Origin: Terriglobales bacterium
GTDB lineage: Bacteria > Acidobacteriota > Terriglobia > Terriglobales > Acidobacteriaceae
Direction: 5' to 3'
Length of the DNA: 48,037 nt
Assembly: GCA_035624455.1 (NCBI GenBank)
Contig: DASPRM010000031.1
Coordinates: 1 to 48,037 of the forward strand
Both the position numbers and the translations under genes were made by a program. Under the pieces are notes generated by a model, which saw nothing but the letters and a program-made list of their open reading frames with translations, was not told the DNA's origin and searched no databases. Each line of letters starts with the position of its first letter. Position 1 is the stretch's first letter. This document shows positions 1-48,037 of the stretch, one piece after another.

Positions 1-1
1 G

Positions 2-2566
2 GCCCAAAACAAGGTAAATCCCGCCGGCCAGATCGGCGGTGAGCCGGTCCCCCAGGGTCAGCAGTTTACGTACAACGTGCGCGCCCCAGGACGCTTGCCC
101 ACAGCTGAGGATTTCAACGAGATTGTCGTCCGCGCCCAGCCCGACGGCTCCGTATTGCGCCTCAAAGACGTGGCGCGCGTGGACTTGGGATCGCAATACT
201 ATTCCTACCTCGCCCGCCTGGGAACCGCGGGACAGAATAAGCCCGCCCAGCCTGCGGCTCTGATCGCTCTTTATCTCACCCCCGGCAGCAACGCCCTGCA
301 GACACGAGATAACGTCCTCAAAATGATGGATGAGGCGAAGAGCCGGTTCCCACAAGGACTGGAGTACATCGTAGCGCTCGATACCACCCTCGCCGTCAGG
401 GCGGGCATAGACGAAATCTACAAAACTCTCCTGGAAGCGTTGGTCCTGGTCATCCTCGTCGTCTACATCTTTCTCCAGGGGTGGAGAGCAACGCTGATTC
501 CGCTGCTCGCTGTTCCGGTCTCGTTGATCGGAACCTTTGTCGTTTTTCCGATGCTTGGCTTCTCCATCAACACCCTGTCGCTTTTTGGACTCGTGCTCGC
601 CATTGGACTGGTCGTCGACGATGCCATCGTAGTGGTAGAGGCTGTGGAGCATCACATCGAACACGGACTCTCACCGCACGACGCGACCGTAAAGGCGATG
701 GAGGAGGTTTCCGGACCGGTCATAGCCATCGCCCTCATTTTGGCCGCCGTGTTTGTACCCACGGCTTTCGTTCCCGGTATCACCGGCCAGCTCTATAAGC
801 AATTCGCTGTGACCATCGCAATTTCGGTGCTTTTTTCCGCATTCAACGCTCTTACGCTGAGTCCGGCGCTCTCGGCCTTGCTGCTGAAGCCGAGAAAACC
901 TGCGCGGGGACCTTTGGGAGCATTTTTCCGCTGGTTCAACCGTGTATTCGGGCGCGCCACGGACGGTTATGTGAGCTGGTGCGGGCACCTGATCCACAAA
1001 GCCGGCTTTGCCTTCTTGTTGCTCGGTCTCCTGACCCTGGGCGCGGGATTTTTCGGCAAGAGAATCCCCGGAAGCTTTCTGCCCGATGAAGACCAGGGAT
1101 ACCTTTATGCCGGCCTCCAGTTGCCTGAAGCTTCTTCCCTGCAACGCTCTTCCGAAGCTGCCCGCGAAGTCGAGAAAGTGCTGATGGCGACCCCGGGCGT
1201 TGAGTATGTCAGCTCCGTTATGGGATACAGCTTGTTGAGCGGTGTCAACGCTACATACAGCTCATTTTTTTTCGTTTCCTTGAAGCCATGGGAGGAACGC
1301 AAGACCCCCGAGACCAGCTACGCAGGCATTAAGGCTCATCTGCAGCGAGAGCTCTCCAAGCTTCCCGGGGGAATTGCTTTCTCGTTCCCGCCGCCTGCTA
1401 TCCCGGGCGTGGGAACCTCGGGCGGCGCAACCTTCATCTTGGAAGACCGTTCTGGACAGGGCATCGATTTCCTAGCCAAGAATGCTCAGCTATTTGTGTC
1501 CGAAGCGCGCAAACGCCCCGAACTGGCGGGTGTCATGACTACTGCCCTGTTCGGTGTTCCCCAGGTTGGAGTCAAGGTGGATAACGCCAAGGCTATGACT
1601 CAGCAGATCCCGCTCAACAACCTGTACGAAACCGTGCAGACCTTTATGGGCGGATCACTGATCAACTTCTTCAATCGCTTCGGCCTGCAATGGCAGGTTT
1701 ATGTCCAGGCCGATGGTGATTTCCGCACCAGGGCGGAAAATCTCGGCAAGTTCTATGTTCGGAACAATTCTGGGGAAATGGTGCCGCTGAGTACGTTAAC
1801 GAGTACTTATCCCCGCAGCGGCGCAGAGTTCGTTATGCGCTACAACCTGTTCAACTGCGTGCAGATTAATGCTTCGGCCGCACCCGGCTATAGTTCCGGG
1901 CAGGCCATGGCGGCGCTGGAGGACGTTTTCCATAAGTCAATGCCCGGCCAGATGGGCTTCGATTACATGGGCATGTCGTACCAGGAGCAAAAGGCCGCGC
2001 AGGGAATATCGCCCGGTGTGATTTTTGGTCTGGCATTCTTCGTCGTCTTCCTGATCATGGCTGCGCAATATGAGAGCTGGACGCTTCCCTTCAGCGTATT
2101 GCTGGGCGTTCCTATTGCCGTCTTCGGCGCCTTTATGACGCTTTACTTCCGGCGCCTCGACAACGATGTGTACGCGCAGATCGGTCTGGTCATGTTGATC
2201 GGACTGTCCGCCAAAAATGCCATTCTGATCGTGGAATTCGCCAAGCTCGAATACGACAAGGGCAAGCCCTTGACGGAGGCGGCTCTGACTGGCGCCAGGC
2301 TGAGGCTGCGCCCAATCCTGATGACTGCATTTGCTTTCATTCTGGGCTGCGTGCCGCTGTGGACGGCGTCTGGTGCTGGCGCTGTTTCCCGCCAGGTTCT
2401 GGGAACGACAGTAATCGGCGGCATGCTCGCGGCTTCGATAATCGCAATATTCTTCATCCCCGTCTCTTTTGATGTCGTTGAACGCTTCGGCCACTGGATT
2501 GGAGGCAAGAAGAAAGAACCGCATCCAGTTGCAGTGGTTCCAGAAGCAGCAGCGGGCGATGACTAG
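2..2566 (+). CDS. RND multidrug efflux transporter, HAE1/AcrB type (5' end outside window)
   Basis: Inner-membrane proton-driven pump subunit of a tripartite efflux system. The reading frame is open from the first bases, so about 215 N-terminal residues of a roughly 1050-residue family are missing. The visible part starts in the porter domain with the PAGQIGG stretch that AcrB homologues have near residue 215. The TM4 motif GLVVDDAIVVVE (Asp pair encoded at 617-622) and the TM10 motif GLSAKNAILIVEFAK (Lys) supply the proton-relay residues, which suggests an active pump. The KRIPGSFLPDEDQGY segment opens the second porter half. The C-terminus is a short basic and acidic tail. The outer-membrane factor gene starts 78 bp downstream on the same strand, which implies one operon; the adaptor is probably upstream of the window. 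HAE1 membership is clear from the motifs, the substrate is not. Confidence 0.95.
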   Translation, partial: AQNKVNPAGQIGGEPVPQGQQFTYNVRAPGRLPTAEDFNEIVVRAQPDGSVLRLKDVARVDLGSQYYSYLARLGTAGQNKPAQPAALIALYLTPGSNALQTRDNVLKMMDEAKSRFPQGLEYIVALDTTLAVRAGIDEIYKTLLEALVLVILVVYIFLQGWRATLIPLLAVPVSLIGTFVVFPMLGFSINTLSLFGLVLAIGLVVDDAIVVVEAVEHHIEHGLSPHDATVKAMEEVSGPVIAIALILAAVFVPTAFVPGITGQLYKQFAVTIAISVLFSAFNALTLSPALSALLLKPRKPARGPLGAFFRWFNRVFGRATDGYVSWCGHLIHKAGFAFLLLGLLTLGAGFFGKRIPGSFLPDEDQGYLYAGLQLPEASSLQRSSEAAREVEKVLMATPGVEYVSSVMGYSLLSGVNATYSSFFFVSLKPWEERKTPETSYAGIKAHLQRELSKLPGGIAFSFPPPAIPGVGTSGGATFILEDRSGQGIDFLAKNAQLFVSEARKRPELAGVMTTALFGVPQVGVKVDNAKAMTQQIPLNNLYETVQTFMGGSLINFFNRFGLQWQVYVQADGDFRTRAENLGKFYVRNNSGEMVPLSTLTSTYPRSGAEFVMRYNLFNCVQINASAAPGYSSGQAMAALEDVFHKSMPGQMGFDYMGMSYQEQKAAQGISPGVIFGLAFFVVFLIMAAQYESWTLPFSVLLGVPIAVFGAFMTLYFRRLDNDVYAQIGLVMLIGLSAKNAILIVEFAKLEYDKGKPLTEAALTGARLRLRPILMTAFAFILGCVPLWTASGAGAVSRQVLGTTVIGGMLAASIIAIFFIPVSFDVVERFGHWIGGKKKEPHPVAVVPEAAAGDD

Positions 2567-2644
2567 GACACTTCTCATGCGGCTGGCACTGCAGTGGACT
2601 TCAACCCGCAAAACGTACTTTCTGACTCGACGGGAGGGACCGGC

Positions 2645-4039
2645 ATGATCACCAGGCTCTCGCTCCTCGCGATTGTGCTTCTATTCTTGACAGGATGCAC
2701 TGTGGGTCCGAACTACAAGCGTCCTCCGGTCACTGTCCCTGATAATTACCGCGGGCTTGCCCCAGATGCTGGCCCGCAGACCGCTGCCTCGCTCGGCGAA
2801 GAAAAATGGTGGACGGTTTTCCAGGACGCACAATTGCAGGCCCTGATCCGGGAAGCTCTGGTTAACAACTACGACGTTCGCATCGCCGCTGCCCGTGTTC
2901 TGCAGGCTCAGGCCGTCCTCGGCATCACGCGCGCAGATCAATACCCAACGATCTCAGGGGGAGCAAGCGCCTCCAATGTTCGCCTTCCTCAGAGCAAGCA
3001 ATTCCCCGCTATCGAGACCAGCGCGAACCAGGTCAACCTGTCACTATTTTGGGAACTGGACTTCTGGGGCAAGTACCGCAGGGCTACAGAATCAGCGCGA
3101 GCCAGTTTGTTGGCGACCGAGTGGGGCCAGAAGGCCGTGATCTCAACGCTCGTCAGCAATGTGGCCACCGCATATTTCCAGTTACTTGAGCTCGACTTGG
3201 AAATGGAGATCTCGCGGCGCACGCTCGCCTCGCGTCAGGAGTCGCTACGCCTGGTTCAGATACGTCAAAAGGGAGGTACGACCGCACTGATCGACGTCCG
3301 CCAGTCCGAGCAATTGGTTTATACAGCCGCGGCCTCTATACCTGACCTGGAACGTCGCATTGAACAGCAGGAGAATTTCATCAGCATTTTGCTGGGCAAG
3401 AATCCAGCTCCCGTAACTCGCGGAAAACCCTTGGTTGAGAATGTTATTCTGCCAATAGTTCCCGCCGGCCTGCCATCTTCTCTATTGGAGAGGCGGCCTG
3501 ATATCCAATCCGCAGAGCAGCAACTGGCCGCCGCCAATGCACAGATCGGTGTTGCCAAAGCGCAATTTTTCCCACAGATCACCTTAACTGCTACAGCCGG
3601 ATATCAGAGTTCAGCCTTAACAAGTCTGTTCACGGGCCCTGCCGGGCTTTGGAATTTCGGGGGACAGTTAGCTCAGCCCATTTTCACCGGTGGTAGGCTC
3701 CGTTCCAACCTAAGATTGAGTGAAGCACAGCAGCAGCAAGCCGTCCTCTTTTACCAGCAATCTATCCAGTCCGCTTTTCGCGAGGTTTCGGACTCGCTGG
3801 TGGCGTACCGCAAGAATCAGGAATTCCGTCAACAGCAGTCTCTGGTAACCGCCGCGGCGGAAGATGCGACGCGACTCGCCAACGTCCGTTACCGCGGCGG
3901 CGTCACCAGCTACCTTGAGGTTTTGGACCAGGATACGCGCTATTTCGATGCTCAAATCGCCCTGGCGCAGGCAGATTTCAACGAACGGCTGGCCTTGGTC
4001 CAACTCTACAATGCCCTGGGTGGCGGCTGGCAGCAGTAG
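2645..4039 (+). CDS. Outer-membrane efflux lipoprotein, TolC/OprM (NodT) family
   Basis: Outer-membrane channel of the tripartite pump, partner of the RND gene just upstream. At 464 aa it has the normal length for OprM-type factors. The start is ATG 2645, preceded by GGGAGG with a 6-nt spacer; an earlier in-frame start would spoil the signal peptide. The N-terminus is a lipoprotein signal with lipobox LTGC, followed by the family hallmark TVGPNYKRPPV. Two OEP repeats follow (about residues 60-245 and 270-455), the second with ERRPDIQSAEQQLAAANAQIG, PQITLTA and FTGGRLRSNLR, typical of NodT-family proteins. It is likely lipid-anchored and trimeric, spanning outer membrane and periplasm. Substrate is unknown. 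Confidence 0.94.
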   Translation: MITRLSLLAIVLLFLTGCTVGPNYKRPPVTVPDNYRGLAPDAGPQTAASLGEEKWWTVFQDAQLQALIREALVNNYDVRIAAARVLQAQAVLGITRADQYPTISGGASASNVRLPQSKQFPAIETSANQVNLSLFWELDFWGKYRRATESARASLLATEWGQKAVISTLVSNVATAYFQLLELDLEMEISRRTLASRQESLRLVQIRQKGGTTALIDVRQSEQLVYTAAASIPDLERRIEQQENFISILLGKNPAPVTRGKPLVENVILPIVPAGLPSSLLERRPDIQSAEQQLAAANAQIGVAKAQFFPQITLTATAGYQSSALTSLFTGPAGLWNFGGQLAQPIFTGGRLRSNLRLSEAQQQQAVLFYQQSIQSAFREVSDSLVAYRKNQEFRQQQSLVTAAAEDATRLANVRYRGGVTSYLEVLDQDTRYFDAQIALAQADFNERLALVQLYNALGGGWQQ

Positions 4040-4131
4040 GCTGGAACTGTTGGTCAATTGCTTTCGGTTTTCGATGTACCCGATGCGAGAACGTGACCGG
4101 GTTGGGCCCGCTCAGGTATCCTGTTCAACCG

Positions 4132-4614
4132 ATGTTACATCTTGTGTTCGCAGCCCTTGCTCTCGCCGCGCTCTGCGCTGCGCAAACGACACCTTCCAAG
4201 CCAAAGGAGTCAGCCGTGGCTCACCGCGCCACCGGGACCTTTGAGGTCAAGATCGCGCCGCTCGAACCGTACTACAAAGATGACAAAACGCTCACGCGCT
4301 TCTCGCTCGACAAGCAATTCCACGGCGACCTTGAGGCCACCAGCAAGGGAGAGATGCTCAGCGCCGGGAATCCGGCCGCGTCGGCGGGAGCCGTGGCCAT
4401 GGAGAAGGTCAACGGCAGGTTGAACGGCCGCAGCGGCAGCTTCGTCCTTCAGCACAACGGCACGATGGAAGATGGAACTCCGACTGGCTGGACTATCGTG
4501 GTGACACCCGGCTCGGGCGCGGGCGAGCTGGCTGGCATCAAAGGCAAGATGCAGATCATCATTGAAGGTGGCAAGCACTCCTACGTCTTCGACTACACAT
4601 TGCCGGAAAAGTAG
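4132..4614 (+). CDS. Secreted DUF3224-family protein
   Basis: 160 aa. ATG 4132 is preferred because it gives a clean signal peptide (MLHLVFAALALAALCAAQ); a GTG at 4093 would add 13 residues. The body matches my knowledge of the DUF3224 family: ATGTFEVKIAPLEPY near the start, then DKQFHGDLEATSKGEML, SGSFVLQHNGTM, GSGAGELAGIKGKMQI and a closing HSYVFDYTL. Family members are small beta-rich proteins without an established function. It lies on the same strand 92 bp after the efflux operon and convergent to the next gene. No strong Shine-Dalgarno is visible. Family call is good, biological role unknown. Confidence 0.8.
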   Translation: MLHLVFAALALAALCAAQTTPSKPKESAVAHRATGTFEVKIAPLEPYYKDDKTLTRFSLDKQFHGDLEATSKGEMLSAGNPAASAGAVAMEKVNGRLNGRSGSFVLQHNGTMEDGTPTGWTIVVTPGSGAGELAGIKGKMQIIIEGGKHSYVFDYTLPEK

Positions 4615-4687
4615 CTTGCGATGCCTGTCGCCGCGCCACTTCCTTCCCGGTTCCTGTGACGCGCCCTGGAGAGTGCAGAATCGACCC

Positions 4688-5197
4688 TTACTGCACCAGC
4701 GAGACAGCCTGACTAACGTTAAGCACCACCACCGCGTCCAGTCGCCGGTCTACCTGGAAGAATCGCGCTACTTTTTTCCCGGGCAACACTGTCGCGAAGC
4801 GTTGTGCATACCGCTGCTTGACGGCTAGCTTCTGCTGTTCGATGTTCAGACTTTCATCGGTCATTCGCAGCGCGTCGGAATCGCGCAGGTCGCTGTAGTT
4901 ATCTGCGAATTCGGTTATCAGCGTCACAGTGCGGTCACTTATCTTGCTCAATTCGCTGGCGTACTCGTCGTAAATAGGCCAAAACCCTTGCGCCTCGTCA
5001 TCGGTCAGCTTCATGGCTTTTTCCACCATCGCCTTTCGGTCCGTGCGCACCTGGTCGCGCGTGACTTCGATAGCATCACGATTTCGGCTGGTTAAGTCTC
5101 CGGGGGGATTCACTTGTAGATTCTGGGCGCGTCCCAGGGGAGTAAAGCATAACGCGAGCACCATCAAGCAAATGATGTTGGTTAGTCCTGATTTCAT
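4688..5197 (-). CDS. Small helical periplasmic protein (LTxxQ/Spy-like), unknown function
   Basis: 169 aa. Start ATG 5197 is preceded by GGAGAAGAGG on the minus strand and opens a signal peptide ending LGRAQ. The mature part is helical and charged, with LTDDEAQGFWPIYDEYASEL resembling the LTxxQ helices of Spy/CpxP-type chaperones, and a C-terminal segment GKKVARFFQVDRRLDAVVVL. I do not recognise a characterised orthologue. It is divergent from the MscS gene, and a CTGTCA-type dyad lies 65 bp upstream at 5262-5277. A periplasmic scaffold or chaperone role is inference from the helix pattern only. Confidence 0.7.
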   Translation of the reverse strand: MKSGLTNIICLMVLALCFTPLGRAQNLQVNPPGDLTSRNRDAIEVTRDQVRTDRKAMVEKAMKLTDDEAQGFWPIYDEYASELSKISDRTVTLITEFADNYSDLRDSDALRMTDESLNIEQQKLAVKQRYAQRFATVLPGKKVARFFQVDRRLDAVVVLNVSQAVSLVQ

Positions 5198-5261
5198 ACC
5201 TCTTCTCCAGAATCCTCGATTAGTAATAACAGACACTAACCATCAACCGGTCTCTCCGGGT

Positions 5262-5277
5262 CTGGCAGTTCTGACAG
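5262..5277. promoter_or_regulatory. Operator-like dyad, site 1 (CTGGCA-GTTC-TGACAG)
   Basis: One mismatch to CTGTCA-N4-TGACAG. It sits between the divergent helical periplasmic protein (start 5197) and the MscS channel (start 5349), so it could serve either. It also reads as a 9-bp direct repeat (CTGGCAGTT CTGACAGTT). Confidence 0.6.
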
Positions 5278-5348
5278 TTGTTCGTGGCATTGACGTATCT
5301 TAATTTGTCCAAAGGCACCCGTGTGCTCGCCCTCTAGCATCACGCGCA

Positions 5349-7094
5349 ATGAAAAAGCGGATCTTGAGCCTTTGCTTCACGCTGATTACTTGCCTGCTGC
5401 TGCAAGCCGTCCACACCTTGCCTATGGTGGCGCAGCAACCCTCTCCGCAGCCAACAGCCCCGAATCAGTCCGCAGGCAGCAGGCAAGAATCCGTGAAGGA
5501 GGAGATCGAACAGCCCGGCCAGGTCGAGGTCGAAGGACGTGCCATTCTGACCATATACGAGCCCATTGGCACGCTGACACCCGAGGAGCGCGCGGCTGCT
5601 ATTGCAAGGCGCATCATCTTTCTGGCCGGAGGTAGCGCCTCTCCAGATTCCATCCGCTTGCAGCCACGGGATGCCTGGACCGAGATCATCCTCGACAACA
5701 TGGTGATCATGGCAGTTACCGATGCCGACGCCAAGGCCGCCGGCAAGAAACGGGAGCAACTCGCCTTCGAGGACGAGGAGGCCATCCGCCAGGCCATCCT
5801 GAATTATCGTCGCGAGCATAGCTGGCGCTTGCTCATGAGGGGGATCCTCTATGCTGCCATCGCTAGCGTCATCTTATTTCTCTTGCTCTGGCTTCTCCGG
5901 CGCATACGGTTCGCTCTGCGCGACCGCGTACAACGCCGAATTCAGGCCAGCGCGCAAGTCGAGAAGAAGTCTGCCTGGCATGTTTCCATCGCATATCTCG
6001 GTCCGATGGCCCTAGCCCTGGGAGCTTTTGTTCGCTGGGTTCTGATCCTTGGCTTCATTGAAATCTATTTAACGGTGACCCTCGGCTTCTTCTCTCCCAC
6101 CCGGGAAATATCACACACCGTGACCGGGTGGCTGCTTTCGCAACTGGGCACGATGGGTCGGGCGGCGGTGGATTATCTCCCCAACCTGCTGGTCATCGCC
6201 GTAATCACCCTGATCACCAGCTACGCGATTCGCCTGATCCGGTTGTTTTTCGGTCAGATTCAGAAAGGAGATGTCAAAATTCACGGCTTCTACCCTGACT
6301 GGGCAGAACCCACCGACAAGCTGGTTCGATTGCTCGTCCTTGTCCTCGCGCTCATTGTCGCCTTTCCCTACCTGCCCGGCGCAAAAAGTCCTGCCTTTCA
6401 GGGCATCTCGATATTTCTCGGCGTGCTCCTCTCATTAGGATCATCCTCCGCGGTGGCTAACGCGATCGCCGGAATCATCCTCACTTATATGCGCTCGTTT
6501 CTCGCGGGAGACTGGGTTCAGATCGGCGACACCACTGGCGAAGTGGTCGAAAAGACTCTCCTGGTGACCCGCATTCTTACGCCGAAAGCTGAAATCATCA
6601 CCATCCCCAACGCCACAGTGATGAGTGGGTCGGTGAAGAACTTCAGCGTGCAGGCAAAGAAAACCGGCGTCATCTTTTACACCACGGTCACCATTGGTTA
6701 TGACGCTCCCTGGAGGACTGTGCACCAGCTACTCGTAAGCTCCGCGCTTGCCACAAAACATGTCTTGCCCCAACCCGCTCCTTTCGTCCTGCAAGACCGA
6801 TTGCATGACTTCTACGTCGGCTACGAACTCAATGCCTATACCGATGCTCCCCGCGAGATGCTGAACATATTTTCCGAACTCCACCAGAACATCCAGGACA
6901 AATTCAATGAGGCGGGAGTAGAGATCTGTTCGCCGCACTTCTCCTCCATGCGGGATGGCAACACCATTGCCATCCCAGAGCAATACATCCCAGCCGACTA
7001 CAAGGGGCCGGGATTTCGCCTGAAATTGGTTGAAATCGACGCGAAGAATGGCGCCGCGCTCAACCAGATCCGCAACTCGCAGCAGACTCGCTAG
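5349..7094 (+). CDS. MscS-type mechanosensitive channel with long N-terminal region
   Basis: 581 aa inner-membrane channel that would open under membrane tension and release solutes after osmotic downshock. Residues 1-29 form a signal peptide, followed by a periplasmic region to about 165. Hydrophobic segments lie near 165-186, 214-243, 277-296 and 325-343. The pore-lining helix and MscS beta domain start near 350: SIFLGVLLSLGSSSAVANAI, then FLAGDWVQIGDTTGEVVEK, TRILTPKAEIITIPNATVM and the C-terminal alpha/beta part. It is longer than E. coli MscS (286 aa), closer to MscK-like or large MscS proteins. The Shine-Dalgarno is weak. The upstream region shared with the divergent gene carries site 1. 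Family call is secure. Confidence 0.92.
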   Translation: MKKRILSLCFTLITCLLLQAVHTLPMVAQQPSPQPTAPNQSAGSRQESVKEEIEQPGQVEVEGRAILTIYEPIGTLTPEERAAAIARRIIFLAGGSASPDSIRLQPRDAWTEIILDNMVIMAVTDADAKAAGKKREQLAFEDEEAIRQAILNYRREHSWRLLMRGILYAAIASVILFLLLWLLRRIRFALRDRVQRRIQASAQVEKKSAWHVSIAYLGPMALALGAFVRWVLILGFIEIYLTVTLGFFSPTREISHTVTGWLLSQLGTMGRAAVDYLPNLLVIAVITLITSYAIRLIRLFFGQIQKGDVKIHGFYPDWAEPTDKLVRLLVLVLALIVAFPYLPGAKSPAFQGISIFLGVLLSLGSSSAVANAIAGIILTYMRSFLAGDWVQIGDTTGEVVEKTLLVTRILTPKAEIITIPNATVMSGSVKNFSVQAKKTGVIFYTTVTIGYDAPWRTVHQLLVSSALATKHVLPQPAPFVLQDRLHDFYVGYELNAYTDAPREMLNIFSELHQNIQDKFNEAGVEICSPHFSSMRDGNTIAIPEQYIPADYKGPGFRLKLVEIDAKNGAALNQIRNSQQTR

Positions 7095-7164
7095 TAGTGA
7101 CCTCACGTCCTCTCTCCAGCGACTCCCGGCAGACTCGATCCGATCCCGAACATCCGCTATATCA

Positions 7165-7180
7165 CTGTTTCTTTTGACAG
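7165..7180. promoter_or_regulatory. Operator-like dyad, site 2 (CTGTTT-CTTT-TGACAG)
   Basis: Two mismatches, both in the left half. It lies 121 bp before the ppk2 start in the 206-bp gap between MscS and ppk2. It contains TTGACA (7174-7179), which could also be a -35 box, but I see no good -10 at 16-18 bp. Confidence 0.5.
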
Positions 7181-7300
7181 TATCCGCTGCCTCCCCGACC
7201 GAATATGCTCGCAATATCCAATGAGGACAAGTGTGATCGGCGTTCAGGACTGCAAATTCGGCGCCGACGGTTACCTTTGCTCTGGGAGGAGTGATTGCTC

Positions 7301-8122
7301 ATGGCCAACAATGAGACCAAGAATGAAACCAAGAATGGTGCCGATGGCTTAAGCAATAAGCAGTACATGAAGGAGCTCAGGCGCCTTCAGGCGGAGCTAT
7401 GCAAACTTCAGGATTGGGTCAAATACAAGGGCCTGCGTGTGATCGTCGTGTTTGAGGGCCGCGATGCCGCCGGCAAGGGCGGCACCATACGCGCCCTCAC
7501 CGAACGCGTCAGCCCACGGATATTTCGTGCGGTCGCACTACCGGCTCCCTCCGACCGCGAAAAAACTCAGATGTACATGCAGCGCTACATGCACCAGTTT
7601 CCCGCAGCCGGCGAGATCGTGATCTTTGACCGCAGTTGGTACAACCGGGCTGGCGTAGAACATGTGATGGGGTTCTGCACCAAGGAACAGCATCGCCGTT
7701 TTCTCGATCTTTGCCCGCTGATGGAAAAGACCATCCTCGATGCCGGCATCATTCTCATCAAATATTGGCTAGAAGTGGGGAAAAAGGAACAGCAACGCCG
7801 CTTCGAGGCGCGTATCAAGGACCCCCTACGCCAGTGGAAGCTGAGCCCCATGGACCTGGAATCCTTTCGCCGCTGGTATGACTACTCGCGCGCACGCGAC
7901 ATGATGCTGAAAGCCACCGACAGCAAGCACGCTCCCTGGTACATCGTTCGCTCCGACGATAAGAAGAAGGCTCGGCTCAACTGCATCTCACATTTTTTGA
8001 GTCTGATCCCCTACAAGAAAGTTCCGCGAGAGAAGGTGAAATTGCCGGCGCGGGAGAACGCAGGCCACTACGACGATCAAGCCTCACTCAAGGGAAGGCG
8101 CTTCATTCCTGAGAAATACTGA
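7301..8122 (+). CDS. ppk2: Polyphosphate kinase 2 family protein
   Basis: 273 aa cytoplasmic enzyme that transfers phosphate between polyphosphate and nucleotides, usually NDP to NTP in this single-domain type. Visible motifs: Walker A in FEGRDAAGKGGTIRAL (residues 51-66), the PPK2 Walker B FDRSWYNRAGVEHVMGF (109-125), and the lid region RRFEARIKDPLRQWKLSPMD. The tail DDKKKARLNCISHFLSLIPY is also typical. Length matches one-domain (class I-like) PPK2; NDP versus NMP preference cannot be read safely. ATG 7301 follows GGGAGGA with a 10-nt spacer, and a TTG at 7295 is a possible alternative. It heads a same-strand run with SulP, VIT1/CCC1 and an outer-membrane protein. Site 2 is upstream. Confidence 0.93.
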   Translation: MANNETKNETKNGADGLSNKQYMKELRRLQAELCKLQDWVKYKGLRVIVVFEGRDAAGKGGTIRALTERVSPRIFRAVALPAPSDREKTQMYMQRYMHQFPAAGEIVIFDRSWYNRAGVEHVMGFCTKEQHRRFLDLCPLMEKTILDAGIILIKYWLEVGKKEQQRRFEARIKDPLRQWKLSPMDLESFRRWYDYSRARDMMLKATDSKHAPWYIVRSDDKKKARLNCISHFLSLIPYKKVPREKVKLPARENAGHYDDQASLKGRRFIPEKY

Positions 8123-8240
8123 TTTGTATTTGGTAGCGATTCGATTCCTGCTCCGTTTTGGCATACCGGGAAGGATTGCGAAGCCCCACGCGTCACCCGG
8201 CGGCGCGACTTGCTGATTCCGAGGAAGGCCGAGCGAACCT

Positions 8241-9968
8241 ATGACCACCGATTCAGGTGAACACACCGGCTGGCGCGAGCACTTCAGCGCAGCTGTTCCC
8301 ATTGTTCGCTGGCTGCCTCACTACCAGACGAACTGGATCGGTTCCGACTTTATCGCGGGGCTGACGCTCGCCGCCTATGCCATTCCGGTTTCGCTGGCTT
8401 ACGCCTCTCTCGCCGGTTTGCCATCCCAGGCCGGCTTGTATTGCTATCTCCTTGGAGGCCTCGGTTATGCCGTTTTCGGAACATCGCGACAACTGGCAAT
8501 CGGGCCAACCTCTGCCATTTCGATTCTAATCGGCTCCGCTCTGGGCACGCTCGCTGCTGGTGATGCGTTGCGCCAAAGTCACCTAGCGATGGCAGTCGCC
8601 ATTCTCGCGGGATTCATCGGAGTCTTAGCTTGGGCGCTGCGCCTCGGCAATATTGCCAACTTTGTCTCCGAAACTGTCCTCAGCGGCTTCAAAGTCGGAG
8701 CTGGCCTGGTTATTGCTTCCACTCAATTGCCGAAGTTGTTCGGGATCAGCACTGGAGGCAACAACTTTTTCACGCGCATTATTGAACTCACGCGGCATTT
8801 GAGAGAAACCAACCCGGCTACGCTCACCGTTGGACTGGCGGCGCTTGTGCTTCTCATACTCGGTGATCGCTTGTTGCCGAGCCGCCCGATTGCACTATTC
8901 GTGGTCGCACTGTCAATCGCCGCAATGTCCTTCTTCCCCTTGGCCACTTACGGTGTCAACACAGTAGGCGCAATTCCTCAAGGGCTTCCGCACCTGGGTT
9001 GGCCGGCGGTGCAGTGGGGGGAGGTAGACGAACTCCTTGGGCTTGCTCTGGCCTGCTTCCTGTTGTCGTACGTCGAAAGTATTTCGGTAGTCCGAACTTT
9101 TGGCCTCAAGCATGGATATCCCGTCAGTGCTGACCAGGAGTTGCTCGCTCTCGGTATCGCCAATCTGGCGGCAGGAATGGGCCAGGGTTATCCCCTCGCG
9201 GGCGGGATGTCTCAGTCAGCAGTCAACGAGAAAGGTGGCGCGAAGACCCCGCTGGCCTTGGTCTTTGCCTCCGTCAGCATCGCTATCGTTTTGCTGTTTC
9301 TGACCGGACTCATGCACAACCTGCCTCAACCCGTTCTTGCCGCCGTCGTGCTTATCGCTGTTGGAGCACTCATCAAGCCCGCTGAACTCCGCCATTTGCA
9401 GCGGGTTAGCAAACTGGAGTTCTGGGTAGCAATGGTCGCCACGCTCGGAGTCCTTTTCTTTGGCATTCTCAAAGGCGTACTGCTGGCCGCCATCTTTTCC
9501 CTGATCATGCTTTTGAAACGCGCCTCCCATCCGAGGGTTGCCACGTTGGGACGCATACCTGGCACAGATCGCTTCGTCGATTCCTCCCGCTATCCGGAGA
9601 GCGAAATGATTCCCGGCGTCTTGATCCTGCGCGTGGAATCGGGGCTGTTCTACTTCAACTCTGAGAATGTGAAGAAACAGGTGCTAGCGAGCATGCGCAA
9701 CCGCGAGGTGGTCAAGCTTGTCGTAATAGACCTCTCGACTTCAGCAAATATCGACCTGGCTGGGGTACGCATGCTGTCTGAATTGCACGCCGAACTGGAA
9801 CAAGCCGGAGCCACGCTGGAACTCGCTGAAGTGCACGGAGTTGTTCGTGATCTGTCGCAAGCCGAGGGGCTGCACCACCGCATTCGGGGTATTGACCAGA
9901 GACTAGGCGTACCCGCACTGATTCAGCGTTGGGGGCAAGAACCGAATCGGGTGAGCACCTGTGCCTGA
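8241..9968 (+). CDS. SulP-family anion transporter with STAS domain
   Basis: 575 aa inner-membrane permease, probably for sulfate, bicarbonate or another anion. The SulP core (about residues 20-420) has the signature AAYAIPVSLAYASLAGLPSQ followed by GLYCYLLGGLGYAVFGTSRQ and IGPTSAISIL; multiple hydrophobic helices follow. The cytoplasmic STAS domain (about 450-555) includes LVVIDLSTSANIDLAGVRML. Start ATG 8241 is preceded by GAGGAAGG with a rather long 12-nt spacer. Its stop overlaps the start of the VIT1/CCC1 gene by 8 nt, suggesting translational coupling. Substrate cannot be told from sequence alone. Confidence 0.93.
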   Translation: MTTDSGEHTGWREHFSAAVPIVRWLPHYQTNWIGSDFIAGLTLAAYAIPVSLAYASLAGLPSQAGLYCYLLGGLGYAVFGTSRQLAIGPTSAISILIGSALGTLAAGDALRQSHLAMAVAILAGFIGVLAWALRLGNIANFVSETVLSGFKVGAGLVIASTQLPKLFGISTGGNNFFTRIIELTRHLRETNPATLTVGLAALVLLILGDRLLPSRPIALFVVALSIAAMSFFPLATYGVNTVGAIPQGLPHLGWPAVQWGEVDELLGLALACFLLSYVESISVVRTFGLKHGYPVSADQELLALGIANLAAGMGQGYPLAGGMSQSAVNEKGGAKTPLALVFASVSIAIVLLFLTGLMHNLPQPVLAAVVLIAVGALIKPAELRHLQRVSKLEFWVAMVATLGVLFFGILKGVLLAAIFSLIMLLKRASHPRVATLGRIPGTDRFVDSSRYPESEMIPGVLILRVESGLFYFNSENVKKQVLASMRNREVVKLVVIDLSTSANIDLAGVRMLSELHAELEQAGATLELAEVHGVVRDLSQAEGLHHRIRGIDQRLGVPALIQRWGQEPNRVSTCA

Positions 9969-10623
9969 AGACTGCGGCACATCGAGCAAGCGCATCCTCA
10001 ACCCCATGGAGCGGGTCGCGGAAATCCTCTTCGGGCTGATCATGGTCCTGACCATTACCTGTTCGTTCAGTATTGGGGAAGCGGGCCAGGGCGACGTTCG
10101 CAACATGCTCATCGGGGCCCTGGGCTGCAATCTGGCGTGGGGCTTTATCGACGCGGTCATGTATTGGATGGCCTGCTTCAGTACTCGCGGACAGGGCATA
10201 CTTGCACTTCGAGCAGTCCGCAGTGCTGCCGGACCCGAGGAAGCACATCACATCATTGCCGGCGCGATGCCACCTTTGCTGGCGTCGGTTGTCTCTCCGG
10301 CGCAATTCGAGTCGATGCGACAAAAATTGACGCAATTGACCGAACCGCCGGAGCGTCCTCGGCTAACCAAACAAGATTGGTTGGGCGGTGTGGGGGTATT
10401 CCTGCTCGTTCTCTTAGCCACCCTGCCGGTGGTGCTTCCCTTTGCTGTGGTCAGGGAAGGCCGGCGAGCCCTGCGCATCTCCAACGCAATTGCGATTGTG
10501 ATGCTTTTTCTGAGTGGCTATGTATTCGGCCGGTACGCCGGACATAGTCCATGGAGAATGGGGCTGTTGATGGTGATTGTAGGCAGCGCAATGGTCGGGA
10601 TCACCATTGCGCTAGGAGGCTAG
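9961..10623 (+). CDS. VIT1/CCC1-type transporter family protein
   Basis: 220 aa membrane protein related to VIT1/CCC1 iron and manganese transporters. Visible: NPMERVAEILFGLIMVLTIT near the N-terminus, GALGCNLAWGFIDAVMYWMA (second helix pair with the family's polar pattern), a cytoplasmic middle, then three C-terminal helices starting at GVGVFLLVLLATLPVVLPF. About five membrane segments in total. The GTG start at 9961 overlaps the SulP stop by 8 nt. An AGGAGG near its own 3' end (10614-10619) appears to serve the next gene. Metal transport is known for the family; the actual ion here is inference. Confidence 0.8.
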   Translation: MPEDCGTSSKRILNPMERVAEILFGLIMVLTITCSFSIGEAGQGDVRNMLIGALGCNLAWGFIDAVMYWMACFSTRGQGILALRAVRSAAGPEEAHHIIAGAMPPLLASVVSPAQFESMRQKLTQLTEPPERPRLTKQDWLGGVGVFLLVLLATLPVVLPFAVVREGRRALRISNAIAIVMLFLSGYVFGRYAGHSPWRMGLLMVIVGSAMVGITIALGG

Positions 10624-10624
10624 G

Positions 10625-11266
10625 GTTACGCGGCGCCGGATCCTCCTCGTTATCGTTCTCATCGTCGGGCCGATCCTGGCCCAAACGCCGAACGCTCCCG
10701 CGCCCTCTTCCGACACTGCAAGTCACCAGTGGTCGTTTTCGCTCGCAACCACTGGATACATTATTCCGGACGACCAGTCCTACGCCTCCCCCACTTTCAG
10801 TGCCGATCACAAATGGCTGCACCTGGAAGCTCGCTACAACTACGAGGATCTGGAGACCGCGTCGTTGTGGGCCGGTTACAACTTCAGCGTAGGTGATCGG
10901 CTCGTTCTGGACGCCACGCCCATGCTTGGTGCCGTTTTCGGAAGCACGAATGGAATCGCTCCTGGCTTCAATCTTGCGATCACCTACAAACGGATTGAGC
11001 TCTTCAGCCAGGGCGAATACGTAATTGTCCCCTCAGATACCACCCGGAATTTTTTCTACAGTTGGAATGAATTGAGCTATTCGCTGACGGACTGGCTCCG
11101 GGCCGGTCTGGCTTCCCAGCGGACCCGGGTCTATCAGACCCCGCTCGATGTCCAGCGCGGCGTACTGGTCGGCTGCCATTACAAGAAAATGGATTTCACG
11201 ACCTACATATTTAATGCCGGCTGGACCGACCCGACTGTGGTTCTCTCGCTGGGCATCAAATTTTGA
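10625..11266 (+). CDS. Predicted outer-membrane beta-barrel protein with no canonical start codon
   Basis: 213 aa if read from GTT 10625. Translation gives a textbook signal peptide (VTRRRILLVIVLIVGPILAQ) followed by a secreted, aromatic-rich, alternating-strand protein ending GWTDPTVVLSLGIKF with a C-terminal Phe, typical of outer-membrane barrels. An AGGAGG at 10614-10619 is placed 5 nt before GTT, exactly where a GTG would be expected, and an in-frame TAG at 10613 blocks any earlier start. The first canonical start, TTG 10865, would delete the signal and about 80 residues. The gene begins next to the VIT1 stop, so coupling is likely. Possible explanations are a sequencing error (GTG read as GTT), a real start-codon mutation or rare initiation. 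No named family recognised. Confidence 0.7.
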   Translation, partial: VTRRRILLVIVLIVGPILAQTPNAPAPSSDTASHQWSFSLATTGYIIPDDQSYASPTFSADHKWLHLEARYNYEDLETASLWAGYNFSVGDRLVLDATPMLGAVFGSTNGIAPGFNLAITYKRIELFSQGEYVIVPSDTTRNFFYSWNELSYSLTDWLRAGLASQRTRVYQTPLDVQRGVLVGCHYKKMDFTTYIFNAGWTDPTVVLSLGIKF

Positions 11267-11278
11267 GTTCCGCCGCCA

Positions 11279-11294
11279 CTGTCAACAGTAACAG
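11279..11294. promoter_or_regulatory. Operator-like dyad, site 3 (CTGTCA-ACAG-TAACAG)
   Basis: One mismatch. It lies 13 bp after the outer-membrane protein stop and 125 bp before the DUF4136 gene start, its likely target. Confidence 0.6.
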
Positions 11295-11418
11295 TTCGCA
11301 ATCTCACGCTGTGGGCGTAACGTAGGTGTGTTTTCCCTAAGACCAGGCACGTTTGCGTGGATCTGGCTTAGGCGTAGTACAAAAATCGTGCGTCGATACC
11401 GCACCCGGAGATACACCT

Positions 11419-11979
11419 ATGAAGCGACTTTCCCTCATCTCAATCGCGCTGCTCTTTTTCCTGGCGAGTAGCGCAGTCGGCCAGGATGTTCGCTACAACT
11501 ACGATAAGAATGCCGATTTCTCCAAGTTCAAAACCTACAAATGGGTGACCCTAAAAGACGCAAACAAGGTCAACGATCTGGTCGATCAACAGATCAAGTC
11601 GACCATAGACGCGGAGCTGGCCAAGAAAGGCCTGTCAAAAACCGATTCGGACAGTGCAGATCTTTACGTTGGTTACCAGGCCGGCGTGGGCCAGGAGAAG
11701 CAGTTCACCTCCTACAATACCGATTGGGGATACGGTCCTGGCTGGTATCGCGGAGGATGGTACGGCGGTGGAGGCGGGATGACCACCGGTCAGACTTCCA
11801 CTATCTATATTGGCCAGCTGGCCGTGGACATGTATGACTCAAAGGGTCATGACTTAGCGTGGCGAGGTATCGCCAGCAAAACCATCGATACTAAAGCCAA
11901 GCCAGACAAACAGCAGAAAAACCTGACCAAGGCGGTAGCGAAGCTGCTAAAGAACTTCCCCCCGCCTGTGAAGAAATAA
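11419..11979 (+). CDS. DUF4136 secreted protein
   Basis: 186 aa. ATG 11419 follows GGAG with an 8-nt spacer and opens a signal peptide ending SSAVGQ. The mature protein starts DVRYNYDKNADFSKFKTYKW, the hallmark of DUF4136 proteins, with VDQQIKSTIDAELAKKGL, SADLYVGYQAG and a later GQLAVDMYDSKGHDLAWRG. A Gly/Tyr/Trp-rich loop sits at about residues 110-124. The protein lacks a lipobox, unlike many family members. Function of DUF4136 is not established; periplasmic or outer-membrane-associated location is inferred. Site 3 lies upstream, and a hairpin between it and the convergent neighbour probably ends both transcripts. Confidence 0.85.
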   Translation: MKRLSLISIALLFFLASSAVGQDVRYNYDKNADFSKFKTYKWVTLKDANKVNDLVDQQIKSTIDAELAKKGLSKTDSDSADLYVGYQAGVGQEKQFTSYNTDWGYGPGWYRGGWYGGGGGMTTGQTSTIYIGQLAVDMYDSKGHDLAWRGIASKTIDTKAKPDKQQKNLTKAVAKLLKNFPPPVKK

Positions 11980-12033
11980 ACTGACTGTTGGTTTGGCGAG
12001 GGCATACACGAAATCGGAATTGATTGGGGTTGT

Positions 12034-12056
12034 GCCAGCGGGATCATCCCGCTGGC
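12034..12056. terminator. Strong hairpin between convergent genes
   Basis: Perfect 10-bp stem GCCAGCGGGA / TCCCGCTGGC with a 3-nt loop, between the 3' ends of DUF4136 (+) and the Spy-like gene (-). There is no clear T tract on either side, so it may be a bidirectional terminator or an RNA-stabilising hairpin. Confidence 0.5.
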
Positions 12057-12118
12057 GCTGCCGCGTAAGGAACTAAAGCGCGTCTGTGGGATAAACGCCC
12101 GCTCAGTCGGATTCTCTG

Positions 12119-12793
12119 TCAGTTCTGCCGATCGGTGTCCCGATCCGCGATGAGCTTCTTGAGTTCCTGCTTCTGCTGTTTTCGCATGGCTTCGAGCTTC
12201 TCGACCTGGGCAGGGGTGAGAAGAGGCTTTAACTTAGCGTCGGAAGAGCGCACGATTTTCTCGTATGCGGCAAGTTTCTCTTTCTGGGAGAGCACAGGAT
12301 TTCCCCAATACTGCCCGGCCTCACCGACTTCCTGCTCCAAGATCGGTCTGATCTTCGTCTGCTGGTCTTCGGTCAGGTTCAAGGCCTCGGAAAGATGTTG
12401 CATCTTCATGCTGAAGTATTGGCCGGGCGCCTTGGTCCAATCGATTTTGGCTGGTGCAGTTATGGACTCGCGCCGCAGGATGGGGACTTCGGTCTTGCCG
12501 GAAAGATCACTGTAAAAAGTTATGGTCTCGGCTCCGACCAAGACTGGCAGATCTCTTCCTGCCACATACGTGACTGTCGTCGTGCCATTGGGCGGTGTAT
12601 AGAGAACCACATAAAGCGTGTTTCCGACCTTCACCGAGACGTCATACCGGGGAGTGCCGCTGGCTTTGTCTTGCGGTGTGTCTTGGTGGGCAGTCACTGC
12701 CATGATGGTGCCTGACTGGTACTTGGTGGAGGAGGTCTGAGCGAAGGCTGACAGAGTCGCGCAGAGCAGTAACAGAACCAGCCGCTTTGTCAT
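12119..12793 (-). CDS. Secreted protein with C-terminal LTxxQ/Spy-like helices
   Basis: 224 aa. ATG 12793 is preceded by GGAGGG with a 7-nt spacer and opens a signal peptide ending LSAFAQ. Residues about 20-110 form a beta-rich part (YQSGTIMAVTAH, YDVSVKVGNTLYVVLYTPPN). Residues 130-224 are helical with ALNLTEDQQTKIRPILEQE and LTPAQVEKLEAMRKQQKQEL, the LTxxQ repeat pattern of Spy/CpxP-type periplasmic proteins. The highly charged C-terminus is likely solvent exposed. It is transcribed towards DUF4136. A perfect CTGTCA-N4-TGACAG dyad is 105 bp upstream. Envelope-stress chaperone activity is inference from the helix motif only. Confidence 0.75.
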   Translation of the reverse strand: MTKRLVLLLLCATLSAFAQTSSTKYQSGTIMAVTAHQDTPQDKASGTPRYDVSVKVGNTLYVVLYTPPNGTTTVTYVAGRDLPVLVGAETITFYSDLSGKTEVPILRRESITAPAKIDWTKAPGQYFSMKMQHLSEALNLTEDQQTKIRPILEQEVGEAGQYWGNPVLSQKEKLAAYEKIVRSSDAKLKPLLTPAQVEKLEAMRKQQKQELKKLIADRDTDRQN

Positions 12794-12897
12794 CGTGATC
12801 CCTCCGGGCGGTGAAAGAGAAAAATGAATTCCCGCAGGCGCAAGTGTTCAACGACTGAGCCTGATAGAAGTCTACAGATGGAATACGCAGGAACACA

Positions 12898-12913
12898 CTG
12901 TCAACAGTGACAG
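12898..12913. promoter_or_regulatory. Operator-like dyad, site 4, perfect (CTGTCA-ACAG-TGACAG)
   Basis: No mismatch to the consensus. It lies 105 bp upstream of the Spy-like gene (start 12793) and 69 bp after the stop of the response regulator, so the Spy-like gene is the likely target. Confidence 0.7.
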
Positions 12914-12981
12914 GGGCGTGCGGAGGTAAGGGCCACTCTTCCGAGACTATTGGCAATGCAGGTTCGCCCGGCGGCCAAGCC

Positions 12982-13629
12982 TCAGGCAGCGATTATGTGG
13001 TTTCTGACCGCATAGCGCACCAGCTCGGCATTACTCTTGGCGCCAAGTACTTCCATGATCCGATACTTGTGAAAGGCTACGGTCCTGGTGGTCATGTTGA
13101 GAATGTCGCCGACTTCCTTCATTACTTTTCCTTCCGCCAGTAACTGCAAGACCTCGCGTTGCCTTTCTGTCAGGCGAGCGTCTTCTTCCACCTTGCGGGT
13201 ATCCTGCCGGCGCAGGTAATTGATGGTGTCCTTGGGCAGCGTCCGCGACATGTAGGTGTTTCCTCGAAGCACTTCACGGACGGCAGTCAACAATTCCGCA
13301 CCAGCACAGGTTTTGAGCAAATAGCCGGAACCACCGCGACGGAAGGCTTCGGCGGCGACTTCGGGATCGGGGTTCATGGTTAGGAACACCAGCTTGACCG
13401 CCGGCATCTGTTCCTTGATCTGCTGCCCGGCATCCAGACCATTGAGGACGGGCATGGCGATATCGATGACAATAAGGTTGGGTTGCAACTCCGCAGCTCT
13501 ACGAACCAGGGCACGTCCATTGCTTACGGTGCCGACCACCTCATATTCGGATTCGAGTAGCTTTTTGCACAGCTCAGCAACGAGGTTGTGATCGTCTGCG
13601 ATAAGAATGCGAGGGCGATTGGCTGGCAT
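12982..13629 (-). CDS. NarL/FixJ-family (LuxR HTH) response regulator
   Basis: 215 aa DNA-binding regulator. ATG 13629 is preceded by GGAGGG and gives MPANRPRILIADDHN, a standard receiver start; earlier in-frame starts add unrelated residues. Receiver domain 5-120 with acidic pair D12/D13, phospho-acceptor D56 in LIVIDIAMPVLNG, T84 and K106. The LuxR-type HTH domain (about 150-215) shows LTERQREVLQLLAEGKVMKE and TTRTVAFHKYRIMEVLGAKS. The NarL-type kinase at 16357-18111 is a plausible partner. This is the only DNA-binding regulator I see in the window and so the first candidate to bind the recurrent 16-bp dyad, whose 7-2-7 layout fits this family. That link is inference. Confidence 0.93.
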   Translation of the reverse strand: MPANRPRILIADDHNLVAELCKKLLESEYEVVGTVSNGRALVRRAAELQPNLIVIDIAMPVLNGLDAGQQIKEQMPAVKLVFLTMNPDPEVAAEAFRRGGSGYLLKTCAGAELLTAVREVLRGNTYMSRTLPKDTINYLRRQDTRKVEEDARLTERQREVLQLLAEGKVMKEVGDILNMTTRTVAFHKYRIMEVLGAKSNAELVRYAVRNHIIAA

Positions 13630-14032
13630 ATGGTCCCTCCTGGGATTACGCTGGGGCCCCTCGAACCTATGTCGTTGGTAAATGGATTGTTGGTCGCCGC
13701 ACAGCCGGTTCGGGATGTGCAAAACTGGTTGATAGGAGTTTTCGGCTGATTTAGGGCACCCATTATACACGTGATGCCGGATTTGTTAGTTCTTGTGATG
13801 GCAAAGCGCAAAATGGGGCGGCGGGATGATTATGGGAAGAGATGTGCTGCTGTCGAGATTGCGCCGCTCCCCACGTTAACCCTGGGCAGGGCTAAGATGG
13901 GGCACCCGCCGACATGCACTATCGGTGCGAGATGACGAGTTGTAAAAGACAGGCCGGGTTCGCCTCAGTCCCCCTCTGCAATGGGACGGAAAGCGAGCCC
14001 GGCGCTCTATCCTGCCAGGCTGACTTCTGCGA
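13630..14032. other. 403-bp intergenic region with response-regulator promoter area and a large hairpin
   Basis: No coding sequence is supported. On the minus strand TATAAT (13762-13767) could be a -10 for the response regulator, without an evident -35. A large imperfect hairpin at 13953-14003 follows the LPKTS gene. No CTGTCA-N4-TGACAG copy is present here, unlike at most other island genes. Confidence 0.5.
13953..14003 (-). terminator. Long two-tier hairpin after the LPKTS gene
   Basis: The outer stem pairs 13953-13963 (GCCGGGTTCGC) with 13993-14003 (GCGAGCCCGGC), 10 of 11 canonical plus one G-T wobble. An inner stem GTCCC/GGGAC sits inside a 10-nt loop. On the minus strand it starts 29 nt after the LPKTS gene stop and is followed by CTGTCTTTT, which fits a terminator. 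A structured RNA is an alternative. Confidence 0.45.
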
Positions 14033-14806
14033 CTAAACCAGCTTACGAAACACTCTGATCCCGAGCGACGAGAGCAGGCTTAATGCACCCAGCAAGCCAA
14101 AGAGAGGCAGCAGGCTGCTGGTCTTCGGCAAAGCGGCAGTTTCAGTGGCAGCAGGGGCTGAGGGTGCCGGTGTCGGTGCAGCCACTGCAATCAGGATGGG
14201 AACATCCGCCGGAGGCGGTGGCGGGGGCGCGGTTCCGGTCAGCTCTTTGTGCTGACTGACAAAGGTCACTGGCTGTTCCACAATCCTGGTTGCCGAGACC
14301 TTCATGCCTTTCTTCAAGCCCCAGGCATCCGTCATTTGTCCGTTGACGTTGAATTGCTGTCCTTTGGGGATGTTGAATTTCTGATTAGTACCGTCCTCCA
14401 GGGTCAGGATGACGGAGTTGGGCGGACTTACATGCCAGACCGTCCCGGTGACACTCTGCACCGTGGTAACGACCTTGGGGGTGGTAGTGGTGGTTATGGT
14501 CCTCTGAAGCTTCATGCCGGGCTTCAAATCGTGAATCCCGAGTTGCTTTCCGTCGACCGTAACGCGGGCACTTTCCGGCACATTGGAAATGTGGCGAATG
14601 GTACCGTCTTCCATTTTCACTACCAGGTCATTGCCCGAAACATACACCACCTCGGCGCGTTCCACCTGCACTTGCTTGGTGGACGGTTCGGCGGCGGTAG
14701 AGGTTTGCGTTTGCACCTGTGCGCTGACATTCAAGGCCGTGGCCATGCAAATAGCCGCTACCGCGAGCGCCAGCCACAGTTGTGTCCATCTGTTGCCTGG
14801 GTTCAT
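14033..14806 (-). CDS. Secreted protein with C-terminal LPKTS sorting signal (probable sortase substrate)
   Basis: 257 aa. ATG 14806 is preceded by AAGGAG with a good spacer. A signal peptide spans residues 1-30. The middle has two similar modules: EVVYVSGNDLVVKMEDGTIR with IHDLKPGMKLQRTI (about 51-104), and GTVWHVSPPNSVILTLEDGT with AWGLKKGMKVSATR (about 121-174). A proline/alanine linker (about 194-220, with PPPPPP) leads to LPKTS at 226-230, a hydrophobic helix to about 250 and a basic tail RVFRKLV. That tripartite C-terminus is the classical layout for sortase anchoring, with Ser in place of Gly of LPXTG. The sortase gene is 68 bp upstream on the same strand, so it is probably the dedicated enzyme. 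What the surface protein binds is unknown. Confidence 0.82.
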   Translation of the reverse strand: MNPGNRWTQLWLALAVAAICMATALNVSAQVQTQTSTAAEPSTKQVQVERAEVVYVSGNDLVVKMEDGTIRHISNVPESARVTVDGKQLGIHDLKPGMKLQRTITTTTTPKVVTTVQSVTGTVWHVSPPNSVILTLEDGTNQKFNIPKGQQFNVNGQMTDAWGLKKGMKVSATRIVEQPVTFVSQHKELTGTAPPPPPPADVPILIAVAAPTPAPSAPAATETAALPKTSSLLPLFGLLGALSLLSSLGIRVFRKLV

Positions 14807-14874
14807 TGTGTGTCTCTCCTTTTCTGACTTCGGAACTATGGAGCTAGAGCCGGTAGTGCCGGATATTGAAACCA

Positions 14875-15585
14875 TTACTTCACATTTGCCTTAGCATCTG
14901 TTTCGCTGAAGCGGAGTTTTGAATTCTGTTGCGCGGATTCTCTCAAGTTCGAATCCACGCGCGAAGCCTGCACGATGTAGCGCTGAGGAGCGCTGCCCAC
15001 GAAATAAAAGGGATAGCAGGTCACCAACGTCAGGGACGGCTGCTGGCGTGGCGCGAGTACAGAGACGTCGTTGGGATCGACGATGATCATGCGATCGATG
15101 CGGTAAGTGTTGGTTTCTGTTTGCGTATCTATTTCGATCGTGTCTCCCAGAACTACGTCCTTGAGTCCGCGAAAGAATCCGTCACGATGACCGGCAATAG
15201 CGATGTTGCCGTCATCTCCGGGACGAGCCGTGCCGGCAATGAGTCCGACCCCGCGGTTGAGGCTGAGATCGTCAGTGCCATTGAGCACCGGCACTTCCAG
15301 GCGAATTTTGGGAATACGAAGAATGGCGCTGGCGGGAGTGAAGTGGACGGCTAAGCTTTGCTGGTACTCCTTGATCCGCTTCTCTGACCAAAGGCTGAAG
15401 TCAGGGCTGCCCGCGGTCATCACGATCTCAGGGGATTGATTTCGCGAGGCGGTCTGCTCGCTCTTAAACCGCTGAACCTCTGCTCGGGAAAGAATAGCGC
15501 CGTGGATGCGCGCGCCCAGATACAGGGCGAGCAACAGCCCGCCGGTGATCGCCAACACAAATTCCAACTTGCCTAGCCGACGCAT
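14875..15585 (-). CDS. Class D-like sortase
   Basis: 236 aa membrane-anchored cysteine transpeptidase. One N-terminal helix (about 8-24) acts as the anchor. The catalytic domain carries His133 in IAGHRDGFFRGL, Cys190 in LTLVTCYPFYFVG and Arg202 in SAPQRYIV, the complete sortase triad. Sequences such as GNIAIAGHRD and TLVTCYPF resemble class D sortases. The enzyme would cleave its substrate between Thr and the following residue and join it to an acceptor. The downstream gene encodes one LPKTS protein. The acceptor in a diderm cell is not obvious. Start ATG 15585 is chosen; a GTG at 15597 adds four residues. A promoter and a perfect dyad (site 5) are upstream. Confidence 0.92.
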   Translation of the reverse strand: MRRLGKLEFVLAITGGLLLALYLGARIHGAILSRAEVQRFKSEQTASRNQSPEIVMTAGSPDFSLWSEKRIKEYQQSLAVHFTPASAILRIPKIRLEVPVLNGTDDLSLNRGVGLIAGTARPGDDGNIAIAGHRDGFFRGLKDVVLGDTIEIDTQTETNTYRIDRMIIVDPNDVSVLAPRQQPSLTLVTCYPFYFVGSAPQRYIVQASRVDSNLRESAQQNSKLRFSETDAKANVK

Positions 15586-15686
15586 GATTACCACCACAGC
15601 TTAGAGTGAGTTCGCTTCTCCTTGCATCAACGAGGTGGCGCGAATACCACTCAGAGGCTCGCCGGTCAGCGGCAATTGCGAGCCGA

Positions 15687-15715
15687 AGTATAGCTCACCT
15701 GATGTGCAGTAACAG
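15687..15715 (-). promoter_or_regulatory. Predicted promoter of the sortase operon
   Basis: On the minus strand -35 CTGTTA (15710-15715) and -10 TATACT (15687-15692) are separated by 17 bp. The -35 equals one half of the CTGTCA dyad with one change. Site 5 is 25 bp further upstream, centred about 69 bp before the expected start of transcription, a position usual for an activator. Confidence 0.45.
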
Positions 15716-15740
15716 TAGGTGGAACGGGTTTAAAAGGTAA

Positions 15741-15756
15741 CTGTCATTACTGACAG
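15741..15756. promoter_or_regulatory. Operator-like dyad, site 5, perfect (CTGTCA-TTAC-TGACAG)
   Basis: No mismatch. It lies 156 bp upstream of the sortase start and 15 bp after the stop of the receiver-only regulator. The sortase-substrate operon is the evident target. Confidence 0.7.
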
Positions 15757-15771
15757 GTCCGGAGAACACTC

Positions 15772-16188
15772 CTACCCGCCTTTCTCCTCTTGCACATAGA
15801 GCAGGTTTGGGGACACAAAGAGCTTATTGGTCAGTACCGCATGAATGGCAGTGATCAGGTCCAGGCTGAGCCTGGATTTGACGACGTAAGCGGCTGCACC
15901 CACGCCCATGGCTGCGTTGACGAAGTCAGCGTCCTCATGGACGGTGAGAAAGATGATCTTGGAATTGCAACCGGAGTCTCGCAGCCGCCGGGCCACATCA
16001 ATACCGCTCAGTTCGCCCATGGAGATATCGAGTACGATGATGTCGGGGTTCAGACGGAGAGACTCGGCCAACACTGCTGCACCGTCCTTTACAGCCCCGA
16101 CTACGTTGTAGTCGGCCCTAAGCAATTTCGCGACCCGATCGAGGACGGCGGAATTATTGTCGGCGAGCAATACGCTTACTTTGGGCAC
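15772..16188 (-). CDS. Receiver-only response regulator (CheY-like)
   Basis: 138 aa, one REC domain and no output domain. GTG 16188 is chosen because AAGGAG stands 5 nt before it and it starts directly with PKVSVLLADNN; the longer frame up to 16284 has no receiver homology. Visible residues: D10 followed by Asn where a second acid is usual, phospho-acceptor D54 in IIVLDISMGELSG, T82 and K104 in YVVKSR. The sequence is close to NarL-type receivers, so it may have lost its HTH. It could be a phosphate shuttle or sink for the neighbouring kinase. Its own upstream gap carries site 6. The D-to-N change could weaken Mg2+ binding. Confidence 0.88.
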   Translation of the reverse strand: MPKVSVLLADNNSAVLDRVAKLLRADYNVVGAVKDGAAVLAESLRLNPDIIVLDISMGELSGIDVARRLRDSGCNSKIIFLTVHEDADFVNAAMGVGAAAYVVKSRLSLDLITAIHAVLTNKLFVSPNLLYVQEEKGG

Positions 16189-16323
16189 AGACACTCCTTG
16201 TACCCTTGCTGCTGTTGGAATCGAAACATCGGTAAACTCGCAATACGCCCCAGTGCGAGCGGACCTGTTCAGGTCCGGGAACAATTTTCGGAATGATGGT
16301 ATGCGTTCTGAGAAGTTCGGCTA

Positions 16324-16339
16324 CTGTCAAAACTGACGG
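16324..16339. promoter_or_regulatory. Operator-like dyad, site 6 (CTGTCA-AAAC-TGACGG)
   Basis: One mismatch. It lies 135 bp upstream of the receiver-only regulator start and 17 bp after the kinase stop, so the regulator appears to have its own promoter. Confidence 0.62.
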
Positions 16340-16356
16340 GGGGGCGGTGGTGACGC

Positions 16357-18111
16357 TCAGCTAGCCTGCTGCACGAACGACTGTGCGCTCCGTTTGGCCT
16401 GCACGGCAGGAACCGTGCCTTCGATCTGAGTGCCCAAGGAGGGCCGCGACCAGACCACAAGGTGCCCGCCGGCGGACCTGAGACGCTCACGCATGCTGAT
16501 CAGACCAAGGCCGTGACGTGCAGAGTCGCGGTCCGGATCAAATCCGACTCCATCGTCGGAAACGCGCAAGCGAACTACAGTCGAGTGGCGCACGAGTTCC
16601 ACTTTTGCATGAAGAGCCTGGCTGTGTTTCGCTACATTGCGGAGTGCCTCCTGAGCCGTGCGGAACAGGCTGAGAGAAACGTTTTCGTCCAAATCCGGCG
16701 GCAGGTCCCGCGCGGTATATTCGACGCTGATCTTATGCTGCCGTGAAAACTCCTGGCAGAGTTCGCGGACAGCAGATCCCAGTCCGAGATATTGCAACTT
16801 CGAAGGATGCAATCGGTGGGACAGATGCTGAAGGTCGCTGGCGATTTCGTTGGTCAGTTGCCACAGTTCGTGGATCTGATCTTCCTGGCGAAATCCATTG
16901 TTGCTGTTCTGTGCCGAGACTTGCTCGAGTTGTTGCAAGCCATTGGCCAACAGCGCCAATCTCTGATTGATATCGTCATGTAATTCCCTGGCGATGCGTG
17001 TGCGCTCGTTCTCCTGGGCCTGAATCAAGCGACCGCCGAGTCGTGCGCGTTCAGCCCGGGCCTCTCTTTGTTCGGTTACGTCGATGCAGCAGCCGATATA
17101 GCCGGCAAAATTACCGTTCTCCAGGAAACGAGGAGCACCACGATCAAGGATCCAACGGAATTCGCCGTCATGACGGCGCAAACGGTATTCCATTTCAAAC
17201 GCTTCCCGGTTGTCGAAGGCGTGCGTGTAAATTCGAATGCAAGCTGGCAAATCATCCGGGTGAACAGCGTGCGTCCAGCCATCTCCTAGTTCCTGTTGCA
17301 GGGTACGTCCCGTGAAGCGCAACCACTCCTTGTTGAAGTCGGTACAAAGTTTGTCCGGTCCGGATAACCACATCATGACCGGCGCCGAATCGCTCATCAG
17401 GCGGAATCTGTTTTCGCTCTCCAGCAGCGCCAGTTCAGCCCGCTTGCGATCCGTGATGTCGATAGCTGCCCCCAGTATGCACGGCCTGCTGCCAATCTCA
17501 ATCAGTTCGGCGGAAGCCTGGGCAACGCGAAGTTCGCCACCCCTGGTGCGATATTGAAACTCAATGTCACGAAGACGGCCCTCGGATAGGAGCCGTTTCG
17601 CCAGGGTTGATCTCTCGTAGGGGTTCGCCCAGAGTCCCATGTCGCGTATAGAGTGCCCAATAACCTCCTCCCGGCGATATCCCGTGAGTTGTTCATAGGT
17701 CTCGTTTACATCGATGTAGCACTGGGTCTGGGCATCGGTCAGGGTGAGGACCATGGGGCCCTGGCGAAATGCCTTGGAGAACTTTTCCTCCGACTTCCGT
17801 AGTTCTTCTTGCGCCGCTGCTTCTTTTTGACGCAGCCGTTCTTCGGCCTGGTGGTGGGTGATGCGATCGCGAAGCAGCAAGGCAATGAGCAAAAATTCGA
17901 TGGTTATGAGGGCGTAAAGCCACGGGAGTGCTCCGCCCGAGGGAGTTCCGACAGCCAGGCTGAACCCGGTGATTGTTGCGCCGGTAGCGGCCATCTGCAT
18001 ATGACAGGGAGAGAGGAAGAGCAGTTGCAGTTGGTGCAACTCGGGCTGAGTAATGTCGAGGCCAGCAGCCGCAGGAAGAGGAAAATTCAGGACACAAAAG
18101 AGAATCAGCAC
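16357..18111 (-). CDS. PAS-domain sensor histidine kinase, NarL-partner (HisKA_3) type
   Basis: 584 aa from GTG 18111; no Shine-Dalgarno is visible there, so the start is uncertain and a shorter form from MQMAATG is possible. N-terminal hydrophobic stretches (1-16 and about 62-80) suggest membrane attachment. A short coiled coil precedes two PAS domains (about 105-225 and 230-350). The dimerisation motif ARELHDDINQRLALLANGL places the phospho-His at 378. The ATPase domain has N492 in EALRNVAKH and the G box DDGVGFD (519-525). This kinase type partners LuxR-HTH regulators; the receiver-only gene follows directly and a LuxR-type regulator lies 2.7 kb further on. PAS ligand unknown. Confidence 0.93.
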   Translation of the reverse strand: MLILFCVLNFPLPAAAGLDITQPELHQLQLLFLSPCHMQMAATGATITGFSLAVGTPSGGALPWLYALITIEFLLIALLLRDRITHHQAEERLRQKEAAAQEELRKSEEKFSKAFRQGPMVLTLTDAQTQCYIDVNETYEQLTGYRREEVIGHSIRDMGLWANPYERSTLAKRLLSEGRLRDIEFQYRTRGGELRVAQASAELIEIGSRPCILGAAIDITDRKRAELALLESENRFRLMSDSAPVMMWLSGPDKLCTDFNKEWLRFTGRTLQQELGDGWTHAVHPDDLPACIRIYTHAFDNREAFEMEYRLRRHDGEFRWILDRGAPRFLENGNFAGYIGCCIDVTEQREARAERARLGGRLIQAQENERTRIARELHDDINQRLALLANGLQQLEQVSAQNSNNGFRQEDQIHELWQLTNEIASDLQHLSHRLHPSKLQYLGLGSAVRELCQEFSRQHKISVEYTARDLPPDLDENVSLSLFRTAQEALRNVAKHSQALHAKVELVRHSTVVRLRVSDDGVGFDPDRDSARHGLGLISMRERLRSAGGHLVVWSRPSLGTQIEGTVPAVQAKRSAQSFVQQAS

Positions 18112-18205
18112 GGGCCAGCAGAGTCGAAAGCCCGTGCAGGAAGTCGAGCGTAAATGCCACCGAATGGGCGTAGGACTACCTTTCCTTTCAAATGGGTGGC
18201 AAGAA

Positions 18206-18233
18206 AGAATAATCTTACCCTGATTTTGTGCAA
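18206..18233 (-). promoter_or_regulatory. Predicted promoter of the histidine kinase
   Basis: On the minus strand TTGCAC (18228-18233) and TATTCT (18206-18211) with a 16-bp spacer, about 95 bp before the GTG at 18111. Confidence 0.35.
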
Positions 18234-18337
18234 TTCTTGGCGAAATTATAGTGACGTCTGGCGCAACCGAGGCGCTGTCATCTCCATGACGCTAAATCGG
18301 ACGCGCTCTGCGTAAGTGAAAAGGTTAATGCTGCAGC

Positions 18338-18353
18338 CTGTCAGTGTTTACAG
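18338..18353. promoter_or_regulatory. Operator-like dyad, site 7 (CTGTCA-GTGT-TTACAG)
   Basis: One mismatch. It lies in the divergent gap, 227 bp before the kinase start and 234 bp before ATG 18587 of the outer-membrane protein; either could be the target. Confidence 0.6.
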
Positions 18354-18586
18354 TTTGCAGCACCCGATAACAGCGGTTAGGATTCGCACGTGCGCGCATG
18401 GATCCGCGATCAGCACGTGGGTTGACGCCACGAAATTTACGATCCCCTCAGGGTGGCGCGGGGAGACCTTCCGATGGCTGGCCTCTCTAAGCCGCCCTGC
18501 CTGCATGTGAGGACCTGGCTTTGGTGGTTCAAACGACGGGCGAACCGGCGCGCTTCGGTCGGCGACGCTTAGGCTCCGGGATCGGC

Positions 18587-19525
18587 ATGCGGGTCTTTCT
18601 AAGGGTTCTGTTATGCGCCGGGATAGCGGTCTGGCCGGCGGGCCTGGGCGCGCAGGATCTGGCGCCGCGAGCTTATCTCATTACGCCGATACGTTCCAAT
18701 GCGGTGACGTTAACCTATTCGTACTTCAGCGGCAACGTTCTTTTCGATGGCGCGGTTCCGATAACCGATGCAACCTCCACAAGCAGCGTGATCGCGTTCA
18801 ACTACACACACTCGTTGAGCTTTTTCGGACGTACCGCCAGCTTCCTGGCGGTGCTGCCCTATGGAGTGGGGAACTTTCAAGGGACGGTAGCGGAGGTTCC
18901 CAGAAATGTCTACCGCTCGGGCTTGCTGGATTGCGCTTTCCGCCTTGCCGTCAATCTGAAGGGCGGGCCGGCTATGGAGTTGCGAGACTTTATCAAATGG
19001 CGGCAGAAAACCATTATCGGCGCGAGCCTAAAGGTGGTGGCTCCGACCGGTCAGTACGATCCGACGGTCTTAGTCAACTTAGGCAGCAACCGATGGGCCT
19101 TCAAACCAGAGATTGGATTGTCTCGACGTCGGGGTCACTGGGTGATTGATGTGTACGGAGCGGTTTGGTTCTTTACTACCAACAGCGAGTTTTTCTCGCA
19201 CAATCAATTTAATCCTGGTGTTGCCACGCAATCGCAGAGTCCTACCGGAGCGTTCGAAGGACATCTCAGTTATGACGTAAGGCCGCGGCTTTGGGCCTCG
19301 CTGGACGGCAATTTCTGGACTGGCGGGCGGACCAGCCTGAATGGCTTGCAAAACCCGGGCACGCTGCAGAGGAACTCGCGTGTTGGCGGGACAGTTTCGA
19401 TCCCTGTGAGCAAGCGTTACTCGGTAAAATTCAGCTACAACAATGGCGCTTACATCCGATATGGCGGAAATTATCAGAACATTTCCGTGGCATGGCAGTA
19501 TTCCTGGATAGGGGGGCCGAAGTAA
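18587..19525 (+). CDS. Outer-membrane protein resembling the MetA-pathway/transporter family
   Basis: 312 aa from ATG 18587, which gives a compact signal peptide (MRVFLRVLLCAGIAVWPAGL). TTG 18521 has a better Shine-Dalgarno and would add 22 residues, so the start is open. The mature protein is a beta-barrel type sequence: APRAYLITPIRSNAVTLTYS, LAVLPYGVGNFQG, IGASLKVVAPTGQYDPTVLV, NRWAFKPEIGLS and a C-terminal strand region. The pattern LITP..N.VTLTYSY and VAPTGQYDP matches what I know of the putative MetA-pathway of phenol degradation/outer-membrane transporter family. Function is unproven; the family name does not imply phenol use here. It is divergent from the kinase and shares the site 7 region. 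Confidence 0.75.
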   Translation: MRVFLRVLLCAGIAVWPAGLGAQDLAPRAYLITPIRSNAVTLTYSYFSGNVLFDGAVPITDATSTSSVIAFNYTHSLSFFGRTASFLAVLPYGVGNFQGTVAEVPRNVYRSGLLDCAFRLAVNLKGGPAMELRDFIKWRQKTIIGASLKVVAPTGQYDPTVLVNLGSNRWAFKPEIGLSRRRGHWVIDVYGAVWFFTTNSEFFSHNQFNPGVATQSQSPTGAFEGHLSYDVRPRLWASLDGNFWTGGRTSLNGLQNPGTLQRNSRVGGTVSIPVSKRYSVKFSYNNGAYIRYGGNYQNISVAWQYSWIGGPK

Positions 19526-19548
19526 CCATCCGCGCGCGCAGCTGCCTA

Positions 19549-20055
19549 TCAGTTTCCGGGAGTGACGGCACGCGCGCTGCGTGGGCGCGTGATGCGATTC
19601 GAGAGCGCCCGGCTGGTGGCATAGGGGAGAGCGATCAGCACAGGACCGAGCAATACCGCTGCGCCGGGATGGAGCTGGCGAAAGATAACGAACTGGGAAA
19701 TGATGTCCAACAGAATGGCAATCGCCACCAGGTTGCGCACGGATGCGATGGCACTACGGAACAGTCCCGAACGATGTTGGCTGTGAAACACCAGTCCCCA
19801 CACGAACGGCGGGAGTCCTGCTCGACCGTCTCTTAAGCCATCGCGAGTGCCAAGCAGGATCGCCATTGTGGGTTGGAGAATAAAGCGCAGTCGACCAGGT
19901 CCTGACAGGCGTGCCACCATATCCTGAAAAAAGCGCTCGGTGAACAGGTAAGGATCACCAGTCTGAATGATTCGATAAATCGCCCCGGGCGCGGCGGCCA
20001 GAAGGATCGCCGCGACAATAGCAGGCAGAATCCAACCGCGAGGAATGGAAGCCAT
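19549..20055 (-). CDS. Hypothetical multi-pass membrane protein
   Basis: 168 aa. ATG 20055 is chosen; a TTG at 20064 would add three residues. Hydrophobic segments: about 8-24 (WILPAIVAAILLAAAPGAIY region), 59-70 and 79-90 (weaker), 106-124 (VAIAILLDIISQFVIF) and 130-147 (GAAVLLGPVLIALPYA). The tail is basic. I do not recognise the family. It is convergent with the preceding outer-membrane protein (23-bp gap) and divergent from the DUF481 gene, sharing a gap with sites 8 and 9. Confidence 0.65.
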   Translation of the reverse strand: MASIPRGWILPAIVAAILLAAAPGAIYRIIQTGDPYLFTERFFQDMVARLSGPGRLRFILQPTMAILLGTRDGLRDGRAGLPPFVWGLVFHSQHRSGLFRSAIASVRNLVAIAILLDIISQFVIFRQLHPGAAVLLGPVLIALPYATSRALSNRITRPRSARAVTPGN

Positions 20056-20130
20056 TTTGGGCAAGGGTCTACCGCTGCAGGTGAACGTATTTAGCTATTT
20101 CAATCCAGTAATCGGTTCGCCTATCCGAGA

Positions 20131-20146
20131 CTACCAGTTCTGACAG
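20131..20146. promoter_or_regulatory. Operator-like dyad, site 8 (CTACCA-GTTC-TGACAG)
   Basis: Two mismatches. It lies 75 bp upstream of the minus-strand membrane protein and 28 bp before the TATAAT of the DUF481 gene. Confidence 0.5.
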
Positions 20147-20174
20147 GGAACGATGCAACTCGGGGCTCCACCCC

Positions 20175-20180
20175 TATAAT
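20175..20180 (+). promoter_or_regulatory. Predicted -10 box of the DUF481 gene
   Basis: Perfect TATAAT. The hexamer 17 bp upstream (GATGCA) is a poor -35, in line with activation by a protein on site 8, whose centre would be near -48. Site 9 would lie downstream of the start of transcription. Confidence 0.4.
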
Positions 20181-20209
20181 ATGAGGCCCGTACCTTTAGC
20201 AGAAATCGA

Positions 20210-20225
20210 CTGTCATTTCTGCCAG
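20210..20225. promoter_or_regulatory. Operator-like dyad, site 9 (CTGTCA-TTTC-TGCCAG)
   Basis: One mismatch. It lies 120 bp before the DUF481 gene start and 79 bp (about 7.5 helical turns) after site 8. Confidence 0.6.
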
Positions 20226-20345
20226 TCCGCTAAGCCGATATCATCGTACAAACTGTAAGTCGAAGTGCGCGTGCGCCTCTAAGGCCTTCTAATCGGAACG
20301 GCAAAAGTGAGCCGTTGACTGCGAATTCGTCGACAAGAGCCCGCC

Positions 20346-21401
20346 ATGAACACTCGAAGTATTGTTCTTTTTCTTGCACTCCTCCCAGCTATGCCCCTCC
20401 TTGCCCGGGATAAGACGGATGTGCTGATCATGAAGAACGGCGATCACATGATGTGCGAGGTGAAGGGGCTGGATGCAGGTGTGCTGTATGTGAGCTTCGA
20501 CTACATCGACGGCACAGCTTCGGTTGATTGGTCGAAAGTGGCCCGCCTGGAAAGCCAGCAGTTATTCGTTGTGAAAACAGAGGATGGCTCTGTCTACATG
20601 GGAACGCTGCGTACGCCGGAGACGGCCGCCGACCGGCCGGTAAGAATTCAGGTAGTGAAGGAGCCGGATCAGGAACAACTGCTTGAAGTCTCGCAAATCG
20701 TGCAAATGATTGCGACTTCAGACAAGTTCTGGCAGCGCTTCAACGGCGAGGTAGGCTTTGGAGTAATCTACTCAAAAGGCAATCAATCGACTCAGTACAG
20801 CTTGAGCTCGGAAACAGCATACGTTCGCGAACGCTGGAGTGCCGGAGCCAGCTTCGATTCCAACCTATCCTCCAGCTCCGGGACGAATGCTTCCACTCGC
20901 AACTCTTTGATTCTGAGCGCTCGGCATTTAATGAGACAAAACAATTGGTTCTACTCTGGGCTGGCGTCATTCCTGCAGAGCTCGGAGCAGGGAATCTCAT
21001 TGCAGAGCACATACGGCGGCGGGGTGGGGCGGTATTTGAAGAACACAAACCGTGCAAGTATCGCGCTGCTTGGGGGCGTTGCCTACCAAAAGACGGATTA
21101 CAAGCAATCGAGCACTTCTCTAACGGGCCAGAACGTTGCAGCAGCATTGATCTACGCAGAAGCAAGGCTGTTCAAATTCAGCAAAACCAATCTCAACGTA
21201 ACCGCGGCGCTTTTGCCAGCTTTTTCTGACCCAGGACGGGTACGATTCGGTACGAATGCGGCGTACTACATCAAGATCGTCAGCAATCTGAAATGGAATG
21301 TCTCGTTCTATGGGAACTGGGACAATCGGCCGCCGCCTGGGTTTTCCGGAAGCGATTACGGAACCAGTTCAGGACTCACCTGGACATTCGGCCTGAAGTG
21401 A
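20346..21401 (+). CDS. DUF481 (YdiY-like) outer-membrane protein
   Basis: 351 aa. Start ATG 20346 with signal peptide MNTRSIVLFLALLPAMPLLA. Residues about 22-110 form a small N-terminal part (TDVLIMKNGDHMMCEVKGLD) seen in many DUF481 proteins. From about 130 the DUF481 barrel follows: FNGEVGFGVIYSKGNQSTQY, then repeated amphipathic strands, ending in GTSSGLTWTFGLK. The GxxxSxGN-type motif is typical. YdiY in E. coli was described as acid- or salt-induced, so a stress role would fit the island, but this is inference. Two dyads and a TATAAT lie upstream, the densest such promoter in the window. Confidence 0.87.
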   Translation: MNTRSIVLFLALLPAMPLLARDKTDVLIMKNGDHMMCEVKGLDAGVLYVSFDYIDGTASVDWSKVARLESQQLFVVKTEDGSVYMGTLRTPETAADRPVRIQVVKEPDQEQLLEVSQIVQMIATSDKFWQRFNGEVGFGVIYSKGNQSTQYSLSSETAYVRERWSAGASFDSNLSSSSGTNASTRNSLILSARHLMRQNNWFYSGLASFLQSSEQGISLQSTYGGGVGRYLKNTNRASIALLGGVAYQKTDYKQSSTSLTGQNVAAALIYAEARLFKFSKTNLNVTAALLPAFSDPGRVRFGTNAAYYIKIVSNLKWNVSFYGNWDNRPPPGFSGSDYGTSSGLTWTFGLK

Positions 21402-21557
21402 AAAGGTGCGTCTGACATTTTGGACTATCGGCGAAAAAGGCACGTCCCTCCACGCGGGGATAGGATCGCCTGCGGGCGAACCTATTGCTTGGTCGGGATG
21501 ACGTATGGGGAGGCACACTACGGGACGACTGAAAATCCTGCCCCTTCACAAGGTCTT

Positions 21558-21947
21558 TCACCCTTTGACTTGGGCTTTCTCCTTATTCAGGAAATAGAAA
21601 TACGCGCCGACGCTCAGGAAATTGATCACTATCGCGACCACGTTCCAGATGACCACCGGCCGGGAAACGATTAACAAGCCGTAATAGACCCAGAGGATCT
21701 GGAAGACGCCCATAATGGCCGCCATCCTGGGGTTCATGCCGGCGCTTGAGCGACGCCGGAGCATGGCAATCAAATCGGGCAAAGCGGCGAAGGTTGTTCC
21801 AAAACCCGCCAGAAAACCAAAGATCTCGGAACGGTGAAACCTGGGGGCGAGCAGGCTTTGTGTGTCGTGAATCAGGCCCTGACAGCTGCAGAGCGCAAAC
21901 AGACCCAGAAGGAGACTAATCAACATCATCTTCTTAGACCGGCCCAT
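21558..21947 (-). CDS. SemiSWEET-like sugar transporter with extra N-terminal segment
   Basis: 129 aa. ATG 21947 is preceded by GGAG at 7 nt. Residues 8-22 are an added hydrophobic segment, perhaps a signal peptide. Residues 42-120 are a three-helix SWEET unit: FGFLAGFGTTFAALPDLIAM, RRRSSAGMNPRMA, then WVYYGLLIVSRPVVIWN and a third helix. Family features are retained (TT-xxx-LP, S-x-G, W-xx-YG, P and N) but the PQ is PD. SemiSWEETs dimerise and move mono- or disaccharides passively. The gene is 97 bp after the GH63-like gene on the same strand, so glucan breakdown and sugar movement may be linked. Confidence 0.82.
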   Translation of the reverse strand: MGRSKKMMLISLLLGLFALCSCQGLIHDTQSLLAPRFHRSEIFGFLAGFGTTFAALPDLIAMLRRRSSAGMNPRMAAIMGVFQILWVYYGLLIVSRPVVIWNVVAIVINFLSVGAYFYFLNKEKAQVKG

Positions 21948-22044
21948 AAGCGACTCCAACTCCTGCAGCCCTTAGACCGCACGTTGCCCGCCGCTCTAGC
22001 TTGCGAGGGCAAGCAAGCCAACAGAAGCTTCGTATTTTACGGCT

Positions 22045-24786
22045 TCATCCTGCGACCTGTTCGCGGGTCATGCGCGCGACGAGATCGTCCTTGGACGTGT
22101 GCAGGACATCCGTCGCAGTCAGACGCGCAAGCGAGTCAATCACGCGAGCGATGGTTCCGGTCCATCCAGTCTGGTGAGATGCGCCGAGCCCTGCGCCGTT
22201 ATCGCCGTGAAAGTACTCGTAGAACAGAATGTAGTCTTTCCAGTGCGGATCTTCCTGAAACTTTTTGCATCCTCCATAGACCGGGCGTTTGCCATTCTTA
22301 TCGCGCAGAAAGATGCTGGACAGCCTGTGGCCGAGCTCCTGAGCCACCTCAAAGAGTGTCATGTACTTTCCGGAACCGGTGGGGCACTCGACTTTGAAGT
22401 CGTCCCCATAGAATTGATAGAGGTTGAACAAAGCTCGGAGCAGCAGGACGTTCACCGGCATCCATACCGGGCCACGCCAGTTGGAATTGCCGCCGAACAT
22501 TCCGGTGTTCGACTCTGCCGGGAGATATTGAACCTTGTATTCGTCTGCGCCCAGATGAAACACAAATGGATGCTCGAGGTGATATTTGGAAAGCGAGCGT
22601 ATGCCATAGGGGCCGAAAAACTCATTCTCATCGAGCATGTAAGCCAGAATGCGCTCGATTTTCTCCTTATTACAGACCGACATAATCCGGCGGTCAGCAT
22701 AGCCAACAAACTTCTCGTCGGCGGGAGCAATATGCTTCAGTAAATCGGGATGACGCTTCTTAAACAACTCGACCAATTCCACCAACCGGGGATGGCGAGG
22801 CAGGGCTCCACTTGCTTCGAGTACAGTGGAGGCACAGAGGGGCAATAAGCCCACCATGGACCGCACTCTCAGCCGCATTGCATCGCCATTGGGCACGTGT
22901 AGCAGATCGTAGAAGAACCCGTCCTTGCTGTCCCACATTTCGTCATGGTTCTCGCCGATCCGGTCCATGGCGTAGGTGATCCAGATAAAGTGCTCGAGGA
23001 AGCGGAAGGCGATGTCTTCATACATGGAGTCGTAGTCAGTCAGGATAAGGGCGATCTCCAGCATGTTCTGGCAATAGAAGGCCATCCACGCCGTGCCGTC
23101 CGCCTGATCGAGATGCCCGCCGGTTGGAAGCTGGGCGCTGCGGTCGAAGACTCCGATGTTGTCCAACCCGAGAAATCCGCCGGCGAAAACATTCTTTCCT
23201 TCCGGATCCTTGCGGTTGACCCACCAGTTGAAATTCAACATTAACCCCTGGAAAGAGCGCTCGAGGAAGCGCAGATCGGACCGGCCCAGCTCCTTCTCCA
23301 TGTTGAAGAGGAACAGTGTGGCCCAGGCATGAACGGGAGGATTCACGTCGCTGAAGTTCCACTCGTAGGCGGGAATCTGCCCGTTGGGATGGGCGTAGAG
23401 ATTGCGGAGCATAAGCAAGAGCTGATCCTTGGCAAAATCGAAATCAACCATAGCCAGGGCGATGGTGTGAAAAGCCAAGTCCCATGCCGCATACCAGGGA
23501 TACTCCCACTTGTCAGGCATGGAGATGACGTCGCGGTTCAACATATGGAACCACTCGGTATTCCTGGCGCGGCCCCGACCCGATCCTAACAGGGGATGGG
23601 AATCATGCTCCTCCAGCCAGCGATCAAGGTCGAAATAGTAGTACTGCTTCGTCCACAGCATCCCGGCGAGGGCCTGGCGGTGCACGCGGCGTTCGTCTTC
23701 GCTTAGAGAATGGGGAGTGATGCGGTCATAGAATTCGTCGGCGTCAGCCAGACGAGCGGCGAACGTCTGGTCGAATGTCTTAAAAGGCTCGGCGGGTGGT
23801 TTCGCGCTCAGGCGCAGGCGTACTGTTTTGCTGCCACCGGCAGGGACTTGGAGACGGTAGTGCGCGGCAGCCTTCGTGCCTATCCTGGACGGATTCACAG
23901 CTTCGCGCCGACCAGATACCACGTACTCGTGAAATGCATCTTTCACGTAAGGTGAGGGGTTCGGTTGACCCCATAGGCGCTTCGCATTGGATTCATTTTC
24001 CGTAAACAAGAGCTCGGGATTGCCTTCGCACTGAAGTGTGCGATCGCCGAGTTGAGGATGCGATGCCAGAACCGCGCCCTCTCCACCCTGGCGCAACACC
24101 GGTTTGTCTGCGTCGCGCTCCCATGACCAGGTGTTGCGAAACCAGAGCGTGGGAAGCACATGCAGTTCGGCTGCCTCGGGGCCGCGGTTGTGAACCGAGA
24201 TTTTAATCAAAATGTCTTCTGGGTCCGCCTTGGCATATTCGACGAACACATCGAAATAGCGGTCCTTATCGAATACTCCGGTGTCGAGCAGTTCATATTC
24301 GAACTCTTCGCGCGAGCGGCGCTTGTTGGTTTGCACCAGGTCCCTGTAGGGAAATTCTGCCTGGGGATATTTATAGAGATGTTTCATGTAGGAGTGAGTG
24401 GGGGTGCTATCGAGATAGAAGTAGTACTCCTTCACGTCCTCGCCGTGATTGCCCTCGCTGTTTGTCAAGCCGAACATGCGCTCTTTCAGGATGGGATCAC
24501 GACCATTCCACAGGGCCACTGAAAAACACAGTTGCTGCTTGTCGTCGGAGATCCCTGCCAGGCCATCTTCTCCCCAGCGATAGGCGCGAGAGCGACTCTG
24601 GTCATGACTAAAATAGTTCCAGGCATTGCCATCCTGGCTGTAGTCTTCGCGCACCGTGCCCCATTGCCTTTCACTGAGATATGGACCCCACTTCTTCCAG
24701 GGAACGCCGTTTTCTCGGGCATCGTTCAGGCGGCGCTGCTCGTTGGTTTCGATGTAGGCAATTGGGGACTTCGGGGACGGTGTCAT
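22045..24786 (-). CDS. GH63-like (MGH1-type) glucosidase
   Basis: 913 aa, no signal peptide, so probably cytoplasmic. ATG 24786 follows AAGGAGAG with a 4-nt spacer. The N-terminal half is beta-rich (YLSERQWGTVREDYSQDGNA, FYLDSTPTHSYMKHLYKYPQ), the C-terminal half an (alpha/alpha)6 barrel. Probable active-site segments: YAAWDLAFHTIALAM with a general-acid Asp, NGQIPAYEWNFSDVNPPVHA, HDEMWDSKDGFFYD, and YFHGDNGAGLGASHQTGWTG near the C-terminus. This layout fits GH63-type glucosidases and mannosylglycerate hydrolase-like proteins of bacteria. It follows the GH13 gene by 68 bp on the same strand, so the two enzymes likely act on the same glucan or compatible solute. Exact linkage specificity is unknown. 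Confidence 0.88.
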   Translation of the reverse strand: MTPSPKSPIAYIETNEQRRLNDARENGVPWKKWGPYLSERQWGTVREDYSQDGNAWNYFSHDQSRSRAYRWGEDGLAGISDDKQQLCFSVALWNGRDPILKERMFGLTNSEGNHGEDVKEYYFYLDSTPTHSYMKHLYKYPQAEFPYRDLVQTNKRRSREEFEYELLDTGVFDKDRYFDVFVEYAKADPEDILIKISVHNRGPEAAELHVLPTLWFRNTWSWERDADKPVLRQGGEGAVLASHPQLGDRTLQCEGNPELLFTENESNAKRLWGQPNPSPYVKDAFHEYVVSGRREAVNPSRIGTKAAAHYRLQVPAGGSKTVRLRLSAKPPAEPFKTFDQTFAARLADADEFYDRITPHSLSEDERRVHRQALAGMLWTKQYYYFDLDRWLEEHDSHPLLGSGRGRARNTEWFHMLNRDVISMPDKWEYPWYAAWDLAFHTIALAMVDFDFAKDQLLLMLRNLYAHPNGQIPAYEWNFSDVNPPVHAWATLFLFNMEKELGRSDLRFLERSFQGLMLNFNWWVNRKDPEGKNVFAGGFLGLDNIGVFDRSAQLPTGGHLDQADGTAWMAFYCQNMLEIALILTDYDSMYEDIAFRFLEHFIWITYAMDRIGENHDEMWDSKDGFFYDLLHVPNGDAMRLRVRSMVGLLPLCASTVLEASGALPRHPRLVELVELFKKRHPDLLKHIAPADEKFVGYADRRIMSVCNKEKIERILAYMLDENEFFGPYGIRSLSKYHLEHPFVFHLGADEYKVQYLPAESNTGMFGGNSNWRGPVWMPVNVLLLRALFNLYQFYGDDFKVECPTGSGKYMTLFEVAQELGHRLSSIFLRDKNGKRPVYGGCKKFQEDPHWKDYILFYEYFHGDNGAGLGASHQTGWTGTIARVIDSLARLTATDVLHTSKDDLVARMTREQVAG

Positions 24787-24854
24787 TGCTCTCTCCTTAT
24801 GGTGTGCCTGTAAGTGCGCTGTTGTATAAGAACTACTCGATCCCGCAGCGTGTT

Positions 24855-26384
24855 CTATGCCCGTTTCACGGGCGAACATCGAAGAAAGTGATAGTGCCAG
24901 GGCTCGAGTTCCACGTAGAGACCTGGCGACCGCATCTGATTTCCGTCGCGCTCAAAGACCGCGCCTGAGAGCAGGTCGGCTAACTTCCAGTGTCCGCCGG
25001 GCACATCAGCCCACGGAACTTGAACCTGGGCCTGTGAGGTGTAATCGCTCAGGTTGACAACGATAAGGTACCACTCGTCGCCCCGCAACCAGCTCCAGGC
25101 GACCAAATTCTGGAAGCTGGCATTATCCGGCCAACCGGTACGCTCGCACAAGGCCCATTGGCCTTCGTGAAAAATGGGGCGATGGATGGATTCCAGGAGC
25201 TTGCTATAGAAGGTGTGCAAGTTGGAATCGACGGGTTCAGTAGGACGCCTGCCCAGAAAGACCGGAAGTCTTACCTTGCGACCATCGAACTGCCCTTCAT
25301 GGAATAACTTTGCTCCAGGCAGAGTGGCTGTGGTCAGGGCAGCGGCTTCTTGCTTTGCGGGTAAGAAGGTTGCCGCCGCCCGTGGCTCGTCGTGGTTCTC
25401 GATGAAACGCAGCAGTTTGGCCTGGTACGCAAGATCAGCACAGAGATGAAGGCGGGCGCTTTCGGCATTGCCGTGTTCCAGCCGATCGTAGAGCTTCTTG
25501 TCATAGCAGAAGTCAAAACCTTGCTGCTGGAGATCCCATTCCAGATCCCAGTAAGCTTCGGCAGCGAAGAGGAATCCGGGATACTTCTTCTTGATCGTGA
25601 CGATCAAATCGATCCAATACTCGGTTGCGGGCCGCGGTCCAGCACGGCTACCCCAGGTACGCTCGAAGACCTGGTTCAGGAACAACATTGCCATGTCGCA
25701 ACGAATCCCGTCGCATTGCTGGGCAATGCTGGAGACGGTCTCAATCGCAGATTGTCGAAGTCCGGGGGCAAACGCGTTCAACTGCACGACGTCTTGCCAT
25801 GCGGGAAAGTAAGGGTCACGTCCGCGTGCAATGACATTTCCATGCACCTCAATGAAGGAGGAGGGATCATTGCGCAGATCGCCGGCGTTGCCACGGATGA
25901 AGTACTCGGGATGTTCGGCGGCCCAGGGATGATCTGGCGCGACATGATTCGGAACGAAGTCGAGAAGCAGGTTCATGCCGCGTTTGGCGAGTTCTCGGCG
26001 GGCGACCGCGAGACCTTCAGGACCTCCCAGATGCCGGTCAACGGCGTAGCCACGGATGCAGTAGGGGGATCCCACATTGTCGTCGGGACGAAAGTCGGGA
26101 AGGGCGCGGCGGAAATCGGCAAGCAGGTTTTGGTTCTGATTAGAGATCGCGATACCGGCAGGACTCCGTTCCCAAACCCCCATTAGCCAAACAGCGTCGA
26201 AACCATAAGAGGCAATGGCATCCCATTCGGCCGAAGGGACCGCGGACAAATCAACTTTCTTCCCGTATTTCTGGCCTAGCTCGGAAAGCCAGACCCAGGT
26301 GTTGATCTCATAGAGAGAAGGGTATCGGGGCCAGACAGACACCCTGGCTGGCGCTACTCTTGGTTCAGCCAGAGTCGCACTCAT
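24855..26384 (-). CDS. GH13 alpha-amylase-family hydrolase
   Basis: 509 aa, no signal peptide. ATG 26384 is preceded by GAGGAGAA. The (beta/alpha)8 barrel has conserved region I DFVPNHVAPDHPW (His147), region II GIRCDMAM with nucleophile Asp230, region III FAAEAYWDLEWD with acid/base Glu276 and region IV FIENHDEPRAA with Asp332, so it should be active. A C-terminal beta domain holds WYLIVVNLSDYTSQAQVQVP. The cytoplasmic location with a GH63-like glucosidase and a SemiSWEET downstream suggests storage-glucan or trehalose/maltose metabolism. The upstream gap, shared with the OmpA-like gene, carries sites 10 and 11. Subfamily and substrate not determined. Confidence 0.9.
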   Translation of the reverse strand: MSATLAEPRVAPARVSVWPRYPSLYEINTWVWLSELGQKYGKKVDLSAVPSAEWDAIASYGFDAVWLMGVWERSPAGIAISNQNQNLLADFRRALPDFRPDDNVGSPYCIRGYAVDRHLGGPEGLAVARRELAKRGMNLLLDFVPNHVAPDHPWAAEHPEYFIRGNAGDLRNDPSSFIEVHGNVIARGRDPYFPAWQDVVQLNAFAPGLRQSAIETVSSIAQQCDGIRCDMAMLFLNQVFERTWGSRAGPRPATEYWIDLIVTIKKKYPGFLFAAEAYWDLEWDLQQQGFDFCYDKKLYDRLEHGNAESARLHLCADLAYQAKLLRFIENHDEPRAAATFLPAKQEAAALTTATLPGAKLFHEGQFDGRKVRLPVFLGRRPTEPVDSNLHTFYSKLLESIHRPIFHEGQWALCERTGWPDNASFQNLVAWSWLRGDEWYLIVVNLSDYTSQAQVQVPWADVPGGHWKLADLLSGAVFERDGNQMRSPGLYVELEPWHYHFLRCSPVKRA

Positions 26385-26475
26385 TGCGAATTCTCCTCGT
26401 ACGCGCGCAGAACACCAGCGGAGGACACTACAGCAGAACGCTACAGATGCTAAACGGATTCGCTCGACCCTGGCA

Positions 26476-26491
26476 CTGGTAGAAATGACAG
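26476..26491. promoter_or_regulatory. Operator-like dyad, site 10 (CTGGTA-GAAA-TGACAG)
   Basis: Two mismatches in the left half. It lies 91 bp upstream of the GH13 start in the divergent gap shared with the OmpA-like gene. Confidence 0.5.
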
Positions 26492-26535
26492 TGTCGGCTG
26501 CGGGCGAGCGGTCATTATGATCGACTCCGTACCTA

Positions 26536-26557
26536 CTGTAAACAGGGCAACTGACAG
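26536..26557. promoter_or_regulatory. Variant dyad, site 11 (CTGTAA-N10-TGACAG)
   Basis: Same half-sites but with a 10-bp spacer instead of 4. The right half is embedded in a small palindrome CAACTGACAGTTG. It lies 79 bp upstream of the OmpA-like gene. Weaker than the N4 copies. Confidence 0.35.
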
Positions 26558-26636
26558 TTGCCCCTCCCAATTCGGCATTTCGCAAATCACAAACATCCGT
26601 GTTGAGAGTTCTCAAACAATGTTAAGGAGGGAAAAG

Positions 26637-27584
26637 ATGACACCCAGGAATGGTTCTGACGGTCCAATTGTGCGCGATTTCAAGTTTCTGATGTTGCTGG
26701 CGGTCGTGCTGATTGCAATGGTTGGCCTGGCCTCGGCTGCTTCGATGAAAGTCCGCGCAATTGCTAGTGGTGAGAAGGGTGAGGTGAAGGGCATTATCAG
26801 TGCGCGCGATGGAGACATCGTCCGCGTTCTGGAGGGCGATGGTGCGACGGTAATGGTCGTACTGGGAGATGCAACCAAGATCCAGCTAAAGAAGGGCGCA
26901 CTTAAACTGAGAAAGGAGAGCCTGGACGCGACAGCCTTGCTCCCGGGCCTGAAGGTGGAAGCAAAAGGGATTGGCAACAGCGAGGGGCAACTGCTCGCAG
27001 AAAACATAAGTTTCAACCCCGACGATCTGAAGATCGCAAAGGCAATGCAGACGCGCGTGGCGCCACTGGAGGCCAAACAGGCGCAGACCGAGGGGGATGT
27101 AAAGACTGCTCAACTATCAGCAGATAAGGCGCAGGCTTCGGCGGAAAAGGCCCAAGCCTCGGCGGATATTGCCAACGCCGGAGTCGATTCCATACACCAG
27201 CGCCTTTCCAGCCTCGACGACTACGACACCAAGGCCTTTGTGACGGTCTACTTTGATGTGAACAAATTCGGTCTCAGCCCGGAGGCCAAGAAGGATCTCG
27301 ATGGTCTGGTCGAGCAGTCCCGTTCGTTGAAGGGATACATGATCGAAGTGGCGGGTTATGCAGATCCGACCGGGAATGCAGAGAAAAACCAGGTCCTCAG
27401 CGAGAAGCGCGCGGAGGCTGTAGTTCAGTACCTGCAGCAGATCGGCAAAGTACCGCTGCGGCGGATCCTTGCGCCGGTCGGACTGGGCGAAACCGAGGAA
27501 GCTACTGCGAAGTCGGCACAGGGCCGGCAACAGAGTCGGAGGGTCGAAGTTCGCCTGATTGTCAACAAGGGGCTTACAGCCTAA
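26637..27584 (+). CDS. OmpA-family protein with DUF5666-like N-terminal domain
   Basis: 315 aa. ATG 26637 follows a strong AAGGAGG with a 6-nt spacer. A hydrophobic segment (FLMLLAVVLIAMVGLASA, about 16-33) is a signal peptide or anchor. Residues about 42-125 resemble a DUF5666-type beta domain (GEVKGIISARDGDIVRVLEG). Residues about 135-185 are an Ala/Gln-rich helical linker with repeats of DKAQASAEKAQAS. The C-terminal OmpA domain (about 198-312) shows VYFDVNKFGLSPEAKKDL, VAGYADPTGN and QGRQQSRRVEVRL, the peptidoglycan-binding pattern. It probably tethers the envelope to peptidoglycan. Divergent from the GH13 gene. Confidence 0.88.
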   Translation: MTPRNGSDGPIVRDFKFLMLLAVVLIAMVGLASAASMKVRAIASGEKGEVKGIISARDGDIVRVLEGDGATVMVVLGDATKIQLKKGALKLRKESLDATALLPGLKVEAKGIGNSEGQLLAENISFNPDDLKIAKAMQTRVAPLEAKQAQTEGDVKTAQLSADKAQASAEKAQASADIANAGVDSIHQRLSSLDDYDTKAFVTVYFDVNKFGLSPEAKKDLDGLVEQSRSLKGYMIEVAGYADPTGNAEKNQVLSEKRAEAVVQYLQQIGKVPLRRILAPVGLGETEEATAKSAQGRQQSRRVEVRLIVNKGLTA

Positions 27585-27646
27585 ATAGTCGGGTGCGGAT
27601 CACCTGGAGCCAGCCACGTGTCTGAATTCCTCCCGGCTATGGTGCC

Positions 27647-27665
27647 ACCGGGAACGATCCCCGGT
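27647..27665 (+). terminator. Hairpin after the OmpA-like gene
   Basis: Stem ACCGGG / CCCGGT with a 7-nt loop, 63 nt after the stop. No T tract follows, so the terminator call is weak. Confidence 0.3.
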
Positions 27666-27697
27666 AGCCCCGCCTCTATCGGCTAGGACCTGGTGAC

Positions 27698-27715
27698 GTA
27701 CTTACAGGTACTTAC
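27698..27715. repeat. Short direct repeat GTACTTAC
   Basis: GTACTTAC occurs twice with a 2-bp spacer in the 255-bp gap before the GlsB-like gene. It might be a regulatory site. Nothing else is seen in this gap except the preceding hairpin. Confidence 0.3.
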
Positions 27716-27839
27716 GCAGCCGTGCGTGACCTGGAAGTTGCTTGATGGGCAAGATAGCCATAGACTGAAAAGGCTGGCGTCGGCGATCCGGGTCCTAGCG
27801 GAAGATTGAAGGTTCCGTTTCACTCATTAGGAGGACCAA

Positions 27840-28097
27840 ATGCTCTCGCTACTTTGGGCTGCAATCATCGGATTGGTCGTTGGTGCGCTGGCCAAGCTGA
27901 TCATGCCTGGCAAGGATCCGGGCGGCATTATCGTGACCATGCTGCTGGGAATTGCCGGTTCCGTCATCGCAACCTATCTGGGACGCGCCGTAGGCTGGTA
28001 CCACGAAGGACAGTCAGCCGGATTCATTATGTCGCTGGTGGGAGCAATCCTCCTGCTGGCCATCTATCGGCTGTTCAAAGGCAGAGCTACGGCGTAG
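27840..28097 (+). CDS. GlsB/YeaQ/YmgE-family stress-response membrane protein
   Basis: 85 aa. ATG 27840 follows AGGAGG with a 5-nt spacer. Three hydrophobic helices separated by Gly-rich turns: LLWAAIIGLVVGALAKLIMP, GGIIVTMLLGIAGSVIATYL and GFIMSLVGAILLLAIYRLF. The KLIMPGKDPGG motif is the signature of this family (also named transglycosylase-associated proteins). Members are often induced by stress, with no defined biochemical activity. It closes the stress island and stands alone, as the next gene is convergent. Confidence 0.9.
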   Translation: MLSLLWAAIIGLVVGALAKLIMPGKDPGGIIVTMLLGIAGSVIATYLGRAVGWYHEGQSAGFIMSLVGAILLLAIYRLFKGRATA

Positions 28098-28234
28098 AAC
28101 CGGCGGATGCTTTTGCGCGCACTGTGGTCGGAGACGGCAGAAAACTGCAGATCCCTCGTCGGACTGACGTCCTCCTCGTGCTGACAAGGTGTGTGGAAAT
28201 TCTGTGTCGCGGTTGAAGCTGGACAGGGCCGGCC

Positions 28235-28312
28235 GGCGGGATTGCCCGCCCTAGGGCATCCGAAGATCCAAATGCATAGATTCTTCGCTCGCTACCCTCG
28301 CTCAGAATGACA
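28235..28312. repeat. Dispersed intergenic repeat, copy A (hairpin plus CCTCGCTCAGAATGACA)
   Basis: A GGCGGG-ATTG-CCCGCC hairpin (28235-28250) is followed by CCTCGCTCAGAATGACA (28296-28312). The latter occurs again at 42698-42714 with one change. Both copies sit after a hairpin in gaps between convergent genes. Confidence 0.5.
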
Positions 28313-28337
28313 GGCTCTGCCTATGGACCCGCTCTCC

Positions 28338-31300
28338 CTATTGACCCGGCCCTGCCGGTCCCTCTAGTCGCTGCGGCGCTCTTGCTTTGCGAGCTGGCGC
28401 GAATCTAAACCGGAATTCTTGCGTTGGCGTTTCTGAGTAGAAGCGTGTGTTGAAATCGAGCAAGTAATTCAGGTGTTCGACATCAAGTGGATAATTCTTC
28501 GCCGCAGGATAGGGGTAGGTGCCCATTTCATGGAAGGGCAGGGGAGCGACGGTGAGACCCTCGGCGGCGTAGAAATCCATGTCTTTTTCGAATCCGTCGG
28601 CGAAAAAGAAGTAATCACGGGTCCAGCCCGCGGGTAGAGGCGGAAGCTTTGCGGGATCGAAGTCGAGCCGCACTTCGTCGCCGGATCCGAAGATCACGAA
28701 CCGGTCATCGACACGCTCGAGCAGATCGAGCACGTTGCCGGGCCTGGTGTAGGCCCCGGGCTGGCGCACGTAGGGACCGCTGAGGCTCACGTCCTCATAC
28801 ACATAATAATGATCGCCCTTGGCGTTGGCGGGGCGCTCGATATCACGCGGATAGCCGTGAAAGCCGAGATCGGCTTTTGCCAGCGGGACCTTGCTCAGGC
28901 GAAATTCCGGCGCTTGCGTGGTGCGGTCGATAAGGATCTGGTCCCAATAGATCTGCAGATTGGTGCCGATGCGGATGCGGCGTGTTCCGAGGGGAAGCTT
29001 GCCGGAGAGATCGGCGACGGTGGTGCGGGGAAGACCGGCGGGGAAGCCCATATCATCGACGACGCGAAGCCATTTGCCGTTAGAGTCCTGAGCTTCGACG
29101 TAGGGAGCGACGGGATCAATGCCGGCCTGGTGCGCGGCGAACATCCCGGTAGCGGTGAAGTACTCGATGAAGCCGTGCAAGAGCAGGCGCAACGATCCGC
29201 CGCCATACCGCTGGCCGAGATCGAGTTCAAGATAGTGCGGTTCGGCGAAGCCGGCGAAGCTCAGCAGGCGGAATCCGCTGACGTAATCGTGATCGATTCG
29301 CGCCACCTTTGCGAGCACGTCACGACCTTTGTCGTCCCAAGCTCCGGCAGGAAGAGAGAGGTCTGCCTTGCGGCTGCTGATGACTTTGAACTCGGGGTAA
29401 GGAGGATTGCTGGCGAAATATTCGTTAGGATTGACGGTCACATCCTGCGGATGATCGATGGCCAACAGCCGCACCTGATCGAGATATACCGCTTCTTCCA
29501 TGGGCTCCATGAAACGGAAGCTCAGGCGGCCATCGCGAGCTTTGACGGTGGCGCCATCGACCTTGAGATACTCCGTGGGATCGGGAACGTTGCGCTCTCC
29601 CGGGCCGACCCAATGTCCGATTACGCCCGCGCCAATCATGTCGCCGATGAAGCGATAGCGCGTGCCATCCCAGGCAAACAGCACTGGACAGGAACTGCCG
29701 CGGCGATCGATCTCGAGAATTCTGGCGGGCTTAGCAGCGCTGATTTCGATCTCGTCCTGCACGACGCCCGTTGGCCACAGCAGGCGAACGACGTCGGCCT
29801 GCTGCTGCTTGCCCAGGCCTGCCAGGATGTCCACTGCACCTTGCCCCAAATAGCCGGCTCCGCTGAGTTCCCATTTTTGCGAAAGCGTGCCCGCGAATAC
29901 CTCGACCTTGGTTCCGATCCCACTGCGGTTGTCGTTGAGGCCCTTGAGGGCGATGCGCAAAGCGTGGTTGGCATTGCCACCATCGTTGCGCAGCAGAAGA
30001 GCAGGCCCGCTATTCTGGGTGATGAGCAGATCGGTGTCACCGTCGCCGTCGTAGTCGACGCCCATGATGGCACGCGGGTCTTTAAGCTGGATTTTGTCCA
30101 GGCCAACGTCAGCAGTGACGTCTTTGAATCCTGCGCGGCCCAGATTGCGGAACAAGCGGGCTTCGAACTTGCCGTCTGCGGTTTCTCCCACTGCAGCGAG
30201 ATCGAGATAGCCGTCGTTGTCGTAGTCGAGGGCGGTTACGCCCCAGGCGCGCACCCAGTTGGTCGGCGGCAGCGGCACTGGCTCCAGGGTTCGACCGTCG
30301 AGATTCCGCCAGAGTGTCAGACCGGGAGCCTTGTCGTGCGTGAATGCCAGATCCATCCAGGTATCTTTGTTGAAATCGAGGACAGCGATGCCGAGTGTGG
30401 GCCCGGGAATCTCCGGCATTTTTTCGAGCGGAAGGAATTTTCCTTCGCGGGGGTTCAGGAGAATTTGCGTAGCGCGGCCGCTCAGGATGAAATCCACCGC
30501 ACGATCGTTGTTGAAGTCGCTTAGCGCGCCGCCGAAGGTGGCAGCGTCGGGTCTGCCGAGGCCAGATTCTTCCGTGAAATCTGTGAATGCGCCATTGCCG
30601 TTGTTGCGAAAAAGAAAATTGTGCGGCTTGTTCCCTTCGGCATCGGTTGCGCCCTGCTGGCGATTGGTGACGAGGAGGTCGGTATCGCCGTCGTGGTCGA
30701 AGTCTACCCAGAGCAGCCCTGCAAAGGCGAGGGCGCCAGCTTTGGCTTTCGACAATCCTGCGGCTTCGGTCACATCCTTGAACTTGCCCTGGTGCTCGTT
30801 GTGATAGAGCGCGATGGAGTCACCGAAGGAGATGGCCAGATCAGGAAACGTATCGTTGTCGTAATCGGAAACGGCGCAGGCAATGGCCGGACGTTTTGGA
30901 TCGAGACCGGCGGCGGTGGTGACTTCCTCAAAGCGACCTTTTCCCAGGTTGTGATAGAGCGCCATTCCTCCCTGCTTGCCACCGGCTGTCAGGAACAGGT
31001 CGGGGAGACCATCGAGATCGTAGTCGATGAAGCAGGCACCGCGGCCAAGCAGGGCTTCTATCCCATCTGGCAGCGGAGGCGGAGTCGATCGCGAGAGCCC
31101 GGTTCCTTGCGCGACCACAAACTTCACCGGGATCGGCGGACCGGCATCTTCGATCTTTGTGGCCACGGGCTGTGCGAGCGAAAGTTGTCCTTGGTCGCCA
31201 TAGGCGAGGGTCAAGGGCACGCCCAGCTTCTGCTGCGTGATCTGCTGGAAGCGCGTCAGGTGCGCCTTCGCCTCGGTTGCCTGGCCGTCTTTCTGATAGG

Positions 31301-31898
31301 CGCGCGCCAGGCCGAATTCGGCCGATGCGTGATAGGGCTCGATTCTCAGCGCGTGCTGAAAGGCGGCGATGGCTTCTTTTGGTTGCTGCTTCTGCGAATA
31401 CATCAGGCCCAGGAAGTAGTAAGCATTGGCATCATTGGGCGCGTATTCCACCGCGTGCTGGAAGGCGTCGAGAGCGGCGTCGTTGTCCGCAACTCCCTTG
31501 TAGAGCAGTCCGAGGTTGTACCAGGCGCGCGCGTTTTCCGGTTCCTGCTTGATGACTTCCTCGAGATTGCGTTTCGCATCATCCGTCTTCTGCAGGTTCA
31601 AGAGTGCAATGCCTTCGTTCAGGTGGGCTTGCGCGAGCCGGGGATCGAGTGCATACGCCTGCTGAAACAGCCTGGCTGCCTTTTCGAACGATTGCTGATT
31701 CATGTACGCCGTGCCGAGGTTGTTGAGACGCGCGGCCTCATCGGAGCGGTTGAGTACTGAAGTCGGCGATTTGGCCTTGCTCTGGTCAGGTGTGGCTTCC
31801 GGTTTCTTACCTTGAGGCGCGGCGGCGAGGAAAACAGTACCGAGCGCGAGGATAACGAGTACCGAGGGTGCGTAAAACTGCGTTCTATCCGATTTCAT
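28338..31898 (-). CDS. TPR and FG-GAP/VCBS repeat protein with ASPIC/UnbV domain
   Basis: 1186 aa secreted protein. Signal peptide 1-27. TPR units (about 54-230) with AARLNNLGTAYMNQQSFEKA and similar repeats. A beta-propeller of FG-GAP/VCBS repeats (about 270-680) carries many calcium-loop motifs (DYDLDGLPDLFL, DFDHDGDTDLLV, DYDNDGYLDLAA). An ASPIC/UnbV segment follows (NRSGIGTKVEVFAG). The last 450 residues (from SSCPVLFAWDGTRYRFIGDM) are an additional C-terminal region I do not recognise. The upstream Shine-Dalgarno is weak. It is a larger relative of the CRTAC1 protein at 40.7 kb. Role is unknown; extracellular ligand or protein binding is inference. Its GC-rich codons create long antisense open frames that are not genes. 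Confidence 0.87.
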   Translation of the reverse strand: MKSDRTQFYAPSVLVILALGTVFLAAAPQGKKPEATPDQSKAKSPTSVLNRSDEAARLNNLGTAYMNQQSFEKAARLFQQAYALDPRLAQAHLNEGIALLNLQKTDDAKRNLEEVIKQEPENARAWYNLGLLYKGVADNDAALDAFQHAVEYAPNDANAYYFLGLMYSQKQQPKEAIAAFQHALRIEPYHASAEFGLARAYQKDGQATEAKAHLTRFQQITQQKLGVPLTLAYGDQGQLSLAQPVATKIEDAGPPIPVKFVVAQGTGLSRSTPPPLPDGIEALLGRGACFIDYDLDGLPDLFLTAGGKQGGMALYHNLGKGRFEEVTTAAGLDPKRPAIACAVSDYDNDTFPDLAISFGDSIALYHNEHQGKFKDVTEAAGLSKAKAGALAFAGLLWVDFDHDGDTDLLVTNRQQGATDAEGNKPHNFLFRNNGNGAFTDFTEESGLGRPDAATFGGALSDFNNDRAVDFILSGRATQILLNPREGKFLPLEKMPEIPGPTLGIAVLDFNKDTWMDLAFTHDKAPGLTLWRNLDGRTLEPVPLPPTNWVRAWGVTALDYDNDGYLDLAAVGETADGKFEARLFRNLGRAGFKDVTADVGLDKIQLKDPRAIMGVDYDGDGDTDLLITQNSGPALLLRNDGGNANHALRIALKGLNDNRSGIGTKVEVFAGTLSQKWELSGAGYLGQGAVDILAGLGKQQQADVVRLLWPTGVVQDEIEISAAKPARILEIDRRGSSCPVLFAWDGTRYRFIGDMIGAGVIGHWVGPGERNVPDPTEYLKVDGATVKARDGRLSFRFMEPMEEAVYLDQVRLLAIDHPQDVTVNPNEYFASNPPYPEFKVISSRKADLSLPAGAWDDKGRDVLAKVARIDHDYVSGFRLLSFAGFAEPHYLELDLGQRYGGGSLRLLLHGFIEYFTATGMFAAHQAGIDPVAPYVEAQDSNGKWLRVVDDMGFPAGLPRTTVADLSGKLPLGTRRIRIGTNLQIYWDQILIDRTTQAPEFRLSKVPLAKADLGFHGYPRDIERPANAKGDHYYVYEDVSLSGPYVRQPGAYTRPGNVLDLLERVDDRFVIFGSGDEVRLDFDPAKLPPLPAGWTRDYFFFADGFEKDMDFYAAEGLTVAPLPFHEMGTYPYPAAKNYPLDVEHLNYLLDFNTRFYSETPTQEFRFRFAPARKARAPQRLEGPAGPGQ

Positions 31899-32051
31899 GA
31901 GGGCGATCCATTGTACGGGGCAGACGCAGGAGCAGAATAGTTCTCGTGAATGAGAACTGCATCCCTCGCGGCCTGCGGGCGGCCACTCGTGATGATAACT
32001 AGATTCAAGTCGTTTAGCTCGGCTGGAGGGCGAGGCCCCTGCAAAACGAGT

Positions 32052-32080
32052 CGAGGCTTTAGCCTCGTCCGTAACGGACG
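32052..32080. repeat. Two adjoining inverted repeats
   Basis: CGAGGCT-TT-AGCCTCG (32052-32067) overlaps CGTCCGT-A-ACGGACG (32066-32080) in the 278-bp gap between the TPR-ASPIC and GH31 genes. It resembles a REP-like element or a transcription stop for the GH31 gene. Nothing else is seen in the gap. Confidence 0.45.
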
Positions 32081-32176
32081 AAGACGTCGGTTCCTACGTG
32101 ACCTTAGGCATGCCGCTCGTGATGAGAAGATTGAAACGCCTCCGTGGTTGATGACGAAACCGCAATGGGAAAGAGG

Positions 32177-34600
32177 TTAGTAGCTGATGACGATCTCGCC
32201 GGCCGCCTTTGTATACGGCGTGGTGAATGTCACGGACTGCTCCTTTTCATCGAAGCCTGCACTAAGCGGTTGCCCGTTGACGGTGATGCGAGCTGGCTTG
32301 GCCTTGGCTCCGAAAACAGTCCATTGGAGCGATTGGAACCAGGGTTGGTAGCTGCCGTCTGCGGCGCTGATTTTCAAGGCCACGGATTTGGGCGTGGCTT
32401 CGCAGGTCAGTGCGGCACGAAGGAATTCGCCTTTCTTGTAGTTGAAGGTAGTGCCGTCGTCGAGATAGAGACGCCCCTGGCAGTTCGGCCCGGGATAGAC
32501 GCGCAACTCAAGCGGACCCTGGGGAGTTTCGGCGGTGCTCTGCACCAGTGGCTGCTGGGGAATGATCGCGCCCGCGCGCACGTAGAGCGGAACCTGATCG
32601 AGGGCAATCCTGAAGGGCTTCAGAGCGGCGCGATCGACGCGCAATCCCGTCCAGTAGTCATACCAATCCCCGGTCGGCAAGGCAATTTTGGCGGCGTCCA
32701 AGGTTTCGTCGACCTGGGGCGAGACGAAAAGATCTGGCCCAAAGAAGAATGACGTGTTCTGGTCGAATTCCAGATCGGGGTACTCCAGGAAGACCGGCCG
32801 CATGAGGGGGAACCCCGTGTGAGTCGAGGCTTCGACCGAGGTATAGATGTAAGGCATCAGCTTATATCGTAGTTCGATATAACGTCTGCGGATAGCCTCG
32901 TGTTCGGGCCCGTGCGCCCAGGGCTCCTGGTCGGCTGATCCCACCTCGGTGTGGTCGCGAAAGAAAGGATTGAAAGTACCGAGCTCGAACCAGCGGGTGA
33001 GCAGGTCCGGAGGCGGGCTGCCCTTATAGCCGCCAATATCGTCGCCGATGAGGGTGAAGCCGGAGAGCCCGAGGTTCAGCAGGGTGGGAATAGAAATGCG
33101 GTAGTGATTCCAGGTGCTGCAGTTATCTCCGGTCCAGGAGGCGGCATAACGCTGGCCGCCGGCATAGCTGGCGCGAGTGAGCACGAAGGGACGAGTGTTG
33201 GGCTGAAGCTTCAGCAGGCCTTCATAAGTTCCGCGGGTATTCTCCAGGCCGAAAATGTTGTGCACCTGGCGGTGCGTGGCCGTGCCGCCGCTATCCATGC
33301 GGTGCACAGTGTCGAGCGGCATGGTTTTGTCGGGGCGGAAGAAGACTGAGGGCTCGTTCATGTCGTTCCAAAAGCCGGCCGCGCCGTCGGCGACAAAGTC
33401 CTGGTAGAGCGTTCCCCACCATTCCCGCGCAGGAGCCCAGGTGAAGTCGGGAAAGACACTGGGTCCTGGCCAGACTACGCCGACAAAAGGAGACCCATCC
33501 GGATTATGGACGAAATAGTTTCCGGCGATGCCTTCGTCGTAAGGCTTGTAGTTCATGTTGGGCAGTTGAGCAACGTGCAAGTCGGTGATCAGGACGATGC
33601 GGAAGCCCTGCTGGCGGAGGTCGCGGATCATCTGCTCGAAGTGGGGGAAGCGCTCGCGGTTGACGGTAAAGGGACGATTGTTCTGCTGGTAGTCGATGTC
33701 GAGGTAGATGACGTCCGCGGGAATTCGCTTGTCACGGAAAGTGCGGGCGATCTCACGCACTCGCGCCTCGGGATAGTAGCTGTAGCGCGACTGCTGGTAG
33801 GCGAGCGCCCAGAGAGGCGGAAGCGGCATCCTGCCGGTGAGATCGGCGTAGCGCTGGATGATGGCTTTGGGATGAGGGCCATAGATAAAGTAGTAGTTGA
33901 GTTCGCCGCCATCGGAGCCGAAGGAGTATGCATCGCGTAATTCCTTGCCGAAATCGAAGGAACTCCGCCAGGTGTTGTCGAGAAAAATTCCGTAGGCTCT
34001 GCCGCGGCGCAGGCCGATGAAAAACGGAATGGTCTTGTAAAGGGGGTCGTCCGATTCCTGCCAGCCGGAAGTATCGGTGTTCCAGTGTGTAAAAGCGAGG
34101 CCACGGCGGTCGAGCGGACCGGGATGGTCGCCCAGGCCGTAATAGTGCTCGTCCTGCGGCATCGATTCGTAAACGCGGAACTCGCCACCGTCGAATGCGA
34201 CGGGATGATGTGAATCTTCCTGCAGGATGATTTGATTTGAGGTATCGAAGAAGGAAATCCGCAGCGGCGATTTTTCGATGCGAAGCGTCAGTTCTGGCGT
34301 GGAAGCGGTGAGAACGCCAGCGGAGTCCTGAAGATTGAAGTTGCCACTGGGAGTATTGGCTCCGGAGACTACGGCCCAGGAATAGTCTTCAGGAAAAGCG
34401 CCGCTGGGAGCGACGCGTACGCGAATGACCGAGTCGTTGATTGCGGTGATGCTGAGGCGAGCCTTTCCTAGCGTGAGTATGATCGCGTGGGGCTGCTGTT
34501 CCACGGCGGTGACGTTGCCGAGCGACTCCCAACTGGCGCTGGCGAAGGCTGAGAGAAGGAGCGCAAAGACGAAGGCTGCCAATGGTCGCATGATTTTCAT
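32177..34600 (-). CDS. GH31 alpha-glucosidase, secreted
   Basis: 807 aa. ATG 34600 opens the signal peptide MKIMRPLAAFVFALLLSAFA; a longer frame to 34672 lacks this. The N-terminal galactose-mutarotase-like domain (about 25-240) includes YYGLGDHPGPLDRRG. The (beta/alpha)8 domain has DVIYLDIDYQ, the nucleophile Asp413 in GFWNDMNEPSVFF and the acid/base Asp492 in SWTGDNCSTWNHY. Both catalytic residues are present, so it should be active. C-terminal beta domains include VPLYVRAGAIIPQQP and a DUF5110-like tail. It would release glucose or other alpha-linked sugars from oligosaccharides in the periplasm or outside. It stands alone on its strand. Confidence 0.94.
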   Translation of the reverse strand: MKIMRPLAAFVFALLLSAFASASWESLGNVTAVEQQPHAIILTLGKARLSITAINDSVIRVRVAPSGAFPEDYSWAVVSGANTPSGNFNLQDSAGVLTASTPELTLRIEKSPLRISFFDTSNQIILQEDSHHPVAFDGGEFRVYESMPQDEHYYGLGDHPGPLDRRGLAFTHWNTDTSGWQESDDPLYKTIPFFIGLRRGRAYGIFLDNTWRSSFDFGKELRDAYSFGSDGGELNYYFIYGPHPKAIIQRYADLTGRMPLPPLWALAYQQSRYSYYPEARVREIARTFRDKRIPADVIYLDIDYQQNNRPFTVNRERFPHFEQMIRDLRQQGFRIVLITDLHVAQLPNMNYKPYDEGIAGNYFVHNPDGSPFVGVVWPGPSVFPDFTWAPAREWWGTLYQDFVADGAAGFWNDMNEPSVFFRPDKTMPLDTVHRMDSGGTATHRQVHNIFGLENTRGTYEGLLKLQPNTRPFVLTRASYAGGQRYAASWTGDNCSTWNHYRISIPTLLNLGLSGFTLIGDDIGGYKGSPPPDLLTRWFELGTFNPFFRDHTEVGSADQEPWAHGPEHEAIRRRYIELRYKLMPYIYTSVEASTHTGFPLMRPVFLEYPDLEFDQNTSFFFGPDLFVSPQVDETLDAAKIALPTGDWYDYWTGLRVDRAALKPFRIALDQVPLYVRAGAIIPQQPLVQSTAETPQGPLELRVYPGPNCQGRLYLDDGTTFNYKKGEFLRAALTCEATPKSVALKISAADGSYQPWFQSLQWTVFGAKAKPARITVNGQPLSAGFDEKEQSVTFTTPYTKAAGEIVISY

Positions 34601-34707
34601 GGCGCTTTTCCGGCGCGCCAGACTATGAAAATGAGCCGGATGTGTCAATGAGAAGCCGTTTGACAGTTTCAAAGCTGGTCCCGTAGGCTCGGCGACCGGG
34701 TGTTTCC

Positions 34708-36147
34708 ATGATCATAGAAAACGATGACATCAGCCGCGGTTCGGCGTCGCAGATGGCAGAAGCTGTGCGGCGCAATCAAGTTTCACCGGTCGAACTGGTA
34801 GAGGCGCACCTGGCACGGATCGAAGAACTGAATCCGAAACTAAACGCTTATGTAGATCTGCGGGCCAGGGAAGCGCGCGCCGAAGCGGCTGCAGCTGAGG
34901 CCGCAGTACGAGAACGCGCGGAACTGGGCGCGATGCACGGCGTCCCCATCAGCATCAAGAGCTGCATCGATGTGGCCGGCGTGAAGTGCGAAACGGGCAG
35001 CCGAACGCGGCTGGGAAATATACCTGCCAAAGATGCGGTACTGGTTGCGCGGCTGCGGGCGGCGGGAGCGATCGTGTTAGGCGTTACCAATACGCCGGAA
35101 TTCCTGATGGCGTACGAGACGGACAACGAGATCTACGGGCGGACCAGCAACCCATGGGACCTGACCCGGACTGCGGGTGGTTCCAGCGGAGGAGAGTCGG
35201 CAGCGATCGCCGCGTGCATGTCGGCGGCGGGCGTAGGCAGCGATGGCGGAGGATCGGTCCGAGTGCCGGCGCATTTCTGCGGAATCTGCGGATTGAAGCC
35301 AACCCCGGGGCGGATCCCCGGGGCGGGACATTTTCCGCAAGGGCTGGGGCCGTTCGCCTGGCTAGGATCGGTGGGACCGATGGCGCGCACGGTCGAGGAT
35401 CTTCATTTGATGCTGGGAGTAATTGCGGGAGAGGACGTGGGTGATCCAGTGTCCGTGCCGGTGCCGCTGGTCGAGATCGGTGAGAGCGAGCTTCGTCGTG
35501 CCGCGATCGGTTACTTTGAAGACGACGGATTGCATCCGGTGACGCCGGAGACGCGCGCAGCGGTGCGAATGGCAGCGGAGACTCTGCGGTCGCGGGGAAT
35601 CCAGGTCGAGGCGTTTCGGCCGGACGGCCTGGAGCGCGCGCGCGAGCTCTGGCATGACGTCTTCTGCAGGATCGGACAGCTGGCGTTCGGTCCGATGCTG
35701 GAGGGAAAGGAAGAGCAACTGAGCCCGATCCTCAGGGATTTGCGTGCGCACGTATCGACCCAGCCGCCACTGACGGCCACCTCTTTGCTGAACATTCTGT
35801 GTGAACGTGACCTGCTGAGGGAAAAGGTTCTGCGGCAGATGGAAGAGTTTCCGGTGCTGGTTGGCCCGGTTTCCACCGGTCCTGCATTTCGGCACAATGA
35901 AGTTTGTTGGACCACAAGTCCCGACTCATTTCTGAACACCATGGTTTATTCGCAGTGGTTTAACCTGCTGGGTTTTCCGGCGGCGGTGGTTCCGGTGTCA
36001 CGATCCCATGAAGGACTGCCGATTGGGGTGCAGATTATTGGCCGGCCATTCGAAGATGAAATGGTGCTGGCAGTGGCAGCCGCGATCGAAGAGAAATTCC
36101 GATATCGCGAGCCGCCGCTGTTGAAGCGCGAGCAGGTAACTGCTTAA
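34708..36147 (+). CDS. Amidase-signature family hydrolase
   Basis: 479 aa cytoplasmic hydrolase of C-N bonds. The Ser-cisSer-Lys triad is complete: K84 in GVPISIKSCIDV, cis-Ser159 in TAGGSSGGESAAIAA and nucleophile S183 in GSDGGGSVRVPAHF. The length and overall order fit GatA-like amidases, but no gatB or gatC lies nearby, so a stand-alone amidase (acylamide, peptide amide or similar) is more likely than a tRNA amidotransferase subunit. ATG 34708 has no clear Shine-Dalgarno. It is divergent from the GH31 gene, with a 107-bp gap. Confidence 0.93.
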   Translation: MIIENDDISRGSASQMAEAVRRNQVSPVELVEAHLARIEELNPKLNAYVDLRAREARAEAAAAEAAVRERAELGAMHGVPISIKSCIDVAGVKCETGSRTRLGNIPAKDAVLVARLRAAGAIVLGVTNTPEFLMAYETDNEIYGRTSNPWDLTRTAGGSSGGESAAIAACMSAAGVGSDGGGSVRVPAHFCGICGLKPTPGRIPGAGHFPQGLGPFAWLGSVGPMARTVEDLHLMLGVIAGEDVGDPVSVPVPLVEIGESELRRAAIGYFEDDGLHPVTPETRAAVRMAAETLRSRGIQVEAFRPDGLERARELWHDVFCRIGQLAFGPMLEGKEEQLSPILRDLRAHVSTQPPLTATSLLNILCERDLLREKVLRQMEEFPVLVGPVSTGPAFRHNEVCWTTSPDSFLNTMVYSQWFNLLGFPAAVVPVSRSHEGLPIGVQIIGRPFEDEMVLAVAAAIEEKFRYREPPLLKREQVTA

Positions 36148-36271
36148 TGCAGGCTGTGGAGGCTGCGCCTCGACCGGCTACGTTAGCCAAAAGACTGCTA
36201 ACATGGGGCCCCCGGCTGTCGGCTCGAATTATTGCCTAAATGAAGAAACAAATTCTCAGCATTCGAGTTTC

Positions 36272-36277
36272 TATAAT
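36272..36277 (+). promoter_or_regulatory. Possible -10 box for the WxxGxW gene
   Basis: TATAAT 120 bp before the start codon. The -35 region is poor (CAAATT at 17 bp). Small hairpins (GAGGC-TGC-GCCTC, GGCTA-CGT-TAGCC) earlier in this 249-bp gap may end the amidase transcript. Confidence 0.3.
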
Positions 36278-36396
36278 CAGGGAAATAAGCTCGGTGGAGG
36301 CCAGTAATTCTCCGCTGAAATCTGCTCAATCCGCGCAGCCGCAGCACTTTAGCCATAGCGGGTAAGCCACGGATCATTGAGCCTAGGGAAGAACGT

Positions 36397-37500
36397 ATGC
36401 GAGTTTTGTGGCCTATTCGCTCACTCTTGCTGCTGCTGGTGATTCTGATATTGTCGGCAGCGTCTTTTGGGCAAATTGCGATTTCGGTCAGGTTTGCCCC
36501 TCCCGCGCTTCCAGTGTACGAGCAACCGGTGTGTCCTGGAGAGGATTACATTTGGACGCCAGGCTACTGGGCCTTTGACTCCGTCATCGGCGACTACTAT
36601 TGGGTGCCAGGGACGTGGGTATTAGCGCCGCAGGTTGGCTATCTCTGGACTCCGCCGTGGTGGGAATGGAATGGTGCGGCTTACATTTTTCATGACGGAT
36701 ATTGGGGGCCGCGGGTCGGGTTCTATGGTGGAATTCCTTATGGCTTCGGCTATTTTGGGCATGGGTATGAAGGCGGGCGCTGGGAGGGCGAACACTTCTT
36801 CTACAACCGCTCAGTGACGAATATCAACGTCACCAACATTCGTTACGTTTACAACACAACCGTCGTCCGCAACGTTAGCGTGAATCGCGTGAGCTATAAC
36901 GGAGGGAACGGCGGAATCGAAGCGCGTCCGACGCCGGAGGAAGAGGCTGCCAGGCGAGAGCGGCATTTGCCACCGACGGCACTGCAGACACAGCATTTTG
37001 CTGCAGCACACTCCAATCCGCAGTTGCGCGCATCCGAAAATCGCGGGCGGCCACCAGTGGCTGCGACGATGCGGCCTGCAACGTTCGGCGAACATGAAAC
37101 CGTTCCGGCTCGAGAGGCGGGAGCGCCGTATCGTAGGGATGTCGAACACGGCAACGTGCCAGTTCCGGGTGGTGACATTCCCCGGACATCGACCCCGATT
37201 CACGCCAAGGAACTTCCACCGCATCCACGTCCTCCTGCACCGAACACCGGTAATCCGGGAATGGATCGGAAATATCAACAGCAGCAGGACAAGCTGTACG
37301 CGAAACAAGACCAGGAGCGTCAAAAGCTAGAGCAGAAGCAGGAACGAGATCACGAGCGCCTCACCCAGCAGAACGCCAATGAGGCGAGGAGGCAGCAAGT
37401 GGAACAACAGCATCAGCATCAAACACAGCAAATGGAGCAAAAACATACCCAGCAGTGGGGACACTTGCAGGCGCAACAGCAACAGCCGGGGAAGAAATGA
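36397..37500 (+). CDS. WxxGxW (YXWGXW)-repeat secreted protein with Gln-rich tail
   Basis: 367 aa. Signal peptide 1-25 (RSLLLLLVILILSAASFGQ). Residues about 47-125 carry aromatic repeats, IWTPGYWAFD, YWVPGTWVLAP, LWTPPWWEWNG and FHDGYWGPRVG, of the kind called WxxGxW or YXWGXW repeats. The middle is Asn/Val-rich (VTNINVTNIRYVYN). From about 285 to the end a Gln/Glu/Lys-rich stretch (KYQQQQDKLYAKQDQERQKL) predicts a coiled coil. These proteins are common in Acidobacteria and some Proteobacteria, with no assigned role; an envelope location is inferred. ATG 36397 follows GGGAAGA. Confidence 0.85.
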   Translation: MRVLWPIRSLLLLLVILILSAASFGQIAISVRFAPPALPVYEQPVCPGEDYIWTPGYWAFDSVIGDYYWVPGTWVLAPQVGYLWTPPWWEWNGAAYIFHDGYWGPRVGFYGGIPYGFGYFGHGYEGGRWEGEHFFYNRSVTNINVTNIRYVYNTTVVRNVSVNRVSYNGGNGGIEARPTPEEEAARRERHLPPTALQTQHFAAAHSNPQLRASENRGRPPVAATMRPATFGEHETVPAREAGAPYRRDVEHGNVPVPGGDIPRTSTPIHAKELPPHPRPPAPNTGNPGMDRKYQQQQDKLYAKQDQERQKLEQKQERDHERLTQQNANEARRQQVEQQHQHQTQQMEQKHTQQWGHLQAQQQQPGKK

Positions 37501-37750
37501 GTCGCAACCTCCCGTCCCTTCGTGACTTCATTTCTTTCTGTCTCGGAACACGCGGCTGCTCCAAAAACCAGCTCTCACGCACACACTAAAGCCAGCAGCT
37601 TTTGTAGCCTCGGCCGGCAGAGCCGAAGCCGTGCCCTTTCAAAACTGAATGATCAGACCTAGTATTTTCCTATTATCGACCAGCGAACAAAGCTGGGAAT
37701 AGACTTCCGAGTTTGTCCAGCCGGTTGACACGTGGGGTGAGTGTCTGTTG

Positions 37751-40678
37751 ATGGGGTCAGGTCCAGCTATACGTGCCAGAACCAGCCGGTTCTCCAAATT
37801 CGTTGCCGGCCTGCTGATCACTCTGTTTGTTTCTGCGGTTTATCTTTACGGGTTTCCCACAGCCAATGTTTTCTACGCGGCGGTTGTACTGCTGCATGCG
37901 GGGCTGGGAGTGCTGGCCTCGTTCTTCCTGGTACCGCGAATTCCAAGCAGCCTCCGTCAGGGTAGCTGGGTGGCGAGGCTGGGTTGGCTGATGCTAACCG
38001 TGGGCGCCGTGCTCGGCCTCATGCTTGTATATACCGGAACTTCCCGACCGCAATGGAAGCTGCTCTACGCGCACATCGGCTTGATGGTAGTCGGCTGCGC
38101 GCTGCTGGTTGCGGACTGGTTGGTAAGGCGTACGAGCGAACCTGCGAATCCTGGTATTCAACTAGGGCGGGTGGTCGGTGTGCTGGTTTGCGCGGGGTTG
38201 CTGAGCATAGGAGCCTGGTACATGCGAACGGTCCGGTGGCAGCGCATGGCCAGCAATCGCATACAAAATCCTCAGCTACCGCCCGATTCGATGGATGGCG
38301 AAGGCGATGGTCCCAATGGTCGATTTTTCCCCAGCTCGGCGCAGACCAGGCACAGAGGCTTGATACCGTCGAAATACTTCATGGAATCGGACGCCTGCCA
38401 GCGTTGCCATCAAGACATCTTCAATCAGTGGAACAGCTCGGCACATCATTTCTCCTCATTCAACAATCAGTGGTACCGCAAGAGCGTCGAGTACATGCAG
38501 GACGTGGTCGGGGTACGGCCTTCGAAATGGTGCGCGGGATGCCATGATCCCGCGCTGCTCTACAGCGGCATGTTCGACACGCCGATCAAGCAGATCGTCA
38601 ATCGCCCGGAAGCGCAGGCTGGACTTGGGTGCATGATGTGCCACTCGATTGTTGAGGTGAAGAGCTCGATGGGGCAGGGGGACTTCTACCTGGCCTATCC
38701 CAAACTGCACGAGCTAGCGGCGAGCAGGAATCCGATTGTGCGAGCGCTGCACGATTTCACCATCAAGCTGAATCCGGAACCACATCGGCGGGTGTTTCTC
38801 AAGCCGTTCATGCGGGAGCAGACCGCAGAGTTCTGCTCGAGCTGCCACAAAGTTCACCTCGATGTACCCGTCAACAGCTACCGCTGGATTCGCGGCTTCA
38901 ACGAATATGACAACTGGCAGGCCAGTGGCGTTTCCGGGCAGGGTGCGCGTTCGTTCTACTATCCGCCGAAGCCGCAGCAATGCGCCGACTGCCACATGCC
39001 GTTCGAGAGATCGCACGACTTCGCGAATATCGATGGGTACGTGCACTCGCATCGTTTCCCGGCCGCCAATATGGCGGTCCCGACAGCCAATCAGGATCAG
39101 GCACAGTTGCAGCTGACCGAAAAATTTCTGAAAGACAAGGCCGTCACGGTTGATATTTTCGCGATCTCGCCGGCGGCGCCGCGGGCTGCAGGCGAAGGAG
39201 GTTCACAGAACGAGGTGGCCAGCACCTTTGCGGTCGGCGAAGAAGGGGAGTTGGGAGCGAAGGCCGCGGGAATCGAAGCCTCGCCTGTAACGGCGCCGTT
39301 GAACCGCGTGAACGCTAGCGTGCGGCGCGGAGATGATGTGCGCGTGGACGTGGTAGTGCGCACGCGTAAAGTGGGCCATTTCTTTCCCGGCGGCACTGTC
39401 GATGCTTATGACACATGGGTGGAGCTGAAGGCGGTCGATGATCGCGGCCAGGTGCTTTTCTGGAGCGGTGCGGTCGAGGATGACGGGCGAGGTCCGGTGG
39501 AAAAGGGCGCCCACTTTTATCGTTCGTTGCAGATCGATGCGCACGGCAATCCCATCAACAAACGAAATGCATGGTCCACGCGTTCGGTGGTGTATGTACG
39601 GCTGGTGCCGCCGGGTGCGGCCGACACAGTCCACTATCGTCTCCATGTGCCGGACAATGCGGGAAGCAAAATCCAGTTGCGAGCGCGGCTCTGCTACCGG
39701 AAGTTCGCCTGGTGGAACACCCACTTTGCCTTTGCAGGTGTGTACGATGAGCAGCAAAAAGAAGCGAAATACAGCTCCGACTTCGACGATCGCATGCAGG
39801 TTTTCAGGGGAGACACTTCCATTGTTTCGGGCAAGCTAAAGGAAGTTCCGAATCTGCCCATCGTGGAGATGTCAAGCAGCGAAGCGATTCTCCAGGTGCT
39901 GGCTAAGGGAGCGAAGGCGCCGGAGCCGACGACGGTGTTAAGTGCGGATGACTGGACGCGCTGGAATGACTACGGCATCGGCCTGCTGCTGCAGGGAGAC
40001 CTGAAGGGGGCACAAGCAGCTTTCCGGAAGATCACTGAGATTGATCCGAAAAATCCCGATGGGTGGGTGAACCTGGGGCGAGTGGCGGTGCAGGAGGGTG
40101 ATAACGACCGTGCCCGCGAGGTGCTGGAGAAAGCGCTGGCGCTGAAGCCGGATCTTGCGCGCACGAACTTTTTCTATGCGCGCGTCCTCAAGAACGAAGG
40201 CCAGTATGATCAAGCGGTAGCGCATCTGGAGACGGTGCTGGCGCAATATCCGCGCGACCGCGTGGCACGCAATGATCTCGGGCGTCTGTATTTCCTGAAG
40301 CGCCAATACAACGACGCGATCCGCGAACTGCAGAACGTACTGTCTGTCGATCCGGAAGACCTGCAGGCGCACTACAACTTGATGCTGTGCTATCAAGGAC
40401 TGGGCAATGACGAAATGGCGCGGCGTCACCGCAGGTTATATGAGCGCTTCAAGGCGGATGAATCGGCACAGGCAATTACGGGCGCCTACCGACAGAAACA
40501 TCCAGAGGACAACCTCGAGCGGCAGTCGGTGCATGAGCATGTGTCGATTCCGCTGTCACAACTGGCGCGTTATGACAGTACAGTCGCCAGGCAGCCGAGT
40601 AAGCCGAGTATTGGAAGCAAGACGGTGACGCACAAACAGGCGAAGCCCGTGATGGCTGCGGGGAGACAAGGACTGTAG
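37751..40678 (+). CDS. Membrane-anchored pentahaem cytochrome c554-like protein with TPR tail
   Basis: 975 aa. Start ATG 37751; GGGGTGAG lies upstream and a TTG at 37748 is equivalent. Five membrane segments (about 17-34, 41-62, 77-94, 104-124, 139-157) precede a periplasmic part with five CXXCH haem sites: CQRCH 216, CAGCH 261, CMMCH 294, CSSCH 362 and CADCH 411. Their layout is like cytochrome c554-type multihaem proteins. Residues about 500-700 are beta-rich, then TPR repeats (about 740-890: AFRKITEIDPKNPDGWVNLG, ALALKPDLARTNFFYARVL). A CRTAC1 protein starts 2 nt after its stop, so the two are co-expressed. A role in electron transfer is inferred; no quinol oxidase or terminal reductase is adjacent. 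Confidence 0.9.
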   Translation: MGSGPAIRARTSRFSKFVAGLLITLFVSAVYLYGFPTANVFYAAVVLLHAGLGVLASFFLVPRIPSSLRQGSWVARLGWLMLTVGAVLGLMLVYTGTSRPQWKLLYAHIGLMVVGCALLVADWLVRRTSEPANPGIQLGRVVGVLVCAGLLSIGAWYMRTVRWQRMASNRIQNPQLPPDSMDGEGDGPNGRFFPSSAQTRHRGLIPSKYFMESDACQRCHQDIFNQWNSSAHHFSSFNNQWYRKSVEYMQDVVGVRPSKWCAGCHDPALLYSGMFDTPIKQIVNRPEAQAGLGCMMCHSIVEVKSSMGQGDFYLAYPKLHELAASRNPIVRALHDFTIKLNPEPHRRVFLKPFMREQTAEFCSSCHKVHLDVPVNSYRWIRGFNEYDNWQASGVSGQGARSFYYPPKPQQCADCHMPFERSHDFANIDGYVHSHRFPAANMAVPTANQDQAQLQLTEKFLKDKAVTVDIFAISPAAPRAAGEGGSQNEVASTFAVGEEGELGAKAAGIEASPVTAPLNRVNASVRRGDDVRVDVVVRTRKVGHFFPGGTVDAYDTWVELKAVDDRGQVLFWSGAVEDDGRGPVEKGAHFYRSLQIDAHGNPINKRNAWSTRSVVYVRLVPPGAADTVHYRLHVPDNAGSKIQLRARLCYRKFAWWNTHFAFAGVYDEQQKEAKYSSDFDDRMQVFRGDTSIVSGKLKEVPNLPIVEMSSSEAILQVLAKGAKAPEPTTVLSADDWTRWNDYGIGLLLQGDLKGAQAAFRKITEIDPKNPDGWVNLGRVAVQEGDNDRAREVLEKALALKPDLARTNFFYARVLKNEGQYDQAVAHLETVLAQYPRDRVARNDLGRLYFLKRQYNDAIRELQNVLSVDPEDLQAHYNLMLCYQGLGNDEMARRHRRLYERFKADESAQAITGAYRQKHPEDNLERQSVHEHVSIPLSQLARYDSTVARQPSKPSIGSKTVTHKQAKPVMAAGRQGL

Positions 40679-40679
40679 C

Positions 40680-42548
40680 TTGGCTTTTCTATTGTCGAGG
40701 TCCATTCAAATCGCAAAACCTAAGATGTTATTCGGAACAGGGAGGCGCTCTCCAACAAAGATCAACTACCCCACCCAAGGCAAAAACGGGCCAGGATGGG
40801 GCACCCTCAAGAGCGTGGCCCTGACGTGTGGCGGATTCCTGCTGTGCGCGAGTTTAGCCTGGGCGCAAAAGCCGGGCGCGAATTCGGCACCACCGATCCG
40901 TTTCACCGACATCACGCAATCTGCCGGCATTCGGTTCGTTCACAACAATGGAGCCTTCGGGAAGAAGTATCTGCCAGAGACGCTGGGGCCGGGCTGCGCG
41001 TTCATCGATTACGACAACGACGGCAATCCCGACATCCTGCTGATCAATGGCGAGGACTGGCCGGGGCATCCGCATGTCCCAGGCAGCACGATGAAGCTGT
41101 ACCACAACAACGGCAACGGCACGTTTACCGACGTTACGGCGAAGGCTGGATTGGCAGTTCCCATCTATGGTATGGGGGTAGCCGTGGGTGACTATGACAA
41201 CGATGGTTACGATGACATCTTTGTCACCGCTCTTGGCCAGAGCCATCTGTTTCACAACAATCGCAACGGGACATTCACCGACGTGACGAAGCAGGCTGGT
41301 CTGTGGGGGCCGAACGAATTCAGCACCAGCGCCGCCTGGGTGGACTATGACAAGGACGGCAAGCTGGACCTGGTGGTCGCGAATTACGTGCAGTGGTCGC
41401 CGGAGACGGATCTCACCTGCACGCTCGATGGCACGCACAAGTCGTATTGCACGCCGGAGTCGTACAAAGGCGCATCGGCGCGGTTGTGGCACAACCTGGG
41501 GAACGGCAAGTTTGAAGATGTGACCCGGAAGGCGGGACTCTACGATCCCACCGGCAAGAACCTGGGGATTGCGATTCTCGATTACAACGGGGACGGCTGG
41601 CCAGACATCATGCTGGCTAACGACACGCAGCCGAACAAACTCTATTTGAATAACCGGAATGGTACGTTCAGCGAGCGTGGCGTGCAGGCGGGAGTAGCCT
41701 TCAACGAAGATGGCGTGGCGCGCGCCGGTATGGGTACCGATGCTGCGGATTACGATCGCAGCGGCCGGGCGAGCCTGGTTATCAGCAATTTTTCGAATCA
41801 GATGATGTCGCTGTATCACAACGAAGGCAACGGGCTGTTCGTGGATGAAGCGGCGCATTCGGAAGTCGGCAAAGCCAGCCTGCTGACCCTTGGCTTCAGT
41901 TGTTTCTTTCTTGATTACGATCTCGATGGCTGGCCCGACATGTTCGTCGCCAATGGGCATATCGAGAGCGACATTGAGAAAATCCAGAAGCGAATCAAAT
42001 ACAAGCAGCCGCCGCATCTGTTTCGGAACCTGGGAAATGGCAAGTTCACCGATGTTTCCGAGTCGCTGGGCGCTGCTTTCGCGTTACCGCGGGTAGCGCG
42101 CGGGGCAGCCTATGCGGACATAAATAATGATGGCGCGCTCGACCTGCTGATCATGACCAACGCCGGACCGGCTCTGCTGTTTCGCAACGAAGGGGCGACC
42201 AACCACAGCCTGCGGGTGAAACTGGTGGGAACAAAGTCTAATCGCGATGGCATCGGGGCAGTGGTGCGCGTCACCAGCGGCCAGGACAAACAGTGGCAGG
42301 TGCTGCACAGCGGCGGATATCTATCTCAAAGCGAACTGGTGTTGACGTTCGGTCTGGGAACAAGCGCGAAGGTGAACACGGTTGAGGTGGATTGGCCGAG
42401 CGGGCAGGCTGATCGACTGTCCGATGTGTCAGCCGGCCAGACGATTACGATTCAGGAAGGCAAGGGAATCGTTGCTAACCGGCCGTACGGGACTCGAACC
42501 GGAACGGCGGTGGCGAGGGCAGGCCATAACGGTCGCAGGAGCTTCTAA
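40680..42548 (+). CDS. CRTAC1-type FG-GAP repeat protein with ASPIC/UnbV domain
   Basis: 622 aa from TTG 40680, chosen for AAGGA 7 nt before it and for the 1-nt gap to the cytochrome stop. ATG 40725 and GTG 40815 are alternatives; GTG 40815 would place the signal peptide (ALTCGGFLLCASLAWAQ) at the very N-terminus. Propeller repeats cover about 75-510, with PPIRFTDITQSAGIRFVHNN and many Ca loops (DYDNDGNPDILLI, DYDKDGKLDLVV, DYNGDGWPDIML). The ASPIC/UnbV domain (about 515-595) has NRDGIGAVVRV and SQSELVLTFGLG. CRTAC1-like proteins are often next to multihaem cytochromes or TPR proteins in Acidobacteria. Function unknown. Confidence 0.87.
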   Translation: MAFLLSRSIQIAKPKMLFGTGRRSPTKINYPTQGKNGPGWGTLKSVALTCGGFLLCASLAWAQKPGANSAPPIRFTDITQSAGIRFVHNNGAFGKKYLPETLGPGCAFIDYDNDGNPDILLINGEDWPGHPHVPGSTMKLYHNNGNGTFTDVTAKAGLAVPIYGMGVAVGDYDNDGYDDIFVTALGQSHLFHNNRNGTFTDVTKQAGLWGPNEFSTSAAWVDYDKDGKLDLVVANYVQWSPETDLTCTLDGTHKSYCTPESYKGASARLWHNLGNGKFEDVTRKAGLYDPTGKNLGIAILDYNGDGWPDIMLANDTQPNKLYLNNRNGTFSERGVQAGVAFNEDGVARAGMGTDAADYDRSGRASLVISNFSNQMMSLYHNEGNGLFVDEAAHSEVGKASLLTLGFSCFFLDYDLDGWPDMFVANGHIESDIEKIQKRIKYKQPPHLFRNLGNGKFTDVSESLGAAFALPRVARGAAYADINNDGALDLLIMTNAGPALLFRNEGATNHSLRVKLVGTKSNRDGIGAVVRVTSGQDKQWQVLHSGGYLSQSELVLTFGLGTSAKVNTVEVDWPSGQADRLSDVSAGQTITIQEGKGIVANRPYGTRTGTAVARAGHNGRRSF

Positions 42549-42656
42549 GGCGGCCTAACGATGATGTGATCCGAGAATTTTTCCCAGCGTTGCAACCCTC
42601 ATAGGAAAGACTTGGCCGCGGTCACCAACCACAAGGTCCTTCGACTCGGACGCGGC

Positions 42657-42678
42657 GGACAGGCGAGATCGCCTGTCC
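42657..42678. terminator. Perfect hairpin between convergent genes
   Basis: Stem GGACAGGCGA / TCGCCTGTCC, 10 bp with a 2-nt loop, between the CRTAC1 gene (+) and the TonB-dependent protein gene (-). A bidirectional terminator is likely, though no T tract is seen. It is the core of copy B of the dispersed repeat. Confidence 0.5.
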
Positions 42679-42697
42679 TGCACAAACCAACCGCCGT

Positions 42698-42714
42698 CCT
42701 CGCTCAGGATGACA
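42698..42714. repeat. Dispersed intergenic repeat, copy B (CCTCGCTCAGGATGACA)
   Basis: 16 of 17 bases are the same as 28296-28312. It follows the hairpin at 42657-42678 in the 175-bp gap, just as copy A follows its hairpin. Confidence 0.5.
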
Positions 42715-42723
42715 CTCACTGAA

Positions 42724-45700
42724 TCAGAAGGTGATCTTGCCGGCAAACTGAATTCCCCGTGGGCCTCCACTGCCCAGGAAGGGATTGCCGATGCCTACAT
42801 CGCCGGTGGCCGTCAATGGATAGAAGCCGGTATGGCGGCCGGTAGCCGGATCAGGGGCGCCGGGATCAGCGATGAAGTTGGGCATGATGGGGTTAGCGAA
42901 GTTCGGGTGATTGAACAGGTTGAAGAACTCAGCCCGAATCTGCAGATTTACCTTCTCCGTAATGGGCGTGTTCTTGAAGATGGAGAAGTTGACTTCCTTG
43001 AACGACGGCCCCCTCAACGAGTTCCGCCTCAAATCGCCGAAATGGCGCGTGCCGGCGACACAGTTGGACTCATCCGTAGCGCCCGGATTCAGATTGGGAT
43101 TCCAGGTGCACGGCACGGCAAATGAACTCAGGTCGAGGAAGTTAAACGGAGCGCTGCCGAAGCGAATTGGTCCGACCACGTCCGGGCGATCGAAGCCCTC
43201 GCCAGCTCCGGAGTAATCTCCTTCGAAGAAGTAATTGAGATGAAACGGCTGCCCATCCTGCAGGCTGATTACGCCATCGAGACCCCAACCGTTCTTCAAG
43301 CGGCTCATGCTGCCGCTTAACCTGGGAAATTCATAAGTGAAATTCCAAGTGAAACGGCGGCGGATATCGAAACTGGAGTTACCGCGTTCGCCGAGCGGGT
43401 TCAAGCTGTTGGTGGGTTGCGCCTGATTTGGACTAAAGTCTTCGCTGTCGCTGGCATCGTCAATCGAGTGCGACCAGGTGAAGTTGACCTGACTGGAGAA
43501 ACCATGCCAACTGCTCAGGCGCAAGCTGGTCTGGAGGGCGTGGTAGATGGAGGTCGCCTTCGATTCCTCCATATTGATGTAGAAGAGGTTGGAAAAGGGC
43601 CGCGCCACGCCATAAGCGCTGACTCCATTTGCCAGGTCAAAGGCCGTGATCTGTGCCTGACTCGGCTGGTTGATGTCACGGAAGCGGAATAGCTTTGTGC
43701 CCTTCGTCCCTACGTATCCGACCTGCAGGACCGCTTTGTTGCCGAATGCCCGCTGCAGGTTGAGGTTGAAATTTTGTATGTAGGGCGTGCGCATGTTGGG
43801 ATCAGTGGCAAAGAAATCTCCCAGCGGCCCGGCGCTAGCGACGTCGTACACAGGAATATTAGGATCCAGTGCCCCGCCGCTAAGGGCCAGTTTCTGGATA
43901 GCTGCGGGACCGATTCCAGGGTAAGCGGGTCCGGGACAGAAAGCGCAGTTCCAGGGCAGGTGGCCGAGGAAGATGTCCTGGGCGAAGGCGTCGTAGAAGA
44001 TTCCCCAGCCGCCGCGAATGACCGTCTTGCCTTTTCCGGTGAGGTCGTAAGCGAAGGCGATGCGCGGCGCGAAATTGTTGTAGTCCTTATCGTACAGTTG
44101 CCCGACGGGAACGTTGTCTCCGCCGCCGGTGGGAACAAATTGATAGAGGAGGTTGTCCTTCTCGCCCACAACGCCGAAGTAGTCCCAGCGCAAACCAAGG
44201 TTCAGCGTAAGGCGCGGACTCCAGCGCAAGCTGTCCTGAACGTAGAAGCCGTGATTGTTTTGGAAAGTATGTCGTAGGGTGTTGCCGCGACGCTGCGACC
44301 CGTCGTCGGGTGTGCCTTGGAGGAAATCGGCCAATGTGTCAAAGCTCAGCGAGCCCCGGAAAGAATTCTCGAATCGTTGCGTGATGGTAGTGCGGCGAAA
44401 TTCGTAACCCAATTTCAGGTCATGACGCCCGAATTTCCAGGAGTAGTTGTCCAGGAAATGCCAATTGGAGTCCACCCGGTTGCGTGGAATTCCCTCAGTG
44501 GCGCCGATTTGAGAAAAATTCTCCACATTGATGACGGGCAAGCCGCCCTCATAAGCGCCTACGCCAGTGTTGAGACCGATCGATGATGGATCAAAGCTCT
44601 GATCCTCAGGGAAGAATCCTTCGACGAAACGGTTCCAACCCAAGCGGGCTTCATTGACTTGGGTGGATCCGATGACTCTCACCCAGGAAAGCGAGACCAG
44701 TTGCACACGCGTGGGAGTTGTGGTGTTGAAGCCGGGCAGGAGGCCTCCGGCAAGCTGGGCGAAGGGAAAGCTCTGGTCACTGTCGCCGAAGTAATAGCGG
44801 CCACTGACGAGGTTATGTATGTTGAAGTTGTGATCGACCTTGGCAATCATGCTGTCCACGCGATTCTTGAATGGCGTGGCGGTGGACAAGTTGGGACATC
44901 CACCACTGCCGAAATTAGGCGCCGGCCAGGGATGGCGGGCTAACAGCTTCTGAATAACCGGATTGGGGGAGTCGTTGGGACTCAGGGAGCCATCGGCGGA
45001 GCTTCCAGTGGGCACGCAGCTAAGGCCAGCCTGCTTTCCCGATTCGCGCTGCCCTTCGTAGTCCACGTAGAAGAAAGTCTTATCTTTGATAATGGGTCCG
45101 CCGAAAGATCCGCCGAATTGGTTATTGAGAAATGAATTCTTGGAGAGATCCGAAGTGTTGAAAAAATTCCGGGCACCCAGTTGTCCGCTGCGCCAGTATT
45201 CCAGCGCAGAGCCATGCCACTGATTGGTGCCACTCTTGGTGACGATGTTCACGATGGCACCGGAATTGCGGCCGTACTCCGCTTCATAGTTGGATAAGAC
45301 CCGCAGCTCCGCGACGGCATCCAGGGGCAAGATCGTGGCCGGATCGCCAAATACGCCGGCCTCATTGATGGCAGGAAGGTTTCGATAACCATCGTTCATA
45401 TCGGTGCCGTCGAGCAGGAAATTATTGGAGCGTCCGCGCGAGCCATTCATGGAGAACAGTCCGTACGAACCGGGGGAATCAGAAATCTGATCGGGAGAGC
45501 CGGCAATCCCAGGATTCAAGTAGATGAGCTTGGTGAAGTCACGCCCGTTGATCGGTATATCCTGAATCTGCCCGGTGGTGAGCGTGCCGCCCAATTCTGA
45601 GGAGGTGGTTTCCACCTGCGGGAGGTCTTCGCCGGTGACTTCGACTACCTGGGATATTTGTCCCGGCTTGAGTTGGGCATCCACCCGCCGTTCGGTGGCG

Positions 45701-45984
45701 ACGTTCGCTTCAACTCCGCGGGTAGCCCAGGTTTGAAATCCGGTCTGGGTTATAGTGACCATATAGGTGCCGATGGGAAGCTCGGGGACCGCGTAGCTGC
45801 CGTCAGCGCTGGTCTGCGTGGTGCGTTCCAGGCCCGTACTCATATTGCGGACAGTTACGGTCGCGTCTGCGACCGTTGCTCCGGAGGAGTCAGTCACCGT
45901 TCCCAGAATCGTCCCTCGAAAAGTCTGGCCGACCAACGTTGCCGAACCAAGCGCGATCAATGCGAGTATGCGGAGGAGTCTCAT
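42724..45984 (-). CDS. TonB-dependent transporter, Oar-like, with carboxypeptidase regulatory-like domain
   Basis: 1086 aa outer-membrane protein. Start ATG 45984 follows AAGGGG with an 8-9 nt spacer and opens MRLLRILALIALGSATLVGQ; the frame open to 46266 has no support. Residues about 22-110 are a carboxypeptidase-D regulatory-like domain (GTVTDSSGATVADATVTVRN). The plug follows (about 120-245: QIQDIPINGRDFTKLIYLNP, FLLDGTDMNDGYRNLP, VLSNYEAEYGRNSGAIVNIV). The beta-barrel extends to the C-terminus GIQFAGKITF. Oar-like proteins of this layout are expanded in Acidobacteria and are thought to take up large oligomers. Substrate unknown. No adjacent TonB, ExbB or SusD gene. Confidence 0.92.
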   Translation of the reverse strand: MRLLRILALIALGSATLVGQTFRGTILGTVTDSSGATVADATVTVRNMSTGLERTTQTSADGSYAVPELPIGTYMVTITQTGFQTWATRGVEANVATERRVDAQLKPGQISQVVEVTGEDLPQVETTSSELGGTLTTGQIQDIPINGRDFTKLIYLNPGIAGSPDQISDSPGSYGLFSMNGSRGRSNNFLLDGTDMNDGYRNLPAINEAGVFGDPATILPLDAVAELRVLSNYEAEYGRNSGAIVNIVTKSGTNQWHGSALEYWRSGQLGARNFFNTSDLSKNSFLNNQFGGSFGGPIIKDKTFFYVDYEGQRESGKQAGLSCVPTGSSADGSLSPNDSPNPVIQKLLARHPWPAPNFGSGGCPNLSTATPFKNRVDSMIAKVDHNFNIHNLVSGRYYFGDSDQSFPFAQLAGGLLPGFNTTTPTRVQLVSLSWVRVIGSTQVNEARLGWNRFVEGFFPEDQSFDPSSIGLNTGVGAYEGGLPVINVENFSQIGATEGIPRNRVDSNWHFLDNYSWKFGRHDLKLGYEFRRTTITQRFENSFRGSLSFDTLADFLQGTPDDGSQRRGNTLRHTFQNNHGFYVQDSLRWSPRLTLNLGLRWDYFGVVGEKDNLLYQFVPTGGGDNVPVGQLYDKDYNNFAPRIAFAYDLTGKGKTVIRGGWGIFYDAFAQDIFLGHLPWNCAFCPGPAYPGIGPAAIQKLALSGGALDPNIPVYDVASAGPLGDFFATDPNMRTPYIQNFNLNLQRAFGNKAVLQVGYVGTKGTKLFRFRDINQPSQAQITAFDLANGVSAYGVARPFSNLFYINMEESKATSIYHALQTSLRLSSWHGFSSQVNFTWSHSIDDASDSEDFSPNQAQPTNSLNPLGERGNSSFDIRRRFTWNFTYEFPRLSGSMSRLKNGWGLDGVISLQDGQPFHLNYFFEGDYSGAGEGFDRPDVVGPIRFGSAPFNFLDLSSFAVPCTWNPNLNPGATDESNCVAGTRHFGDLRRNSLRGPSFKEVNFSIFKNTPITEKVNLQIRAEFFNLFNHPNFANPIMPNFIADPGAPDPATGRHTGFYPLTATGDVGIGNPFLGSGGPRGIQFAGKITF

Positions 45985-46273
45985 TGGGGGTCCCCTTCGT
46001 GATTGGAAAATGCCGAACATTCTACGCCTGATCCGAGGTCGCTGAGGGATGGCAGAGTGAATTCCACTCGGATGGCCCCCAGGGTGTGAGGTCGCCAGAG
46101 TCGTGCTGCAAGCCACGCATTGAGGTAGTGGTTGGAAGATTGTGGGACGCCAGCAGATTGTCGGACCTATGCCTCGAACACGAGAGCGACATTGGTTGGC
46201 CAGGCAAGATCGCGCGAGTGACGTGATAAAATTGCTTTTTTGTCCGATTGGTTGATGTGATTCCAAAAGCTAC

Positions 46274-46350
46274 AGGCCCGTAGCTCAGTTGGTTAGAGCG
46301 CTTCCTTGACACGGAAGAGGTCAGAGGTTCGAGTCCTCCCGGGCCTACCA
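46274..46350 (+). tRNA. tRNA-Val (GAC)
   Basis: 77 nt with encoded CCA. Acceptor stem AGGCCCG / CGGGCCT, D arm GCTC-loop-GAGC, anticodon stem CTTCC / GGAAG with loop TTGACAC (anticodon GAC, valine), T loop TTCGAGT. One A-C mismatch at the base of the T stem. The 289-bp gap before it shows no gene and no convincing promoter. Confidence 0.95.
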
Positions 46351-46356
46351 GTTATC

Positions 46357-46536
46357 TTATTGAATCTGCTGGGTAGGTTCCGGCAGTCCTGCCGCACATG
46401 CTTCGAACTCGTCACCATTGGTCACCAATTGCGCCAACTTTTCGACCGCCGCCCGCTGATGCGCGGGAATCGGAACCGTGTAGATTTGGAAAGGCAATCT
46501 TTCCAGCCCGCTTTTTACCTGTGTAAATGGGGATTT
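46357..46536 (-). pseudogene. Possible decayed reading-frame remnant beside tRNA-Val
   Basis: An open frame of 59 codons without ATG or GTG ends 7 nt from the tRNA. It reads QIYTVPIPAHQRAAVEKLAQ and continues protein-like to the stop. A +1 frame in the same stretch reads LKIPIYTGKKRAGKIAFPNL. This suggests a shifted C-terminal relic of a gene. I cannot name it. The 289-bp gap holds nothing else, and chance coding is not excluded. Confidence 0.25.
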
Positions 46537-46639
46537 TCAGTTGAACCCCGGGAGCCGGCAGGGTGAGACGCCCTTCGCTGCGCATTTCTGATATCCTCCC
46601 GTGGCCCTGGGCTAGCTCTGTCGTTGTAATATAGGGAAG

Positions 46640-47047
46640 GTGGAACTCCTCCTCAATCTCCTATGGCTGATCGTCGCTACATTCCTGTTCGCAGGAATGT
46701 GTTGCCATCGCCGGAGTTTGAAAAAACCACCTAGTGACTGGAAGACAGTCTTAGCCAGCCTCGTGTGTATAGCGGCGCTTCTTTTTCCCGCCATTTCCCT
46801 AACCGACGATTTGCACGTTGAGTACCTGGCAACGGATGCTCCAGCCAAACGAATTTCGCAGCTCATATCCACCGATCATCAGAACGGCACGGCAGTTATC
46901 TTCGCTGCCTTTCTGCTACTGATCACTACCCTGGCGTCTCTATCTGCCCTACCTTGGGGCATCGCGTCCTCTGAAGGATCTTCTCTACCACTCGACGGCT
47001 TCCTGGCTTCCTTGATCGCACGGGCCCCGCCCCTGTTCGCTCTATAA
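46640..47047 (+). CDS. Small membrane protein upstream of efflux adaptor
   Basis: 135 aa from GTG 46640; an AGGGAAGG abuts the start, an unusually short spacing, but no other start is possible after the in-frame TAG at 46613. It has three hydrophobic segments: an N-terminal helix (ELLLNLLWLIVATFLFAG), a second (VLASLVCIAALLFPAISLTD) and a third (TAVIFAAFLLLITTLASL). The DDLH motif after the second helix is one I associate with small proteins found next to RND efflux operons in Acidobacteria. Function unknown. It lies 120 bp before the adaptor gene, in line with co-transcription. Confidence 0.65.
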   Translation: MELLLNLLWLIVATFLFAGMCCHRRSLKKPPSDWKTVLASLVCIAALLFPAISLTDDLHVEYLATDAPAKRISQLISTDHQNGTAVIFAAFLLLITTLASLSALPWGIASSEGSSLPLDGFLASLIARAPPLFAL

Positions 47048-47167
47048 GTCTGCGCGATCCGTTCTAACGACATTTTCTAGCTCAGACAAAAGCCCAGCCG
47101 GGCCAGATGAAAGAAGATGAACTACTTACACCTGCCGTTCAGTCGTATAGCGTCGGGTTCGCCTGCG

Positions 47168-48037
47168 ATGCGCCGAGATCCCGCCCAACACTTTCTCATA
47201 GAGACGTCCCAGCATTCCCCCGCTCATATCAGCGCCGCCCCGCGCCCTTTCATCACATCTCTGCGGCTCAAAATTCTGATGGCACTCCTGGTCATCATAG
47301 CAGCGCTATTGCTCAGCGCCTGCTCGGGACAAGGTGCGAAGGCCACCACCGCCACCACCACTGTCGAAACTAACAGCGATCCCAATCTGCTCTCCATCGA
47401 GCATCCAGAGCAGTTTCCACTGGTATCCGTGGAAACGCGAAAAATCGCCGACATCCTGCGCGTCAACGGAGTGGTCTCACCGGACATCAGCCGGGCAGTC
47501 CCGGTGCTTTCGCTCTCCGGTGGACGCGTCGTCGAAACTCGTGTGCGCCTGGGCGATGACGTCAAAAAGGGACAGGTGCTGCTACTGATCAGCAGTCCCG
47601 ACATCGCCGCCGCTTTTTCCGACTACCAGAAGTACTCTGCTGATGAACTGCTGGCGCGAAAGCAATTGGAGCGCTCGCAATTGCTTTTCTCCAGGGGCGC
47701 AATCGCACAACGCGATTTGGAAGCCGCGCAGAATGCGGAAAACAAAGCCGTAGTTGACCAGACCACCGCTGCCAATCGCCTTCGCATCCTGGGCGCCGAT
47801 CCCGACCACCCTTCGCCAATCCTCGCCGTCAAAGCGCCAATTTCCGGAACCATCATCGAGCAGAACACCACAAACGGTGGCGTGGTGCGCTCCATCGATA
47901 ACTCCCCCAATCTTTTCACGATTGCCGACATGTCTCGTGTGTGGGTGCTCTGCGATGTGTACGAAAACATGCTGGACCGCGTCCACCTCGGCGACACCGC
48001 AGAGATCCGTCTGAATGCATATCCCGATCGCGCATTC
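47168..48037 (+). CDS. Efflux RND periplasmic adaptor, CzcB/CusB-like (3' end outside window)
   Basis: 290 residues are visible; the frame is still open at the window end, where a 400-residue family would be about 70 % complete. From ATG 47168 a basic stretch (LRLK) and hydrophobic helix lead to a lipobox LSAC, so it is a lipoprotein; ATG 47279 would give MALLVIIAALLLSAC with no basic residues and is less likely. The first beta-barrel and lipoyl half begins at VSVETRKIADILRVNGVVSP, the helical hairpin is around YQKYSADELLARKQLERSQ, and the second lipoyl half is at APISGTIIEQNTTNGGVV. SRVWVLCDVYENMLDRVHLG is typical of CzcB/CusB-like adaptors. The pump gene is probably beyond the window. Metal or drug substrate unknown. 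Confidence 0.9.
   Translation, partial: MRRDPAQHFLIETSQHSPAHISAAPRPFITSLRLKILMALLVIIAALLLSACSGQGAKATTATTTVETNSDPNLLSIEHPEQFPLVSVETRKIADILRVNGVVSPDISRAVPVLSLSGGRVVETRVRLGDDVKKGQVLLLISSPDIAAAFSDYQKYSADELLARKQLERSQLLFSRGAIAQRDLEAAQNAENKAVVDQTTAANRLRILGADPDHPSPILAVKAPISGTIIEQNTTNGGVVRSIDNSPNLFTIADMSRVWVLCDVYENMLDRVHLGDTAEIRLNAYPDRAF

Follow-up and report, generated by a model that had tools for sequence, protein, structure and literature searches.

The question raised by this locus is whether the 16-bp dyad CTGTCA-N4-TGACAG, which recurs in the window (the whole 48,037-nt stretch of Terriglobales DNA analysed here), marks an undescribed regulon, and which protein would read it.

Dyads are in excess and lie between genes

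With up to two mismatches allowed, 12 matches to the dyad were found in the window versus 1.6 expected, and none of the 100 dinucleotide shuffles that served as the null (mean 1.6, sd 1.25, largest 6) reached 12. At up to three mismatches the excess was small (26 matches versus 18.1 expected; 2 of the 100 shuffles reached 26). In the genome to which the window belongs, 15 dyads were counted with at most one mismatch versus 5 for a reversed-pattern control, and 157 versus 104 with at most two. Because the control is so high at two mismatches, the latter count was rejected as a measure of regulon size.

The original prediction listed ten copies between 5.2 and 26.5 kb, all intergenic, all with the 4-bp spacer and two of them (12898 and 15741) perfect. 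The coordinates, spacer, perfect copies and placement held in full: all ten lie in intergenic DNA, in a stretch of which 85% is coding (0.15^10 = 6e-9), and the nearest facing gene start, as called in this analysis, is 72–179 bp from the dyad centre. The further claim, that no copy lies outside 5.2–26.5 kb, failed literally, as two matches with the same spacing and 2 mismatches each lie at 42417 and 47361. Since both are within coding DNA and neither was recovered in the promoter-element scan, they are consistent with the chance expectation. The comparisons proposed with the prediction, against shuffled sequence and between intergenic and coding DNA, confirmed the excess in the window and showed that the sites favour intergenic DNA.

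The dyad and a -10 element form a composite promoter

Sites aligned toward a gene whose start lies within 310 bp gave 90 site/gene orientations. In 49 of these, a TANNNT -10 element begins 30.5–32.5 bp from the dyad centre, against a background from the other three-offset windows that averages about 2 in total (0.88+0.76+0.36). The sequence between dyad and -10 varies, whereas the spacing is conserved. In addition, a T asymmetrically flanks the dyad at 55 of 65 oriented sites. The refined operator reads CTGKCA-NWWN-TGMCAG followed by T, with a TAGNNT-like -10. The ten sites are as follows.

5262..5277, both directions: operator, 1 mismatch, -10 TAATTT / TAGTGT at +31.5 each way, facing the MscS gene (+) and 4688-5197 (-)
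7165..7180, +: operator, 2 mismatches, strong right half, -10 TATGCT toward ppk2
11279..11294, +: operator, 1 mismatch, -10 TAACGT toward the DUF4136 gene
12898..12913, -: operator, perfect, -10 TAGACT toward the gene of the 224-aa, weakly LTXXQ/Spy-like protein
15741..15756, -: operator, perfect, -10 TACTGT toward the sortase operon
16324..16339, -: operator, 1 mismatch, -10 TACCAT toward the stand-alone receiver gene
18338..18353, +: operator, 1 mismatch, -10 TAGGAT toward the outer-membrane protein gene only
20131..20146, no strand: dyad, 2 mismatches, no -10 at the standard offset
20210..20225, no strand: dyad, 1 mismatch, no -10 at the standard offset
26476..26491, both directions: operator, 2 mismatches, -10 TATGAT toward the OmpA gene and TAGCAT toward the GH13 gene

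At 5262 the flanking T is absent in the minus direction. The genes that these sites face, other than those of the sortase operon and the receiver, encode the following.

5349..7094, +: MscS-type mechanosensitive channel, predicted target
7301..8122, +: polyphosphate kinase 2 (PPK2), predicted target
11419..11979, +: DUF4136 protein, predicted target
12119..12793, -: 224-aa protein with a weak LTXXQ match, predicted target
18524..19525, +: outer-membrane protein of the Phenol_MetA_deg family, predicted target
20346..21401, +: DUF481 protein, possible target, no standard -10
24855..26384, -: GH13-type protein, predicted target
26637..27584, +: OmpA-family protein, predicted target

Three details of the original prediction did not fully survive. 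It treated all ten sites as regulatory, and those at 20131 and 20210 lack the promoter element; it named a histidine kinase among the targets, and site 18338 faces the outer-membrane protein gene, not that of the kinase; and its Spy-like target rests only on a sub-threshold LTXXQ match (E 0.039, 15.1 of 24.3 bits).

Because the -10 offset is fixed at 30.5–32.5 bp from the dyad centre, the dyad is placed near -43.5. This position, which matches that of activators whose sites overlap the -35 region, and the weakness that we ascribe to the -10 hexamers starting TAG (27 of 49), as at activator-dependent promoters, are both inferred from sequence alone. A -35 element (TTGACA) within the right half of the dyad was ruled out, because its distance to the -10 would be 24 bp.

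Composites with at most three mismatches numbered 146 in 645 kb from 18 sources, where 18.5% of the DNA is non-coding; 141 were intergenic and 126 properly placed upstream of a gene. In this set some loci overlap, and many regions were picked since they held a match. No loose composite occurred in the 141 kb of upstream sequence taken from control loci. Among the fetched regions, a composite promoter precedes only 2 of the 14 genes for DUF3300 proteins and 19 of the 54 for receivers or regulators.

These data bear on three other readings of the dyad. The first, that the dyads are chance matches, terminator stems or a dispersed repeat, has in its favour the two coding matches of the window, which are at chance level. 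It is all but excluded: the shuffles and reversed-pattern controls rule out a chance or repeat origin, and the intergenic placement upstream of gene starts and the conserved spacing across varied intervening sequence also speak against it. The second holds that the dyads are repressor operators, where a bound protein would occupy the -35 region and so keep RNA polymerase off the promoter; the dyad does overlap that region, where repressors also sit. A repressor, however, would not need a -10 spacing held to 1–2 bp at dozens of promoters, and the -10 elements often start with TAG, taken as weak, which makes this reading very unlikely. The third, that the dyad is part of a promoter for an alternative sigma factor, would account for the fixed distance to the -10 and for the asymmetric T. 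We consider it less likely still than the repressor reading, since the gap of about 23 bp between the right half-site and the -10 is wider than sigma-70-class promoters allow between their -35 and -10 elements, the two-fold symmetry marks a dimeric protein, and the sites at 5262 and 26476 have a -10 on both sides. Binding of an activator remains the preferred reading.

Sites recur in relatives, and the gene of the proposed regulator lies among them

Conservation was observed for the sites at 7165, 11279 and 12898. The 16-mer at 12898 is identical to one upstream of the relative of the 224-aa gene in genome G036 (L071:12407), the MscS/ppk2 junction carries a similar asymmetric site in loci L103 and L185, as at 7165, and the DUF4136 relative in L185 also has an upstream site, as at 11279. 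In G036, 29 dyads were found versus 2 for the control, and 22 of the 29 lie on one 72-kb contig and are nearly all intergenic. The claim that the programme is encoded mostly beside its own regulator gene is about half true for the genome of the window, as this contig holds 8 of its 15 sites with at most one mismatch and 4 of its 10 strict composite matches. The regulator gene sits amid sites in the window, G036, G031, L103, L104 and L105. Three genomes with high plain-dyad counts (G021, G028 and G030) were rejected as bearers of the same regulon; their dyads are scattered, with 0, 0 and 1 strict composites, respectively.

Composite promoters co-occur with a LuxR/NarL-type response regulator

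The two-component genes of the window are as follows.

12982..13629, -: LuxR/NarL-type response regulator, receiver plus GerE HTH, proposed activator
15772..16188, -: stand-alone receiver protein, related to the receiver domain of the regulator
16357..18111, -: PAS-PAS-HisKA_3-HATPase histidine kinase, proposed partner kinase

The regulator has an N-terminal receiver domain (Response_reg, 1.7e-24) and a C-terminal HTH (GerE, 7e-16). Residues D12, D13, D56, T84 and K106 are invariant in a two-sequence alignment; receiver residues of this kind, including the phospho-acceptor Asp, have known roles. No NCBIfam model reached its cut-off among the 25 best of 105 matched models; MctR came closest (147 of 300 bits), and NarL scored 114.3 of 250. 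A HisKA_3 kinase is also encoded nearby in G036. In the window, the promoter of the regulator gene has neither a composite nor a site with at most two mismatches, although in G036 the related gene is preceded by a perfect operator.

Among 298 genomes of the order, 17 contain four or more composites, and 16 of these 17 encode a relative of the regulator (E<=1e-52), versus 1 of the 258 genomes without such a relative that reaches four composites (Fisher 8e-15). After removal of the motif-defining genomes G000 and G031, the regulator was present in 14 of 15 (p 4e-13). Within genus g55 only G152, and within g57 only G116, has both the regulator and at least four composites. The association is incomplete in both directions: 24 of the 40 genomes with a regulator match have fewer than four strict composites, and G295 has four composites and no regulator match. 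In several genomes, which encode two or more related regulators, any of the copies could be the one that binds.

Operator position 3 differs along with the recognition helix

In 12 genomes whose regulators carry -RT[VI]A[FY]HKY recognition helices, position 3 of the operator is G in 72 of 73 loose composites. In genomes with -GTVAF[HQ]KY helices it is G in only 4 of 17 and A in 11 of 17 (p=2e-11). The latter composites come from five of six genomes, since G078 yielded none; 11 of the 17 come from G252, and G265 and G300, which also have the changed helix, were left out of the comparison. In G265, whose best regulator is of the changed-helix type, G is kept at position 3 (2 of 2). The changed helix is confined to one derived regulator clade and therefore counts as one event. 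These results would fit a recognition helix and operator that changed together at least once; binding data are lacking, and the broader reading of which this forms a part could as readily fail as hold.

The helix difference also bears on a further rival, in which the dyad is the activator site of another regulator, for example of the CRP/FNR type, and the two-component genes are targets rather than the master. CRP/FNR proteins bind short dyads near -41.5, and their class II sites resemble a dyad near -43.5. In addition, the two-component genes do count among the targets, because the stand-alone receiver gene is itself a predicted one. Against this rival, the LuxR/NarL-type regulator, the only one compared in this way, tracks the composites over 298 genomes, also within genera, and operator position 3 differs along with its recognition helix. 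Furthermore, no CRP/FNR-type domain was found among the proteins of the window and G036 that were put to Pfam, which were not all proteins and received no dedicated search. We regard this alternative as unlikely. The original prediction, of one regulon with an envelope theme read by the product of 12982-13629, is instead supported independently by the composite promoters, the phyletic co-occurrence and the operator/helix difference, and is likely to be correct, in the absence of binding data.

A sortase and its proposed substrate are a recurrent predicted target

The sortase operon contains two genes of interest.

14033..14806, -: proposed sortase substrate, 257 aa, apparently secreted, with C-terminal LPKTSS, hydrophobic stretch and basic tail
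14875..15597, -: sortase (Pfam PF04203), above an SrtD model cut-off

The sortase domain is clear (PF04203, 1.4e-31; TIGR01076, 94.2 of 39.35 bits), and of the two SrtD models one was passed (NF058671, 152.2 of 140 bits) and one was not (NF033746, 139.2 of 165). His, Cys and Arg have catalytic roles in sortases, and the H of [GA]HRDG, the C of TL[VI]TCYPF and the R of AP[QN]R are conserved in all eight aligned sortases. A protein ending in an LPxT-type sorting signal is encoded beside 17 of 30 sortase genes, and none was found beside the other 13. In all 17 the motif is LPxT[GAS] with residues after it that never form ATN, so that none matches the LPxTATN for which class D sortases (SrtD) are specific. 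The signal is LPKTG in six aligned family members of the 257-aa protein, beside other sortases. A TIGR01167 LPXTG scan of the window's genome gave four weak matches (two above the cut-off), the 257-aa protein not among them; the scan is uninformative, because the model gave matches in 14 of 14 control genomes (nine above the cut-off).

A composite promoter with at most two mismatches was present ahead of the sortase gene in 10 of the 18 genomes that have the regulator and in none of the 12 that lack it (p=0.0016). Of the eight genomes with the regulator but without this strict promoter, three have a CTAGCA-type one with 3–4 mismatches.

Proposed mechanism and relation to known systems

The sites, their fixed promoter spacing, their conservation and their co-occurrence with the regulator are shown. 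That they belong to a two-component activator regulon for the envelope, hitherto undescribed and patchy in its distribution, is likely, binding and signal being untested. In the absence of binding or expression data, it is only inferred that the regulator contacts the sites directly and activates transcription, that the kinase is its partner and that the sortase acts on its substrate; the signal is likewise a matter of inference. In the proposed mechanism, the histidine kinase (16357-18111) would phosphorylate the regulator (12982-13629), a step that the stand-alone receiver (15772-16188) may tune. The active dimer would occupy CTGTCA-N4-TGACAG, centred at about -43.5 relative to the transcription start, where it would replace the -35 element and bring RNA polymerase to the TAGNNT-like -10. 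The predicted targets are envelope and stress genes, namely those for the sortase and its LPKTG-type substrate, MscS, PPK2, DUF4136, the weakly Spy-like protein, OmpA and further outer-membrane proteins, and in places the DUF3300-DUF2950 pair, together with some central-metabolism genes.

A bolder reading, which we would neither favour nor dismiss as a whole, is that a gained-and-lost, self-contained two-component programme remodels the diderm envelope on demand in some soil acidobacteria. Its common output would be a sortase that attaches one dedicated LPKTG protein covalently to the wall, together with OmpA-type, DUF4136 and other envelope proteins, and helix and operator would have changed together. 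If this is true, the co-change provides a natural specificity series for LuxR-type response regulators.

Two-component activator regulons as a kind are already known. NarL, UhpA, UvrY, DosR and VraR govern regulons of the NarL/FixJ (LuxR-type) class, which the present system resembles in its receiver and GerE order, nearby HisKA_3 kinase, proposed short dyad operator and inferred activator position near the -35 region. It differs from them in that its predicted targets are an envelope programme including a sortase and in that it reaches the cut-off of none of the 25 best-matching NCBIfam models; their known operators also differ from CTGTCA-N4-TGACAG. The envelope-directed targets, including a weakly Spy/CpxP-like protein, recall the enterobacterial Cpx, Rcs and Bae envelope-stress systems; CpxR and BaeR, however, are OmpR-type rather than LuxR-type. 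The class GN ('proteobacterial') dedicated sortase system (TIGR03784/TIGR03789) likewise pairs a sortase with one neighbouring LPXTG-type substrate and has two-component genes and the gene of an OmpA protein in the vicinity. Unlike in that system, the present sortase scores 83.7 of 158.25 bits on TIGR03784, and the OmpA protein 42.4 of 152.2 bits on PdsO (TIGR03789).

No such regulon is named in the relevant passages of PMC7074687 and PMC3174227, and none was described in the part of the literature searched, which omits most subscription papers. To our knowledge, few regulons have been defined in the Acidobacteriota, a phylum abundant in soil. The present regulon can be read from sequence, as its composite promoter distinguishes the genomes of the order that bear it with little background. 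It places families of unknown function (DUF4136, the LPKTG protein and, in places, DUF3300/DUF2950) in a shared regulatory context. It also supplies, for a phylum of diderm bacteria, a proposed pair of sortase and substrate whose regulator can be tested, and the two operator types and two helix types within one regulator family make specificity directly testable. Among the families concerned, the E. coli DUF3300 gene yacH has been reported to be CpxR-regulated (PMC9600279), DUF3300/DUF2950 were co-localised and induced in two transcriptome studies of root-nodule bacteria (PMC4653623), and sortase is among the functions with more copies in Solibacter (PMC3174227).

Dyad sites in the window and the rest of the genome

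The 16-bp dyad CTGTCA-N4-TGACAG is likely to mark a regulon, new in itself and of a kind already known; the finding is sound, although no experiment supports it. No description of the operator or the regulon was found in the literature searched, the coverage of which was partial. The original prediction of this regulon held, with stronger support after checking than as written.

The sites and their spacing are shown directly. All ten dyads that had been listed, at 5262, 7165, 11279, 12898, 15741, 16324, 18338, 20131, 20210 and 26476, are present with the 4-bp spacer, two of them are perfect as claimed, and all are intergenic, as claimed, in a region with 85% coding DNA. With up to 2 mismatches the window contains 12 matches, compared to a mean of 1.6 and a maximum of 6 in 100 dinucleotide shuffles; the two not listed before (42417 and 47361) each lie within a gene. 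Allowing 3 mismatches leaves little signal above background (26 matches versus 18.1 expected).

The window spans the whole of contig C31 of the source assembly (4.39 Mb, 166 contigs), in which 15 sites with up to 1 mismatch were observed, compared to 5 for the reversed pattern. Eight are on C31 and the rest on C11, C119 (3), C120, C134, C141 and C163; 14 of the 15 are intergenic by our own gene calls, the exception being the C141 site. The calls came from an in-house script without a standard annotator, and the assemblies are draft and metagenome assemblies. At 2 mismatches, 157 sites were found versus 104 for the control. Because of this distribution and these control counts, the claim that the regulon lies mostly beside its own gene held only in part: the cluster is real, yet roughly half of the strong sites are on other contigs.

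Promoter geometry

The placement of the sites is also shown. We assembled 70 intergenic sites with up to 2 mismatches from the own genome (23), G036, a genome of the same family but a different genus (36), and other loci (11); two contigs of the own genome, C141 and C28, carry coding sites and were excluded. A flanking gene start, at any distance, faces 69 of the 70, and the remaining site lies where a retrieved sequence was truncated. When the 65 sites with full flanks and a nearest start within 270 bp were oriented toward that start, T, A and T were prominent at +31.5, +32.5 and +36.5 from the dyad centre, and T was present at +8.5 in 55 of 65. Among 90 site/gene orientations whose gene start is no more than 310 bp away, TANNNT began at +30.5 to +32.5 in 49 (own genome 17/35, G036 27/44, others 5/11), compared to means of 0.88, 0.76 and 0.36 and maxima of 3, 4 and 2, respectively, in other three-offset windows. 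Taking the hexamer as a -10 element at -12 to -7 places the dyad centre near -43.5, inferred to be where an activator contacts polymerase in place of a -35 element.

In the window, 8 of the ten sites have the -10 element toward a gene, two of them both ways. A window-wide scan for the composite (dyad, flanking T and -10; up to 4 mismatches) gave 10 matches, nine at these sites and one coding (8910). The dyads at 20131 and 20210, which lacked a standard-offset -10 in the window scan, are 79 bp apart between divergent genes, possibly a looping or repression arrangement.

Conservation and co-occurrence with the regulator

The genes considered here are as follows.
12982-13629 (-), LuxR/NarL-type response regulator by domain content
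14033-14806 (-), LPKT-type protein, proposed sortase substrate
14875-15597 (-), sortase
15772-16188 (-), stand-alone receiver
16357-18111 (-), PAS-PAS-HisKA_3-HATPase histidine kinase

The regulator scored below cut-off on each of the 25 best of the 105 NCBIfam models that it matched.

Conservation is shown among relatives. Among 61 genomes (the own genome and 60 relatives), G036 has 29 sites versus 2 for the control, and a single 72-kb contig holds 22 of them, nearly all intergenic. This contig encodes relatives of the window regulator (76% identity), stand-alone receiver (62%), kinase (47-51%), outer-membrane protein (61%), DUF481 protein (38%), OmpA (36-39%) and Spy-like protein (57%), the last with an identical 16-mer upstream. 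Sites are present at each locus of the closest regulators in named genomes, from a Silvibacterium MAG (L103, 73%), a Ca. Sulfotelmatobacter MAG (L104, 72%) and an Acidobacteria gp1 MAG (L105, 67%), ranked in a scan keeping only the best 80; none were found at three loci of more distant regulators (L108-L110) scanned identically. Sites persist at equivalent junctions, such as MscS/ppk2 in the window, in L103 and in another genome of the order, G031. The G036 cluster also contains a sulfatase gene (L068:1742-4051) and a sulfatase-modifying-factor gene (L068:9142-9993), each with a dyad upstream.

The co-occurrence of sites and regulator is likewise shown. The composite pattern CTGNNANNNNTGNCAGTN{21,23}TANNNT, scanned in 298 genomes drawn from the order, was found in 64, with at least 4 copies in 17 (range 4 to 12, 142 matches in total) and 64 matches together in the remaining 47; the reversed pattern gave 1 or 2 matches in some 31 genomes and none in the others. 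At E<=1e-52, 40 of the 298 encode the regulator, including 16 of the 17 genomes with at least 4 composites (exception, G295), and only 1 of the 258 genomes lacking it reaches 4 (Fisher 8e-15). Without G031 and the own genome, which helped to define the motif, the figure is 14 of 15 (4e-13). The converse is looser: fewer than 4 composites were counted in 24 of the 40 genomes with the regulator. The contrast is also seen within genera (only G152 in g55, only G116 in g57). Related genomes are not independent, which affects these statistics and the other counts, and some loci overlap.

Two related regulator genes less than about 11 kb apart were observed in each of five genomes (G105:C7, G031:C1, G172:C69, G134:C34 and G252:C54); such pairs would allow heterodimers or divided target sets.

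Predicted targets and inferred mechanism

Of the 146 composites in 645 kb of DNA from 18 sources, 126 are in the correct position upstream of a gene. These regions were partly selected for their composite matches.

Table. Family members with a composite promoter in the 645-kb set
Receivers/regulators: 19/54 (12 sources)
Sortase: 8/8
PPK2: 5/10
DUF4136: 8/10
MscS: 4/6
Spy-like protein: 3/3
OmpA: 4/8
DUF481: 2/4
Outer-membrane protein: 2/4
DUF3300: 2/14

A fairer count for the sortase, which has a match (E<=1e-20) in 113 of the 298 genomes, used the best sortase locus from each of 30 of them: a composite (up to 2 mismatches) precedes it in 10 of the 18 genomes that have the regulator and in none of the 12 that lack it (p=0.0016). 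An LPxT-type sorting signal is encoded just downstream in 17 of the 30, comprising 11 LPxTG (8 of them LPKTG), 5 LPxTA and the window's own LPKTS. The window sortase scores above the SrtD model cut-off and below those of the class D subfamily model and TIGR03784; class D sortases use LPxTATN, whereas the substrates found here differ. The protein at 14033-14806 (-) is apparently secreted, with two similar halves and a C-terminal LPKTSS; the 16 signals outside the window mostly continue into a PL-x-GLLG stretch.

Composites of the own genome off C31 precede DUF3300, DUF4136/phosphoglucomutase, fumarase, glucose-6-phosphate dehydrogenase and a 155-aa protein; on C120, DUF3300 was assigned from its similarity to the copy on C119. 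A DUF3300-DUF2950 pair recurs near operators (L060:1018-3450, L061:680-2882, L070:8379-10874, L071:3436-5714, L104:6485-8558 and L185:7118-9571); the own genome and G036 each have two copies. In root-nodule bacteria such pairs are reported to lie together and to be induced (PMC4653623), and CpxR is reported to regulate the E. coli DUF3300 gene yacH (PMC9600279).

In the mechanism that we infer, the regulator would bind the dyad and activate the target promoters, with the neighbouring kinase as its putative partner and the stand-alone receiver, which carries D54, T82 and K104 in alignment, predicted to modulate phosphoryl flow; the sortase would join the LPKTG protein to peptidoglycan. Judging from the target list, the unidentified signal could be envelope or osmotic stress.

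Recognition helix and operator variants

In site-rich genomes, the regulator helix is mostly -RT[VI]A[FY]HKY (first type). In a nested clade (11 rows, support 100/99), glycine replaces arginine, mostly as KPGTVAFHKY (second type). Regions on the 20-kb scale were sampled from six genomes with a second-type best regulator. In the 25.4 kb of upstream DNA that they contain, the loose composite CT...A-N4-T...AGT with a -10 was counted 18 times, compared to 0 in shuffled DNA and 0-1 at other -10 offsets; none were found in the sampled region of one of them, G078, or in 141 kb of upstream DNA at 60 control loci. CTAG[CT]A is common as the left half-site, and a stricter CTAGCA composite gave 5 matches in 4 of 8 second-type genomes and none in 8 first-type sample genomes (G300 included).

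After overlaps were removed and the two mixed genomes, G265 and G300, were set aside, operator position 3 was found to be G in 72 of 73 composites from 12 first-type genomes, versus G in 4 and A in 11 of 17 second-type composites (p=2e-11). G252 supplies 11 of the 17; A is present in all 6 that come from the four other genomes. Of the two genomes set aside, G265 has the changed helix in its best regulator and G at position 3 in 2 of 2, and G300, with both helix types, has 8 G and 1 A. This paired difference, inferred from sequence alone, supports regulator-operator contact and does not prove it, because it represents one evolutionary event.

In G030:C1 near 1,957,000, a regulator of 50% identity is flanked by degenerate, partly overlapping dyads of the CTGGCA-N4-TGCCAG type (L186:8479, 9717 and 9726), conceivably a third operator type.
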